64,000 nucleotides of DNA, from contig OZ038460.1 of assembly GCA_964036195.1 (NCBI GenBank), positions 6,637,504 to 6,701,503 on the forward strand, given 5' to 3'. The stretch is from Sphaerolaimus hirsutus (taxonomy: Eukaryota; Nematoda; Chromadorea; Monhysterida; Sphaerolaimidae). Of this stretch, positions 1-64,000 are shown in pieces (position 1 is the first letter of the stretch; every line of letters starts with the position of its first letter). The position numbers and the translations under genes were made by a program. The notes beneath the pieces were generated by a model. That model was not told where the DNA came from, did no database searches, and was given only the letters and a program-made list of their open reading frames with translations.

Positions 1-57
1 CAGATTTTTTGGCTTTTATTCTAGTGTAAATGTGAAGTTTCATGTACAGTGTACAGT

Positions 58-567
58 TCATGTAAATACTTCCAGTGCACAGCACTCTGCACTAGAAAAA
101 TGCACATACAGCACTTTCAGTGCACAGGAAGTTGTCATGAGCCATGTTGATTTGTTGTGAACAACTTCACCTCTGCTTTGGTCCATTGTTTCATGGCTGC
201 GTTGGCTTGTGGTGTCATAGCTGCGTTGGCTTGTGGCTTCATAGCTGCGTTGGCTTGTGGTTTCATGGTTGTCTTGGCTCATGGTTTGATAGCTGATTTG
301 GCTTGTGGTTTCATAGCTGCGTTGGCTTGTGGTTTCATAGCTGCGTTTGCTTGTGGTTTCATGGTTGTCTTGGCTCATGGTTTGATAGCTGATTTGGCTT
401 GTGGTTTCATAGCTGATTTGGCTTGTGGTTTCATGGCCGCCTTGGCTTGTGGTTTCATAGCTGTCATGGCTCGTAGTTCCATGGCTGCCTTGACTCGTCA
501 CTTTCAGCAATGATAAAAGTACTAAACTTTTCCAATGTATACATGAACATAAAGTATTTTTACTCAC
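58..567. repeat. 24-bp minisatellite, open on both strands
   Basis: About thirteen imperfect copies of a 24-bp unit of the type GCTTGTGGTTTCATAGCTGC lie between roughly 178 and 490. Because 24 is a multiple of three and the unit lacks stops, both strands stay open. The minus strand (567 to 58) gives 169 residues with an 8-residue Ser/Thr-rich repeat (SYETTSQR type) after a moderately hydrophobic start. The plus strand (157-513) gives 118 residues of an Ala/Cys/Gly-rich hydrophobic repeat. Neither has a recognised domain or clear splice context. A secreted mucin-like exon on the minus strand is possible, but a non-coding satellite is at least as likely. Confidence 0.7.
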
Positions 568-1070
568 TCTATTTTTTACCCTCTACTACACAAAATTTCC
601 CTGGTTCCATTTGCAACTTCCAGTTGCTAATTTTTGTTCAATTTCCGTTTCCTCTGTTCTAGCTAATTTTTAATATTCTGTTGTTTTTTTTGCCTCATTT
701 TCGATTTTTTAGCAAAATTACTTTTCACCTTATTTTCCATTTTCCAGCTTAACATTCTGTTTTCTGTTTCAGGCAAACTGGCCAACACACATGCAGATCT
801 TTCAATTATGTAATTTTTTTGTTCCCTGCGAAATTTCTACAATTTTTTTGTTTTACATTTCTGACCAAATTTTTTCCAATTCTGTTTCCTTTTTCTGGCA
901 AGTGCAAACAGTTTTCTATTGACACCCTAGTTGTGCCATATATGCCAAAGAATGGAAATCAACTTCTCTTGTAAGGAACAAGTAGTGGGTGTATTTTCAT
1001 GATTAAGACAGGGGCACTTATCGAAGATCATCAGCTACAACCAGAGATTTATCCAGTATTTTTGAATGGG
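568..1070. other. AT-rich stretch with one end of an old TTTCCG-type element
   Basis: No gene is seen. Degenerate TTTCCG-like words (about 640-900) lead into TTGACACCCTA at 919-929. That string is the same terminus as the right end of the 10382-12346 element, so this is probably the eroded right part of a relative. No matching left end was found. Confidence 0.4.
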
Positions 1071-1078
1071 AATGGGAA

Positions 1079-1965
1079 TAGCATTGAAAAAATCTCTGGG
1101 AGATTTATATTTAAAAAATCTCAGAAAATATAAGATTTTCTGAGATTTTTATTTTTTCCATGATTTTCCAGAGAGATTTAATTATATTTTCTCCTGATTG
1201 AGAAAATCTCTCAAGAAAATCTCTCTATAGTTGTCCATTTTCACCTTCAAATTCACTAGTTGATGTCCTTTTTTGCATATTTTCAGCTATTTTTAACTAT
1301 ATATATTCTAATAAACCCATTTTTGGCTTTTTTTGCACCTATTTTAAGTTTATTTTCTTTTTTTTTCTGTTCTATAACATGAAAGAGCCTATAAAAAGTC
1401 TACCTATCTAAAATACATTCGCTGTACTCAAGTACTTTCAAAAAGAATACATAAAATAGTACTGGTACTTTTTCAGAGGATTACTCAATGTAAATATGTT
1501 TTAACAACTATACAGTTGACTGCATGCTTTGTAAATACAGTTACCAAAATTTGGTGAAAAAAGTGATCTGATAAATGCTGTTCCAACTTCCAATCTTCAC
1601 ACGTAAAAGTAATGTATTCTATTGAGGAAAAATGTACCTAGGTAATTTATATTTTTGTTGATTATTTAGATACTAGGTGGTAGTATGTGGTAGTAAAAAC
1701 TGAAACAACACATAAGGTGCTTAATATCTACTCAAACAAACGCCTCTGGCTCAAACACCTTGAGATATTTACCTATCGATTAAATCATAGGTAATTTAAG
1801 TTGGGAGATTTCCTGAGATTTTTTGAACGGCAAGAGCTTTTTTCAGAGATTTAATTATATTTTCGAAAATGACCCAAGAGATTTAATTATATTTTTTTCT
1901 TGAGAGATTTTCTGAGATAATATTTAATTATATTTTCTCAAAATCGGACATTTTTTTCAATGCTA
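1079..1965. mobile_element. hAT-like non-autonomous element with AAATCTC subterminal words
   Basis: The ends TAGCATTGAAAAAA (1079) and TTTTTTCAATGCTA (1965) are inverted repeats. They are flanked by a perfect 8-bp direct repeat AATGGGAA at 1071-1078 and 1966-1973. The first and last 150 bases are full of AAATCTC/GAGATTT words, often as short palindromes. The centre is AT-rich and encodes nothing recognisable. The 8-bp duplication and TAG-starting TIR point to hAT; no transposase is present, so it must have been moved in trans. Confidence 0.85.
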
Positions 1966-2179
1966 AATGGGAATTTGTTTACACAGGCTGGTGAATGGTG
2001 GGGGCTCGCCCACCCCATCCTCGTTCGCTCGCTCATATTAAAATTGATGTTTTTTGACATGTTTCAATGTGGAACCCCAACTCGTTTTTGACAAATTTCT
2101 GAGTCGAGTCAGGCAAAAAAAACCCTTGAATCTCGGGTCAGGGCCAAATTTTTTAGTCAAGTGGAGTAGAGTAACCCTC

Positions 2180-4640
2180 GAGTCAAGCCAGCGCCATGGC
2201 ATCATTGGCGCTTGGCGCCCTTTTCTGTGGCGCCATCTGGCGCCTGGCGCCATTATTTTGAATGGCGCCATGGCGCCCCTGGTGCTTGGCGCCATCTGGC
2301 GCCTGGCGCCATCTGGCGCCTGGCGCCATTATTTTGAATGGCGCCATGGCGCCCCTGGTGCTTGGCGCCATTTTCGCTGGCGCCATTGGCACCACACAAG
2401 CTGGTTTTCAATGTTCCCTCTGTGAAAACCCATTATTCAGTTTTCAAATTCATTTAAACACTCTGTGTAATCAGCAAAACAGCCACCATCTTTTTTTTTA
2501 TATGGTTCCGCCGGTAGAACACATATTTGAAAACTCTGGTAAAATGCTGCAGACAAAATATTTTTTTTGTGGAATAAGTATGCATTTGTAGGACAAGCTG
2601 TAAGCGGCATGTGATGCAGAAAATTATGCTTGATTTTTGGGACTGTAATGTATATTTTTAGCGCTGTGATACATTTTTTAAATTAATTTGTTTTCTAACT
2701 ATAAATATTTTTTTAAAATTCTGTTTTAAATTGTAGATGATATCTGTCTCACATATATGTCTAGTTTTTTTGTTCTCTTATATTTGATACCATGTTTCGC
2801 AATAGAAGTACAAAGATGATGGAGCAAGTGTAGTAATGCATAAAACATAAAAAAAAATTTTTTAATTACATCCCTGTACCTGTAATTACCACATTATCAC
2901 AGTAAACAGCGCTTATTTTTTCACATAAAAAACAACCACTGAATTCAATAACATTTCCCTAAAACAAATAATGATATTTTTATACAATCAACTTTGTAAT
3001 TTTTTAAAAAATCACAAGTGCAATTCAGACAGCCGATTTTGTATGTAAATGAAAGCCAAAAAAATGAACAACAAGTGAACATTGACTGCGACAATTTCAC
3101 ATTGAATACACTAGCACAAAAAAATCAAAAATTTTTTATTGTATTGTTTTCAAAAATGTTTTTATTTCATAGTAACATGTGTCACAAAACTTAACATAAA
3201 AGTGAACATTTTTGAAAACTCAAAAGTTATTCGGATCTATCCATAGAACCCTGCCATGAGTAGATTTCAACCAGTCTTTCAGTTTCTCTCTCATTTGCTG
3301 GGCATCTCGCAGTTCATCATTGTGATTTTGGACTCTAATCCATTCTCTAATTCATCAAAGCCTGGCGCCAATCTAACTGCATTTATGAAATTTTCAGCAA
3401 TCAAAAGTTTCAAAAATCTATATCTATTAATAAAATGAAAAAAATATATAATTTCTAACTGTTTGGTTGCGTAGACTTTGTTCTTCAAAAGCATGCACAG
3501 GTGGCTTTTCATTTCCTCCCTTGTCAAAGTGATCCGATACATTTGTGCCACACAATTATTTGATAAAATTGTGCAAATAACACACAGCCATAACCAGTTT
3601 GCTGACCCTGTGTAATTCCATTAGCAAAAAAATTGAAATTTTTGTTAGCAGGATGCGCCACCAAGCAGCCAAAATCCAAAAAAATGCATTCTACACAGCG
3701 CCATGCATGGGACAATCTGTAATGCAAGATCATTCATAATCATTGCATGGTCCACACAAATTTCACAACAAGAAATTTAAGCGGTAGTTGTGCCTTTGAA
3801 CCCTTCATAACAGTAGTACCAAGTCCCAGATTCTGTGTTGTTGATAAATGGATGAATTCTTTCATTTTATAAATACTTTTCAAAATTGGTAATAAGTTAT
3901 GGAAACAGGTGACATATGCAGTTGTTGCCTGAAACGTAACCACAGCGACATAATTTTAAAAAAATTTTATTTTATTTTATATAAATCCCAAATTTTCTAC
4001 GACCCTATCATTAGATGCAGCAAAAAATACTGCATCTACAGTGTCAATTTTACATGAACCCATTCATCCAGTGGTTTTTAAAGTATTTTGGAGTAAGTTG
4101 GTGAAATTTTGTAAACTGGTGATGCTGGGCGACGATTTTGCTACTTTTGGTGTGTAAGGCAACACATTTTCACATATGTTCCACAGATATTGAAAACTGG
4201 CATGTACAGCGACGTACAGCGACGTCGCCATACGTCACTTTTCAAAAATGTGGTGTTCACTTTTCAAAAATGTTTTATACATTTGAAAACTAGAATGTAC
4301 ATTTTTGAAAACTACATTATTCAATTTTAAGTTTTCAAAATTGTCTTCAGAGTATTATGTTGGCAACACGTCTAGCGGTGATGCGTCTCCCTACAGTTTT
4401 CAAAAATGTTCTGCAAATGTGAACTTTGAACGGCAAATGTGACTTGCTGAAACCAATATTCACATATGCTGTCACTTATTGAAAAATAAAAGTGCAAATT
4501 GCACACTTTTAAATTCTGTACAGCAACGCGTCGCCTAGGAGAGTTTTCAAAAAGGAACATTGAAAACCAGCAGCCACATTGGATTGGATGGCGCCAGAAA
4601 TGGCGCTAAGATGCCGGATTGAACGCTCATATTTGGACAT
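2180..4640. mobile_element. GGCGCC-type element split by a second TIR element (2399-4573)
   Basis: GGCGCC-rich sequence at 2190-2393 resumes at about 4588 (GGATGGCGCCAGAAATGGCG). Between them sits a unit whose ends are GCTGGTTTTCAATGTTCC (2399-2416) and GGAACATTGAAAACCAGC (4556-4573). That inner unit carries repeated TTTTCAAAAATG words near its ends (3160-3230, 4230-4400). The sequence after 4600 matches the inner part of the GGCGCC element near 57890-58020, which supports the nesting. No clear target duplication was found for the inner unit. No credible coding sequence lies inside. Confidence 0.55.
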
Positions 4641-4984
4641 ATTCAACTGCATTTTCTGCTGAATGATGTCATTTAGATGATATTTAACACATTAATACTT
4701 GTAATTTTTTGTCAGCATTGCAGTTTGGGTTTACGTTGATCGTCATATGCCACACAAACAGCAAATATTCATATATTTTTTATTAGGTTCTTATTTCTCC
4801 AGCTTTCTCTGACCTGGGAGTATTTTGAGGGCGGGGGGTAGTTATCTGATGAGGAAGGGGCTGGATAGTCTATGTATTTATTTACTGTATTTGCTTGAAA
4901 AATTTCACTTGAAAATTTTTTTTTGTCAGATATTCATCATGGGGAACTATATACCTGAGGGGAGGAATTATTAAAGAAAATATG
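4641..4984. other. AT-rich interval between repeats
   Basis: No gene or complete element is visible. It contains the tail of the GGCGCC-type element and a fragment with stretched G runs near 4800-4860 resembling the TACCGTA family. Confidence 0.3.
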
Positions 4985-4988
4985 GTAT

Positions 4989-5160
4989 AGTTAAGTAGGT
5001 GTATCTAGGTAGATTGTGTAAACCCGCGATTATTATGTTTCGATGATTGTTGACTAGGGCACACTTTGGTTGTGTATTGAGATCAGTTCAGTCTAATAAA
5101 GTCCTAGTATACAAACTTGGACCCGGGGTTGAGGGACCCCCTCCTAAGTCCCTCCAAACT
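4989..5160 (+). repeat. Left LTR of the gypsy element
   Basis: It is 172 bp, unusually short. It differs from the right LTR by two substitutions and the absence of one TAGG unit (the right copy has TAGG twice). This implies recent insertion or recent gene conversion. AATAAAG near 5095 is a candidate polyadenylation signal. Confidence 0.9.
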
Positions 5161-5463
5161 GGTGCCGCAACTATACCCGACTTGCCCGACTACCGGACTT
5201 GCCCGACTACCGGCGCCCGACATCGTCGACTCGACGCCGACGACTTGTCTACATCGGGATCCAGCAAAACTGACGTCGTCAACGACTACAATTGCCCGAC
5301 TACCAACGGCATCAACTACGTCGAGCGACCATTGACATCTGCCGACTACTCACCGCTATCGACTATCACGGCAGTTCAACTTGATGGAAAACGTCCATCG
5401 CAGCAGGCTACAGCTGTGCTGACAACTGACTCCCCTGATCAGCTACGACACAACTAATACGAG

Positions 5464-8400
5464 ATGTTGACAATTTCGTACGATGCATTCATCGGCTTCG
5501 TGGACCAATCGCTTGCTAACAAGGATCGAGCGAAATTCGACCAGCTGCGCAACATTTTGAAGGCCCACAACCCAAATGACCTGCCTGACGATGAAGACAT
5601 GTGGCACAAGATATCGTATGAGGGTTACGCAGCAAGGCTGAAAACGGTGGCTGCTGCGATTCGAGACACGGGGGTCACCCCTACTGGGCAAGGATGTGCT
5701 GCCAAAACTTGGCATTCGCATGACTGCTGCAGATGGAAGCAACCTGTTACCAGAGGCTGACACTGTCAATGCTTTGCCTGACATTCGCCAACGACTGGTG
5801 CAGCACTGCAACCTGGAAGATGATGATGAATCGGCACTGGTGATTTTCGCTGACAAGGAGGGCCAGCTGATACAAGCTGCCCACGTACCGCTGCTAGATT
5901 GCAAACAGGTCACAGAATTGGTGATCAATGAGCTGCATGAGCTGACAAAGGACGATTGGTCGAAAATGTTGAATATTGGAGCATCTTCCAATGATGATCG
6001 ACAGAAAGTGGTCTACACACTCTTCACTCTACGTCACGCATTCAGCTCTGACTACAAGGCTGGGACATGCCAGAATGTTGATGAAATTGGGTGTACTGAG
6101 GTCGAACATGAAATCGACACTGGAGATACACTACCATTCAAAGTGCCACCGCACTGCATTCTGCTCAAGTTACGTCCTGAAGTGGAAAAGATGCTGAAAG
6201 ATTTGTTGGATCAAGGCTGCATTGTGCCATCAAACAGCAACTACAGCAGCGCTTTTGTACTTGCGAAGAAGAAGGACGGATCATGGCGATTTTGCGTAGA
6301 TTTTTGCCAGCTGAATTTGAACACCAGACGCCCACAGCTACCCACTCCCGCGCATGGACGACATGCTCGATTTGTGGCCAGGCCGAAAATTTTTCTCCAC
6401 CCTCGATATCAAGTGTGGCTACTACAACATCAGAATCAAAAAGGAGGACCAGCACAAGACTGCGTTTACTGCCCTCGACCAGCTCTTCGAGTGGAATCAC
6501 ATGCCATTTGGATTGCACAATGCTCCTGCGACATTTCAACGTGCCATGAACAACATCCTGATGGATCACAAGGCATTCTGCCATGCTTATTTGGATGATA
6601 TTATCATCGCTTCTGCAACTTTTGATGAGCATATTGAGCACCTGAAGGCTGTTATCTCCACGATGTGCAATGCTGGCATGAGATTGAATCCTCGCAAATG
6701 TCATTTTTTGAAGGACAGAATCCAGTACCTGGGCCATGTGATTAGCGCTGATGAAATCAGTGTTGATCCTGATAAAGCAGCTGCGATTTGCGACTACCCG
6801 CTACCCGTCACCAAGAAAGATGGAGCAGGATTTTTGGGACTTGCCAGCTACATGCGAAGGTTCCATCACAACTTGTTGCATCGTCTCGCGCCACTACGTA
6901 AATTCTTCCAAGCACCGGAAACAAAGGCAGAGAAATTGGAATGGACAGACGAGCTGAAGAAATTGTTTCGGCAGATTGGCAATGAGATGGGTGACCCACG
7001 AAGTTTGGCTATGCCTGTGCCTGGCCGTGACTATGTCATTACCACTGACGCAAGTACAGACGGACTTGGTGCGATGTTGGAGCAAGCCAACGATGCTTGA
7101 CAACTGCAACCAATTGCATTTGCAAGCCGCGTCACCGCACCTGCTGAGAAACGCTACTCGGCTACAGAATTGGAAGCTCGTGGAGTGATTTATGCTCTGG
7201 AGACATTTTGCCCATACATCACTGGGTAAAAAGTGACTGTGTTCACTGATCACCACCCACTGACTCACCTGTTCCAGAAGAACAGCCCCTAACATCGCCT
7301 ATACCGATGGTGCTTAGTGCTACAACAATTTGACGTCACTGTGCGCTACAAGCCTGGGATCAAGAACCAGGTAGCAGATGCACTTTCACGCACACCTGCG
7401 GGCACCGTTCCTGTTCGCATGGAGGGAGGAAAGTCAATTGACGAACCAGAAGCAACACTTGACACAGTGTGCAACATTCGAGTGTCACACATGTTGGCAA
7501 AACTGGTGACGACAAAGCCTGTTGCTGTGAACAACATAGTTTTGGCTGACAAGAAGGAAAGGGAAGAGATGCTGCAATGGCATCATGAAGGACGATGGGC
7601 CGCACATGCAAGCGCACAGAAGATGTATCAGCGTCTACGCCCATTCTATTCCCATGCAACTTGGCCAACTCTTGCTGCTGATGTACAAGCATACTGCAAG
7701 CAATGCAATGTCTGCAAGCAACAATCAACTCGCTACGAGGTGCTGCCGCTACTGCCAAGGCCGCCTCCAGATCAGCCACGCCGCCGATGGCACATGGACT
7801 ATTCCACATTCATGCCGAACAGCTACAAAGGTCCGCGCTACTGTCTCGTAGCTATTGATGCAATGTCACGCTTCATCAAGGCAAAGCCGTGCAGCGCAAC
7901 TGATGCTAAAAATGCTGTCAAGATGTTTAACGAGATTGTCACAAAACATGGAGTTCCTGAAGAAGTGGTTACAGACAGTGGAACACACTTCAACTGCCAC
8001 GAGTTCCAGTCAACGCTGCAGAAGCATCAAACTAAGTTGCACACGACTACACCAGGCTCAAAGACCAGCAATGGCATCTGCGAACGTGCCATCCGCACCC
8101 TACAGGATATTCTTGCAAAGAAACGAGCTGACGATGGTCGAGCATGGAATCTGATACTGCCTGACGCTGTAGCTGCCTACAATGCACTCTGCTACTGGCG
8201 CTACACCTTTTGAAGTCCACTATGGTTCCAAACATGCAACAACGGGACATGAGTTTGAACCAGCACCTCCGCTGATTGACTTCTGGAAGCGCATCAACAA
8301 ACGTGTGGAGGCTGCGCAACAGAAAGCTGCCAACACTGCTTTCTCCACCAATCCTAACACTCGCTTCAGAATTGGTGATGCTGTTTTTGTTCGAGACGCA

Positions 8401-8562
8401 CCAGCCATGGGAAGCTGCAAAGCAAAACTTGACTTGCCGAATTCCCGCAAAGGCGAGATAGAATCGTTTCCATCGCCAAAGGCTGCAGTGATCAAGTTCA
8501 CAAATGGCAAGCATCGTACTGTGCCAATCAACATGCTGCAACCCAGATTCACAAAGAGTTGA
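5464..8562 (+). pseudogene. Broken gypsy pol (RT, RNase H, integrase)
   Basis: Reverse transcriptase begins in the frame at 5696-6598 (KKKDGSWRFCVDF near 6266-6304). It continues after a frameshift near 6340 in 6354-7100, with the catalytic YLDD at about 6589. RNase H starts with TTDAS near 7040 and is cut by stops at 7100, 7230 and 7291. The frame reopens at 7317 through a DALSR motif to integrase. Integrase shows an HHCC-type zinc region (7580-7720) and the catalytic D, D, E residues in HMDYS, TDSG and CERAI (about 7793-8090). Another frameshift near 8190 leads to the C-terminal tail (8182-8562). The lesions are consistent with a dead copy. It is described as found; no repaired protein is given. 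Confidence 0.85.
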
Positions 8563-8763
8563 TTTGATATTTGAATATTTCGTGATTGTGTTCTTTTCCC
8601 TCATGGTATCTTTTGCTTTTGTAAACAAATCCCAATGTGTGTTTGTGTTAAGCGCGCTTGTGTGAAACAAATTTGTGTGATATTGTGTGATGTGTTTTAT
8701 ATTACTCTCTCTCATATCTTTTCTGATTATCCGTGGTTGTATAATCTTTGTTTGCCCCCGAGG

Positions 8764-8939
8764 AGTTAAGTAGGTAGGTGTATCTAGGTAGATTGTGTAA
8801 ACCCGCAATTATTATGTTTCAATGATTGTTGACTAGGGCACACTTTGGTTGTGTATTGAGATCAGTTCAGTCTAATAAAGTCCTAGTATACAAACTTGGA
8901 CCCGGGGTTGAGGGACCCCCTCCTAAGTCCCTCCAAACT
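8764..8939 (+). repeat. Right LTR of the gypsy element
   Basis: It is 176 bp, starts AGTTAAGTAGGTAGG and ends CCAAACT, followed by the GTAT duplication. It contains the same AATAAAG signal as the left copy. The preceding purine stretch is very short, so the polypurine tract is weak. Confidence 0.9.
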
Positions 8940-8972
8940 GTATCTTTATAGATCTAAAGCGATGAAAAGAGT

Positions 8973-9380
8973 TACCGTATTACCTCGAAATACCCCCAGG
9001 GGGTTTATTATTTCGCCAGCAAAATTTGAGGGGGGGATAATTCGAGGGGGGGGGGGTCTATTATTTCGCCAGAAATTTTCGGAAATTCCCCATACGGAAA
9101 AATCGAACAATCACATAGATGTATATGTGTTTTTAGGCATATATTACTGTATATACACACAAGCCCTTCCCTCACGTCACTTGATCATCACTCTTAACGT
9201 GTGTTCTGCATTGTACAGATCACAAACTGCGGTATTTGTCATGTACATTCACGTTACACTCAATTTTAGGGGGGTATTTCGAGGGGGGGGTTTATTATTT
9301 CTTCAGCCGAAATTTAGGGGGGGGGTATTTCGAGGGGGGGGGGTAATTCAAGGGGGGGGATAATTCGAGGTAATACGGTA
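8973..9380. mobile_element. TACCGTATTACC element (TA target)
   Basis: The ends TACCGTATTACCTCGAA and TTCGAGGTAATACGGTA are inverted repeats. Next to them come poly-G/poly-C runs broken by repeats of the TIR word (TCGAAATACC). The middle (about 9185-9245) holds the uninterrupted sequence that in the 13123-16632 copy is split by a hAT insertion. A degraded second copy follows to about 9540. No protein is encoded. Confidence 0.75.
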
Positions 9381-9607
9381 TATATTTTTTGGAAATACCC
9401 CCAGCGGGTTTATTTTTTCGTAGTGCAAATTTTGAGGGGGGTTAATCGAGGGAGGGGGTATTCGGGGGGAGGGTTATTATTTCGACATATTTGTTTCATA
9501 GTGCACTTTTTGAGGACGGTATTTCAGGGAAATACGGTAATACAATGTCATAAAAGTTCTGGTGAAATGATAACCCCCCCCCCCCCTCAAATAAGTCCAT
9601 TAAATTA

Positions 9608-9792
9608 GTGATGGGAAAGCGCCATGGCGCTGGCGCCAAAGCAAAAAGCGCCAGGGCGCTTTCGGCGCTTGGCGCTAAAACACTCTGGCACCATTGGCGC
9701 TTGGCGCTGAGGTTTGAGAAAGCGCCATGGCGCTTTTGGCGCTTGGCGCCTGGCGCCAGCATTTTAAATGGCGCGAAAAAAGCGCCAACCAT
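9608..9792. mobile_element. GGCGCC-type hAT end, partial
   Basis: It starts with TAGTGATGGGAAAGCGCC, the usual left terminus, then GGCGCC/GGCGCT words. The right end (AAGCGCCAACCATGATAATA) is eroded and has no convincing 8-bp duplication. Confidence 0.5.
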
Positions 9793-10373
9793 GATAATAT
9801 AAAATTGTTATAATGGAGTGAAATCCACACTCAAGTTGATCAATTTGAGGACAACTGAATAAATATTATTAATAAATACATATTACATACAGTAGACTTT
9901 ATATAGTTAGGCACCTACATCGAATAAAAGCAGAGGTGTTAAAAGGTGTTTACCTTTACTTAAGAGGTCCTCATATTTAAATGTGGTGCAAATTTTGTTT
10001 GCTCAAAAACATACTCCTGTTGTACCACCTTTTTCTTTTTAAGCCGGAACTTACGTTACCTGAATAAACGTTGATCGAAAAGTTGATTGAAAGAAAATTG
10101 CTTCAAATTCTTTATTGCAGTCTAAATCAGGAGTCACCCCCCCCCCCCAAATACTGCAGCTACATATATGTATCCCCGGGGCTGCTCAGCTATCTATCCA
10201 TCCTGACCAAAATTTTAGGCTACTAGCTTTCCTTTGACCCACCTTCCAAATTGACTAGCTATGTATCTATCCAGAGCGATTTTTTAAAGAACTTTTGCCC
10301 GATTTTCACATAAAATTGCCAATTTTCATACTTTTTTAGTTTTTCACCTTCAAAAACATCATCGTTCATGTGA
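9793..10373. other. Intergenic, repeat fragments only
   Basis: A C-run near 10137-10148 with CAGGAGTCACC and GATAG-like words resembles the CAGGGGTCTCC subfamily found in the HMBOX1 introns, but only one end is recognisable. Nothing coding is visible. Confidence 0.3.
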
Positions 10374-10381
10374 ATTATGAC

Positions 10382-12346
10382 TAGGGTGTCAAATTTCCGT
10401 TTCCGTTGTCCGTTTACGCCTTTCCGCAGGAAAATTTTTTACCTTTCCGTTTTCCGTTTTCCGGCAGCTGAAACATTTTTACCTTTCCGTTTTCCGTTTT
10501 CCGGCAGCTGAAAATTTTTTACCTTTCCGTTTTCCGTTTTCCGGCAGCTGAAAATTTTTTACCTTTCCGTTTCCGTTTTTCCGGCCCATTTTTCCGTTTT
10601 CCGGCTGAAAAATTTTTACCTTTCCGTTTCCGTTTTACCAGGCCATTTTTCCATTTTCTGGCTCGATTTTCAGTTTTCTGGCATTTTTCCATTGTTTTTC
10701 CAATCTGTATTTATCTTCATTTGGCTCATCCCATTGTGTTGTTTTTGTCTCTTGGAGCAGCATTGACAACTGGGATTTCAGGGTCAGTGAAACAGGTGCT
10801 GTGAACCCAATTGGGTCATATGCTGACACCAATAATTTATTCAAGTTTTGTCTGGTTGGTGTTGTGACCTGTCAATTTGCAATTGTGGTGTTGATATTGC
10901 CAGCATGTCCATTCAGTGATTTTATTTCATGCCCATTACTGCGACAATTTTATTCACTTTTGGACTCCTGTCATTTTCTGCTATTTTATTCATGACTGAT
11001 CTGGAGTTTGACAGCCATTCCCTCATGTTCATAGAACATTGGTTAAATAAAGCTTTGACTTTGTAATATAGTTCTAAAGCTTCAACTTCATTCGTGACAC
11101 TCATGATGAAGTTATCAACGTAAATGTTGTTTATTATCATCGCCAACTGGTTTCGTTCCCCTTCATTTTCTTCATATTCATTCATGTTGTTTATTGTCAC
11201 ATTTAAATGGTATTTTATGACTGCTCCCAAAATTGCTGGGCTGCAGACAAGTCCAAACAGTACACATTTAAAACAAAGTACTATTAAGTTATTTTCAGTT
11301 ACTGGTTTTGAGGCATCTTTCAGCCAGAAAAATCGTGTGTAGTCTCTAGCTTGGTCATGCAATCCTATTTGCAAAAATGCCTTTTCAATATTGGCAATTA
11401 ATGCTAGATTGCCTGCCCTGAACCTCAGGAGTAGGCCCAGTGCTAATGGTGTTGTAATTGGTCCTCTAAAAAGGCACTCGTTGAAACTGGGCTTACCTCC
11501 ATCGTACATGATTCTGCATGATGTCAATTTGTCCGGCGTGATTACTGGCTGGTGTGGCAGATAATGAATCCCCTTGTTGTCTGTTTTGTCGTCACAGATC
11601 TCAATTATTCCCTTTTCTAGTTGGTCGTCCAAAACTTTCCGGTATTGTTCAAATAAGTTTGGATCTTTGTTGAATCTTCTTATCAGTGATTTAAACTGCA
11701 CCAAGGCTTCTGCTTTTCCCATGGGCAGGTCACTGATACTCTCTTTATACAGCCAGTCAATATAGTATTGTTTGTTGTTGTCGTTGAATTTTATGCTATT
11801 TATTATCATCTCCTCTGCAATGTTGTCATCAATTGCATAGGGGTCATCAGTGATTCCCACTGCTTCTAGACTGTGAAACTGTCATAGTGTTTCCTTTCCT
11901 ATGGCCACTATGGCTACTTTTTGATGATTTTTTGTTGGTCCAGTTAAGCTTGAACTACAAGTGAAGTTACAGGCATAATCCATAGTTGCAGAATTTACAG
12001 CTACCACAATCAAAGCCAAACAGGCAAACCTGCATGCAGGTTTTCCTTCTGCAAATTTGTCTATTACCATGCTAATTTCACTTCTTTTTTTTCCGTTTCC
12101 GTGAAAATTTTGCTTTCCGTTTTCCGTTTTCCGGCATTTCATTTTTCCGTTTTCCGTTTTCCGGCCGACAATTTTTTTTTACCTTTCCGTTTTCCGTTTT
12201 CCGCTGAGTGATATTTTTTTACCTTTCCGTTTTCCGTTTTCCGGCAGAAATTTTTTTTTACCTTTCCGTTTTCCGTTTTCCGTAAAGTGAAAAAATTTTA
12301 CCTTTCCGTTTTCCGTTTTCCGTAAAAAAATTTTTTTGACACCCTA
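10382..12346. mobile_element. hAT-like element with TTTCCG arrays carrying a BEL/Pao pol fragment
   Basis: The TIRs TAGGGTGTCAAATTT (10382) and TTTTTTGACACCCTA (ending 12346) are flanked by a perfect 8-bp duplication ATTATGAC at 10374-10381 and 12347-12354. Arrays of TTTCCGTTTTCCG run inward from both ends (10396-10640 and 12085-12330). Between them lies a minus-strand BEL/Pao polymerase fragment without LTRs. Either the element captured a retrotransposon piece and moved with it, or a BEL element inserted and lost its ends. The intact TIR and TSD fit the first reading at least as well. Confidence 0.8.
10635..12142 (-). pseudogene. BEL/Pao reverse transcriptase fragment
   Basis: The reading frame from 11860 to 10922 has 312 codons with typical Pao RT sequence. 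It shows the N-terminal LP.G.AEALV region, a PITTP-like segment and a palm motif YVDN at about 11110-11121. In active members the last position is Asp (YVDD), so one catalytic metal ligand is replaced by Asn. A second frame, 10844-10635, carries YDPIGFTAPV, the conserved Pao motif after the RT. Upstream residues (12142-11882) lie across a stop. There are no LTRs, gag, RNase H or integrase. It is a dead fragment. Confidence 0.8.
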
Positions 12347-12568
12347 ATTATGACATATTTTCAATCGTTTATGGCTATATGTTTATGTTCCTGCAATAAC
12401 TTCACCTTTTAGCTGAGTGACGAACAATGAACTGCCCATTGAAAGCTCCCCTGTCATGATGTTTATTGTTTGACTGAAAAATATATCTCTGGAAATTTAA
12501 ACAATTTATAAACATTGTTGTGGTTCTGTGAACTCACTTAAGTTCAATGGACGACTATGACATCAGCC

Positions 12569-13050
12569 GTACGTCGCCTAGAGCCCACTAGTGATGGTAA
12601 AGCGCCAAGAAAAACGGCGCCAGGCGCCAATGGCGCCATGGCGCCATTCAAAAAATTGGGCGCCAGAGAAAATGGCGCCACAGCGCCATCTAAAAAAATG
12701 GCGCCGGGGCGCCAAAGGGCGCCAGTAACAATGGCGCCAGGCGCCAAAATGGCGCCAACAATAAAATTCTGTATTTCAGCGTGTATATCGTCACAGAAGC
12801 ATTTATAGAACAGCAAGTGTTATACCGTTTTGTACGTCGCCTAGAGCCCACTAGTGATGGAAAAGCGCCAAGAAAAATGGCGGCAGGCGCCAATGGCGCC
12901 ATGGCGCCATTCAAAAAATTGGCGCCGGGCGCCAAAGGTCGCCAGAAAAAATGGCGCCACGGCGCCATCTGAAAAAATGGCGCCGGGGCGCCAAAGGGCG
13001 CCAGAAAAAATGGCGCCAGGCGCCAAAATGGCGCCAACAATAAATGGTGA
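12569..13050. repeat. Tandem duplication of a GGCGCC-type element end
   Basis: Two head-to-tail units of about 263 bp each start GTACGTCGCCTAGAGCCCAC, then TAGTGATGG and a GGCGCC array, ending in AACAATAAA. The same inner sequence recurs after the arrays near 13470-13530 and, reversed, at 58870-58960. It belongs to one GGCGCC subfamily. The second unit runs into a C-rich TACCGTA fragment at 13050. Confidence 0.65.
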
Positions 13051-13865
13051 TGAATTATCCCCCCTTGAATTATCCCCCCTTTTCTGATGGTGAAAAGTCA
13101 CAAAAACTCATTTCATAATGAATACCGTATTACCTCGAATTATCCCCCCTTGAATTAACCCCCCCCCCTCGAAATACCCCCTTAAATTTCGGCTGAGGAA
13201 ATAATAACCCCCCCCCCCCTCGAAATATCCCCCCTAAAATAGAGCGTAACGTGAACGTACATGACAAATACCGCAGTTTGTGATCTGTACTAGTGATGGA
13301 AAAGCGCCAGGAAAAATGGCGCCATTCAAAATAATGGCGCCGGGCGCCAGAGGGCGCCAGAGAAAATGGCGCCAGGCGCCAATGGCGCCACGGCGCCATC
13401 TGAAAAAATGGCGCCGGGCACCAAAGGGCGCCCGAAAAAATAACGCTGGGCGCCTAAATGGCGCCAACGATAAAAGACACTATTTTAGCAGGTATATCAT
13501 AACAGAAGCTTTTTTAGAAGAGCAATATGTTACCGTATATGCTCTAAATACCCCTTGAATTAATTCCCCTTCGAAATACCTAAGGTCTGAGCAAGCTGGG
13601 GAAAAATAACCCCCACTCGACACCCCCGTCTGTAATAAGGTACATAAACACATCATGTTTGCAATGAATATGATCTTTTAATGGCTGCCAATTTACATTG
13701 CAGCTATATGTACCGTATTACCTCGAAATATCCCCCCTTGAATTAACCCCCCCCCTCAAAATGGGCTGAGGAAACAATAACCCCCCCCTCGAAATATCCC
13801 CCCCTTTGGAATGATGTACCCCATGTACATAATAAATACGTCATGTATGCAATGTACATGATGTA

Positions 13866-14118
13866 TACCGTATTTCCTCGAAATACCCCCACCCCCCCCT
13901 CAAAATGGGCACTATGAATTTGTGGTCCGGGAAATGCATAACAGATGTTCAAAACACTTACTGTGTTACATTAGAACATCGTTTATACTATCTACATCCT
14001 TATATAAGGCTGTAAAAACTCTTAAATGGTGGTTATTGTTGCATTTTTCACGTTTTTCTCTCAAAATTTTCACTCTTAAAAAATAAACCCCCGGGGGGTA
14101 ATTCGAGGAAATACGGTA
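13866..14118. mobile_element. TACCGTATTTCC element with demonstrable TA target duplication
   Basis: The ends are TACCGTATTTCCTCGAA and TTCGAGGAAATACGGTA. It sits in the middle of a second TACCGTA-family unit (from about 13711 to 14371). The relative at 51152-51585 has the same point uninterrupted (GATGTATATTACTG near 51321). Filled against empty site shows duplication of TA only. Confidence 0.75.
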
Positions 14119-14581
14119 TTACTGTTAATTTGCATTGCAGCTACACATAGACTAGTTTGTGTAGCTATCTACGTTTTTATGTCCAAATATATCCTGTTTG
14201 GACACATTTATTACCTGTTTTGGGTATGCAAATGCCTACTATTTACTACAATCCTTACGAAAATTTCTGACGAAATAATAAAAAAAAACCTCGAATTAAC
14301 CCCCTCTCAAATTTTGCTGGCGAAATAATTAACCCCCATGGGGGTATTTCGAGGTAAGACGGTATTTCCTCTAAATCCCCATAGGGGGTTTATTTTTCAG
14401 AGTGAGAATTTTGAGGGGGTTTAACGAGGGGGGTATTACAAGGGGGTATTATTTTGCCAGAAATTTTCGATGGGCTTTTACCTACCCAAAACTGGTGATA
14501 AAAGTAACAAAACAAGATATATTTAGATGTATCAGATGTATTTAGAAGGTTACACAAACTAGTCTAGTGTGTGGCTGTGAT

Positions 14582-15462
14582 TAGTGATGGAAAAGCGCCA
14601 GAGAAAAGGGCGCCAGGCGCCAATGGCGCCATGGCGCCATTCGGAATGTGGGCGCCAAGCGCCAAGGGCGCCACGGGAAAAGGGCGCCAGGCGCCAAGGG
14701 CGCCATGGCGCCATTCGGAATGTGGGCGCCAGGCGCCAATGGCGCCATAGAAAGAGGGCGCCAAGCGCCAAGGGCGCCATTTAAAAAATAGGGCGCCAAG
14801 CAAAATAAGTGTGTACAGTACCCTGAGTGTTCTAAAAACATTTTTCTAGAAATTTCGAGCACACATTTACGTGTTTATTCACTTTCTCCAGGATGTAAAT
14901 AATTAACAAAAGTGAGACAAACCCATTTAGCATAACATCATACCCCCCGTTACATTCAATTCAAACACGATGAAAATTGTCATTTTACAAAAAAAATTAT
15001 TCAGTTCATATAACACAAATTAGGTTCTATTGCTTCCTGCTCACAAATGTTTTCTGGAAATGGACAAAAACGGTAATATGACAATTTGAATCCATTGATT
15101 ATGGGTTTGCAAGTTCGACGGTTCATCATTCTCAACTTCTGATCAGTCAGATGCGTCTGATGAACCGATGGACGAAAAAAATTGCACCCACTCTTAACCC
15201 TTCATCCATTTTAATGGCGATTTTCGATTATCCACTGACGGTCACCTTGTAACCATGCTGGCGCCATTTTGGCGCCCCTTTAGGGCAGGGCGCCACAGAA
15301 AAAGGGCGCCAAGCGCCAAGGGCGCCATGGCGCCTTTCAGAAAGTGGGCGCCAGGCGCCAGGGGCGCCACAGAAAAAGGGCGCCAAGCGCCAATGGCGCC
15401 ATGGCGCGGCGCCCTTTGGCGCCCTCAAATGGCGCCAGCGCCATGGCGCCATTCCATCACTA
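14582..15462. mobile_element. GGCGCC hAT-like element, 881 bp
   Basis: TAGTGATGGAAAAGCGCC to GCGCCATTCCATCACTA, flanked by a perfect 8-bp duplication GCTGTGAT (14574-14581, 15463-15470). About 200 bases at each end are GGCGCC words spaced by short A-rich or T-rich tracts. The centre (15060-15240) matches the centre of the copies at 21122-22026 and 61385-62176. Open frames reading GAMAPF/WAPGA-type peptides are by-products of the array. Confidence 0.85.
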
Positions 15463-15684
15463 GCTGTGATGCATATCGGCATCGATAAATACATCATGTA
15501 CATTGTGTACATGATGTAACTTTTTTCCAGACGGGGGTATTTCGAGGGGGTGTACTTTTTCACTCAGCTCGAAAATACCTGGGGGTATTTCGAGGGGGGG
15601 TTTATTCGAGGGGGGTATTTCAAGGAAAAATGATACATTGACTGCTTTGTGTAACGATCAACGATAAAATGTCCAAAAATGTCC

Positions 15685-16123
15685 TACCGTAAATTTTCTT
15701 ATTCGACGACAGTGTTCCAATAATACGACATCTCCAATAGTGCGACAGGTTTGGGCACGTCGTGTGAGAATAACGCGACACTCTCCAATAGTATGACACT
15801 CTTCAATAGTGCGACACCTGAGAAAAAATTAAAAACAACGTAACGATGTCGCAATCTGCGGAAGCCGCGGATTCCGCGCTTTTGGTTCACAAGGGTCGCT
15901 GGGCAGTTCGCAAGAGCGCCAGCCGCGTCACAACCGCCACTATTTACCATGTGCATTGCTTTACTATGTCATGCTCACGTTTGAGTTATGTGCACAGTGA
16001 CGTTGTTGATTTGATGAAAAATATAATACGACACTCTATAAATGCGACATCTCCAATAGTACGACACCTAAAAATGTGCTGAAAAAAAAATACGACTGTC
16101 GTATTATTAGAGAATTTACGATA
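15685..16123. mobile_element. TACCGTAAATTTTC variant element
   Basis: The ends TACCGTAAATTTTCTTATTC and AGAGAATTTACGATA are inverted. Subterminal words (TCCAATAGTGCGACA and relatives) repeat inward from both sides. This subfamily uses words unlike the C-run type but shares the first seven terminal bases. Confidence 0.65.
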
Positions 16124-16632
16124 TTAGGTCACATTTATTCTCAGAATTTTGGCGCCACTTCTGGCGCCATCCAAAACAATGGCGCCGGGCGCCAAATTGG
16201 CGCCAGCGAAAATGGCGCCAAGCGCCAAGGGCGCAATGGCGCCATTCGAAATAATGGCGCCAGGCGCCAGATGGCGCCAGAGAAAAGGGCGCCAAGCGCC
16301 AATGGCGCCATGGCGCTGGCGCCCTTTGGCGCCATTAAAGGGTGCCAGCGCCATGGCGCCATTCCATCACTAATCTGTACTATGCAGAACACACGTTAAA
16401 ACTGATGATTAAGTGACGTTAGGGAAGGGTTTTTGTGTATATGCAGTAATATAAATATGCCTAAAAACACATATAAATCGATATGTGATTGTTCGATTTT
16501 TCTACGTCTGCGTATGGGGAATTTCCAAAAATTTCTGGCGAAATAATAGACCCCCCCCCCTCGAATTATCCCCCCTCAAATTTTGCTGGCGAAATAATAA
16601 ACCCCCTGGGGGTATTTCAAGGTAATACGGTA

Positions 16633-17570
16633 TAATCAATCATATTTCCTGTGAATCAAGGGCTTTATTTTTTCACCAGTCATTTTAAGGGGAGTTCATT
16701 CATAGGTCTTTTCCAGGTGGGGGTCTCTTATTTCGCCAGGTAAATTTATTTTTTCGCCAGCAATTTAACCAGGTCAGAACCAGCTGGTGAAAAAATGACC
16801 CCGCCTATCAAATAAGCCCCATTTTAAATTGACACCCCCTCAAAATTTGCTGGTGACAAGGAAATGTGGTATAACATAAGTCATTTGTGTTTGACATGCA
16901 TAGTGCATTATACGGATCACAAACTGTAGTTTTTGTCAAGTGTATGCTCTCTTTACACTCAATTTAGGGTTGTATTTCAAGGGGGCCTGTTTTTCTCCAG
17001 CTCACGCAGACCTGAAAGTACCTAACTCGAGGAGGGTATTTCAAGGAAATATGGTATACTTATAAAAAATTATATTGGTACCACTAACAATTCTATTAAT
17101 TTTTTGTTTACTTTTCCTCAAGTGCACTTTTTCATTGGTAAGTATCTGAAGGGAGAATTACCATTCTGCCAGAATTTTTACCATTTAATTATATAAGGTA
17201 GTGCATAATCAGTGTTTTGCCAGCCTAATACATTATCAATTACCAACTATGAAAATGCATTTTCAAACAATCAAACTCTTCCAAAATGACTTCTGTAGGC
17301 CACCCAAATATATGAAATATTTAAATTATAAATAATCAATCAATGATTTTCGGTTGGAAACAAATTATTTAAGTTGAACTAATTGACGTTATTTTCAAAT
17401 GCTGGGCATATTTGACGATTTGCAGTTTATGTGTTTAAAACAATGAAAACCAAAACTTTAAATGCTAGCAAAAATTACCATAGTAAATGTGTAAAATACC
17501 ACCTAAATGATATCATTCACAGATTTTTCCACTAGAATATTGCAAAATTTAACCTCTCATCTCGACACTG
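16633..17570. other. Gene-free AT-rich stretch
   Basis: Worn TACCGTA-type pieces (TTTCGCCAG, GGGGGTATTTC words) occupy 16640-17060. From 17100 to 17570 the sequence is low-copy and AT-rich, and its end (17500-17570) matches the inner part of the GGCGCC subfamily. No gene is seen. Confidence 0.35.
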
Positions 17571-18300
17571 TGGCGCCATTTCTGGCGCCATCCAAAATAA
17601 TGGCGCCGGGCGCCAAATTGGCGCCAGCGAAAATGGCGCCAAGCGCCAAGGGCGCCATGGCGCCATTCGAAATAATGGCGCCAGGCGCCAGATGGCGCCA
17701 TAGAAAAGGGCGCCAAGCGCCAATGGCGCCATGGCGCTGGCGCCCTTTGGCGCCATTCAATGGCGCCAGCGCCATGGCGCCATTCCATCACTACTGCCCA
17801 CATCTATGCACAAATTTTTCTACCATTAAATTGCAGAACAATTTTTTTGGCGCTGGCGCTATTGGCGCTTGGCGCCACTACACTCTGGCACCATTGGCGC
17901 TGAGGTTCAGAAAAGCGCTATGGCGCGTTTGGCGCTTGGCGCCATTTTGCTCTGGCGCCATTGGCGCTTGGCGCCAGGGTCAGAAAAGCGCCATGGCGCT
18001 TTTTCCATCACTACACTAGATTAACCTGCTCAAAATTTGCTGATGAAATTATAAACCTTCCTCCTATAAACTTATAAATTTTTCCTGGCGCTTTTCCATC
18101 ACTAGTCATGAGTAGTGATGTAAAAGCACCATGGCGCTGTCGCCTGGCCCTATGGCTTAAGCAAAAAGCGCCATGGCACTTTTGGCACTTGGCGCTAACT
18201 GGCTGTGGCGCCATTGGCGCTTTAGCGCCATGCCCACGAAAAGCGCCATGGCGGTTTTGGCGCTGGGCGCTATTTTTACCTGGCGCCAGGAACAAATAGG
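17571..18300. mobile_element. Cluster of GGCGCC-type element ends
   Basis: Three right termini (CATCACTA ending near 17795, 18014 and 18104) and one left terminus (TAGTGATGTAAAAGC from 18113) lie within 730 bp. The last two are separated by exactly 8 bases (GTCATGAG, 18105-18112). The cluster reads as repeated insertion into the same family with loss of partner ends. Confidence 0.6.
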
Positions 18301-18757
18301 AACAATTCCTTTGGCGTTTCTTTTTGGAGGGGGGGGGGGGTGCGGAGCGTAATTCACGCTGGATTTGCATATTCAACAAGGGTGACCTATTCAAGGGGGG
18401 TTATTATTTCATCAGGAATGTTTGAGAATAATCATAGTAAGAAGAGAAGAGTACAGGTACTCTTTAGAGGATACATAATTAGTACACGTATTTACTTGTT
18501 ACTCGAGTATACACATTTTTAAGTAAAAGCAAAATGACATCGCTGCCTTGGCTAATTGCTTCACTGATGCTATGGCTAGTAGGTTTACTGGAACCTTTGG
18601 TATCATGTCCACTTGCCATCCCACTAGTAGGATCACTGCCTCCTTGTCCTTGGGAGTGGAGGGACATTTCCGTTGTAGTCACCAAATCTTCCTCGGGGCA
18701 ATCATACCCGTTTTTGTCAATTTCCTTTTTCAATTCACCTGTGTGTTATTCTAATAA
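18301..18757. other. Interval without supported gene
   Basis: A G-run at 18329-18339 and STOP-rich AT sequence. An 84-codon minus-strand frame (18733-18479) has no recognised features and no splice context. Confidence 0.3.
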
Positions 18758-20352
18758 TAATTGAGGCGTCTAATTCTAAAAGTCGACAAGTCCACAAAAT
18801 GTGATTTTGAGTAAATCGCATTTTAAGTTTCCGATCCAATTCCAGTCCCGTGGTGCATCGTAGTGATGTAAAGGCACCGGGGCACCGGTGCCCCGGTGCT
18901 GGGCACCGAAGGGCACCAGCACCGGTGCTGGTGCGGTGCCATTGCAATCTTCAGGGGTGCCATGCCGGTGCCGGTGCCATTTTTTTCAGAATAGCACCGG
19001 TGCCGGTGCGGTGCGGTGCCATTTTTTTGCCGGTGCCAAAGGTGCTAGCACCAGGGCAAAGTAAAAGGCACCGGGAAAGGCACCGGCCAAGGCTTCATGT
19101 GCTGTGCAATTTTGTCCATAGTATGTGCTTATTCATATTTCAAAAAACAGCGATATATTTAGCCAACCGTTTTTGCCTATTTGGTAAACCTCCCATCAAA
19201 TAAATATATCTACTGTGAAATCCATTATACCCGATACGTGATCTGATGAGCGAATCTAAAATTTTGTTGAATTTTCAATCATTTTTATAGTTTATATTTA
19301 TCTTAATTTTTTGTTCAAAATTTGTTGTCAGTTTATGACAGCGATATTTCCATTCTCTGTACAGCAACGACTCCGATCAGTAGACAATAGTGGCTATGGA
19401 CATTGTAATGAATTAAATATTTTATCTTTCATTTGTAATTATTGTAATTGCTTCATAAAAGTGATTGCCACATCATTCTGATCATTTTAAGTGCTCAACC
19501 ATCAAAATCGGTTGAAAATTCATGGAAATATGCACTTCCAAAGGTGAGACCACTGAGAAACTGCCCGATATTTACTTCAGAAATTCCAGCCCGGTGCGGT
19601 GCCTTTCGGTGCTAGCACCGGCAACCCGCCGGTGCCCTTCGGTGCCGGTGCCATTTTTTCCAAAAGGCACCGGTGCCGGTGCGGTGCGGTGCCATTTTCT
19701 GGCCGGTGCCCCAGGGTGCCAGGTGCCCTTTTCATGCGTTGGCAAAGGTGCCGGTGCGGTGCGGTGCCATTTTTCCCGGTGCCTTTAACATCACTAGGTG
19801 CATGTCCAATTTGGCTCTCTCATGCTTTTCATAAAGTTCCATATGTTGACAATAAAGTGTCAAATTTTCAGCCCCTGCTCTCAACGTATATGTGAAAAAT
19901 AGGATGTCCATAAAATTCCATTCGGTCAGAGCAAAACTGTTTCGGGGAGGGAAATGGACTTGTCGACTTCTTGCACGCGAGCACGTTTTTGTTCCCGGGG
20001 AAGCCGAGGCTGCCTTATGGGAAAATTATGGACTTGTCGCCTTTTAGAAATCGGTTTCCATAGTGGACTTATCACATTTCTTACATTTTTTTCCCATAAA
20101 AATAGAAGTGGAGGATGGACTTGTCGCCTTTTAGCCCAAAACTAAGTGGACTTGTCGACTTCTTGCCCTAAGTTTTTGCATTTTTCCCAAAAAATGTCAA
20201 ATTTGGCATTTTGCCATATGGGAATGTGAGGTCAAAAAATTTATGGAAAATGATGAAAAATGTACAGAAGTAGCCCCATATGACGTTTCCGGGCCTAACT
20301 CGAAATTTTCATATTTTGGACTTGTCAACTTTTAGAATTGGACGCCTCAATT
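18758..20352. mobile_element. Element with GGACTTGTCGAC subterminal words
   Basis: The ends TTGAGGCGTCTAATTCTAAA (18762) and GAATTGGACGCCTCAA (20351) are inverted. The word TGGACTTGTCGAC or its complement recurs at about 18785, 19952, 20030, 20058, 20115, 20148 and 20318. A GGTGCC hAT-like element (18861-19796) is inserted inside. Related ends occur in HMBOX1 intron 11 (about 41080-41455). Confidence 0.65.
18861..19796. mobile_element. hAT-like element with GGTGCC arrays
   Basis: Termini TAGTGATGTAAAGGCACC and GGTGCCTTTAACATCACTA. Arrays of GGTGCC/GGCACC fill the first 220 and last 210 bases. The flanks GGTGCATC and GGTGCATG are a near match to an 8-bp duplication with one extra base at the left junction. 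The terminus is shared with the GGCGCC subfamily but every reiterated hexamer is changed to GGTGCC. Confidence 0.7.
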
Positions 20353-20478
20353 GTATGGTTTTTGTATCAATACATAGTTTAGCTCACTTCATGATTTCAA
20401 GCACATGCAAATGTAACAGGTGTTATTAGGATGCACTACAGTTGGGAACACGAACTGACCCGAACTGAACTAAAATAA

Positions 20479-20681
20479 TGGCGCTGCACACGCTAGTTTA
20501 CCGTCAGATTTTAGTAAACTCATAAATCACCCGTGAACGCATTTTAGTTTACCAGAATGACGTATCTGTCAACTGTAGTTGATGGGGATTCCGAATAACT
20601 CATTCCGGTCAACTCAAAAGCATGCAAAGCCGATTTATGAGTTTACCAAAATCTGGTGGTAAACTAGCGTGTGCACGCGCA
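20479..20681. repeat. Foldback repeat with TTTACC arms
   Basis: GCACACGCTAGTTTACC on the left pairs with GGTAAACTAGCGTGTGC on the right, with further pairing inward (ACTCATAAATC/GATTTATGAGT). A shorter relative lies in intron 3 of the kinase gene (about 62985-63125). Confidence 0.7.
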
Positions 20682-20878
20682 ATACATATTTACGTCTACT
20701 CAAAAAATAAACGGTGTTCGCATCAAATTCAGCAGTCAGTTTACAAAATGTAGAACTGACGCCGATCTCCCGCTACAGGGGCATATGGAGCTGTAATTTA
20801 GGGGGAATATTTGCGACATTCCCCCCCCCCCAAACAATACACCAACAGGGGAACACAATCGAAACCCTTTAATGCTAC

Positions 20879-22274
20879 GATTACAGCTCGGGCGTAAAAT
20901 TCCAGCGTAAAATTCCATCGCAAAATTGATTACATAAAAGTGGATGATGATACAGGTCTGCAATTTTTCATGGAGAATATGTTTATCAATACCTTCATTG
21001 TGTCCGAGAAGTATCGTCCAAGGTCATTGCTATTTGATTGTGGAAATTCAAAAATTTCTATTTTACGCTGGAATTTTACGCCAGCTGAAGAAAAGTCAAT
21101 TCTACGCCAGGTGATTGCATGTAGTGATGGAATGGCGCCATGGCGCTGGCGCCATTTGAGGGCGCCAAAGGGCGCCGCGCCATGGCGCCATTGGCGCTTG
21201 GCGCCCTTTTTCTGTGGCGCCCTTGGCGCCTGGCGCCCGCATTCTGAAAGGCGCCATGGCGCCCTTGGCGCTTGGCGCCCTTTTTCCGTGGCGCCCTTGG
21301 CGCCTGGCGCCCTGCTTTAGAAGGGCGCCAAAAAGGCGCCAGCAGGGTTTCACGGTGAGTGCTGTGTAAACGAAAAAAAATGAAAAACGCATCCGTAGAT
21401 GATCTAAATTCGCCAGAAAAATGGACGGAGTGGTGTGAGTGGGTGGAAATCTTTCGTCCAAACGGTTCATCAGATCTGTCTGACGGATCAGAAGACAAGA
21501 ATGATAGACCGTCTAACTTGCAAAATCATAAATGAACGGATTTAAATCGTTGCAATTAGGAAGCATTGTTTGGAAAGGTCTATTTGTAATGAATGGATTG
21601 TTGTCAAATGACAATTTCCATTGCATTTGATTTCGTCATGTGGATTTTATTCAAAAAAAATTTGTTGCTAGCCTTGTTTTTGTTCATTACATCCTGGAGA
21701 ACGCGAATTAAGAAGTGAATGCGCGTACAATGGTGCTGTAGAAACATTTTTAGCACACGCATGGTGTTGTAGGCACTTTTTATCCTGGCGCCCTTGGCGC
21801 CTGGCGCCCTATTTTCTAAATGGCGCCATGGCGCCCTTGGCGCTTGGCGCCCTCTTTCCGTGGCGCCCCTGGCGCCAGGCGCCCACTTTCTAAATGGCGC
21901 CATGGCGCCCTTGGCGCCTGGCGCCCTTTTTCTGTGGCGCCCTTGGCGCTTGGCGCCCACTTTCCGAATGGCGCCATGGCGCCCTTGGCGCCTGGCGCCA
22001 TTTTTTCTGGCGCTTTTCCATCACTAATTGCATGCACTTACATAGCGTAGAATTGATTTTTCTTCAGCTGGCGTAAAATTCCAGCGTAAAATAGAAATTT
22101 TTGAATTTCCACAATCAAATTGCAGTGACTGTGGATGATGACTCTCGGTTACAATGAAGGTATTGATAAACATATTCTCCATGAACAATTGCAGACCTGT
22201 ATCATCATCCACTTTTATGTAATCAATTTTGCGATGGAATTTTACGCTGGAATTTTACGCCCGAGCTGTAATCG
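20879..22274. repeat. Palindrome with ~240-bp arms, split by a hAT-like insertion
   Basis: The left arm 20879-21121 and right arm 22035-22274 are near-perfect inverted copies (CGATTACAGCTCGGGCG against CGCCCGAGCTGTAATCG at the tips). Once the 21122-22034 insertion is removed almost no loop remains. GGCGTAAAATTCCAGCG words repeat near the tips. Such a structure would form a giant hairpin or cruciform. Confidence 0.8.
21122..22026. mobile_element. GGCGCC hAT-like element, 905 bp
   Basis: It runs from TAGTGATGGAATGGCGCC to GGCGCTTTTCCATCACTA with a perfect 8-bp duplication ATTGCATG (21114-21121, 22027-22034). It lies in the opposite orientation to 14582-15462 and 61385-62176, sharing their central 21360-21780 sequence. 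No coding capacity. Confidence 0.88.
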
Positions 22275-22497
22275 CTCCATAAGTGTGGATCGCTGAAGAT
22301 GTAAAAAATTTTTTTTTGACATTTACAGTGTCTGCGACTTTGTGATCATTTAAATAAGTGAAATGAACAAAATGTTTGAATGTTCTAGGCGACGCCCAAA
22401 AATATAGAAAAATTAGCTCGGGTTAGGGATGTCAATCCATCGGTCAGGGCCATCGATGTTGTTGTTAGCCCAGACATGAAACCACATTACCGTATTT

Positions 22498-22921
22498 CTT
22501 CTAACACAAGGGCGGGTCTCCAATAGAAGGGCGTCTCCAATAGAAGGTACACTTTTTCGGCTTTATTTGGGCCATGAAATCAATAGAAGGGCGGTCTCCA
22601 ATAGAAGGTACAGATAGTGCTGGAATTGTGCTAAATGCATGAAAAATTAAAAATGTCAGTCGACGCCGCAATTTAGTGGCTTTGATCCATTGATCCGGTG
22701 CTATTTTAACATAGATGTTGAATGAACCCTACGAATTGTAGTTCTTATCAAATGTCTGTGACGAAACACCTTGAAAAACCTTGGGAGAAAGTGGAAAAGT
22801 ATACTGAAAAGATGATGAAAGAAATAGAAGGGCAGTCTCCAATAGAATTGCGTCTCCAATAGAAGGGCGGGTAAAAAAGTTGACAAAAAAATAGAAGGGT
22901 TCTATTAGAAGAAATACGGTA
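22498..22921. mobile_element. TACCGTATTTCTTC variant element
   Basis: TACCGTATTTCTTCTAA at the left and TTAGAAGAAATACGGTA at the right. Subterminal words AATAGAAGGGCG and CTCCAATAGAAGG repeat on both sides. It shares only the outer ten bases with the C-run subfamily. The copy at 50336-51135 belongs here. Confidence 0.75.
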
Positions 22922-23312
22922 TATCTAAATACCAACAAATTTCCAGCAAGGTATCAAATCTAAATATCGTATTTCCTCGAAAAACCGTTATAAATATATG
23001 CCGTTTAGTCACGTTTATTGCTAGTTATGGATAACGATGGCAAAAAAAGATTCGAAAATTCGAAAACATTTTCGTATTTTCAAATTTTTCCGGAATTTTC
23101 GAATTTTTAATTCACCCCTAGAAAAAACACTTAAAAATCGATTTATTTTTCAAAAAATTCGAATATTCGAAAATTCGAAAATTCGAAAATACTTTTCGAA
23201 TTTTTCAGGCAATTCAAGGCACTCTTAAGTTCAACGTACTAAATACAACGAAAATTGATACGCGGTGCTTATGAAAAAGCGAAACAAAACAGAAAAAAGG
23301 TCCAAAAACGTT
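22922..23312. other. Gene-free interval with TTCGAAAATTCG words
   Basis: Short palindromic TTCGAA-rich words at 23045-23215 look like another worn element array. No gene is seen. Confidence 0.3.
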
Positions 23313-23484
23313 GAAATGTAAACTGCCCTGTAAAATGTGAAATGTCATGCAAAGTGTCAAAAGTTATGAGAATGCCCTGGAAAAATGGCAAACATATTTG
23401 CCATTTTCCGCAGCATTTCCATGACTTTAGACACTTTGCATAACACTTGACATTTCACAGAGCATTTTACAGGTGTCTGGGACT
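23313..23484. repeat. CTGTAAAATG hairpin element, copy A
   Basis: The left arm CCCTGTAAAATGTGAAATGT pairs with CATTTCACAGAGCATTTTAC near the right end. Inner words are TCATGCAAAGTGTC, CATGA and TGGCAA/TTGCCA. The whole 170 bases fold into one hairpin. Other copies are at 24306, 42478, 47562, 47911, 48866, 52036, 55017 and 60030. Confidence 0.75.
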
Positions 23485-23536
23485 GCACATAGGAACTGCA
23501 CATATTTATAAAGTAAAAGAGATGTGATCAAAGATA

Positions 23537-23716
23537 TACTCCAGCGACATTACACTTTATAATGAAACCTACCATATCCCATCTGAATAAAAGAACAAAC
23601 ACAAAAAAATTCATCATATTAATCAATTTGCTTTGATAAATATGATGAAATTTTTTTTGTTTGTTCTTTTATTCATCGTAGATTTCATTGTAGGTGTAAT
23701 GTCGCTGGAGTATAAG
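23537..23716. repeat. Foldback repeat
   Basis: ACTCCAGCGACATTACAC near 23540 pairs with GTGTAATGTCGCTGGAGT near 23697-23714. The centre is at about 23629. The 85-codon frame 23633-23890 starts inside the loop and is not supported as a gene. Confidence 0.7.
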
Positions 23717-24305
23717 AGTGGTTTTGAGTATTGGTTTGAGAAGTACCCATATTTTGTGCAGTTAGCACTGTATGCACTGAGTACGCTCAGTGTGCTATAC
23801 TTGGGCGAAATTACACCCTACATTTTTCTGGTGGTAACACTCCATCATGACGTCATAACCGCAGTCCGCAGTGAACTTACGGCTGACTGAACTGGTTTGG
23901 AGTCAGGATGAAATGGAGTGCAGTGGTGAATCAGTTCACAAGTTTTCAGTTGGATGTCTGCCAGCCAAAGATATAAATCATATCTATTTGTAGATTAGCA
24001 CGTCGGCCGAGTATAGCCACTACCAAAACAGTCCAAATTCTGTGTTTAAAGCAGAGTTGTGCAAATACTGGTATTTTTGGAAAACGTAAACGTAAACGTA
24101 AATACCTTTTCCAAATTGAAAGTATAAATACTAAAACGTAAGGTATTTTTAAAATACCGAGGAATACGTAAAAAAAAAACGTAAAATTTTTTACACACAG
24201 TATTTGCCATTGTGCTTTGGAAAATACCATTATTTTCACCTTTAGATGGGTCAATCGCTCCATCTGGTCCACTTTCTGCTGCCAGTTTGGCCTACTACGC
24301 TGGTG

Positions 24306-24500
24306 ATTTTGGGGGAGTTCCAGACCCTGTAAAATGCCTTGTAAAATGTCAAATGGCATGCAAAGTGCCTAAAGTCATGAAAAATGCCGTGGGAGGTGGC
24401 AAATCTTTGCCATTTTGCTGGGCATTTTACATGAGTTTTGACATTCGCATGAAATTTTACATTTTACAGGGCATCCTACAGAGTCTGGGATTGGCACCAG
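24306..24500. repeat. CTGTAAAATG hairpin element, copy B
   Basis: GAGTTCCAGACCCTGTAAAA at the left and TTTTACAGGGCATCCTACAG then AGTCTGGGATTGGCACC at the right. Full hairpin with the CAAATGGCATGCAAAGTG and TGGCAAA/TTTGCCA core. Confidence 0.75.
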
Positions 24501-24610
24501 AAGATGCCCTCACCCTGCCAGTTTCAAAACGCGTGCTACTCACAGTTGTTGCAAGTGGTGTCGTCGGAATTCATCACATAAAAATTATAAACGCAAGGCT
24601 CCACAAGCAA

Positions 24611-24810
24611 NNNNNNNNNNNNNNNNNNNNNNNNNNNNNNNNNNNNNNNNNNNNNNNNNNNNNNNNNNNNNNNNNNNNNNNNNNNNNNNNNNNNNNNNNN
24701 NNNNNNNNNNNNNNNNNNNNNNNNNNNNNNNNNNNNNNNNNNNNNNNNNNNNNNNNNNNNNNNNNNNNNNNNNNNNNNNNNNNNNNNNNNNNNNNNNNNN
24801 NNNNNNNNNN
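24611..24810. other. Assembly gap of 200 N
   Basis: Exactly 200 N, a default gap size, so true length is unknown. It falls between two halves of repeat sequence. Confidence 0.98.
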
Positions 24811-25185
24811 TACGCTTTTATTTACGCTTTCCTAGGTATTTTAAAAATACCTTACGCTTTAAGTATCCATACTCAAAATTTGGAAAGTGTATTTACGCTT
24901 ACGCTTACGCTTTCCAAAAATACCAGTATTTTTTTAACAACTCTGCTAATTACAAGTTGATGTACAATTTTTGTAAATATCGGTCGAAAACTAGTGTGTA
25001 TTAAAATTTAAAAGGTATTAAAAAATAACTAAGAAGAATTTAAGTTTAAACAAATTTTTCATTGACTAACGGTTTCAACCAGGTAGTGGAGTTGTTGATT
25101 GAATTTAGGTACACAAACAATGAGTCTAATGAAAAACAATTTTTCTGTTGAAAATTAGTTCTTTCACTGATAAATCATAAATATT

Positions 25186-25606
25186 TACCGTATTACCTCG
25201 AATTATCCCCCCTGAATTGTAGCCCCCCTTGAATTCACCGCCCCCTTCAAAACGGGATGGGGAAATAATAAAGCCTCCCTCGAAATACCCCCCCCCCACC
25301 GGAATGATGTACATCATGTATGCAATGTGCATGATGTATTTATTACTTCTAATTTGTATTGCAGCTAAAAAAGACTAATTTGTGTAGCTATCTACGTTTT
25401 TATGTCCAAATATATCCTGTTTGGACACATTTATTACCTGTTTTGGGTACAAAAACGCCTACTATTTACTACGATCCTTACGAAAATTTCTGACGAAATA
25501 ATAAACCCCCACTCGAATAAGCTCCCCCCTCGAATTAGCCCCCCCCCCCTCAAATTTAGCTGGCGAAATAATAAACCCCATGGGGGTATTTCGAGGTAAT
25601 ACGGTA
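25186..25606. mobile_element. TACCGTATTACC element
   Basis: TACCGTATTACCTCGAATT to CGAGGTAATACGGTA, with C-runs separated by TCGAA words. The centre (GATGTACATCATGTATGCAA, GTAGCTATCTACG) is shared with 13711-14371 and 51152-51585. Confidence 0.75.
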
Positions 25607-26204
25607 TGCTCCTTTCACAAAACTCCCACTGATGTCACCGAAAGTTCATTAAGTACCTAATTTATATTTCCTAAAAACACAACCCGGAACTTGGCGCGCC
25701 GCAAAACGTGGAAAAAACCAGATTCCTAATCCGTCGTCTTTGCGCTGTTATTTGTGTATTCAGACAGTTTCCCCGCACAAAAGTGTCGTATTGACATAAA
25801 GTATGCAGCTGCGGCGTGGTTTCACGAGATTACGGTAGCCATACGTGGCCAATTTACGTCACTGTTAATTGGAACCTTCCGTTTTATCATCCCTCGGCAA
25901 AATGTAGTTCACCAGCGGGCTGAAAGTCACCCAGCGCAAATGAATGCAGGGCTGCGGTCAGATAAATGGAAACATCCATCAAATAATCTATACATTTTTT
26001 CCTATAAACTGGCTGCCTTATTTTTGCTCCACTGGGCACGCCGCTCGGGGGGAGGGGAACGCATATAAGGGGGGGCGCACGCGAGCGCCGCATGGCGCCA
26101 AAGTGTAACAGGCCGTACACGCTCAACTGCGGAGACTCGGCTGCAAACCCGGCGCAGTGCGGCGCCCTTGGGCAGTATGTTTTGCCATTTATGTGGACTA
26201 AAAC
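25607..26204 (+). promoter_or_regulatory. Low-copy upstream region with a TATA-like box
   Basis: It lacks the window's repeat families and is more GC-rich than its surroundings. GCATATAAGG at about 26060 resembles a TATA box some 140 bases before the ATG of the next gene. A 104-codon frame (25754-26068) has no recognised domain and is left uncalled. The promoter role is inference. Confidence 0.3.
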
Positions 26205-26687
26205 ATGGGGGATATTACATATTTATGCGCTAGACAATGTCTCAGCGAAATGCATCAGAAATGCATAGGATCAATTCTTTCATTAGCTGCCACGATATTT
26301 CTCATGAAGGATGGCACCTTTGCATTTTATGTGGCTTCTCATCGCATTCATATAAATGGTTTTCAATACAATGAATTTATACAAGTAGATTGGTTTTATA
26401 GATCAATATGTTCATGTCTGACAGTTGTCAATCATGTGTAATGCATGTGTTATGCATGGTTCACAGTAATACAATGTATTGGTGTTTACTTATTTTGTAG
26501 TGCAGGCTTTATTGCATTATTTATTTTTGATGTGTATAGTTGGATGCAGAATCCGGTCTACAATGAACTGGTGCATTTTATTCTCACAAATCTCAAAACT
26601 ATTGTGCTGCCAATAAGTATATTGACTGTGCATACTGAGCTTTTTGGTGTGCATGAAAAATTGAAAGATTATGGTATTATTACTTAG
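26205..26687 (+). CDS. Putative small membrane protein, two exons
   Basis: I do not recognise the family. Exon 1 is 26205-26437, exon 2 is 26501-26687. The intron is 63 bp, with donor CATGT/GTAATG and acceptor TTTTGTAG/TGCAGG. The spliced frame is 420 bp (139 residues plus TAG). The start has a purine at -3 (AAACATGGG). Visible features are a hydrophobic stretch in SILSLAATIFL near residue 25, a second around GFIALFIFDV near residue 80, and a third near TIVLPISILTV about residue 110; no signal peptide is obvious. The region is free of repeats and both exons stay open, which favours a gene, but no motif proves it. Function is unknown. Confidence 0.4.
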
Positions 26688-28313
26688 TATCATGTACATA
26701 ATAGTTATTGTCCTTGCATGTATACCTGCTGGAAGTAAAAGTGCTATACAGTGTTTGCTCATGGAAGCACTCCTGCTACAAAAGGTTACTTGCTGGACAA
26801 TATAAATAGATTAATTATGAATGGGTTCCTTGACAACATTCTTTTTAAATAACCCGCCAGCAGAGCAAAATGTGAGTTTGGCAAGCATTTCGACAATAAG
26901 CATAATGTCAGCTGTTCTGGTACCTTGCCAATGAAGACAGCAGCATTTATATGACACCCTATACATTCAAATCTCTCCAATATGCGGACAGGCCAGCATG
27001 TGCCCATAAGCCAGTCAGGGCATAACCACATAAGCACACTCACTATACATATTTACCATATGTATTTACATAAATATGTATACCAGGCCATATGCTGTAA
27101 TTTGCTGTACTGCATATCTGTGTATTTTATGTGTATTTACATATGTGCCCAACCAGTAAGCTTCTGAATACTTCTTTCTGCTATATGTGATTGTGGTAGG
27201 TCTGGCGTTAGAAAATAACATCTGTGCATATAAATGGTTCATATCTTCAAATCGCTTCATATGTGAAATTCAATCTGGGCTGAGTGGAGTGCCCCACTAA
27301 TTCCTGAACAGATCAATTAGATGTCTAACTTGCGTAGGCTTGAATTACAGATGAGAATATCGACCAGCTTTTTTGTTTATATTTGCAAGATTTTTCTTGT
27401 ATTCATATTTACTGTGTCTACATATTCATATCTACAAGATGATTTAATGTTTTTGTTTTTACTGTGTATCTACAAACAAGTGCCCAGGGGAGTTATTTTT
27501 CATCAGACTTTTTGACTGGGGAGTTATTCGAGAGTAGGAGTAATTTTTCGACAGTATTCGACAGTATCAATTTACTATGTAAATGGGGATTAATTAGTTC
27601 CATAAAACATAAGTTGGAACACATAATCGAATACAATTCAACCAACTGAATGAGCACCAACTACAGAACAATGTCTAAATTTACAGATAGATAAATATTT
27701 ACATAAAAATTTGGTTATATTTACATATACCGATCAAAATGGGGGGAGTTATGCGAGGTACTAGTTTTTTCCCCTCACGCTGACAACAAGGGGAGTTATT
27801 AGAGAGTTTTTTTTCGATGAAATTTTGGTTCAGCGTTCGAACGTTTTTGATTCAGCGATCGTTGAATTGCATCTTTTTAATTTTAATTATAGAACAAACG
27901 GACCGCGATCACGGCAAAATTTGTAATACTTCCCGCAATTTGCATGCGAGCCGAATTTTTTACCCTTCAAAAGCGTTGTGTTCTTTTGATGCCTAATTTC
28001 AGTTTTTTTTCCGCATGCAAAAACGTTCGAACGCTGAACGCAAAGTTTCAGCGTGTGGTGTGCTAATGATGCATAAAATAAACAGTATTTACAATAAGCT
28101 GACAATTTACAATAAACTTTACAATACCCTCCAGACAATGCATGCATTATATTTAGGTGGGGTGTGAACTTTCCGTTTTCCGTTTCCGCAGAAAATTTTT
28201 TTCCGTTTCCTTTTTCCGGATGCTAAATTTTTTTCTTTTCCATTTCTCTTGCCAGCCTCCCAGATACCCCATTGGCGACCCCTGATAAGATACCATTTAT
28301 TTACAATTGTGTA
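26688..28313. other. Gene-free low-copy stretch
   Basis: AT-rich sequence with many short frames, none with splice context or motifs. Element debris includes GGGGAGTTATT words at 27480-27560 and 27735-27800, GTTCGAACG near 27830-28030, and TTTCCG words with GGGGTGTGAA at 28157-28240, an eroded end of the TTTCCG subfamily. Confidence 0.35.
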
Positions 28314-28554
28314 TACCGTATTTCCTCGAAATACCCCCAGAGGGTTTATTTCTTCAGAGTGGAAATTTTGAGGGGGGGGGTATTTCTGGTGATAAACGTC
28401 ACCAAATGGGACGTATTAGACCATACAAACGTAGATAGCTATACAAACTACTCTATTTATGTATTGCAGTGTATACATGATATACCTCATTCAAGACGGG
28501 GGTATTTCGAGGGGGGTAATTCAAGGGGGGAGGGTATTTCGAGGAAATACTGTA
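28314..28554. mobile_element. TACCGTATTTCC element
   Basis: TACCGTATTTCCTCGAAAT to TTTCGAGGAAATACTGTA with G/C runs inside. The centre shares CGTAGATAGCTATACAAACTA with the 25186 and 51152 copies. Confidence 0.7.
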
Positions 28555-28623
28555 CATGCAAAATGAATATACCAAATATAACATATACAAAATATAATAT
28601 CCTTGGAGTGTGACAATATATAT

Positions 28624-29013
28624 TACCGTTTTTTCTCTAAATACCCCCCTCAAAATGGACACTATGAATTTATACCCCCCCCCGAAATACCCCCCAAATT
28701 TAGTGTATAGAGAACGTAAATGACCTAAGCTGCGATTTGTCATCCGGGCAATGCAGAACACACGTTAAGACAATGTCTGTGTTACGTTAGAACAGGGTTT
28801 ATACCGTCTACACACTTATACAAGTCTATATAGTCTTATAAATGGCGATTTGTGTTGCATTTTTCGACGTCTGCGTACGTTTCAAGTGACAATTTAGTAC
28901 AAGGATTTCAAAAAATTTCTGGCGAAATAATAAACCCCCCTCGAAATACCCCCCCTCAAAATTCTCACTCTGAAAAAATAAACCCCCTGGGGGTATTTCG
29001 AGGAAATACGGTA
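28624..29013. mobile_element. TACCGTTTTTTC element
   Basis: TACCGTTTTTTCTCTAAATA to TTTCGAGGAAATACGGTA. C-runs lie near the left end, and the right subterminal part has CTCGAAATACC words. Its centre resembles 13866-14118. Confidence 0.65.
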
Positions 29014-29290
29014 TATGGCTTTATTTAAAAAATGTAAAGCCTTTGCAGATCATAGCCCTTTACAAAATTCTAATAATAAATAGTAACTTTAGTGTTTAAT
29101 TGGAAAGTGAATGAGAGGTTTTGCCCCTCTACTATAATTAAGAGTAGTAAAATACAGGTATGAAAAAAATTCCTAGTTTTTAAATGTTAAATAATAAAAC
29201 AGTTTTTTACAAAAGCTCTCAAATATGGTTAGGAGTAAGCATATACAGGTATATAAGACATGTGGCAGTAGTTTATTTTTTAATAGCAGC

Positions 29291-29291
<1 letters not shown>

Positions 29292-29329
<38 letters not shown>
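29292..29329. repeat. (TA)n microsatellite
   Basis: About 18 uninterrupted TA units. Confidence 0.95.
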
Positions 29330-29333
<4 letters not shown>

Positions 29334-29495
29334 CTACACTAAATTCATGGCCTATTATTACATGGTATTTTTGCATGCAAAATTGAAAACTTGGCACTCA
29401 AAATTTCAGAAAACCAATTAAAATGATCATCAATGTCAATTTGTATGTGAAATTGTGCAATTGCCAGCAAAAAATCTGCAAAATGCCTATTGAAT

Positions 29496-30092
29496 GGCCC
29501 ACCGCACACTGCAAAATGGCACGGGGCACTGCACTATTCCGCATGTAGACCCGAAACACATTTAATTATACCTGGCGTGCTGAAAATAGGCAATAAAACA
29601 CATGACCTAGTTATTTTGAAGGTGAATATCTAAAAGAAATATAAAAGTTTGTGATTTTGGGTGAAAATTAGGGTAAAATTGCTCAAAAGTGCTCCAGATA
29701 GCTAGATAGCTAGGAAATTTGCGGGGGGAGGTGTTCAGGGGAATGTAGCCAAAAAAATTTGCGCCAGGGATAGATAGGTAGCTGGGTGGTTTGGGGTGGG
29801 GTTACCCGCCCCCCTTTCTACCCCTGCGGGTATAATGTGTCTATAATGGGTCTACATGCGGAATAGGCCTGACCCGTGTCACGGGCGGTTCGGTCGTTTT
29901 TTTGCATGGTCGGAATTCAAAGGGGGAATTGAAAAGAGGGGTGGAATTTAAAATCGTCCGAACCGACCCAAATTTCCGTAGTTTTTTAGATTTGTCGTCA
30001 ATAAAATCGTCCGAACCGACTTTACAATTCCGCCCGGGCGGAAATAAAAAACGTCCGTACCGTCCGTGCCACTTTGCAGTGTGCGGTGGGCC
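29496..30092. mobile_element. GGCCCACCGCACACTG element with a nested GCATGTAGACCC element
   Basis: Outer ends GGCCCACCGCACACTGCAAA and TTTGCAGTGTGCGGTGGGCC are perfect 20-base inverted repeats. Subterminal CGTCCG/CGGACG words occupy 29880-30070. Inside, CCGCATGTAGACCC (29539) and GGGTCTACATGCGG (29862) mark a second inverted pair. No target duplication is certain. Frames over 29841-30153 are array by-products. Confidence 0.7.
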
Positions 30093-30214
30093 AATAAGTA
30101 TGTACAAAAAAATTTTAACTGACATAAAAAAATGGTTTCAATACTTGCATTAAAAAACGTTTTTCTAACTCTTCAAAAACGCTGGCCATCCTTCGTAAAA
30201 GACTACAACATACC

Positions 30215-30549
30215 TACCGTATTTGCTTGAATAATCCCCCTGGGGGATTATTATTTCGTCAGACTATTTTGAGGGGGGAACTAATCGAGGGGGGGAATTA
30301 TTCGAGGGGGGGAATTATTATTTCGTCAACATTTTCAACCATGTTTCTATCAACTCATTTGATGAAATCTGCTTTATTCACACAAAAACGTGCCATTTTT
30401 GTTTAAATTGGGCACAATAAATTGAGCAAATTCTTTAAGGGGGAGATTATTCGAGGGGGGGAATTATTATTTCCTCACTCATCTTACAGGGGGGGATTAT
30501 TCGAGGGGGGGAATTATTCAAGGGGGGTACTATTCAAGCAAATACGGTA
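30215..30549. mobile_element. TACCGTATTTGCTTG variant element
   Basis: TACCGTATTTGCTTGAATAA to TTCAAGCAAATACGGTA, with G/C runs separated by GAATTATTATTTCGTCA words. The copy at 49144-49459 is the same subfamily in the opposite orientation. Confidence 0.78.
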
Positions 30550-31449
30550 TATTTATATTTACTTAATGGCGAGACCTTACCAAATTTGCAAACAAAGTTT
30601 TTTTGCCTTTGCAAAAAAACTACGGGGGCTAGATTAAAGCTCAATTAATGTAAAGCAGTCATTGTTATTGAATACAATTTGACGTCGAAACGGGCGGAAA
30701 TTTCAGTCAAACTGCATCACTTTTTATGTCATCACAATCGTTCAAAGTTGTCCAGTAATCGTACCGTTGGACGAGTCTCCCTGGATCGGGTCACGATGAT
30801 GAGGTGACTTGTTCCAGTGGACAACTTACACAAGCGATTTGACCCATGTCCAAGTCCGAGCGATGTTTCCCTAATATTTTGCTCAAAATCGCTAAAATAT
30901 GCACTATTTTGCTGATTTTCATCGTTATAATCGCTATTTTTGCATATATATATAGTTATATACCTATTTTTACCTATTTTATTTATATTTATAGCAATGT
31001 CAAAGAATTTGGCAAGTTCCCAAGTCATCATACAGGGACTTTTCCGTCTCCCTTTTGGTTGTCCACACCGTAAGACTTTTGCAAAATAAAAATAAGTTAT
31101 TTACGGGAGTTGTTTACGATCATATTGGCTAACTATAGATTCAATTAGTTCTCATGGCTCAATTACATGTTCTATCGTGCTTTACGTGCTCTATACGTTT
31201 ATTTCACAGTACCTTTTATTAAATCCGTACGCCCTTTCCATCGCAGATCTCTTGAAGTGGGATAAACAGAATACTCGTTGAAATGTTCCGGTACTCATAG
31301 CGACACTTTCGCCGATTCGCGAGTCATGGTCTTTTAATAGACTCTATTTATATACTCGGGTAGTTATATTAACGGACGGAATTGTATCCACGGGTTATCT
31401 GGCGAGCTGCCAACTGCCGCTGCAATTTTATTGTCGGACGCCAACGAAA
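30550..31449 (+). promoter_or_regulatory. Upstream region of the HMBOX1 gene
   Basis: A mostly low-copy 0.9 kb ahead of the first coding exon. No TATA box is clear. A short untranslated leader before the ATG is GC-mixed (31380-31449) and lacks upstream ATGs in the last 60 bases. The promoter role follows only from position. Confidence 0.3.
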
Positions 31450-32412
31450 ATGTCGTCTAGCCTGTTCACTGTGGAACAATTGGAGCTGATTCGACGGTTG
31501 CGAGCGACTGGAATCTCAGGTTTTTTGGCGGGTTTTTGTTGAAATTTGTCCTTTCCTGGCCTACTGTTTGGCATGGGTGGGATTACTCCCTGCTTGTGGC
31601 TATCGCTTCCATTAACCTAATTTGGCACTGTTCCAAACTGGCTCGGTACACTGAAATTTAACGTTCCGCATTCGAACGTTTATCATGCGGAACCAAAAAC
31701 GCGGAAAAGAGAAACGTACGGGACACGACGCGTTTGAAAGGTATACTCGGTGAACCGCAAAGCATGCGCAGAATTCTACCGTAATTTAATGAATAAAATC
31801 TTTGACAAATTTCGTAATTATTCATTCCATAGTAAAAACGAAATATTGTGATGAAAAACTTTAATCTGTATAATTTTGGTTGATTATTCAGATCGGTTAT
31901 GGTAGGTTTCCATACTAGGTGTGATGTCCGCCGAGTATAACAAAAGTAGGCACTTATGCAAATTGCTCAAAGGATTAAAAATTCATTTAGTATTTCTACG
32001 CACTTCATTATTGACCATTTCTTAGTTTTAAACGTGCAAAAGCGGAATAAACATTTTTAGTGTCCCGTTCTTCCGACATTTTTCACGTTCTCGTTTCGAA
32101 CAAATTTTCTGACCGGCCTCAAGTCGCGTAAGGAAGGTTTGGCATCGAGTGCTTTTTCGCGTTAAATATCCACATGGTCATGTAATTTCAAACCATTTCG
32201 AGTAGAGCGCTTCACAGTTCAACTCTCAACCCCCCTCTCAGTGGAGGCGGTGGTGCGAGCGTTCGCCGCGCTCGACCAGATGGAGGTGGACATGGCGGCG
32301 AGCAGCGAGGCGGCCACGCCCACCGGCTCCGGCCCGCCGCCGCACGTGCCGCCCGCGTCCGTGGCGCTGCACGCGACCACCGCCAAGCGCAGGGTTACCG
32401 ATGATAGTGATG
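31450..32412 (+). other. HMBOX1: Exons 1-2: HNF1/HMBOX1-type N-terminal dimerisation-like region
   Basis: Exon 1 encodes MSSSLFTVEQLELIRRLRAT; exon 2 continues in phase with VEAVVRAFAALDQMEVD. This matches the HMBOX1 N-terminal helices, in which an FTIEQ.DLL.RLR.TG segment is followed by an EI..ALE.LD.LD segment. The joined helix pair spans an intron of 722 bp that holds a TATACTCGG MITE. The ATG at 31450 is the first in frame, five residues before the conserved block. Confidence 0.8.
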
Positions 32413-35400
32413 GTGGGTTCGCTCGTGTTTGTGCAGGACGTGTACAGGGGGTGGGGGGGTTGGATGGAGAATTTGGGGATGTTACCCCACACCCCCTTAC
32501 TGGACCCCTGCACGAAGTTGTAGTGTTTTGTAGGGTTCAAACGGGATCCCGATCCCGATCCCGGATCCCGTGAAATTCCGGGATTTCGCAGTCCCGATCC
32601 CGATCCCGAGGAACTCCAAAGTCCGGGATCCCGATCCCGGAAAAATTAGTGGAAATTATCAAAAGTGAAAAAACGACGTTTTTGCATGCAAAAATGTGGA
32701 CGTAAACCCCCAGCGTTCATTGTATGCCACGTTTCTGGCATCCAACAGTGTTTTTAGACCTTTATGAACAACTGTGGATGCCAAAACATTGGCCAAAATG
32801 TCTATCCCAAGACCCCAATCCCGATCCCGAAAAAATGCCAATCCCGATCCCGATCCCGTGACCCCAATCCCGGCCAATCCCGATCCCGATCCCGAAATCT
32901 CAAAAAACCAATCCCGATCCCGAAAAGTCAATCCCGTTTGAACCCTACTGTTTTGTACAATTTCGGTACGGTATTTTGCAAAAATGCTGCTCGCAAGTGC
33001 GCATTTTCACATGCCATAAGAGGTGTTGGGGTTAAATTTTAATGGGAGGAGGACTCAGCCATTACTGATTAAATATGTTGGAACATCCATGGTTAGGATT
33101 GGGAGATGCGATGTTTATAGGTTGCGGCGTTTGATGCATTTTTGGTGAATGCCGTGAATTGTGTTTCGAAGCCGAAATACAATATAGCAATCCAAATTAT
33201 TTAGAAACTTCTATTTAAATAGCAACTATCTCTTCTATTTATGAAACCTCAAGTTTATGCCATTCCATCCAAATACACGAATAAAACCCCATTATTTCCC
33301 GGCACATACACTCTTCATTTTTGACCGCAGAATTCGGCCCCGAGCGCAAATCATCGTCGCTGTCGCCGTCGGCAGCGGCAGCAATGGCCGCCGCCGCGGC
33401 AGCCTATCGCGCCTCAGTTTCAGCTTCTAGTCCAGGCGACACAGAGGTCAAGTCTGTGATCTTGTCCACCAGTCAGAGTATGCACGGTGCCAATGAGCAG
33501 ATGGATAAACCTGGTGCGTGCTTCTGATTTGGCTTAGTGCCAATTTTGAGTAACTAGAGATGACCGTTGGTTTTTTTCAAATGTTTAAAAACGATGTAAA
33601 AAACCCTGCAGTCGAAACCATAAAATAAACTTTGAAAAAACGTTTTTTAAACCAGGTCATTGAAAAAAGCATTTTTTTCATCCATATTGGTAACTTTTGT
33701 CGTTGTAGATTTGCCGCCGCCGCTGGGCGCCCCGTTGAAGTTTGGCGACGCCGCCTCCGCCGAGGGTCAGATGCAGCGCGAACGGGCACATACTTTCAGT
33801 TATAACCCGGCTTTTATGCCCAGCCTGCAGCGGGTACCGGTGAGTTGGTAGAATTTTTATGGACACTTTGTAACAGGGCCAAGGTTTTTTTCAAAGGTTT
33901 TTTTGATGAAAAACGTTTTATTTAAACAAACCCCAGATAATCGAAACCGTTTTTTGTAAAACAGCCATTTTTTTGGTACTAAGCACTAGGTATTTTGCAA
34001 TTTTTTGCGCGCAAGCGCGCAATTTCACATGCACATTACTTTTTGTGGTTGTTTTCATTGGTTTTCAGCATTTTTAGTGTAAAAGCTTCCATTTCTTCAT
34101 GCTATTGTGCCATAATAAGCTGTGATATGTTAATGTAGTATATAGTATACAGCAGGGGTCTCCAAAAAGTTTGGCCCTCGCGGGGGCTGGATAGATGACA
34201 AATCGCTCCCCCCGAGGGATAGATAGCTGAAAAAATTTTCTGGGGGGCTCGCGGGGGCAAAATATATAGGCTTTTTCAGTGCATAGAAGGCCGAAAGGGG
34301 AACAAATCGCTAGTAATAGGTTAAAAGTAGTTTGGCTAAAAACAGGCATACAACCATGCATATAGCCGGAGAGCACGATTTTAAGGTGAAAAACTATAAA
34401 AAGGTGCGAAAATTAGTGATTTTGAGCGAAAATTGGGACAAAATTTCTCAAAAACCGCTCCAGATAGATAGATAGCTGAGCGATTGGGGGGGGGGGTCTT
34501 TGGGGGTAGTAGCCAAAAATTTTGCCTCGGGATAGATATATAGCTGAGCAGCCTCCAGGATAGATAGATAGATAGCTGGCGGATTTGGGGGGGGCAGCCC
34601 CCCCCAGCCCCCCCCCCCTAGGAGACCTCTGGTATGCAGTCAATGAGCCTCCATATACTTGTACAGTGTGGAAAATCACTTTTTATGAATTAGCCTTCTA
34701 TTTATTGTAACCTAATTTGAACACTATTCCAAGGCCAACTTCACTTGAAGTCACAAACGTTCAACAAAAGCCGATATATGTAATAAGTAGGGATCGAAAA
34801 AAACGCTTTTTTTTAACGGCCCGCTTTTTTAAAATAAGCGCTTTTTAAAAAAAACGCGCTTTTTTCGCTTTTTTTCAAAAATGTCGAGATGTTCCCTAAA
34901 AAGCTCCCAAATATGGTTCTGTATCAATATATATGCAGGTATATCAGGCAAGTGGCAGTACTTGTGATGATATATAGCCATAGAATGGCTGTGTAGTCAT
35001 GGGATAACATGATAAGTGGTGATTTCTGCTAAATACTACACTAACATATCACAACGTATTATTACATGATAGCATGCAGGAATAGAAGCAATGACACTAG
35101 AAATACCACAAAACCAATCAAAACAACCACCAATGTCAATTTGTGTGTGAAATTGCGCGCTTGCGCGCTAAAATTTTGCAAAATACCTAGTGCATAAGTA
35201 CTAAATTTTTTGCAAGCGCTTTTTTTTAAAAAAAGCGCTGGAACCCTAGCGCTTTTTTTTTAAAAAAGCGGCGTTTTTTTTAAAAAGCGGCGTTTAAAAA
35301 AAAGCGCTTGAAAAAAAGCGCTGGCCATCCCTAGTAATAAGTCGACATAAAATGGATATTTTTGACAGAAATCACTGCTTATAATGATATTCCATGGCTC

Positions 35401-37861
35401 CTCAGCCATTATATGGCTAAATATAACACCACAAAGTACTGTCACCTGTCTGATATACCTGTATATGTTGACTCAGAACCATATCTGGGACCTTTTGAAA
35501 AAAACGGTTTTATTTTAAAACAAAATCCTGTTTTTGAAAAAACGTTTTTTTTCACCCTGTCGTTGAAAAAAAAGCTTTTTTCGGCCATCCCTAAACAGGT
35601 TGTATGATTAGATAGCAAGCGAGCAAGCAAGTTAGATGGACTTGCTCGGTCCTTTTTTATATTTCGAATAGTTCATAAATTCTGAATATGTCGAACCTGG
35701 TCACCAAAAAATACCATCTAGAAACAGCTTTTTCCAACCCTAAAATCAACGTGGTCTCGCAGAACCCGGTCTCGGTGCACGTGACGTCCGTGCCGCAGCC
35801 GGCGCCCCTGTTCGACCCTGCATATTCCACTCTCGCCGCCGGCATACTGCGACGCCAGTCGCAGTCATTTTCAGTAAGTCGCACATTTTTGGACAGGTGC
35901 CAATTATTCCCTCGTCAACTGTCTTTTTCACATTCGCAGTTAAATCAGAATTCGGCGGGCCCCTACGACCCCCAAGGATTGGGCCGCTTCATTCCACAGC
36001 CCGCAGCCCACTGTCACATTTCTGAGGAAATCAGGGCGAAGGTTTGTGTGCTTCTCAGTTTTGCTGGCTTTTTGGGCGTGTTTGATTAAATTGTTGATGG
36101 AGTTCCTGATGAATGAATTTAAGGTTTATTGGAAGCGGGACGCGATAAAATTTTGATAGACTTTTTTGATGCTTACATAATAATCTTATTGTTATCATGA
36201 TTATGCATTGGTACGTGGTTGAAGTGAGCCTGTAGCAGTACGCACAGAAACTCGGCACGCACAGAAGCCCATTACGCACAGAAGTCAACTCGGTGCGCAC
36301 AGAAACTCGGCCCGCACATAGCTGATGCCATGTGCGTGCCGAGTTTCTGTGCCTGCAAAGTTTATGTGATTTTTCACATTCTCTTCTATTCTATTCCCTA
36401 TGTATAGCAGTAGTTGAGACCCGAAATTTTGCCAACCGTTACATCTGTTTTCTACATATTTGACTTTCGCGATTGCGAATGTAAAATATGTAGAAAACAG
36501 CTGTAACAGTTGATGAAATTTCAGGTGTCAACTACTTCAACACACATGAAAATCCTGAACTCAGATGGCTGACTTGTCCGACAGGGCCCAGTTGTGTGCG
36601 TAACGGGCGTCTGTGCGTGGCGGGTTTTGATTCTGTGCGTAACGGGCGCGTGTGCGTAACGGGTTTCTGTGCGTAATGAGCCTGGCCCGTTGAAGTGACC
36701 TTGACCTCTCACGCACCCTACACATTCATTCCAGCTGTCTGAATTGCGCGTGCCGTTGCAAAGCGGCGGGAGCAGCGGGCCGCCGGGCGGCAGTTCGCCC
36801 ATGCAGCAGCAGCAGCAGCAGTTGACAAACGCCAATGTGGCTGGCGTCAACGCGGCGCTAGCCGCCGCAGCCATAGCCCGAGGCCGCGCGCAGCATTGTT
36901 TGCCGCAGGTGCCCTGTTTTTTGACACTTCTTTTCAACTGCGTTTCTTTTGCTTTAGTCGCCAGGGGGCAGTAGTCACAGACAGGGCCGTATCCAGGGGG
37001 GGGGCGGGGGGGGGCTGCAGCCCCCCCCCCCTCCCGGGGCGAGACCAGAAAGTGACCGGAAAATGCGACTTTTTCAACTTCAGCGTAAAAAATTTTGCGC
37101 GCGAGCGCGCATTCTTCACCAGACATAAGGTATTACCATCAGATTTGCTCCATGTGACCGCAAATCATTATAAATACACTGAATGTTGTGCTTTTTGCTG
37201 TTTTGTATGCATATTTACATACATATACAGCGTTCCATGGCGCTGACGCCAACGCCAATGGCGCCATGGCGTGGCGCCTACTAATGGCGCCAGCGCCATG
37301 GCGTCATTCCGCCACTATGTACCTAAAATTTTAGGGGAGGGGGCTGAGCCCCCCCCCCTCGCCGGCCTCCGACTACAAGCAGCCCCCCCCCGCTCAAAAA
37401 TCCTTGATACGTCCTTGGTCACAGACACTGTATCAAATGTCAATCAAAACAAAAAAATATTTTATTACTCAACTTTGCATGACATTTGAATCTTTACAGG
37501 GGTCTGCTGGAATTGGCACCAGGCCGCTTTTTCACCTTCCGTCCAATTTATGACGTGTAACCAAGCCACGGCCGTTTAAGCGCGTACACACGTATTTCTC
37601 GCCGTGTCGCATTCTAACTATCGTGATCCGCAAGGCAAGTCACCATTATTTCCAGATGCCCAACGGCTACCCGGCCGATCTGCTGGCCAAGTCGGCCGGC
37701 TCGCTGCTGTCGTCGCACGTGCACGCGCTGGCGGCCAACGCGGCCGGCCCGCAGTCCACGGTGACATCATCTGGTGGCACCGGCGGCGTGAGGCTGGCCG
37801 CTACTGGCGCCAGGCCCGGCTCCGGCTGCCGCGGCGACCTGCCCCAGGCGCAGGCGCAGCT

Positions 37862-37897
<36 letters not shown>

Positions 37898-40800
37898 GAA
37901 AGCGCAGGCGCAGCAGCAACAGCAGCAGCAGCCGCAGTCGGTTGGCGCGGCTGCAGTGGCCGCCGCTACGGCCAGGGGACACCCGCCCAAGCCTGATATA
38001 GCCGAGTTTGTCACGCTCAGAGACCCCGCTGAACTGGAGGAACTGTTGAAGTGGGTTTAATGCAATTTGAGCGGATTTGTGTTGCACTTTACATCCGTGA
38101 ATCTTGAAAGTTAAGTTGAAAAAAGCTTGAAAACCAGTTGACATTTGGTGCCATTGTCACCTGTGTGTGCAGGGCCAATGGCCATTACTCGCGTTTCAAG
38201 CTAGAAACTATCCCGATGTTTTCAGAAGCCGATAAAATCCCATTCAACGCGCAGAAACGGGGAGGAGTCTGCGATCTCGGAGCTGAAACGCTTCATCCAG
38301 CAGTACCAACTGCGACAGACGACCGTGGGCGCCATGACGGGCGTGTCGCAGCCGTACGTGTCCAAGTTTCTCAACGGCAACTACAAAGAGTTGTCGCTGC
38401 GCTGCCGCACGCGCATTTTCATTTGGTACCTGAATTGTCGCCGCCAGCCGGACCTTATGGCGCGGATTGTGGCTGATCCGTACGCGCCGCCCCCTGGAAC
38501 GTCTGGTGGGTTACGATGTTTGTCGGTTTTCGTTGTCCCTTTGAATCATCGTGGTACTAGAGATGGGTTAATTCGCACAATTTTTCGGAAATTGTCACTG
38601 AAATTCAGGGTTCTGGGATGGGCACTGCTCTGGTGTGTAGGCCTGTAACGATGGCCCTACACACACTAGTTGACATCGACACCAAATTTCAACTGGTTCT
38701 GAGTAGGGTTCAAACGGGACCAGTTTTTCGGACCGGGACCGGGACCGGGACTAGAAATTTTCTAATGTCGGGACCGGGACCGGGACCGGGACTGGGGGGT
38801 CGGGACCGGGACCGGGACCGGGACTGGCTTTTTTCAATTGTCGGGACCGGGACCGGGACCGGGACTGGGGGGTCTGGACCGGGACTGGGATTTGCCGAAC
38901 CAGGTACCGGCACCGCGGTATTGTTTGAACCTTTTTGGTATGTAATATCCAGCCAATGTTGTTCCACACACCTCCACTGTGTGAAGGACCACTCTCAATG
39001 TATTAGCCTTTTCTTATAACATTATTCAAGCAGTATTCCATTGCCATCTTCACTTGAAGTTGTGAATATATGATGAAACGCAATGTACGCAGGATTTTTT
39101 TGGGAGGGGGGGCGGCGCCAGTTGTAGGTGCCAACGCCATGTAAGTATTGGCGCTGGCGTTGGCGCCAACGTGTACAATATAGGTATCTTTATATACCTA
39201 TATTTCGTACTAGAAACATGTTGGGGACCTTTCTAACGTTGTCACATTATGGAAAAATACATAGTAACTATTGGCTGGGTATTTGCGCGCTTGCGCGCAA
39301 AAATTTTTTAGATGTTCCTACAAAATCGCTTTAGAAAAGTGCCATTTCTGGCAAATTTTTTTGAAAAATCCGTTTTTTCCATCCCTTGTCGGGACCGCTA
39401 TAAAACTCCGGGACCGGGACCGGGACCGGGACTGGGTGGTCGGGACCGGGACCGGGACCGGGACTGGCTTTTTCTGAATGTCGGGACCGGGACCGGGACC
39501 GGGACTGGGGTGTCGGGACCGGGACCGGGACCGCCCCAGTCCCGACTTTTTGCCGAACCATGTACCGGGACCGCGGTCCCGTTTGAACCCTAGTTCTGAG
39601 CCAAATTCAAACCTTGCTGACTAGTCGACGGACTACGTTCAAATGCAAGCTTGGAATTGGGATCGGAACCAGTTGACATTTTGTGTCGATGTCAACTAGT
39701 GTGTGTGGGGCCTATATTGCTTTCGATGCTTTCAATTCTTGGAAAAGTGAGGCTTCAAACGTGATCGGAACAGTTTTCGCGATCGGGATTTTTTAGTTTC
39801 GGAGATCGGGATGATTTCGAGATCTGGATTTTTGACAAAGTTATGATACTAATTGTATTTCTCTAATGTGCCACGAAAACTTCTAAAACACGCTTGGATG
39901 CCAGTAAAGTTGCATAAAATGCACACTTGAGTTTCCGTTCATAATTAGGTATTTCTTTGTACAACAAATCCAAATTTTTACCACACTGGTGGCCGAAAAA
40001 TCTATATACAATCGTCGAAATACTATAAAATACCTATTTATCCTCAATCCGCCCCCGAGCGCCCCCCATCGACAATCCCACCCAGGCCGGTGTTCAAACA
40101 GCAGCGGCGACAAGCCTCAAGCCTCCACTAGCGGCGCGGCGGGCGGCAGCGCGGCTGAACTGCGCGCGCGCGCCCATTCCATGAGCGAGGGCGTTCTTTT
40201 GGCCAATTCGAAGCACATTCGGCCGGCCGCTTTGCGACTGTTGGAGCGGTACTTTGTGGAGAACGCCTACCCGGATATGCAGAGGCGGATCGAGATCGCC
40301 AATGAGTGCAATAGCTTGTTGTATGAGGAGAAGAGGAGTGAGTGGTTTTTATTTGGTTGTTTTTGTGGGTTTTTTTGTGGGTATTTTTGTTGTTCTAGGT
40401 GCTTCGGCCGCCGGCAGTTTTTTCATTCAATTTTTTTCAACCGGGACCAAATATCATTTTTGAAAAATTAAAGCAAACAATTTTGTATTGACCACTGGCA
40501 GGAATATGGAATTTTTTTAACGACCTCGTTTTTTGAAAAAATGCGGGGTTTTAAAAAGTGCAAATATTGATTATATTTTGCCTGTGAAGTTTTTTAAAGT
40601 AAGATATGGTTCGAGATGGCCGGAGATTTTTTAAACAGTTTTTAAAACGCGAAAATCGAAACCATTTGTTTAACGTCAGATAAAATGTTCAGTACTTATT
40701 CACTAGGTTCGCGCAGCTTTAAAATTGAGGTTTAACAAAAGTGCATTTTTCATTCATTCTCCATTGCAACTTCATTTTTCCTTCGTAATCTGCAGTACTA

Positions 40801-43800
40801 AGTTATGGCTTTCCTTCAGCCTCAAACTATCCCTCCCCCCTCCCTTCCTTCCCCCCAACGCCACCAACTCTCCTCAGTGGCCGGTCAATCCTCGGTGGTA
40901 GCGCGCGAACTGATGACGCACGCGGTCGTGGCCGCCTGGTTCAACACGCGCCGCCGCACCAGCAACATGCTCGCGTGCACCGGCGCTGCGTCCGATTACG
41001 GCGGCAGTAGTACTATAGCTTCTGGTGGGTTGGGCTTGGGGCACCGTGTGGGTGGTGAAGTGGTCTAGTTGGGTGAGAGTGAGACGTCAATTTCTAAAGT
41101 CGATAAGTCCAAAAGTTGACAATTGTGGTAAGCATGGAATTGGCATCCGCCGGGTGGTTTATCAGCCCATTTATTACCGTTTTCAAAAAAGTCGATTTCA
41201 CTCGCTTATTTCTTTAAAGTTTGTGGTCTTTCGATAAATTTGTAGAAACAAACATAAATTTCAAAACAATCTTAATCGCTTTTTGTCGAAAAAATAAGTC
41301 GATGGGTAATTTTGGACACTGATTTTCAAAGTCGATAAGTCCATAAATTGCCCACAAGTTAAATTTTCCTGAATGTTATTGCTCTTCTTCCCTGTGTTGA
41401 TATTTCTGATTTATCGACTGTAAGAAAGGTTTTGGGCAATTAAGAACGCCTCAAATGTCGAACAAATTCCGCGTTAACTTAGTGTCGAAGATTCAAATTA
41501 CCTGTTAAGTCGTAACTAAAATGTAAAAAAACACTGAACATTAGTCATTCGAACGGGAGGCACTTCACATGGTGGCTGATTGACGATCGGATATCTCGAC
41601 ATTTTTTCAATTTTCAACCCCAAAAACAACAACAAAAAAGTGAACACAATGACCATTGTCACAGGTGCAAGCTCTGCTTTGGGCTTGGCGCCACCGGGCC
41701 CCCTTCTAGCTACCGGTTTGAGCCACTCGCACACGGCCGTGAGCAGCACCCCCGGCAGCTCGACGCTCAGCGGCGCTCAGCTGCTCAACATGCTTGGCGC
41801 GCGATCGTGTAGGTTTCACATTTTTTTATTGGCTTTGTTTGATATGTGGGAAACGTTTGTAAGCGACCTGTATTTTAGTTGCTGTTTTGAAAAAAGTACC
41901 TGGTGGTGCACTTGGTTTGGGTCCCTTTTTGAGTAACCCCGTTGTTACGTCTTGTAGCCATTCGGTGAGAAATATGAGGGCCAGTTCCGCAAATTGAGCA
42001 GTGATAAGAAAAATGACAAATGCGAAGTGAAATGAGAAGTGAGAAGTGATTTGAGAAGGAAATTGGCATTATCGAATTGAAATTACTTATTATTTTTTTA
42101 CTTCGCTTTTGCCAAATTACTTGCCATTTTACTTCGCTTTTGCCAATCTTCTTCTCAATACACTTCTCATTTCACTTCGTATTTGCCATTTAAGTTCTCA
42201 ATTTGCGAAACAGGCACAAGTTCAAATACCCACAAGCGTCCGATCGAAATTATCGTCGCACCCCCACATTTACCCCCTTGCCCCATTTTACCCCTTGCCC
42301 CCATTTTACCCCCTTTTCCCCCATCAGTGGCTGCGGGCACCGGTGTGTCGCTCACTTCTCCAGCGCGCACGACTGACGCGCACTCGCCGGTGCTGACCAC
42401 CAGCTGCGGCAGCGTGTGCTCGACGGGCGCGTCGGCGAGCACGCCCACGGCGGCGGGCGTGCCGCTCGGCATCACCCTGGTGCCAGTCGCGCACATTGTG
42501 AAGAGCCCTGGTAGATGGAAAATGTCACGCAAAGTGTCAAAAGTCACGTGAAATACCTTGCAAAATGGCAACCGAGTTGCCATTTTGCAGGGCACTTTAC
42601 ATGATTTTCTCCACTTTGCGTGACATTTTCCATCTTCCAGGGCTCTTTACAGGGTGCGCGACTGCTCCCAGGGCATGATGGGCGTCCAGTGTCCCGTGTC
42701 CGCCGCGCAGACCGAGGCGGGGCAGCAGGGATTCGTCAATCAGATGTCGCCCTCTTCGAGTACCGATTCGTATGCTAATGGGCACGGCACGGCTGTTGTA
42801 CGTTCGAGGAGGGCTTACAGCGAATCGTTGCCTAGGTCGGTGGTGGTTGGAGGTTTGATTGTGTTTTGGGTTGGCCCGTGATTTGAGGACTTAATCGCGG
42901 CGTGTCCGTTTTCGGGAAATTTTGTGGAACAATCTGTATTTCATTCACAATGTGGGTTTCACAAAGAAGTTACAAGAAAATACATGTATTCAGGGGTCTC
43001 CTAGGGGGTGGCTGCCCCCCCCAAATCCGGCTGCTATTTATCTATCCCAGCTTTATCTTTTTCGCTATCTATTCCCCAAATCGGCCAGCTTTTTCAGAAA
43101 TTTTGCCCCTATTTTCGCTCAAAATCTCTCATTTTCGTACCGTTTTATACTTTTTCACCTTTAAATTCGCGGCTTTCGCCTATACACATGTTGATGTAAC
43201 TATTTTTAGCCATGTTTTGCCTGTTTTAGCTACTTTTAACCTGTTTTTAGCGATTTTTTCCCCTTTCTGCTTTCTATGCATTGAAAAAGCCTATATATTT
43301 TGCCCCGCGTGCCCCCCCCCCAAAACCCCCCAGCCCCCCAGAGAAATTTTCAGCTATCTATCCTCCGGACCGGAGGAGCGATTTGCTATTTATCCAGCTG
43401 CCGCGAGACACCAAAATCTTGGAGACTCCTGCATGCATTCTTTTTTTTAAGAAACGATGGGAAAAACCGTTTCTCATATACTCGGCCGACCGCTAAGTAT
43501 GCGCAGAATCTTACCGTAATTTAATGAATAAAATCGTGTGATAAATTTCGTAATTAATTATTCCATAGTGAAATCGAAATATCGTGATGAAAAGAACTGT
43601 ATAATTTTTGATTTATTTTTCAGATGGGTTATGGCAGGTTTTCATACCAAGTGTGATGTCCATCGAGTGTACCTAACGCAGTTTTATAGTTCACTCAAAA
43701 AAGTTTTGTTTTTCAAAAAAAATCGTTGATAACGATCTAAAATGGCAGGCGCGGCGTGGGCGACCGGCGCCATGTGGGCGGCATGCGCGGCATGGGCGCT

Positions 43801-45133
43801 TTGGGGCAGACGCGCGACAACCAAGAGGTCCGTTATAAAAAAGCAGATGTTTTTGTTGTGTTTTTCAACCTAAAAGAGCGTGCGCATCCGCGTGCGTGAC
43901 TACTCTGCGCAAAAAGGGGTGGGAATATTCTCTTCTGCAGTTGTGGTTTTTCATGTAGTCCGCAGTGGGACAGGTGAAAAGATAAGTCATGTGAAAAGTA
44001 AAGTTCCAACTGACAAGAATTTTCATGGACAAATTTACTTGTCACTTCGCTTACCTTGTTTTGTAGTACTCGTGTGAAAGGCCCCGAGACTTTGGCGCCA
44101 AGCGCAAAATGGGCCATATGACGCTTTTTACACGCCTAGCACCAAGCGACAATGATGCCACAGCAAAATGGCGCACAGCGACAAGAATGCCATAGCGCTT
44201 TTTGCTTTGGCGCTGGCGCCAGGCGCTTAGGCCTATCACCTGTAATGAGGTATAACGTCTTTAGGCATAGCGCCAAGTAGTGCCCGCATCAATTCGGCAG
44301 TGTGCTGCAATGGCGCTTTTACATCACCACTGTTTACCACCATGCCCACAAAAACACATCTCACTTCTCCTTTCCAACACCCTTCCCCCCCTCAGGTGGA
44401 CGTGGCCGAGTGCGCGGCCGAGATGGACACGGACGCGTGCGGCGTCGGCGGCGGCGACCGGATGGCGTCGTCGGGCGACCGCGCCGGCGACAGCGACATC
44501 GAGCCCGACGGCGACAGGTCGGCCGACCGCACGCCGCCCATGCGCATCGACGACCAGCAGCAGGAGCGCATGCGCGTACAGGTCGGGTTGGGGGTCTCCA
44601 GGTCAGGGGTTGTCTATGGCTACCCCCAAATCCGCCATCTATCTATCCCGGAGGCGAAATTTTTGGATACTATCCCCTGACCCCCCAGATATACTATCTA
44701 TATGAACCCCCTATAAATCTACAAAACCCCTGCTCCAGGTTTTACTTCCGATGGGTTGGATGGATGGTAATCGCCACTTTAAAGAGATCAATAGTTGAAT
44801 TTTCCTGGGCTTTACTTTATCTAGACTTTTTCTATTTCTATTTCTTGGCGTGACCCCGCCAGATGCATAGATGCACTGGGGGCGGCTCTGTGATTGTGCG
44901 GTCGTACCGCCGATGTAAGCCTACAACTCATCTATACCCACTAGTCATGTAGACCCGCTCCGCGCTCCATGTAAACTCCATCGTGTAAATCAGCTGCCGC
45001 TGTAAGAGCGATTGGCTGAAAATACGCAAACACATTTAAAATTTAATATATTCATGTTCAGGTTTGTACGTAACGCCACTTATTGCAGGATTGGCAGATG
45101 AAACAAGAATGTCCGGAGCACATGGAAACCTGA
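31450..45133 (+). CDS. HMBOX1: HMBOX1/HOT1-type homeobox transcription factor
   Basis: Seventeen coding exons: 31450-31519, 32242-32412, 33331-33513, 33709-33839, 35763-35873, 35940-36041, 36735-36908, 37656-38050, 38255-38505, 40086-40337, 40878-41024, 41665-41808, 42328-42479, 42672-42835, 43749-43827, 44396-44581, 45089-45133. All phases agree and the sum is 2757 bp (918 residues), about twice the vertebrate protein. The order is an N-terminal dimerisation-like helix pair (FTVEQLELI, residues 6-45), Ser/Ala/Gln-rich linkers with polyQ (37858-37935), a POU-specific-like domain (about 440-525), a divergent homeodomain (about 573-645) and an acidic tail. HMBOX1 proteins bind DNA in the nucleus, including telomeric repeats in vertebrates. 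The last exon and the 13/14 junction are the least certain. Confidence 0.85.
31742..31939. mobile_element. TATACTCGG MITE in HMBOX1 intron 1
   Basis: TATACTCGGTGAACCGC to GTCCGCCGAGTATA, with the inner ACCGTAATTTAATGAATAAA. A second copy in intron 14 (43477-43671) shares the inside; relatives with TATACTCC ends occur at 45231-45467 and near 53594. The TA ends suit a Tc1/mariner-like target. Confidence 0.7.
32531..32947. mobile_element. hAT-like element with GATCCC arrays, HMBOX1 intron 2
   Basis: TAGGGTTCAAACGGGA to TCCCGTTTGAACCCTA; flanks GTGTTTTG (32523-32530) and CTGTTTTG (32948-32955) are an 8-bp duplication with one mismatch. GATCCC hexamers fill both subterminal regions. It shares its TIR with the GGGACC element in intron 9. 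Confidence 0.85.
34153..34631. mobile_element. hAT-like element with GATAGATAGCTGA words, HMBOX1 intron 4
   Basis: CAGGGGTCTCCAAAAAG to GGAGACCTCTG, flanked by GTATACAG and GTATGCAG (one mismatch). GATAGATAGCTGA and G/C runs recur inward from both ends. Copies at 42991-43431 and 44604-44732 belong to the same subfamily. Confidence 0.82.
34788..35333. mobile_element. hAT-like element with AAAAAGCGC arrays, HMBOX1 intron 4
   Basis: TAGGGATCG to GGCCATCCCTA, flanked by a perfect 8-bp duplication GTAATAAG (34780-34787, 35334-35341). AAAAAGCGC/GCGCTTTTT words fill the ends. A related right end (GGCCATCCCTA) is at about 35584-35594. Confidence 0.85.
36227..36689. mobile_element. hAT-like element with ACGCACAGAA words, HMBOX1 intron 6
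   Basis: A perfect 8-bp duplication TTGAAGTG (36219-36226, 36690-36697) brackets inverted ends with ACGCACAGAAAC arrays (GTACGCACAGAAACTCGG at the left; GGGTTTCTGTGCGTAATGAG at the right). The extreme ends are imperfect inverted copies. Confidence 0.75.
36982..37417. mobile_element. hAT-like element CAGGGCCGTATCC, HMBOX1 intron 7
   Basis: CAGGGCCGTATCCAGG to TTGATACGTCCTTG with a perfect 8-bp duplication GTCACAGA (36974-36981, 37418-37425). It is inserted into a hairpin element whose halves lie at about 36962-36981 and 37418-37536. G/C runs and a short GGCGCC patch (37233-37315) lie inside. Confidence 0.8.
37656..38505 (+). other. HMBOX1: Exons 8-9: polyQ linker and POU-specific-like (HNF-p1) domain
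   Basis: Exon 8 carries a Gln tract coded mainly by CAG (37858-37935) and ends in RDPAELEELLK. Exon 9 continues NGEESAISELKRFIQ and the helix-turn-helix TTVGAMTGVSQPYVSKFLNG, then RIFIWYLN. This is the atypical POU-specific fold of HNF1/HMBOX1 proteins: an iksylqqh-like helix, then the tGlnQShlS-like recognition helix with Q, S and the following S retained. In HNF1 this domain contacts DNA together with the homeodomain. Confidence 0.85.
38653..39712. mobile_element. GGCCCTACACACACTAGTTG element, HMBOX1 intron 9
   Basis: GGCCCTACACACACTAGTTG then ACATCGACAC at the left pairs with TGTCGATGTCAACTAGTGTG then TGTGGGGCC at the right. A GGGACC hAT-like element is nested inside. A relative lies at 47232-47453. 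Confidence 0.75.
38704..39592. mobile_element. hAT-like element with GGGACC arrays
   Basis: TAGGGTTCAAACGGGACC to GGTCCCGTTTGAACCCTA, flanked by a perfect 8-bp duplication GTTCTGAG (38696-38703, 39593-39600). Long GGGACC arrays occupy 38735-38900 and 39385-39570. Its TIR equals that of the GATCCC element at 32531. Confidence 0.9.
40086..41024 (+). other. HMBOX1: Exons 10-11: divergent homeodomain
   Basis: Helix 1 is RPAALRLLERYFVENAYPD and helix 2 RIEIANECNSLLY, close to HMBOX1. Helix 3 is VVAAWFNTRRR. The near-invariant WFANRR of this family reads WFNTRR here. The residue at position 51, normally Asn that reads adenine, is Thr (about residue 637), with Asn one position earlier. An intron splits the domain between helix 2 and helix 3. 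Confidence 0.8.
41974..42214. repeat. Foldback repeat with GAAGTGA words, HMBOX1 intron 12
   Basis: Left arm GCCAGTTCCGCAAATTGAG and right arm CTCAATTTGCGAAACAGGC are inverted. Inward, AGAAGTGA/TCACTTCT words repeat. Confidence 0.7.
42478..42672. repeat. CTGTAAAATG hairpin element, copy C, forming HMBOX1 intron 13
   Basis: The arms GTGCCAGTCGCGCAC and GTGCGCGACTGC are inverted, with AGAGCCCTGG, AAAATGTCACGCAAAGTG and TGGCAACCGAG/TTGCCA inside. The open frame before it (ending about 42479) and after it (from 42672) are in phase if the hairpin is removed, using CTG/GTGCCA as donor and CTCCCAG/GGC as acceptor. TTTACAG/GG at 42652 is an alternative acceptor but gives the wrong phase with these donors. 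Confidence 0.7.
42991..43431. mobile_element. hAT-like element CAGGGGTCTCC, HMBOX1 intron 14
   Basis: CAGGGGTCTCC to GGAGACTCCTG, flanked by CATGTATT and CATGCATT (one mismatch of 8). TATCTATCC words and C-runs lie subterminally. Reverse orientation to 34153-34631. Confidence 0.8.
43477..43671. mobile_element. TATACTCGG MITE, HMBOX1 intron 14
   Basis: TATACTCGGCCGACCGC to GTCCATCGAGTGTA; the inside matches the intron 1 copy. Confidence 0.65.
44604..44732. mobile_element. Short hAT-like element, HMBOX1 intron 16
   Basis: CAGGGGTTGTCTATGG to AAAACCCCTG, 129 bp, with a perfect 8-bp duplication CTCCAGGT (44596-44603, 44733-44740). It lies 22 bp after exon 16. Confidence 0.82.
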
Positions 45134-45230
45134 CGCTGGTCAAACCCCTGCAAAACACACTCAACCAGGAAGGGAGTGATGCCGTATTTTGCTTCTTCCT
45201 ACTATCAGGTCACTGCTCTGCATTTCGTTG

Positions 45231-45467
45231 TATACTCCGCGGACCGCAGACTATGCGTTTTTCTGAAGGACCCCATCATGACGTCATTTGATCCAAAAGA
45301 AAAGGAATAAAATTTCCAGGAAAAAACATTCGTCTATTGTACGAGACTCCGCCTTTTCTCCCTTAGATATTTTTTTTGGTGAAAAGCCATACATAAGTAC
45401 CCCGTTTGCGCGTTATCAACAAAGACATAAGTAATTTTGGGCGCATAGTCTACGGTCCGCCGAGTAT
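45231..45467. mobile_element. TATACTCC MITE downstream of HMBOX1
   Basis: TATACTCCGCGGACCGCAGA to TACGGTCCGCCGAGTATA. ATCATGACGTCAT inside is shared with the copies near 23840 and 53640. Confidence 0.7.
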
Positions 45468-47231
45468 ATGTGAATACATCGCGCAAGTAGCGCACATCGC
45501 GTACCGCATGTATAGCTTTTAGCGCCTTTTGCGTTCCTTACCTCTGCGACTCGTCTACATTGTGTTGTAGTAGTGAAATTTTTTTGTCATTGTATGATTG
45601 TTGTTTTCGCTGAGGAGTTCTATTTCTTACATATTCTATATTTATAATATTTATTGAAATGTCTATCTTTGCCTGTTAATTGGCACGGCAGTGAAGAGAA
45701 ATGTTTGTTGATGTTTTATTGTTGTCCGGTTTTTTCATGTGATCTGTTTAACGCGTTTTTTACTTTCGCGATGCGCTCGTTCGGCGATAGGAAGGCGCTT
45801 TGCTATCATTTTGCTGTGGCGCCAACAGCTTTTTGATATGGCGATTTTACATCACTAGCTTGGGGCCGCTGTTGAGATTGGTATCACGTATTGCTGGAGA
45901 TAGCTGTATCATAGTTGTTAAAACGTATTTACGTTTACTCTATAAGTACTTATACTCGAGTACTGCGTAAATAAGTTCACGTTTCCTCCCAAAAAATGTG
46001 GAAGTACGCGAGTATAGAAAACGTAATTGAGGAAAAAAAGTGGGTACATAAAAAGAAAAAAAACACAGGAATTGAAACAGCTGCAAAAATCGCAGCGGAA
46101 ATGATTGCAGTTGCGATAGGTATGGAAAACGATAACTCTCACTTTTGCTTTTACTCATTTTAACTTTCAATTTTAACTCATTGTCTTATCAGGTACAGAA
46201 TCGAAAAAAAAACAATTTTTGTTACGTTTTCCGTGAGTAAAAATACTGGTATTTACGTTAACTCACATTTCACTTAGCGTAAAAGTAACAACAATTTACT
46301 TTACGTTTTCGTTAAATAAAATACTTGGTGTTTACGTTTACTTTGAAAAAGTTATTTACTTTTAACAACTCTGGCACGTATTTATTTGAAATGCAAAATT
46401 GCAGTATATGTTTCTCACAGATATTTTAAAAATACTGCATTCATGGTGAGTGTGATCTGTAGTTGGCTGGACCACTTTCAATGCCACGTCAATTTTTTAT
46501 CGTAGCTGTTTTGAGATTTTTATATTGACATCAAGTATTAACCCTCAAAAAATAGTTGAAGTGATTGGACACGACTTGTGCAATTATTATATTTTTTTGT
46601 TGTGAACATAAAGATCTTGCTTGAAAAAAAACTTCAAAATTGAAGACACTGTGACACTTTTACAAAAGTGGCTCATGCGCTGAAAAGCATTCCACTGCCA
46701 ACTTTGCGCTTTTTCCATTTAATTTCGGCTCTTGATCACCATTTACGCGAACTGTCGCTTTGCACTAAACAAATTAATTCCCACTTTCAACTCAAGGTCA
46801 CGCAAAATTACATGCATTTTCGCAAATGTCCCTCTGTCCTTTGCAACTGGCGGAATCAATTTTCGAAGTTCAGTGTGCACTATAGTTTCTTAATCTGAGC
46901 AGTCTGAGCTTGAAATCACTGTCAAAATCTGCATATCGTAAATAAATATGCGCCAAAAATCCACATTGCGCAAGAGGTTGTACCCGGAAGTGAAAGCGAA
47001 AGTTATCTGGGTTGGGTAGATTGAAATGTGTTTTTGTCTCGTAATTTTTAAAATACCAATGTAATTTTCATGCCATCTATCTATGTTCATGGAGAACTAT
47101 CTATTCAGGTACACATTTTTATCGAGTAATTAAGTTTCATAGCCATCTATTGATTCTTGGCTGTGAGCAACTTGTTCCAACTTGTATTTATGACTAGCTA
47201 CAATTACTGACTAGTGATTGGTGGTGACTAT
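45468..47231. other. Gene-free stretch with a CATAGTTGTTAAAA element
   Basis: Between about 45914 (CATAGTTGTTAAAACG) and 46377 (TTTTAACAACTCTG) lies another member of the CAGAGTTGT subfamily, with ACGTTTAC words but no clear 8-bp duplication. A GGCGCC-type right end (TTTTACATCACTA) is at 45845-45857. From 46400 to 47230 the sequence is low-copy and AT-rich without a supported gene. Confidence 0.45.
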
Positions 47232-47453
47232 GGCCCTACACACACTAGTTCGCAATGAAATCGGGTGTCAACTGAGCCGACTGTTTTCCATACATATTTT
47301 TGATGTCTCGTTCAACAATGCTTAAATGCACATCAGTACTATTTCCTTTGCACATTGCCGCGTGTGCACTTGTAGATCGTTCTGCGACCTGTCAACTAAA
47401 ATGGTAGTTGACAGAAACCAGTTGACACCCAGTGTGTGTAGCTCCTCAATCGC
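47232..47453. mobile_element. GGCCCTACACACACTAGTT element, second copy
   Basis: GGCCCTACACACACTAGTT to ACCAGTTGACACCCAGTGTG. Ends match 38653-39712 but the inside is unrelated. Confidence 0.6.
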
Positions 47454-47561
47454 TAGCATTTTGCGTCACAACTGTCCACCGTGTCTCTGTCTATACTAAA
47501 GGTTAGGGCTATATTTATGTGTAGGTTGAAATCAACCACCAATCAGGGTTAACCTCTGCTA

Positions 47562-47747
47562 TACTGGTGGCAGTCCCAATCCCTGTAAAGTGTAAAGTAG
47601 TGTCAAATGTAAAGTCAATTGCAAAGTAAACTGTAATGTCATGCAAAGTTCACTAATAAAATTTTTTTGTTTTGATTGACACTACTTTGCATTTGACTTT
47701 ACGTTTGACACTTTACCTTACACTTTACAGGGCTTGGGTCTGCCCAC
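47562..47747. repeat. CTGTAAAATG hairpin element, copy D
   Basis: GTGGCAGTCCCAATCCCTGT to ACAGGGCTTGGGTCTGCC, with TCAAATGTAAAGTC/GACTTTACGTTTGA inside. Confidence 0.7.
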
Positions 47748-47910
47748 TGATATAACCGCATGCTTTACAGAGGATGTTACCGTATTTTAATGAATAAAGT
47801 CGCATGATTATCTAATTATGTTCCGGAAGTTCGCTGAAAACGAAAGGTGTGTCGATTTGCGAGAAAATGGTTCATTTTTAGAAGTGGCGTGGTAGATTTC
47901 ACTGTAAAGC

Positions 47911-48066
47911 CTGGGGGCACTCACAGACCCTGTAAAAAGCTCTGTAAAATGTCAAATGTCGTGCAAAGTGTCAAAAGTCATGGAAAATGCCCTACAATAT
48001 GGCAACTCGGTTGCCATTTTGCAGGGACATTTGACATTTTACAGGTTCTGGGATTGGCAACTGGTG
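47911..48066. repeat. CTGTAAAATG hairpin element, copy E
   Basis: GGGGGCACTCACAGACCCTG to CAGGTTCTGGGATTGGCA, with ATGGCAACTCGGTTGCCAT at the centre. Confidence 0.75.
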
Positions 48067-48865
48067 TCGCCAATGTAAAATGTTTTCCGCCGCCAATGTG
48101 TTATCTGGTCAGTGATAGCTAATCGAGTTGTGCTCACAGCTTCATGTCAACATCGAATGATATTTTCTTGCATTTTCGCATTTCTTTCGAGTTAACTAGA
48201 GTATTTATATTTCGTGAAGTTTGGATGTTTTGTGAATTCTATTCGATCCGGCTTTTTGATATTATTCCCGTTAGGTCGCATTGTCATTCACCTACCCATT
48301 TTTCGCGCTTGTGATAATTAGCTGTATTTCTGTTGGAATATTTTTCACCAAACACTCGAGAAATATATTTATTCAGTAAACTGCATTCCGTCGAATGCTA
48401 GCAACTTCAATATCGCATAATTGTAAAATGGTAGATTGTCGTTCGTAAAATGGTACCTTGTTTTCTAACCCCTAGCTAGGCATTTACACATAGTATACTT
48501 GAAAATTAGTATGGCTGATGAGATGTTGTAGTAGGTTTAACGATTGCAAAAGTTGGTCCCCTGGACTCAACGACCTTTGTCAAGTATGGAAAAAACTAGT
48601 GACTATGTCACAGTGCTGCCAGCACGAAGATTTGTCATAGCATAAAATGTGAAAAACTAGCGCAAGCCGTTCGTTCAATGTCTTTTGAACTGGGTGTCGA
48701 TGCATAACCATTGAGGCTGCGGTAAATCTCTCCAAATGGCGCAATAGTTTGAAAGCAACTGCTTAGACATAAGGTTTTTGGCCGCCTAAAAACCACGACC
48801 TCTACATATAATTTGTATAATCTTGCATATGTTTATACTAGTTTTTTTTCTAGCATAACCTAAGT
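48067..48865. other. Gene-free low-copy stretch
   Basis: AT-rich, stop-rich in all frames; no element ends recognised. Confidence 0.35.
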
Positions 48866-49050
48866 AAGCTGGGGACAGTCCCAGACCCTGTAAAATGTCA
48901 TGCAAAATGTCAAAAGACATGGAAAATGCCCTGCAAAATGGCAACTCGGTAGCCATTTTGCAGGGCATATTCCATTACTTTTGACACTTTGCATGACATT
49001 TGACATTATACAAGACATTTTACAGGGTCTGGGATTGGCACCTGGGCATT
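48866..49050. repeat. CTGTAAAATG hairpin element, copy F
   Basis: GGGGACAGTCCCAGACCCTG to TACAGGGTCTGGGATTGGCA. The most regular copy, with centre GGCAACTCGGTAGCCATTTT. Confidence 0.8.
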
Positions 49051-49143
49051 TTCTATTCTCACGTTCCCTTCGCTCATCACTGTTCAGGTAACTAAAAAAA
49101 GCTGACGAAATTTTCAGATTCTTTAGGTAGAAAGCAATCCGTT

Positions 49144-49459
49144 TACCGTATTTGCTTGATTAGTTCCCCCCTTGAATAATTCCCCCATGTAAGATGAGTG
49201 AGGTAATAATAATTCCCCCCCTCGAATAATCCCACCCTTAAGAGATTTGCTCAATTTATTGTGCCCAATATGAACAAAAATGACACGTTTTGTGTAAATA
49301 AAGAATATTTCATCAAATGAGTTGATAGAAATATGGTTGAAATTGTTGATGAAATAATAATAGCCCCCCTCGAACCATTCCCCCCTCGATTAGTTCCCCC
49401 CTCCAAAAAGTCTGACGAAATAATAATCCCCCAAGGGGATTATTCAAGCAAATACGGTA
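49144..49459. mobile_element. TACCGTATTTGCTTG variant element
   Basis: TACCGTATTTGCTTGATTAG to TTCAAGCAAATACGGTA; the inside is the reverse complement of 30215-30549. Confidence 0.78.
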
Positions 49460-50073
49460 AATTGCTTTGCCAGGTATTATGGATGTGCTTAATAACGTAA
49501 AAATGTTTATGCGTCTTAAGTGAAGTAAATAGGGTGGTCTGTTTTATATTATCTTGAAATTAGCCATTCAAACCAAGAATTTTATGCTGGATTTTGGCAA
49601 AAATTAGGAGGACCCCTTGAATAGTGGTAGGTCGAATTGTGGTCCGGTCACAAACATCGAAAAATCACTCATCGTCAAGATTTAAATGAGGATTTTAGTT
49701 TTTTTTGGATCCGTATAAGTATACTACTAAAGTGTCGAGAGGGATTTCACTAATCGCTCTGTGTCTCCTGTGCCACCAACCATTTGTTCATAATAATTCA
49801 CACAAAAGCGACAGTTGGTGCTGCCGACCACACGTTTTCAATATGTACATCTAACGGTTTTTGCTCATTTAAGCACATAAATAATAGTTTTTTTATGTGG
49901 TATTTTTTCCATTTAACACGAGTTTACTCACAGTGACGGTCAGTCTTTTTGCTCTACGGCCGCTCCTAGTCATAATGTCAATATTTATAGGTAAAAGGAT
50001 TTATTTACTGTGATGTTCTATCCAGTTCTATACTGTGCGCGCCGTTTTTAAAATGATGTCCTTTCCATCAGTG
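49460..50073. other. Gene-free low-copy stretch
   Basis: AT-rich with short frames only; no repeat family end recognised. Confidence 0.3.
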
Positions 50074-50081
50074 CCCAGTAT

Positions 50082-50211
50082 TAGTGATGTCAAAAGCACC
50101 AACACTTGGCGCCAGGGCAAAATGGCGCCAAGCGCCAACAGCATCATCATGGTAGCGTTTTGGTTCCGCGCTAGCTCCAGGCGCCAGCACCATGGCGCTT
50201 TTACATCATCA
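50082..50211. mobile_element. Short GGCGCC-type hAT-like MITE
   Basis: TAGTGATGTCAAAAGCACC to GGCGCTTTTACATCATCA, 130 bp. Flanks CCCAGTAT and CCCAATAC match at six of eight positions, fitting an old insertion. Confidence 0.6.
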
Positions 50212-50335
50212 CCCAATACCATTCAAATGAACTTTATCAAATCATTTGTCGCCAAGATGTAACCGCTTCTTTACTGAGTACTTTGAACAAACGGTTTTCG
50301 CGCAAGACATAAAAATTCGAGTGTTCATAAATAGG

Positions 50336-51135
50336 TACCGTATTTCTTCTGATGGAAGAGCGCCGTTCTATTTTTTCGCCAACTTTTTCACCTGCCGTTC
50401 TATTGGAGGTGCCATTCTATTTGAGGCTGCCGTTCTTTCTCACCAATTCAAACAAAACCAAATGTGAAAAAAAACCCTGAATCCTAGTTCTGAACACCTT
50501 GGATGTTCTCACCACCCTTTTTGTCATATTTTTGCGCATTGACACCCTTCGAATGTAATATCTACCGTATTACGTCGAATTAACCCCCCCCCCTTGAATT
50601 AACCCCCCTCGAAATACCCCCCCTAAATTTCGGCTGAGGAAATAATAAACCCCCCCTCGAAATACCCCCCCTAAAACTGAGTGTAACGTGAACGTACATG
50701 ACAAATACCGCAGTTTGTGTCTTCTGTACAATGCAGAACACACGTTAAAACTGATGAATAAGTGACGTTAGGGAGGGTTTTTTGTGTATATACAGTTATA
50801 GATGCCTATAAACACACATACATCTATGTAATTGTTCGATTTTTCTACGTCTGCGTATGGGGAATTTTCGAAAATTTCTGGCAAAATAATAGACCCCCCC
50901 CCTCGAATAAACCCCCCCCTCGAATTATCCCCCCCTCACATTTTGCTGGCGAAATAATAAACCCCCTGGGGGTATTTCGAGGTAATACGGTACCTGCCCT
51001 TCTATTGGACGTGCTGTTCTTTTGGAGGCTGCCGTTCTATTGTTTTCGTGGGTGCAAAAACGTGCCGAAACCTGCCGTTATATTGGGGGTGCTGTTCTAT
51101 TCGAGGTATGCCGTTTTATTAGAAGAAATACGGTA
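50336..51135. mobile_element. TACCGTATTTCTTC variant split by a TACCGTATTACG element
   Basis: The outer ends TACCGTATTTCTTCTGATGG and TTAGAAGAAATACGGTA enclose words such as GCCGTTCTATT. The inner unit 50563-50992 (TACCGTATTACGTCGAATT to CGAGGTAATACGGTA) has the C-run type and the same centre as 8973-9380. Two subfamilies are nested, both TA-ended. Confidence 0.75.
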
Positions 51136-51151
51136 GTCAGATTAGTGGAGT

Positions 51152-51585
51152 TACCGTATTACCTCGAATTATCCCCCCCCTTGAATTGACCCCCCTCGAA
51201 TTAACCCCCCTCAAAATGGGCTGGGGAAATAATAACCCCCCCCCCTCTCGAAATACCCCCCGCCTTCGGAATGATGTACGTCACGTACATAATAAATACG
51301 TCATGTATGCAATGTACATGATGTATATTACTGTTAATTTACATTGCAGCTACACATAGACTAGTTTGTGTAGCTATCTACGTTTTTATGTCCAAATATA
51401 TCCTGTTTTGACACATTTATTACCTGTTTTGGGTATGAAAATGCCTACTATTTACTACGGTCCTTACGAAAATTTCTGAGGAAATAATAAAACCCCCCTC
51501 GAATAACCCCCCCTCGAATAAACCCCCCTCAAATTTTGCTGGCGAAATAATAAACCCCCATGGGGGTAATTCGAGGTAATACGGT
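51152..51585. mobile_element. TACCGTATTACC element
   Basis: TACCGTATTACCTCGAATT to TTCGAGGTAATACGGTG. The centre at 51300-51340 gives the empty site for the insertion at 13866-14118. Confidence 0.75.
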
Positions 51586-52035
51586 GAGTTCACATTTGGT
51601 TCATGAATACAACACACTCAGCGATCATGCTGGTATTTTATGCGTTGGAAGTTTCAAAGAAATCATACGACACATTCCGAGGAAAAGTTGTATCGAGCGC
51701 ATCTATTTACAATATTTGTTAAGCAGATTATTCACAAATCACAAAACTACTTCAAATACGCTTTGAATTGACCTCGCACTCAAAAAAACGTGCCATAAGA
51801 ACGTGTTTCAAGAAGAAACTTTGCTATTAGACTCATCATTTGACAGACTAATAGCTCATCAACCATCCTTTTTGTGACTGGCACTGACATCTCATATGAT
51901 ACAGACTTTTTTATCTGTCTAGGCTCTTTCTTGGGCTACGCGGCCATAATACACAGCTGTCTATATTAAACGCCCATACATATATTTAAGTGTAGGTGCC
52001 TTCGCTTGCCAAACCCAAACGACATCAAAAGGTTC
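51586..52035. other. Interval upstream of the channel gene
   Basis: Low-copy, AT-rich. A 68-codon frame (51560-51766) has no recognised feature. Upstream untranslated exons or promoter of the channel gene may lie here, but nothing marks them. Confidence 0.3.
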
Positions 52036-52232
52036 CACAGGGGGCACTCCCAGACCCTGTAAAAGCCCTGTAAAATGTCGAATGTCATGAAAAGTGTCAA
52101 AAGTCCTGGAAAATGTCCTGCAAAATGGCAACTCGGTTGCCATTTGCCGGGAATTTTCCATGACTTTTGACACTTTGCATGGCATTTGACATTTTACAGG
52201 CATTTTACAGGGTCTTGGACTACCCCCAGGTC
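52036..52232. repeat. CTGTAAAATG hairpin element, copy G, directly before the channel ATG
   Basis: CAGGGGGCACTCCCAGACCC to TACAGGGTCTTGGACTACCC, ending 17 bases before the start codon of the channel gene. TTTTACAG (52202-52210) and CTACCCCCAG (52220-52229) are both acceptor-like, so the copy could be the end of a 5' UTR intron. Confidence 0.7.
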
Positions 52233-52248
52233 ACGCAAACCCCTAAAA

Positions 52249-55200
52249 ATGTCACCCAACCCACTACATCAACTGATCCTACCATTGTTCACTTTGAGCC
52301 TGCTCAATGTGTTCACGGTGGGCAGCGGCACGCTGTTCGGCGCGTCCGACGAATTGCGAGTGATAAACACGGACACGAAGACGTTCCCCGAGCCCATGCA
52401 CCCCGGCTGGCCGGTGGTCATCGATATTGGTATCTATGTTCATAGTATGAGTAGTTTGGATGTTAAGGATATGGTTGGTATAAAAGTTGGGTGGGTTTTT
52501 CTGGAGCTGGCGATATGATTGATGCCACGTCTCGATCTGTTATACCGTATTTCCTTGAAATACCTACCACCAGGGAAAATTTCTTCAGTGTGTCTTTTTT
52601 TTTGGGGGGGGGGGGGGTGGTGTGAATTGATCGAGGAGGTATTTCGAGTGGGGTTTATTATTTTGCCGGAATTTTCCCGAACTTATTATTTTGCTGGCGA
52701 AATAGAAACCCCATGGGGGTATTTCGAGGTAATACGGTATTCACAAATTTTCACTACCTAGTTCATTATCTTATTGATGTCTAAATAACTCGCAGTCATT
52801 CATGCTGGACATGTACTTCCGCATGAGCTGGGTGGACTCGCGGCTAATCGGACAGCCGAACAAAACAGAAGACGAACAACTGACTCTACAGGTAGGTTCA
52901 GCCAAGTTGCTACATCGTATGTATCACAATCTCAGATGGACGCAGGAAATTTGGACGCCCGATATCTACTTTGTGAATGCAAAGTTGACGCGCACGCACA
53001 ACGTGATCAAGCCGAACTTGGCGTTGTGGATCGATGAGAGCGACGGCACCGTGGCGTACAGCACCAGGTAGCGCTTTGTGATGGAATGGCGCCGCGGCGC
53101 CATTGCTGCTTGGCGCCATTTTTCCCTGGCGCCATTTTTGAATGGCGAAATGGCGCTGGCGCCATTTTTTGTCGCGAGTGTGTGTGAAATGGTGCGAGTG
53201 TCTCGGGGCTAGCAAAAATACCTTCTCCACACTCAGGGTGAGCGCGCAGGTTGCCTGCCCTATGGACCTGGCCAGCTACCCACTGGACAAGCAGTTGTGC
53301 GCTCTGCAAATGATGAGCTGTTCGTTCATTTTCCCATTTAACATCTTTTTGCACACTTTTTTATAATTTTTTTTGTCCCTCCAACAGACGGGTACCCGGA
53401 ACGCATGCTGCAGCTGCAGTGGTTCTATTATGAGCCGATAGACAAGAACCCGCTTATACAGCTGCCGGAATTCAGTTTGGAATCCATCACGCCGATCATG
53501 TGCAACGCGTCCTACGAGTACAGCAAGACGCGGAGAGGATCGAGATTTGGTTCCGTTTTGACGGACATTTTTTTTGTTACACTTGAATTGAGCTATACTC
53601 CACAGACCGCACGCGGTGCGTTTTTCTGACAGAAAACTTCATCATGACGTCATTGGTTATAACATCAAAATTGTTCCAACAACAAGAAAAAAACATTTGC
53701 CGCTTTTACTCGACTCCGCCCTTTTCGTTTTAAAATATTTTCTTTTGTTATTTGTTGTGCCGATCGAAAAAAGTGTCCGACTAAGTGAATTTCACGCCTA
53801 GACCCAACTTAACGAGAAACTTCAAACCACGCAGCCGATTTCGGCTGCATCGAGGCCCGTTTCTACTTCATCCGGCAGATCACCTATCACCTCGTGCAGA
53901 CGTATTTCCCATCCGGTGCGATCATAATCATATCATGGGTGTGCTTTTGGATCGACCCGAACGCCGTACCGGCCAGGGTCACGCTCAGTTTTACCACGCT
54001 GCTCACGCTGACTACTATGGTTAGACTACGGTTGTTAAAATGTACGTACATTTACTCAAAAAATACGCAGTAAATATACATTTACATAGGTATACTTTAA
54101 AAAAGTAATGTACTCACTTTTACGCGTACATTTTAAACGTACACGCGTACAGAGAAAAAGCATTTATTGTTGCTAATATCACAATTTTCTGTTGCAAAAA
54201 AAAGAAAATTTTGAAAACTCACTCTCACATGTAAAAAGTAGTAGCTTTTAGGTTTTCTAGGGGAAAATTACTCGCTTTTAAATTTTCCTGGGAAAAAAAG
54301 TATTTTACATTTTCTATACTTTGTGGTGAGTACAAAAATACTTACATTGGCAAATATTTTTAAAATTTTTTCAGTAAATCTAACAACTCTGGGTTAGACT
54401 GGTGCCGATGTCAAACTATTTCTGTCAAGTGACACGTTTTTGATACACTTTATGGTTTTGTGTCAAGTGACAAATGACAAGTGAAGTTTCGGATTCTATG
54501 GAAATGTTTTAGTGGCAGTTTGGTAGCTTGACCTATGTGAACAACAGTAAAACAGGGTGCCTCATGCTTACCCCATACCCCCATTATTTTTCCTGTTATT
54601 CGTTGCAATCATTAGAATATGAGTGATTAAAACAAATAAAATGGAAGTAGAGGTTACCGTCTTTCATCGCTCAAAACTTTGAAATCAAACTTTACAACCA
54701 TTATCCCAATTTTAATTTTATCAGTTCCTGTTTAAAAAAGTGTTCTCCACTTAAAATCTCTCACACTTTCAATCCACCCCCAAAAACCCCTTTACAGGGT
54801 GCGGGCATCCGTTTCACCCTGCCCGCAGTTTCATATGCCAAAGCCATCGACCACTGGTTCTTCGTGTGCACAATTTTCATGTTTTCCAGTTTGGGTGAAT
54901 TTGCGTGGGTCAACGTTTACAACAGGAGATCACTTTCTTGTGCCCAAAAAGCCAAGGATATGTTGGACAGATTGGCTGCGCAGGAGAGCGACACAAAGTT
55001 CGATAATATGGGTGAGGTGTGGGGGCAGTCCCGCACCCAGTAGAGTGTGAAGTGTCAGACTGAATTTTTGACATTTTCATTTACATTTCACAAATTTGTA
55101 TGACATTTGCCAGATTTTTATGACTTTAAACCTGGCATTTGACACTTAACGCCATTGAGAAAATGATAGGTTTCATCAATGATAGCTTTGTTCATAGCAC

Positions 55201-55637
55201 AAATGAGATTTTTGCATACCGTATTTCCTCGAAATACCCCCGTTGGTTTATTGTTTCATAGTGAAAATTTTGACGGCGGTTAAACGAGGGAGGGGTATTT
55301 GAGGGAGGTTGTTAATTCATAGTGGTCATTTTGAAGGGGTATTTCGAGAGGGGGTATTTCGAGGGAAGATGGTATTTCGAGGAAACACGGTTATTTCTGA
55401 CGAAAAGACCCCCCTCCCACCCAGCCGAATGTCTGGAAAGTTCTGAATTTTTTTTGTTTTATTCCAGGCATATCGGCACCGATGGAATCGTACGCAGCGG
55501 TCATGATGCAAAATGCTTCAGAATCATACAAAAAAATGGCTCATTACATTGACTACATTTCCAGATTTCTATTCCCCGGAGCATTTGCCTTATTCAATCT
55601 TCTCTATTGGGGATATTACACTGGACTCTTTGATTGA
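52249..55637 (+). CDS. Cys-loop ligand-gated anion channel subunit
   Basis: Seven exons: 52249-52473, 52796-53067, 53237-53319, 53388-53549, 53835-54019, 54798-55011, 55468-55637. Every junction keeps phase; total 1311 bp, 436 residues, TGA at 55635. Residues 1-27 look like a signal peptide (hydrophobic LILPLFTLSLLNVF). The ligand-binding part has the IWTPDIYFVNAK block and the Cys-loop, C173 and C187 separated by 13 residues. M1 ends in ISWVCFWIDP; PAR at about 293-295 precedes M2, the signature of chloride-permeable members (GABA, glycine, GluCl-like). M3 (WFFVCTIFMFSSLGEFAWVN) and M4 (FLFPGAFALFNLLYWGYY) follow a short M3-M4 loop. It forms pentameric plasma-membrane channels; the agonist cannot be told from sequence. 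Residues near 120-135 are an extra stretch that could hide a mis-read splice site. Confidence 0.88.
52543..52739. mobile_element. TACCGTATTTCC element in channel intron 1
   Basis: TACCGTATTTCCTTGAAATA to TTTCGAGGTAATACGGTA with a long G-run. It fills most of the 322-bp intron. Confidence 0.7.
53078..53180. mobile_element. GGCGCC-type remnant in channel intron 2
   Basis: TGTGATGGAATGGCGCC begins 11 bp after the donor; GGCGCC words continue to about 53165. The right terminus is lost. It makes up most of the 169-bp intron. Confidence 0.5.
53594..53790. mobile_element. TATACTCC MITE in channel intron 4
   Basis: TATACTCCACAGACCGCACG at the left, with ATCATGACGTCATTGG as in 45231-45467; the right end is eroded. 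Confidence 0.55.
54027..54391. mobile_element. CAGAGTTGT hAT-like element in channel intron 5
   Basis: Left end TACGGTTGTTAAAATG, right end CTAACAACTCTG, with a perfect 8-bp duplication GGTTAGAC (54019-54026, 54392-54399). The duplicated word spans the exon 5/intron 5 donor (G/GTTAGAC). TACATTTTAAA-type words repeat inside. Confidence 0.85.
55017..55160. repeat. CTGTAAAATG hairpin element, copy H, in channel intron 6
   Basis: GTGGGGGCAGTCCCGCACCC begins 5 bp after the donor (ATGG/GTGAGG). AAGTGTC, TGACATTT and TTTGACACTTAAC words remain; the right arm is worn. Confidence 0.55.
55217..55392. mobile_element. TACCGTATTTCC element in channel intron 6
   Basis: TACCGTATTTCCTCGAAATA to TTTCGAGGAAACACGGTT; G-runs lie inside. 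Confidence 0.65.
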
Positions 55638-56578
55638 ATACCTATTTGTAAAGCGGGAATTAGAGCTCAGCGTCGATTCGACGTGAAATGATGACGTGGA
55701 ATGATGTCGAAAAATTAATTACATGAGAACGGACAAAGATACGGTCTTTTAATTTCAGAATAAGATTGTCCTGGTAATTGTTTATAATGTCCCAAAAAAG
55801 ATTTGAAAAATATTGAGTAATTAATGTGTTATTAATTGTATGTCAAAATTGCATCTTTTCACGTCATCATTTCCCGTCAAACATTTCACGTCAGCAACTT
55901 TTCACATCAGCAACATTTCACGTCGCATGAAATGTTGACGTGAAATGTAAGTTGTCGAATCTTTTCACGTCAGAGTGTTGACGTGAAAAGATGTTTACTG
56001 ATAAACATTTTACGTCAAAAACATTCTACGTCAAGCTGTAATTAGAATTTTATTTCTGACGTGAAATGAATACGTAAAATATATTTTTAAGTGAAATGAA
56101 TGGTAAAAGCGATTTAGTGTGTATATTATTTCTATTGTATTTGTAACGTTTCATGTAAATATTATGGTGTAAACTCATTAGTGTATGTTTTTCATGTATT
56201 CATAGAAATGCACATTCCTGCGTCCCATTCTGTTGTAGATTGGCCGATTTTGATGCCTTTTAAGAATGTTGAGGTTTTGGGTCTGGGCTATCATGAATTG
56301 TCTTGGTTTGTTCAAATAATACCCCAGTCCCGAGCTAAGAAGTGTCTATAAATGGGTGGTAATTTTGAATGGCCAATCTGCACATGGATTATGAAGCTTA
56401 ATAATTCCGACATTTCGGGGCCGATTTGGATCATTCAACACTTCAAATGATCAGGACAACCTGCAGATTCAATTTTGGTTGTCTAAGTAGTGATGTCTCA
56501 ATTCCGTATGCCAATTTGACCCGGTTTTGAAACATGAAAAATAATTTTCTTGAACATGCTATCATATACTCTAGACTA

Positions 56579-56800
56579 GTGATGGAATGGTGCCATGGCG
56601 CTGGCGCCATTTGCGGGTGCCACGAGACGCCATGCCATGGCGCCATTTGTGCTTGGCGCCCTTTTTCATGTGGTGCCATTGGCACCTGGCGCTCTTATTC
56701 GCGATGGGCACCATGGCCCCCTTCGCTCTTCGCGCCATTTTCCCGAGGCGCCCTTGGCACCTGGCACGCTGCTTCTGGCATGCCAACTTTTGACTGGAAC
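56579..56800. mobile_element. GGCGCC-type remnant
   Basis: TAGTGATGGAATGGTGCC is a good left end; hexamers are a mix of GGCGCC and GGCACC. The right end is missing. Confidence 0.5.
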
Positions 56801-57695
56801 AAGATATTGAAATAATGTTTGGGCCAGATTACTTCGTTTTGTCTCAAATATATGATAGAATGTTCAATAAAATGTCTTGAAAAATTAATAATAAAATATT
56901 TTTTCATGTTTTAAAAGCGGGTCAAATTGGCATACAGAATTTAGAAATCACTAATCCGACCATAAAAATTGAATCTGAAGGTTGTCCTGATCATTTTAAG
57001 TGTTGAACGATCCAAATCAGCCCAGAAATGACTGAGTTATTAAGCTGCAAAGTCAATGTGCAGATCATGTGTGCAAAATGACCACCTTTTTATAGGCCCC
57101 CCTTATCTCAGGACTGGGGGATTATTCGAGAAAACGAAAACAATTCGTCATAGCCCAGACCCCAAATCCCAACACACTCGAACAGTAAAAAATCGGTCAA
57201 TGTACAACAGAATGGGATGCAGTAATGTGTATTTTTATCAAATCACATTTTCAAATCAAATTTTCATTTCGTAAATATGCAATATTTTATTTCATGTTAT
57301 CACATTTTTCATCACACAACTTACGTCAAACATTTTACGTGAAACATTTCACGTCACTGTCATTTTTGCATTTGACGTAAAATGTTGACGTGAAATGATT
57401 CGACGTAAAAAGATTTTAAAATCTTTTTACGTCGAATCATTTCACGTCAGACAATTGCATGCAATCGTCGACGTGAAATGATACAATGTAATTTTATGAT
57501 ATAAATTCAATTTTTCTATGTATTTTTATGATTTGATTACCATTTCTTTTATACACACAATTTAAAAATACAAAGTATGTATTTCACCCAATTTTTACTC
57601 TTGTGTATATCACAGAGTTGTTATAAGTACTAAAATTTTCAATAGTAAACATAAATGTAAAGTATTTACATAAATGTAAATGTTTTACTCACAGG

Positions 57696-59095
57696 TAGTG
57701 TTGGTATGGCGCCATGGCGCTGGCGCCCTGAAATGGCATCAAAGGGCACCAGCGCGTTGGCGCCCTTCTCTGTGGTGCCATCTGGCACCTGGCGCCATTT
57801 TTTTGAATGGCACCATTGGCGTTTGGTGCCATTTTCGCTGGCACCAATTTGGCGCCCAGCGCCATTGTTTTCGATGGCGCCGGAGATCATGCCAAAATGC
57901 AGGGATGAATGGTTACATCATTCCATATTCAACTGCCTCTTCTGTGGAATGATATCACTTAGATGATATTTTACACAGTCACCATTGTAATTTGTTGCTA
58001 GCACTGCAAGTTTGTGTTCATGTTGTTTGTTTTATACCACATGCAAACTGCAAAACTTGAAACATGACCCACAATGACGGGGAGGAATTATTCAAGCAAT
58101 ATGGAATGCCTATACCATATTTCCTCAAAATATGCACCCCCCCTAAAATGGACACTATGAGTTTATAAACCCCCCTCGAAATACCCCCCAAAAAACAAAA
58201 CGCAGAACAGAGGTAACAAATAATGACAGTGACTTTGAGTTTTTGCCGTCTACATAAACACCTTCCCGGTCACGTCCGGCACCCTATTTTTGATCGTACT
58301 TGTGACACACTATCTCCAGTTCTAGGGTGCGCCAGAAGCTGAAACTTGGGGGAGATATTGGCGCAACCCCCCTCTACCTCGCATGAATCAGGGGGGTCGC
58401 GGCGACAACTCTCAGGGTGGGTCGCCCTAAGTGCAAAAATTTTTTGTGGCTTTTTTGGTGTCCCACAGCAGGTCCGGCACCCCTCCGGCACGGTCAGGTC
58501 GCCGCGACCCCCCTAATTCATGCGAGGTAGAGGGGGGTTGCGCCAATATCTCCTCCAAGTTTCAGCCTCTGCGGCACCCTAGAACTGGGTATAGGATGTG
58601 AGAAGTAAAATCAAAAAATGGGTGCCGGACGTGACCGGGTGTTTACTTATAAAAGTCTATACAGTCTTATAAATGGCAGTTTTTCTTGCATTTTTCAACG
58701 TCTGTGTACGTTACAAACAACAATTTAGTAAAATGTACCCTCTCAAATAAGTACCCTCGAATAAGTCTCCTTGAATAAACCCCCTCAAAACGTGTTGACA
58801 AAAAAATAACCCCCTGGGAATAAAATATTCATGATAAGATGAGTTTTGTGGCATGAGTCACCATCAGAAAAATGGTATCCTACGTTGCTCCTCTATAAAT
58901 GCTTCTTTGATGATATTTATACAGGCTGAAACAGTGAAGTGTTTGTTGGCATCATTGTTTCTGGTGCTCTTTGGTGCCCAGCACCATTTATTTAGATGGC
59001 GCCGTGGCGCCATTTTCTCTGTCGCTATTTGGCGCCCAGCACCAATTTTTTGAATGGCACCTGGCACCATTTTTACTGGCGCTTTTCCATCACTA
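57696..59095. mobile_element. GGCGCC-type hAT-like element, 1.4 kb
   Basis: Left TAGTGTTGGTATGGCGCC, right GGCGCTTTTCCATCACTA, with a perfect 8-bp duplication CTCACAGG (57688-57695, 59096-59103). The interior has an inverted pair around 58262-58640 (GGTCACGTCCGGCACCC/GGGTGCCGGACGTGACC) and TACCGTA-like debris. No transposase is visible. Confidence 0.82.
58262..58642. repeat. Inverted repeat GGTCACGTCCGGCACCC
   Basis: Left CCCGGTCACGTCCGGCACCC and right GGGTGCCGGACGTGACCGGG are perfect 20-base inverted repeats. Inner arms GGTGCGCC and GGGGGTTGCGCCAATATCTC are also paired. Probably a separate TIR element nested in 57696-59095. Confidence 0.75.
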
Positions 59096-59412
59096 CTCAC
59101 AGGTGAGTGCAGAAAATGTAAAGTATTGATTTTTACTTTTACTCATAAGTAAATGTGAGTAAATTACTTTTGTCCCAGGAAAACATAAAATTGGGTATTT
59201 TTGAGAAATTTTGCCTGAATTGTCTCTCAAACTCACTAATTTTCAAACTTTTAACCATCAAATTCACCATAACTAATGTGTTTTTGTCTATGTTTATGCT
59301 ATTTTGTCCCTATGATGCTTTTCTCACCTTTTTTTTCCTTTTCATCCTGAAAAAGCCTATAAAGAAATACGTTTTCTGTACTCACGTATTTTCAAAAGTA
59401 TGTGAGTATACC

Positions 59413-60438
59413 CAGTGTTGCAAAAAGGTATTTATGTTTACCCAAAATACCCCATTATTCAGGTATTTATATTTGTGTTTATGTTTACGCTTTCCAAAAA
59501 TACCATTTCATTTTGTTACGTTTTCCTGGCACAATTATCAGAGAAAATTGAAAAAATATGTTACATGGAACCGTATTTTATGACAAACGTAGTGTGTAAT
59601 GATGAGTTTAACATGCTTTAACGTGAAGAGAGTGCCAATTTCGCAAGTGGAGGCACATGTTTAAAATTTCACTGACTTTCGATTTTTTTTTCAATTGAAG
59701 CCCTTCAATTAAATGAAGCCCATTTATTTCACAAAATACCGAAATAAACCTGTAAACAAATGTGTGGGCCACATTATTGTGTGGGATGGGAACTGGGGTG
59801 TCTATTGGATGCTTAAAATTTCAACCATTTTTAATCAGCACATTTAGAATGGCATTCAACCCCGCTGGAAAATCACTTTTAAAATATTATTCTGTCATCT
59901 AAAATTATAAAAATGTGACAACAGCGCATTTCCCGTATTTCCTCGAAATACCCCCTCGTTCAACCCCCCTCAAAATTTCCATTCTGAAAAAATAAACCTC
60001 CTGGGGGTAATTCGAGGAAATACGGTAAAGGAACATAAAGTGTCAAAGTTAAAGTAAGGTTCAGTTATAAAATCTTTTCTTTTTTTTGTTTTGATTGACA
60101 TTTTACATGACATTTGACACTTTACTTTACACTTTACAGCGCTCAGGACCGGCACCTTCCGGTAACTATTCAATATACCAAACCCATCATTCTAAATTTA
60201 AGAAATATGTAAGCAGATAATGTCGAATGAGATCAAAGGAACATCTATAATATTGTAAAAACTGTGAAAACTTTTTCTCTGACAGCACTCGATAAAATTT
60301 TTACGTTTATGTTTTATTTTATGTTTTCCTAGGTATTTTAAAAATACCCTACGTTTTAGTATTTATACTTCTGAATTCTAAAAGGTATTTACATTTATGT
60401 TTACATTTTCCAAAATTACCTGTATTGTAACAACACTG
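59413..60438. mobile_element. CAGTGTTG hAT-like element
   Basis: CAGTGTTGCAAAAAGGTATT to TGTATTGTAACAACACTG, with a perfect 8-bp duplication AGTATACC (59405-59412, 60439-60446). TTTATGTTTACG words repeat subterminally. A worn TACCGTA piece (59933-60027) and a hairpin element (60030-60165) lie inside. Confidence 0.85.
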
Positions 60439-60539
60439 AGTATACCAGTATTTTTTTAGGGGTAACGTACATGTGTTTACACAGTTATTAAGTATCTGTA
60501 CTTATCGAGTAAACATAAACACGTTTTTACAACTATGGT

Positions 60540-60780
60540 AAGGTGATGGAAAAGCGCAAGAAAAAAGGGCGCAAAGCGCCAATGGCGCCATGGCATCATT
60601 CCTCATAAGAGCGCCAGGTGCCAAGGGCACCACGGAAAGGGCGCCATTTTGAAACAAAGCGCCAGTGCCAGGGACCACAGGAAAAGGGCGCCAAGCGCCA
60701 CTGGCGCCATGGCGCAGCGCGCTTTGGCGCCCTTAAATGGCGCCAGCGCCACAGGGTCAAAACACCTATAGTATACCTAC
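60540..60780. mobile_element. GGCGCC-type remnant
   Basis: GGTGATGGAAAAGCGCAAG at the left, then GGCGCC words to about 60752. The right terminus is not preserved. Confidence 0.5.
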
Positions 60781-61384
60781 AAAAACCTACTGAAAAAACC
60801 CGTCCAAACATATATTTTCCGGTTTGGATTTGGCAGTTGAAAATGTGGTATGCAGAAATTTTCGGTTTCAGTGTGTGTGGCCCCATTGTCAAATCATTTT
60901 TATATCATTATATTGTCCAATCTTTTCACGTCGAGATGTCGTCGGATCTTTTTATGTCAACATGTCGTCGGATCTTTCTACGTCAGATAGCTGTAATTCA
61001 AAAATCTTTTTACGTCAAAACTTTTCGCGTCAAACATTCCACGTCATCATTTCACGTTACATGCTCGAGCTCTAATTCCGGCTTAAATGTCTCGAATATT
61101 CGTGATTTTTGTCAATATTATATTTGGTCAACAGATTTTACGGCTATGTATATATTGTAAATACAAAAAAAGCCTTTTCCTATGAAGTCAACAGATTTAT
61201 TGCCACGTATATATTGTAGATACAAAAAAACAACAATTTCCCATGAAGTCAAAACAAAGCACACTGATAATTTCGCACTATAAAAGCAGCGTCCCGGGTT
61301 GCTGCGAGCCACACAAACACCACAGCCAGCCAGTTTACAGGACTACTAAAACGAAGGTAACTCGTGCGGCAGGGCTGAGGCAAC

Positions 61385-62176
61385 TAGTGATGGAAAAGCG
61401 CCAGAAAAAAGGGCGCCAGGCGCGAATGGCGCCATTGCGCCATTCAGAAAGTGGGCGTCAAGCGCCAAGGCGCCATAGAAAAAGGGCGCCAGGCACCACG
61501 GAAAGAGGGCGCCAGGATAAATAAGTACATACAACACCCTGCGTGTGCTAAAAGTGTTTCTACAGCACCCTAGTACATGCATTCATACTTAATTTGCGTT
61601 CTCGAGGGTGTAATGAACAAAGACAACACTAGCAACAAAAAAAATCAAGTAAAATTCACATGACAATTCAAACACAATGAATATTGTCATTTGACAACAA
61701 TCCATTCACTTCAAATTGACTTTTCCAATCAATGTTTCCTCGAAATGGACAAAAAACGGAATTGCAACGATTTGAATCCGTTGATTATTTTGCAAGTTCA
61801 ACGTTCTATCATTCTCGTCTTCTGATCTGTCAGACACATCTGATGAACCGTTGCACAAAAGATTTCCACCCACTCACACCACTTCGTCCATTTTTCTGGC
61901 GAATTTAGATCATCCATGAATGCGTTTTTCATCTTTTTTTCCATTTATGCAGCAATCACCTTGAAACCCTGCTGGCGCCTTTTTGGCGCCCTTTAAAAGC
62001 AGGGCGCCACGGAAAAAGGGCGCCAAGCGCCAACCGCGCCATGGCGCCTTTCAGAATGTGGGCGCCAGGCGCCAAGGGCGCCACAGAAAAAAGGCGCCAA
62101 GCGCCAATGGCGCCATGGCGCGGCGCCCTTCGGCGCCCTCAAATCGCGCCAGCGCCATGGCGCCATTCCATCACTA
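61385..62176. mobile_element. GGCGCC hAT-like element, 792 bp
   Basis: TAGTGATGGAAAAGCGCC to GCGCCATTCCATCACTA with a perfect 8-bp duplication GAGGCAAC (61377-61384, 62177-62184). The centre (61550-61975) matches 15060-15240 and, reversed, 21350-21780. Confidence 0.88.
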
Positions 62177-62346
62177 GAGGCAACCCTGTGGATGGAAAAG
62201 GCGCCACGCTTTCACAGCTGGGAATAAGCATACCTAAGTGGTGTACGCTAGAATTAATACAACGCGTGCATCACTGCAGGGAGTTTTTGAAAAAGCACCT
62301 GTTAGAACGAGAAGGTTGCGCTTTTTCCATCGCAGAGCCTTGTATA

Positions 62347-62443
62347 TACCGTATTTGCTTGAATAATTCACAGAGAACTATTAGATAGAGGACATTTTTG
62401 AGGGGAGACTATTCAAGAGGGGAAAATTCAAGCAAATGCGGTT
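62347..62443. mobile_element. Short TACCGTATTTGCTTG element before the kinase gene
   Basis: TACCGTATTTGCTTGAATAA to TTCAAGCAAATGCGGTT, 97 bp, about 55 bp upstream of the kinase ATG. Confidence 0.65.
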
Positions 62444-62498
62444 GTTTGAAAAACTCTTACTGTTCCTCACTCATTAAACAGATAACCAAGAACACAAA

Positions 62499-63405
62499 AT
62501 GGCGGCGCCGCCAAAAGGAGTACCAATTGCACCCAGAGATAAAGTGCGAGATTTCATTGTCATGGCCAAAGTCGGTCTTTGGTCCACCAAAACTTGGCTC
62601 CAATCCAAATTTGCCAAGCCAATTTTTCCCACAGATCGGTGAAGGGGCGTTCGGCGCCGTGTACCGCGTGCGCTCATCAGTCGACAAAAAACTTTGGGCC
62701 CTCAAAGCGGAAATTATCGATGCTAGTTAACGCTACGAGAAATCGCACATTTGCACTGAATTCTACCAGTGTTAATTTTTCTACCCGTTTTAGAGCAAGC
62801 TGCAAGTTCTACGCGTCGAGGTAGAAGTACTGACTTTGTTGGATAAACAGGGGTGCAAGCACTTTTGCAAAATCGTGGACAAGGGCCGCACGGACACGTT
62901 TAATTTCGTCGTTATGACGCTAGTCGGCCTGTCACTGCATGATATTAGAAAAGTGAGCGTGAATATCTGCTGCGCGCTTTCATCAGCACACACTAACAGT
63001 AGTAAACTCAAAGTGGATGCTCTTAAATCAGCTTTGCACGTATTTGAGTTTACCAGAATGAGTTATTTTAAATTTTCGTCAACTAGTTGACAAACACCTC
63101 ATACTGATAAACTCAAATGCGTGTACAGCCACTTTATTCTGCAGAGAACTGCGCGTGCACCATTAACATCAACCAATCCCACATTCATCCAAACCTACCC
63201 AGGCGGTCCCACCCGTAGAAGGCGTCTTCAAGTACTCCGCATCAACCGCCGTGCGCACGGGCATCCAGTGTCTGGAGGCGGTCGCCGAGCTGCACTCCGC
63301 GGGCTACCTGCACAGGGACATCAAGCCGTCCAACTACATGGTCGGCTTGCCCAACACCCCCGAGGCCAGGACCGTGTATATGATCGACTTTGGACTGTGT
63401 AGAAG
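62499..63405 (+). CDS. Tau-tubulin kinase-like protein kinase (CK1 group), 5' part
   Basis: Exons 62499-62570, 62635-62721, 62794-62952 and 63203-63405, continuing beyond the window after a donor at 63406. Visible kinase features are the glycine loop GEGAFGAVY (residues 26-34), the ATP-anchoring Lys in WALKAE (K48), HFCKIVDKG and FNFVVMTLVG, the catalytic loop HRDIKPSN (D145) and DFG (D168). HRDIKPSN and the FNFVVM.L.G block are typical of tau-tubulin kinases and the expanded nematode TTBK-like family, cytoplasmic Ser/Thr kinases of the CK1 group. The start MAAPPKGVPIAPRD precedes the loop by about 25 residues. The exon 2 donor appears to be GC (GAT/GCTAGT), the only choice that keeps phase and spacing. 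Confidence 0.82.
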
Positions 63406-64000
63406 GTTGGGTGGGGGGAGGGGGTGGGGAGATGTTCGTATACCCGGCGTACATGATACTCTGCCCTCGCACTGATTTATGTCTCGTGTTGGAAGCGTGC
63501 CAATGATCATTAAATCATGCGATTTCCGTAAAAAGATGGGGAAATTCATCGATGTGTATATGTTTATGAATAACACTATAACAACAATCAATTTTGCATC
63601 TTTTTATGCAACTCGCACGCGTTAACCATCGTTGGCACCAACGATGGGTAAGTTCTCAAAAAAAAACACTTTCTGTGTTTTGAGTTTTTCAAAAATGAAT
63701 ACCTGTGTACTGAGTTTTTTTATCGAAAAAAACTTGAGTAACTCTGTTTTTATTTCTGTGTTTTTTGTTAAAACTCGAGTTTTTTGAGTTTTTTTCTAAA
63801 AAACTCAAGTTTTTGTCTAAAAAACTCGAGTTTCCCCCCCCAAAAAATCTGATTTACAGCATTTTGATGTGGAAACAGCGGTTTTCTTATAAAATATTGA
63901 TTTTGCACATGTTTTAACCCCACATAACATAAGTGTATTCATTCAAGTGTCAAAAAAGTCCATAAAAATGTCCTCAATGAGGACATCCACCCACATAGCA
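63406..64000. other. Kinase intron 4 with an AAACTCGAGTTT array
   Basis: After the donor AAG/GTTGGG no further exon is seen. From 63645 (CAACGATGGGTAAGTTCTC) the sequence is filled with AAAACTCGAGTTTTT-like words to about 63840, probably one end of another array-bearing element whose right end is outside. Confidence 0.5.

Follow-up and report, generated by a model that had tools for sequence, protein, structure and literature searches.

What do the short words mean that are packed into the ends of transposon-like units in a 64,000-nucleotide stretch of Sphaerolaimus hirsutus contig OZ038460.1 (hereafter, the window)? We propose, with a probability of about 0.75, that the subterminal arrays are putative binding sites for the BED domains of hAT transposases and that the units are non-autonomous hAT-like elements. 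The words are most likely reiterated motifs to which transposases bind, because the position, the extent and mostly the polarity of the arrays resemble published data on Ac, Hermes, Tol2 and Herves, and because the Ac motif is contained in one word and the words belong to broad classes of measured hAT BED targets. The units (Table 1) are referred to by their first position, and published systems are cited from excerpts of the papers named.

Table 1. Units with putative hAT-like ends in the window (TSD, target-site duplication)
Positions	Unit	Strand	TSD	Features
1079-1965	AAATCTC, non-autonomous, hAT-like		AATGGGAA	palindrome AAATCTCTGGGAGATTT, bp 12-28 of left end; weak array, pitch 73/32/41
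10382-12346	TTTCCG (=CGGAAA)		ATTATGAC	40-bp blocks; AAACGG 13 + 13, single strand; reverse-transcriptase ORF in interior
13291-16372	GGCGCC	+	ATCTGTAC	unit 14582-15462 nested inside
14582-15462	GGCGCC	+	GCTGTGAT	pitch 74/42/32 bp
18861-19796	GGTGCC		imperfect	tip TAGTGATGTAAAGGCACC; absent from the initial annotation's coordinates
21122-22026	GGCGCC	-	ATTGCATG	
32531-32947	GATCCC (=CGGGAT)		one mismatch	first 16 tip bp same as 38704
34153-34631	CAGGGGTCTCC		one mismatch	no significant word; kin to 42991
34788-35333	AAAAAGCGC		GTAATAAG	tips 8/11; word marginal; arms inverted, not direct
36227-36689	ACGCACAG		TTGAAGTG (exact 8-bp direct repeat)	arrays inverted; hAT status doubtful
36982-37417	CAGGGCCGTATCCAGG		GTCACAGA (exact)	no significant word
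38704-39592	GGGACC (=CGGGAC)		GTTCTGAG	pitch 73/41/32; palindrome CGGGACCGCGGTCCCG, bp 12-27 of right end
42991-43431	CAGGGGTCTCC		one mismatch	no significant word
44604-44732	CAGGGGTTGTC		CTCCAGGT	no significant word
54027-54391	TACGGTTGTT		GGTTAGAC	tips 8/11; no significant word; palindrome AAATGTACGTACATTT, bp 12-27 of left end
57696-59095	GGCGCC, decayed	-	CTCACAGG	ends common with 13291
59413-60438	CAGTGTTG		AGTATACC	no significant word
61385-62176	GGCGCC	+	GAGGCAAC	

The hAT-like character of the unit ends is well supported. The 8-bp direct repeats that the initial annotation had given for 17 units were all found as described, exact in 14 and with one mismatch in three (32531, 34153 and 42991). 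It had also assigned hAT-like TIRs to these units; a matching short TIR (YAGNG or near) is present in 16 of the 17 and in 18861-19796, with the variants TAGCA at 1079 and TACGG/CAGAG at 54027, but not at 36227. The TIR of 36982-37417 is imperfect (13/16 bases, aligned by hand). hAT transposases prefer the target nTnnnnAn. In a hand count of the left TSD copies (n = 17), position 2 is T in 11 and position 7 is A in 9, which agrees with this preference. In a scan for inverted tip pairs starting with YAG or TA, matching at ≥9/11 bases and flanked by exact direct repeats, 11 pairs were found at 8 bp versus 6, 4, 1, 1 and 1 at 5, 6, 7, 9 and 10 bp. This excess depends on exact repeats, since with one mismatch allowed the counts were 82, 37, 15, 21, 7 and 1 at 5, 6, 7, 8, 9 and 10 bp. 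A looser list (tips 8/11, repeats with up to one mismatch) held 44 pairs, of which 15 were units of the initial annotation and 29 were chance or array-internal pairs. These 29, together with the mismatched termini of 36227-36689 (AGCC.../CGGG...; its repeat TTGAAGTG is found again at 38046), are what could be expected if part of the list were not hAT but unrelated repeats or other element types lying between chance 8-bp repeats. Exact TSDs with tips matching at 11/11 bases in 1079, 10382, 13291, 14582, 21122, 38704 and 61385 make this explanation very improbable.

No hAT transposase or BED domain was found by a Pfam scan of the 226 ORFs of ≥68 aa from the window, and the transposases acting on the word-bearing families would be encoded elsewhere. 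One-ended or tipless GGCGCC relics, likewise absent from the initial annotation's list, lie near 2.2, 9.6, 12.6-13.0, 17.6-18.3, 53.1, 56.6 and 60.6 kb. Despite their common ends, 57696 and 13291 have no interior match of >150 bp among the matches listed.

The initial annotation had credited every subfamily with its own amplified word. We compared the top 6-mer within up to 600 bp of the ends with the maximum of 200 shuffles in 16 units (13291 and 18861 were left out). It exceeded that maximum in 10382, 14582, 21122, 32531, 36227, 38704, 57696 and 61385, and narrowly in 34788 (13 vs 11). It did not in seven of the 16, namely 1079 (13 vs 14), 34153 and 36982 (both ties), 42991, 44604, 54027 and 59413; by this test, about half of the unit kinds are without a significant word. 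The claim for every subfamily is thus too strong: arrays are clear for GGCGCC, TTTCCG, GGGACC, GATCCC, ACGCACAG and, from the density comparison, GGTGCC; the AAAAAGCGC and AAATCTC arrays are marginal, and six units have no significant word. The words are not equally common outside the TIR-bounded units: all eight reach a higher density in a chosen set of 11 word-bearing units than in the remaining window, which includes wordless units and relics (per kb, GGCGCC 10.0 vs 2.0, CGGGAC 3.0 vs 0.19, AAAAAGCGC 0.57 vs 0.14). For GGCGCC, 174 of 227 copies are found no more than 300 bp inward of a TAGTG(A/T)TG-type tip (30.7 vs 0.91 per kb). In 1079, 14582, 21122 and 38704, the middle 281-305 bp contain no copy of the top 6-mer, which occurs once in the 1365-bp middle of 10382 and three times in the 800-bp middle of 57696. 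Among five GGCGCC copies, words are better conserved than spacers (0.902 vs 0.768), but this gap of 0.134 is only suggestive, because uniform mutation and realignment at like divergence already gave a gap of 0.075-0.089 (SD 0.03, maximum 0.13-0.15).

Of 16 ends from eight units, 14 have the first word core starting 11-14 bp from the tip (exceptions, 24 and 55), and 90% of the words are no further than 103-240 bp from a tip. The two arms align in direct, not inverted, orientation in five of eight word families (9 of 12 units); AAGCGC and ACGCACAG are inverted, and AAATCTC is mixed. Polarity was counted from the tip inward, with the direction of the tip word as sense. Sense/antisense counts were 17/0 at one end and 2/17 at the other for GGGACC, 12/0 and 3/8 for GATCCC, 12/1 and 6/8 for GGTGCC, 5/0 and 4/3 for AAATCTC, and, with CGGAAA chosen as sense, 20/0 and 0/19 for TTTCCG. 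The two ends are unequal, because the rows mostly run one way at both ends; the unequal end of GGTGCC and AAATCTC is mixed rather than antisense. A palindrome within bp 11-30 is present at only one end in 8 of 14 representative units. Tandem repetition at a higher order, with units of 40, 73 and 74 bp, also occurs, and a pitch of 32 + 41/42 = 73-75 bp is common to four word families. Subterminal binding sites as such are of a known kind; same-way arrays at both ends, one-ended palindromes and a pitch common to families are new here.

The Hermes left end (LE) has STR1 in one direction and STR2-7 in the opposite one, whereas STR1-5 of the right end (RE) are all sense (PMC10368747). The present units resemble it in having a first-site palindrome at one end only (LE11-27 in Hermes), with mixed direction there and uniform direction at the other end; if they are counted from the RE tip, as is probable, the Hermes RE sites would likewise be direct within the element. 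The asymmetry is clear in GGGACC and GATCCC, partial in GGTGCC and AAATCTC, and visible in TTTCCG by polarity only and in GGCGCC by palindrome and direct arms. It is not universal among the word families, since ACGCACAG is symmetric and the AAGCGC arms are inverted. Hermes differs in its sites (AAGT/AAGC, 17 and 14 per end), which form no blocks. We suggest that the outer 11-14 bp would be the cleavage tip and the next word the first BED site, and that the 100-240-bp arrays would be rows of sites for the N-terminal BED zinc finger, whose inner words may aid transposase capture. As in the Hermes left end, the tip word of one end could form a palindrome with an opposing first array word; as in the Hermes right end, every word of the other end would run in the tip word's direction, and this polarity may serve end pairing.

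The extent of the arrays is near that of required ends, which is ~220 bp in Hermes and 200/150 bp in Tol2 (PMC10368747). Tol2 and Herves also have a short motif at both ends; Tol2 has a palindrome right behind the left TIR, and Herves has a right-end motif at bp 15-22 (PMC3143072) and three 100-bp tandem repeats starting at bp 146 of its left end. These are, however, single elements and not a set of families with differing words. BED+Hermes domains favour CGG, CGC/GCGC or AT-rich sequences, with matches in the subterminal regions of four hATs (PMC8097297). The preferences measured for such hAT-derived CGG-binding proteins (18 host and four hAT proteins, all from other species) cover broad classes of the present words, although these classes are wide.

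Maize Ac/Ds has a motif that recurs in one unit. Ac transposase binds AAACGG and requires ~200 bp per end (PMC3260210). The TTTCCG unit bears this hexamer 13 times per 260-bp arm, 26 in total and all on one strand, whereas the other units among the 13 counted have 0-2 per arm; AAACGG is reiterated in the TTTCCG unit only. The initial annotation had suggested runaway arrays of binding sites, but with 13 AAACGG at each end the array may just as well be an ordinary one. The Ds2 class also shares the 8-bp TSD, an 11-bp TIR, ~200-bp AAACGG subterminal regions and unrelated filler inside. Unlike Ac/Ds, several families with other words coexist here, in an animal-like host and in regular blocks of mostly one polarity, and no autonomous partner was seen among the scanned ORFs. 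The limited need of Ac/Ds for hexamers counts against binding arrays: just three were required in one study, and some Ds1 without them were mobile while tested Ds-l elements with them were immobile (PMC3260210). The Hermes inner-site data likewise speak against a need for deep arrays, since ~70% of activity was kept with inner LE sites mutated, BED domains were not on RE sites in the RE-RE structure, and the authors considered extra transposases binding inside the ends unlikely (PMC10368747). A further point against the binding reading is that a TA-flanked element family in the window apparently carries short reiterated words as well.

Largely dispensable inner sites, as in Hermes, would suit neutral tandem growth, in which slippage, or gap repair gone wrong after excision, duplicated a tip-adjacent word, later filler DNA split one array in two, and most copies have no binding role. 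The split of a single array would yield direct arms for free, and direct polarity and equal pitch would arise incidentally through block duplication and common descent. The higher-order tandem units show block duplication; GGGACC and GGCGCC blocks have long spacers that are alike at 5.71 of 12 bases (3.25 when permuted, p = 0.0011), which hints at common descent; and a TA-flanked family has a similar tendency. However, neutral growth does not predict the Ac binding motif within one word, array lengths near those that Ac, Hermes and Tol2 need, or that just these arms are common to units with different interiors, and we regard it as unlikely.

The arrays might instead be targets of another factor, such as an element-encoded anti-silencing protein like VANC of Arabidopsis VANDAL elements. 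The short motifs bound by VANC21 differ from those targeted by VANC6, and both kinds build up in tandem repeats (PMC5735166). In both systems, family-specific short motifs are tandem-amplified and evolve together. VANDAL belongs to another superfamily, however, and its motifs lie away from the tips, in introns and upstream regions, whereas here the first words stand 11-14 bp from the tip and the arrays thin out by ~240 bp. No anti-silencing gene was seen among the 226 scanned ORFs either, and this explanation is quite improbable. Short interrupted repeat cassettes (SIRCs) of Arabidopsis also combine short direct repeats with spacers, with a proposed origin from MITE interiors, but have 2-8 repeats of 10-29 bp, and the excerpted report mentions neither a hAT link nor a binding role (PMC10342631).

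If the transposase-binding reading is adopted, the resemblance of the arrays to sites gripped by transposases implies that each word-bearing family may be adapted to an enzyme of its own. Under that reading, words would change between related families, perhaps following a change of transposase, by re-amplification of short tandem blocks, through which the tip and, in some families, the 32 + 41/42-bp block pitch would persist. A tentative extension, which we hold as possible but doubtful, is a single hAT chassis whose docking words can be exchanged. Related families would retain the tip, the one-way layout of the Hermes type and this pitch, and the whole array would switch word together, making families private to different transposases. 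Because 32 and 41/42 bp are ~3 and 4 helical turns, an oligomeric transposase could meet the blocks on a single face.

Hermes reportedly distinguishes its left from its right end via BED sites, and an extension to other hATs was only suggested (PMC10368747). Several hAT families with different words, mostly the same polarity and partly the same pitch are natural replicates for this question, and also for how a parasite could switch ~30 binding sites together with its enzyme.

Exact flanking repeats around inverted tips in the window peak at 8 bp, with 11 pairs as against 6, 4, 1, 1 and 1 pairs at 5, 6, 7, 9 and 10 bp. All 17 target-site duplications listed in the initial annotation are present, 14 exactly and three with one mismatch. 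A loose tip scan returned 44 pairs including 15 of these 17 units (named here by their start coordinates); 36982 and 36227 were located through their duplications instead. The accompanying description of the ends as hAT-like does not extend to 36227, whose termini do not match each other. A GGTGCC element was added to the list, and one GGCGCC unit (14582-15462) is nested in another (13291-16372). No hAT transposase domain was found among the 226 ORFs scanned in the window, and no Rfam match or tRNA was found in it. The 64-kb window has 42% GC and a CpG observed/expected ratio of 0.96, CpG depletion being slight outside the arrays (0.92). Judged by the protein families matched in its ORFs (reverse transcriptase, RNase H, integrase, neurotransmitter-gated ion channel, HNF-1 N-terminal/homeodomain and protein kinase in Pfam), it is eukaryotic and animal-like.

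The proposal that every subfamily is packed with one short word of its own holds for the word-enriched units and fails for "every". Against 200 shuffles of 16 units, enrichment was clear in 10382, 14582, 21122, 32531, 36227, 38704, 57696 and 61385 and narrow in 34788, and the top word did not exceed the shuffle maximum in the other seven (1079, 34153, 36982, 42991, 44604, 54027 and 59413). All eight words are denser in the 11 word-bearing units than in the remaining window. Every word family except GGCGCC is represented by one unit in the window, with one additional relic of TTTCCG near 28.2 kb. GGTGCC lay outside the shuffle test; the arms of its unit carry 27 GGCACC/GGTGCC words. That these arose merely by CpG decay of GGCGCC is unlikely, since in the right arm the words run 12 to 1 in favour of one direction and form repeated blocks; in the left arm the split is 6 to 8. 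Such decay is possible for part of 57696. Word conservation among copies is only suggestive of selection, its value as proof having been weakened by simulation.

Word-bearing units of the window, with words counted in sense/antisense orientation inward from each tip and palindromes found at one end
Word	Unit	Sense/antisense, each tip	Palindrome	Remarks
TTTCCG	10382-12346	20/0 and 0/19	AAAAAATTTTTT	sense taken as CGGAAA
GGGACC	38704	17/0 and 2/17	right end, CGGGACCGCGGTCCCG	
GATCCC	32531	12/0 and 3/8	left end, CGGGATCCCGATCCCG	
GGTGCC	18861-19796	12/1 and 6/8		added; tip TAGTGATGTAAAGGCACC; duplication imperfect
AAATCTC	1079	5/0 and 4/3	left end, AAATCTCTGGGAGATTT	
AAAAGCG		0/5 and 2/5		
ACGCACAG		3/0 and 3/0		

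The tips are inverted, yet most of the arrays are direct (12 units, eight word families). The left arm matched the right arm better in direct than in inverted orientation in five GGCGCC units and in the GGTGCC, TTTCCG, GGGACC and GATCCC units, the exceptions being AAATCTC, which is mixed, and AAGCGC and ACGCACAG, which are inverted. Where a sense tip word abuts an antisense array, a palindrome is formed; the palindromes in part follow from the direct polarity, so the two features are not independent. Besides those with a sequence in the table, palindromes were found in GGTGCC, GGCGCC, AAGCGC and 54027; that of TTTCCG consists of A and T only, and that of AAGCGC is mostly runs of A and T. Within bp 11-30 of each end, a region chosen after the Hermes site LE11-27 was known, a palindrome score of at least 6 was reached in 8 of the 28 ends of 14 representative units (13 kinds, as 34153 and 42991 are related), never at both ends of one unit; random 20-mers from the window reach it at a rate of 0.037. 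The same pattern holds in four further GGCGCC copies. The score at the tip was never reached in 20-bp windows of the unit's own arms for TTTCCG, GGGACC, AAATCTC and 54027, and was reached in 5% of them for AAGCGC, 11% for GATCCC, 19% for GGTGCC and 37% for GGCGCC. In the Hermes study (PMC10368747), the quasi-palindrome LE11-27 is bound cooperatively by two BED domains, left-end (LE) sites 2-7 are antisense and right-end (RE) sites 1-5 sense, unequal ends are judged important for activity, and Tol2 is noted to have a palindrome directly after the TIR at its left end.

The arrays lie close to the tips and have a regular pitch. In eight units, word cores begin 11-14 bp from the tip at 14 of 16 ends (24 and 55 bp at the other two), and a distance of 103-240 bp from a tip takes in 90% of the words. 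TTTCCG is arranged in blocks of three words at 7-bp steps, mostly repeated every 40 bp, a pitch that does not fit whole helical turns. CGGGAC, equated with GGGACC, occurs in blocks of four at 6-bp steps with spacings alternating between 32 and 41 bp, and GGCGCC blocks alternate between 42 and 32 bp. Among lags of 20-110 in 14 units, 31-33, 41/42 and 73-75 were all in the top six for three GGCGCC copies, GGTGCC, GGGACC and AAATCTC, but not for TTTCCG (40), GATCCC, AAGCGC, ACGCACAG, 54027, 59413, 34153 and 42991. Of 1500 random pairs of stretches outside the arrays, 2 showed all three lags and 86 at least two. This control is lenient, as it draws on DNA without tandem arrays and 73 is simply 32 plus 41. 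The decayed copy 57696 lacks all three among its twelve best lags, and a scan of the window revealed no further unit with the 32/41-42/73-75 pitch, its 30 top rows all lying in or beside known GGCGCC or GGGACC stretches. The long block spacers of GGGACC and GGCGCC are alike (p 0.0011 for 14 of 15 12-bp gaps, the omitted one containing a word; 7.58 of 12, p 0.00055, in a first comparison with four chosen GGCGCC spacers), although the likeness was noticed before it was tested and the three GGGACC spacers were picked by hand. This likeness and the lags common to several families suggest that some families may descend from one ancestral array whose word was exchanged.

The arrays most likely reflect hAT subterminal binding, in a form that is unusually regular and in which several specificities coexist. 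The initial annotation was mostly right in its observation, and its interpretation is plausible and partly supported. Ac transposase binds AAACGG cooperatively in the terminal 200 bp (PMC3260210), and BED/Hermes domains on microarrays favour CGG, CGC/GCGC or AT-rich motifs (PMC8097297), classes into which the words of the window fall, wide as these classes are. Like Ac, the TTTCCG arms carry AAACGG, 13 + 13 copies all on one strand. VANDAL/VANC provides a precedent for amplified motifs that coevolve with an element-encoded protein (PMC5735166). Neutral tandem growth of the arrays is a serious rival, and the same sources speak against a need for deep rows: in Hermes the RE is without BED contacts, about 70% activity was kept when inner LE sites were mutated, and the authors regard extra transposases bound inside the ends as unlikely (PMC10368747); for Ac, three hexamers were enough in one study, and Ds-like elements carrying hexamers did not move (PMC3260210). 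Transposition may therefore require fewer sites than these deep rows provide. Subterminal binding sites are a known feature of hAT elements; what deserves attention here is a variant on it, namely the layout in one direction and the pitch that several families have in common. In titles and abstract openings of open-licence literature, no description was found of several hAT families with different words, a shared pitch or a shared polarity. Exact 18-mer and 16-mer tip matches in viral_contigs (1 and 25 loci) were taken as unrelated; by eye, the 90 bp inward of them carry no word array, and one similar sequence recurs at 23 of the 25.

Reiterated CCTCGAATTA words are also found in a TA-flanked repeat family, suggesting a more general tendency of the S. 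hirsutus genome to grow repeats near element ends. Its tips, CCGTATT(T/A)CCTCGAA, lie at 8975, 13125, 13713, 13868, 25188, 28316, 51154, 55219 and 59933, with reverse tips at 9364-60011; TA precedes 8 of 9 forward and follows 7 of 8 reverse tips. Words of the CCCCCTCGAATTA type, about 15-19 bp long, recur near these tips; the family is described here at the level of single tips. Scattered TTTTACGTCA and TTTCACGTCA words at 55860-57480 and 60910-61060, in both orientations and some within long palindromes, possibly belong to another element family. The GGGACC unit is flanked by ORFs matching the HNF-1 N-terminal domain (38205-38645) and the homeodomain (39908-40468), so it may sit in an intron. 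The interior of the TTTCCG unit has a reverse-transcriptase ORF (10925-11881; RVT_1, E 7e-5, below Pfam's cut-off) that by reading would be of BEL/Pao type, captured or inserted, and the retrotransposon-like ORFs in several frames at 5642-8210 read as Ty3/gypsy-like. A neurotransmitter-gated ion channel transmembrane match (54651-55040) adjoins the unit 54027-54391. At 184-492 there is a minisatellite of 12.7 copies of a 24-bp repeat, open on the minus strand.
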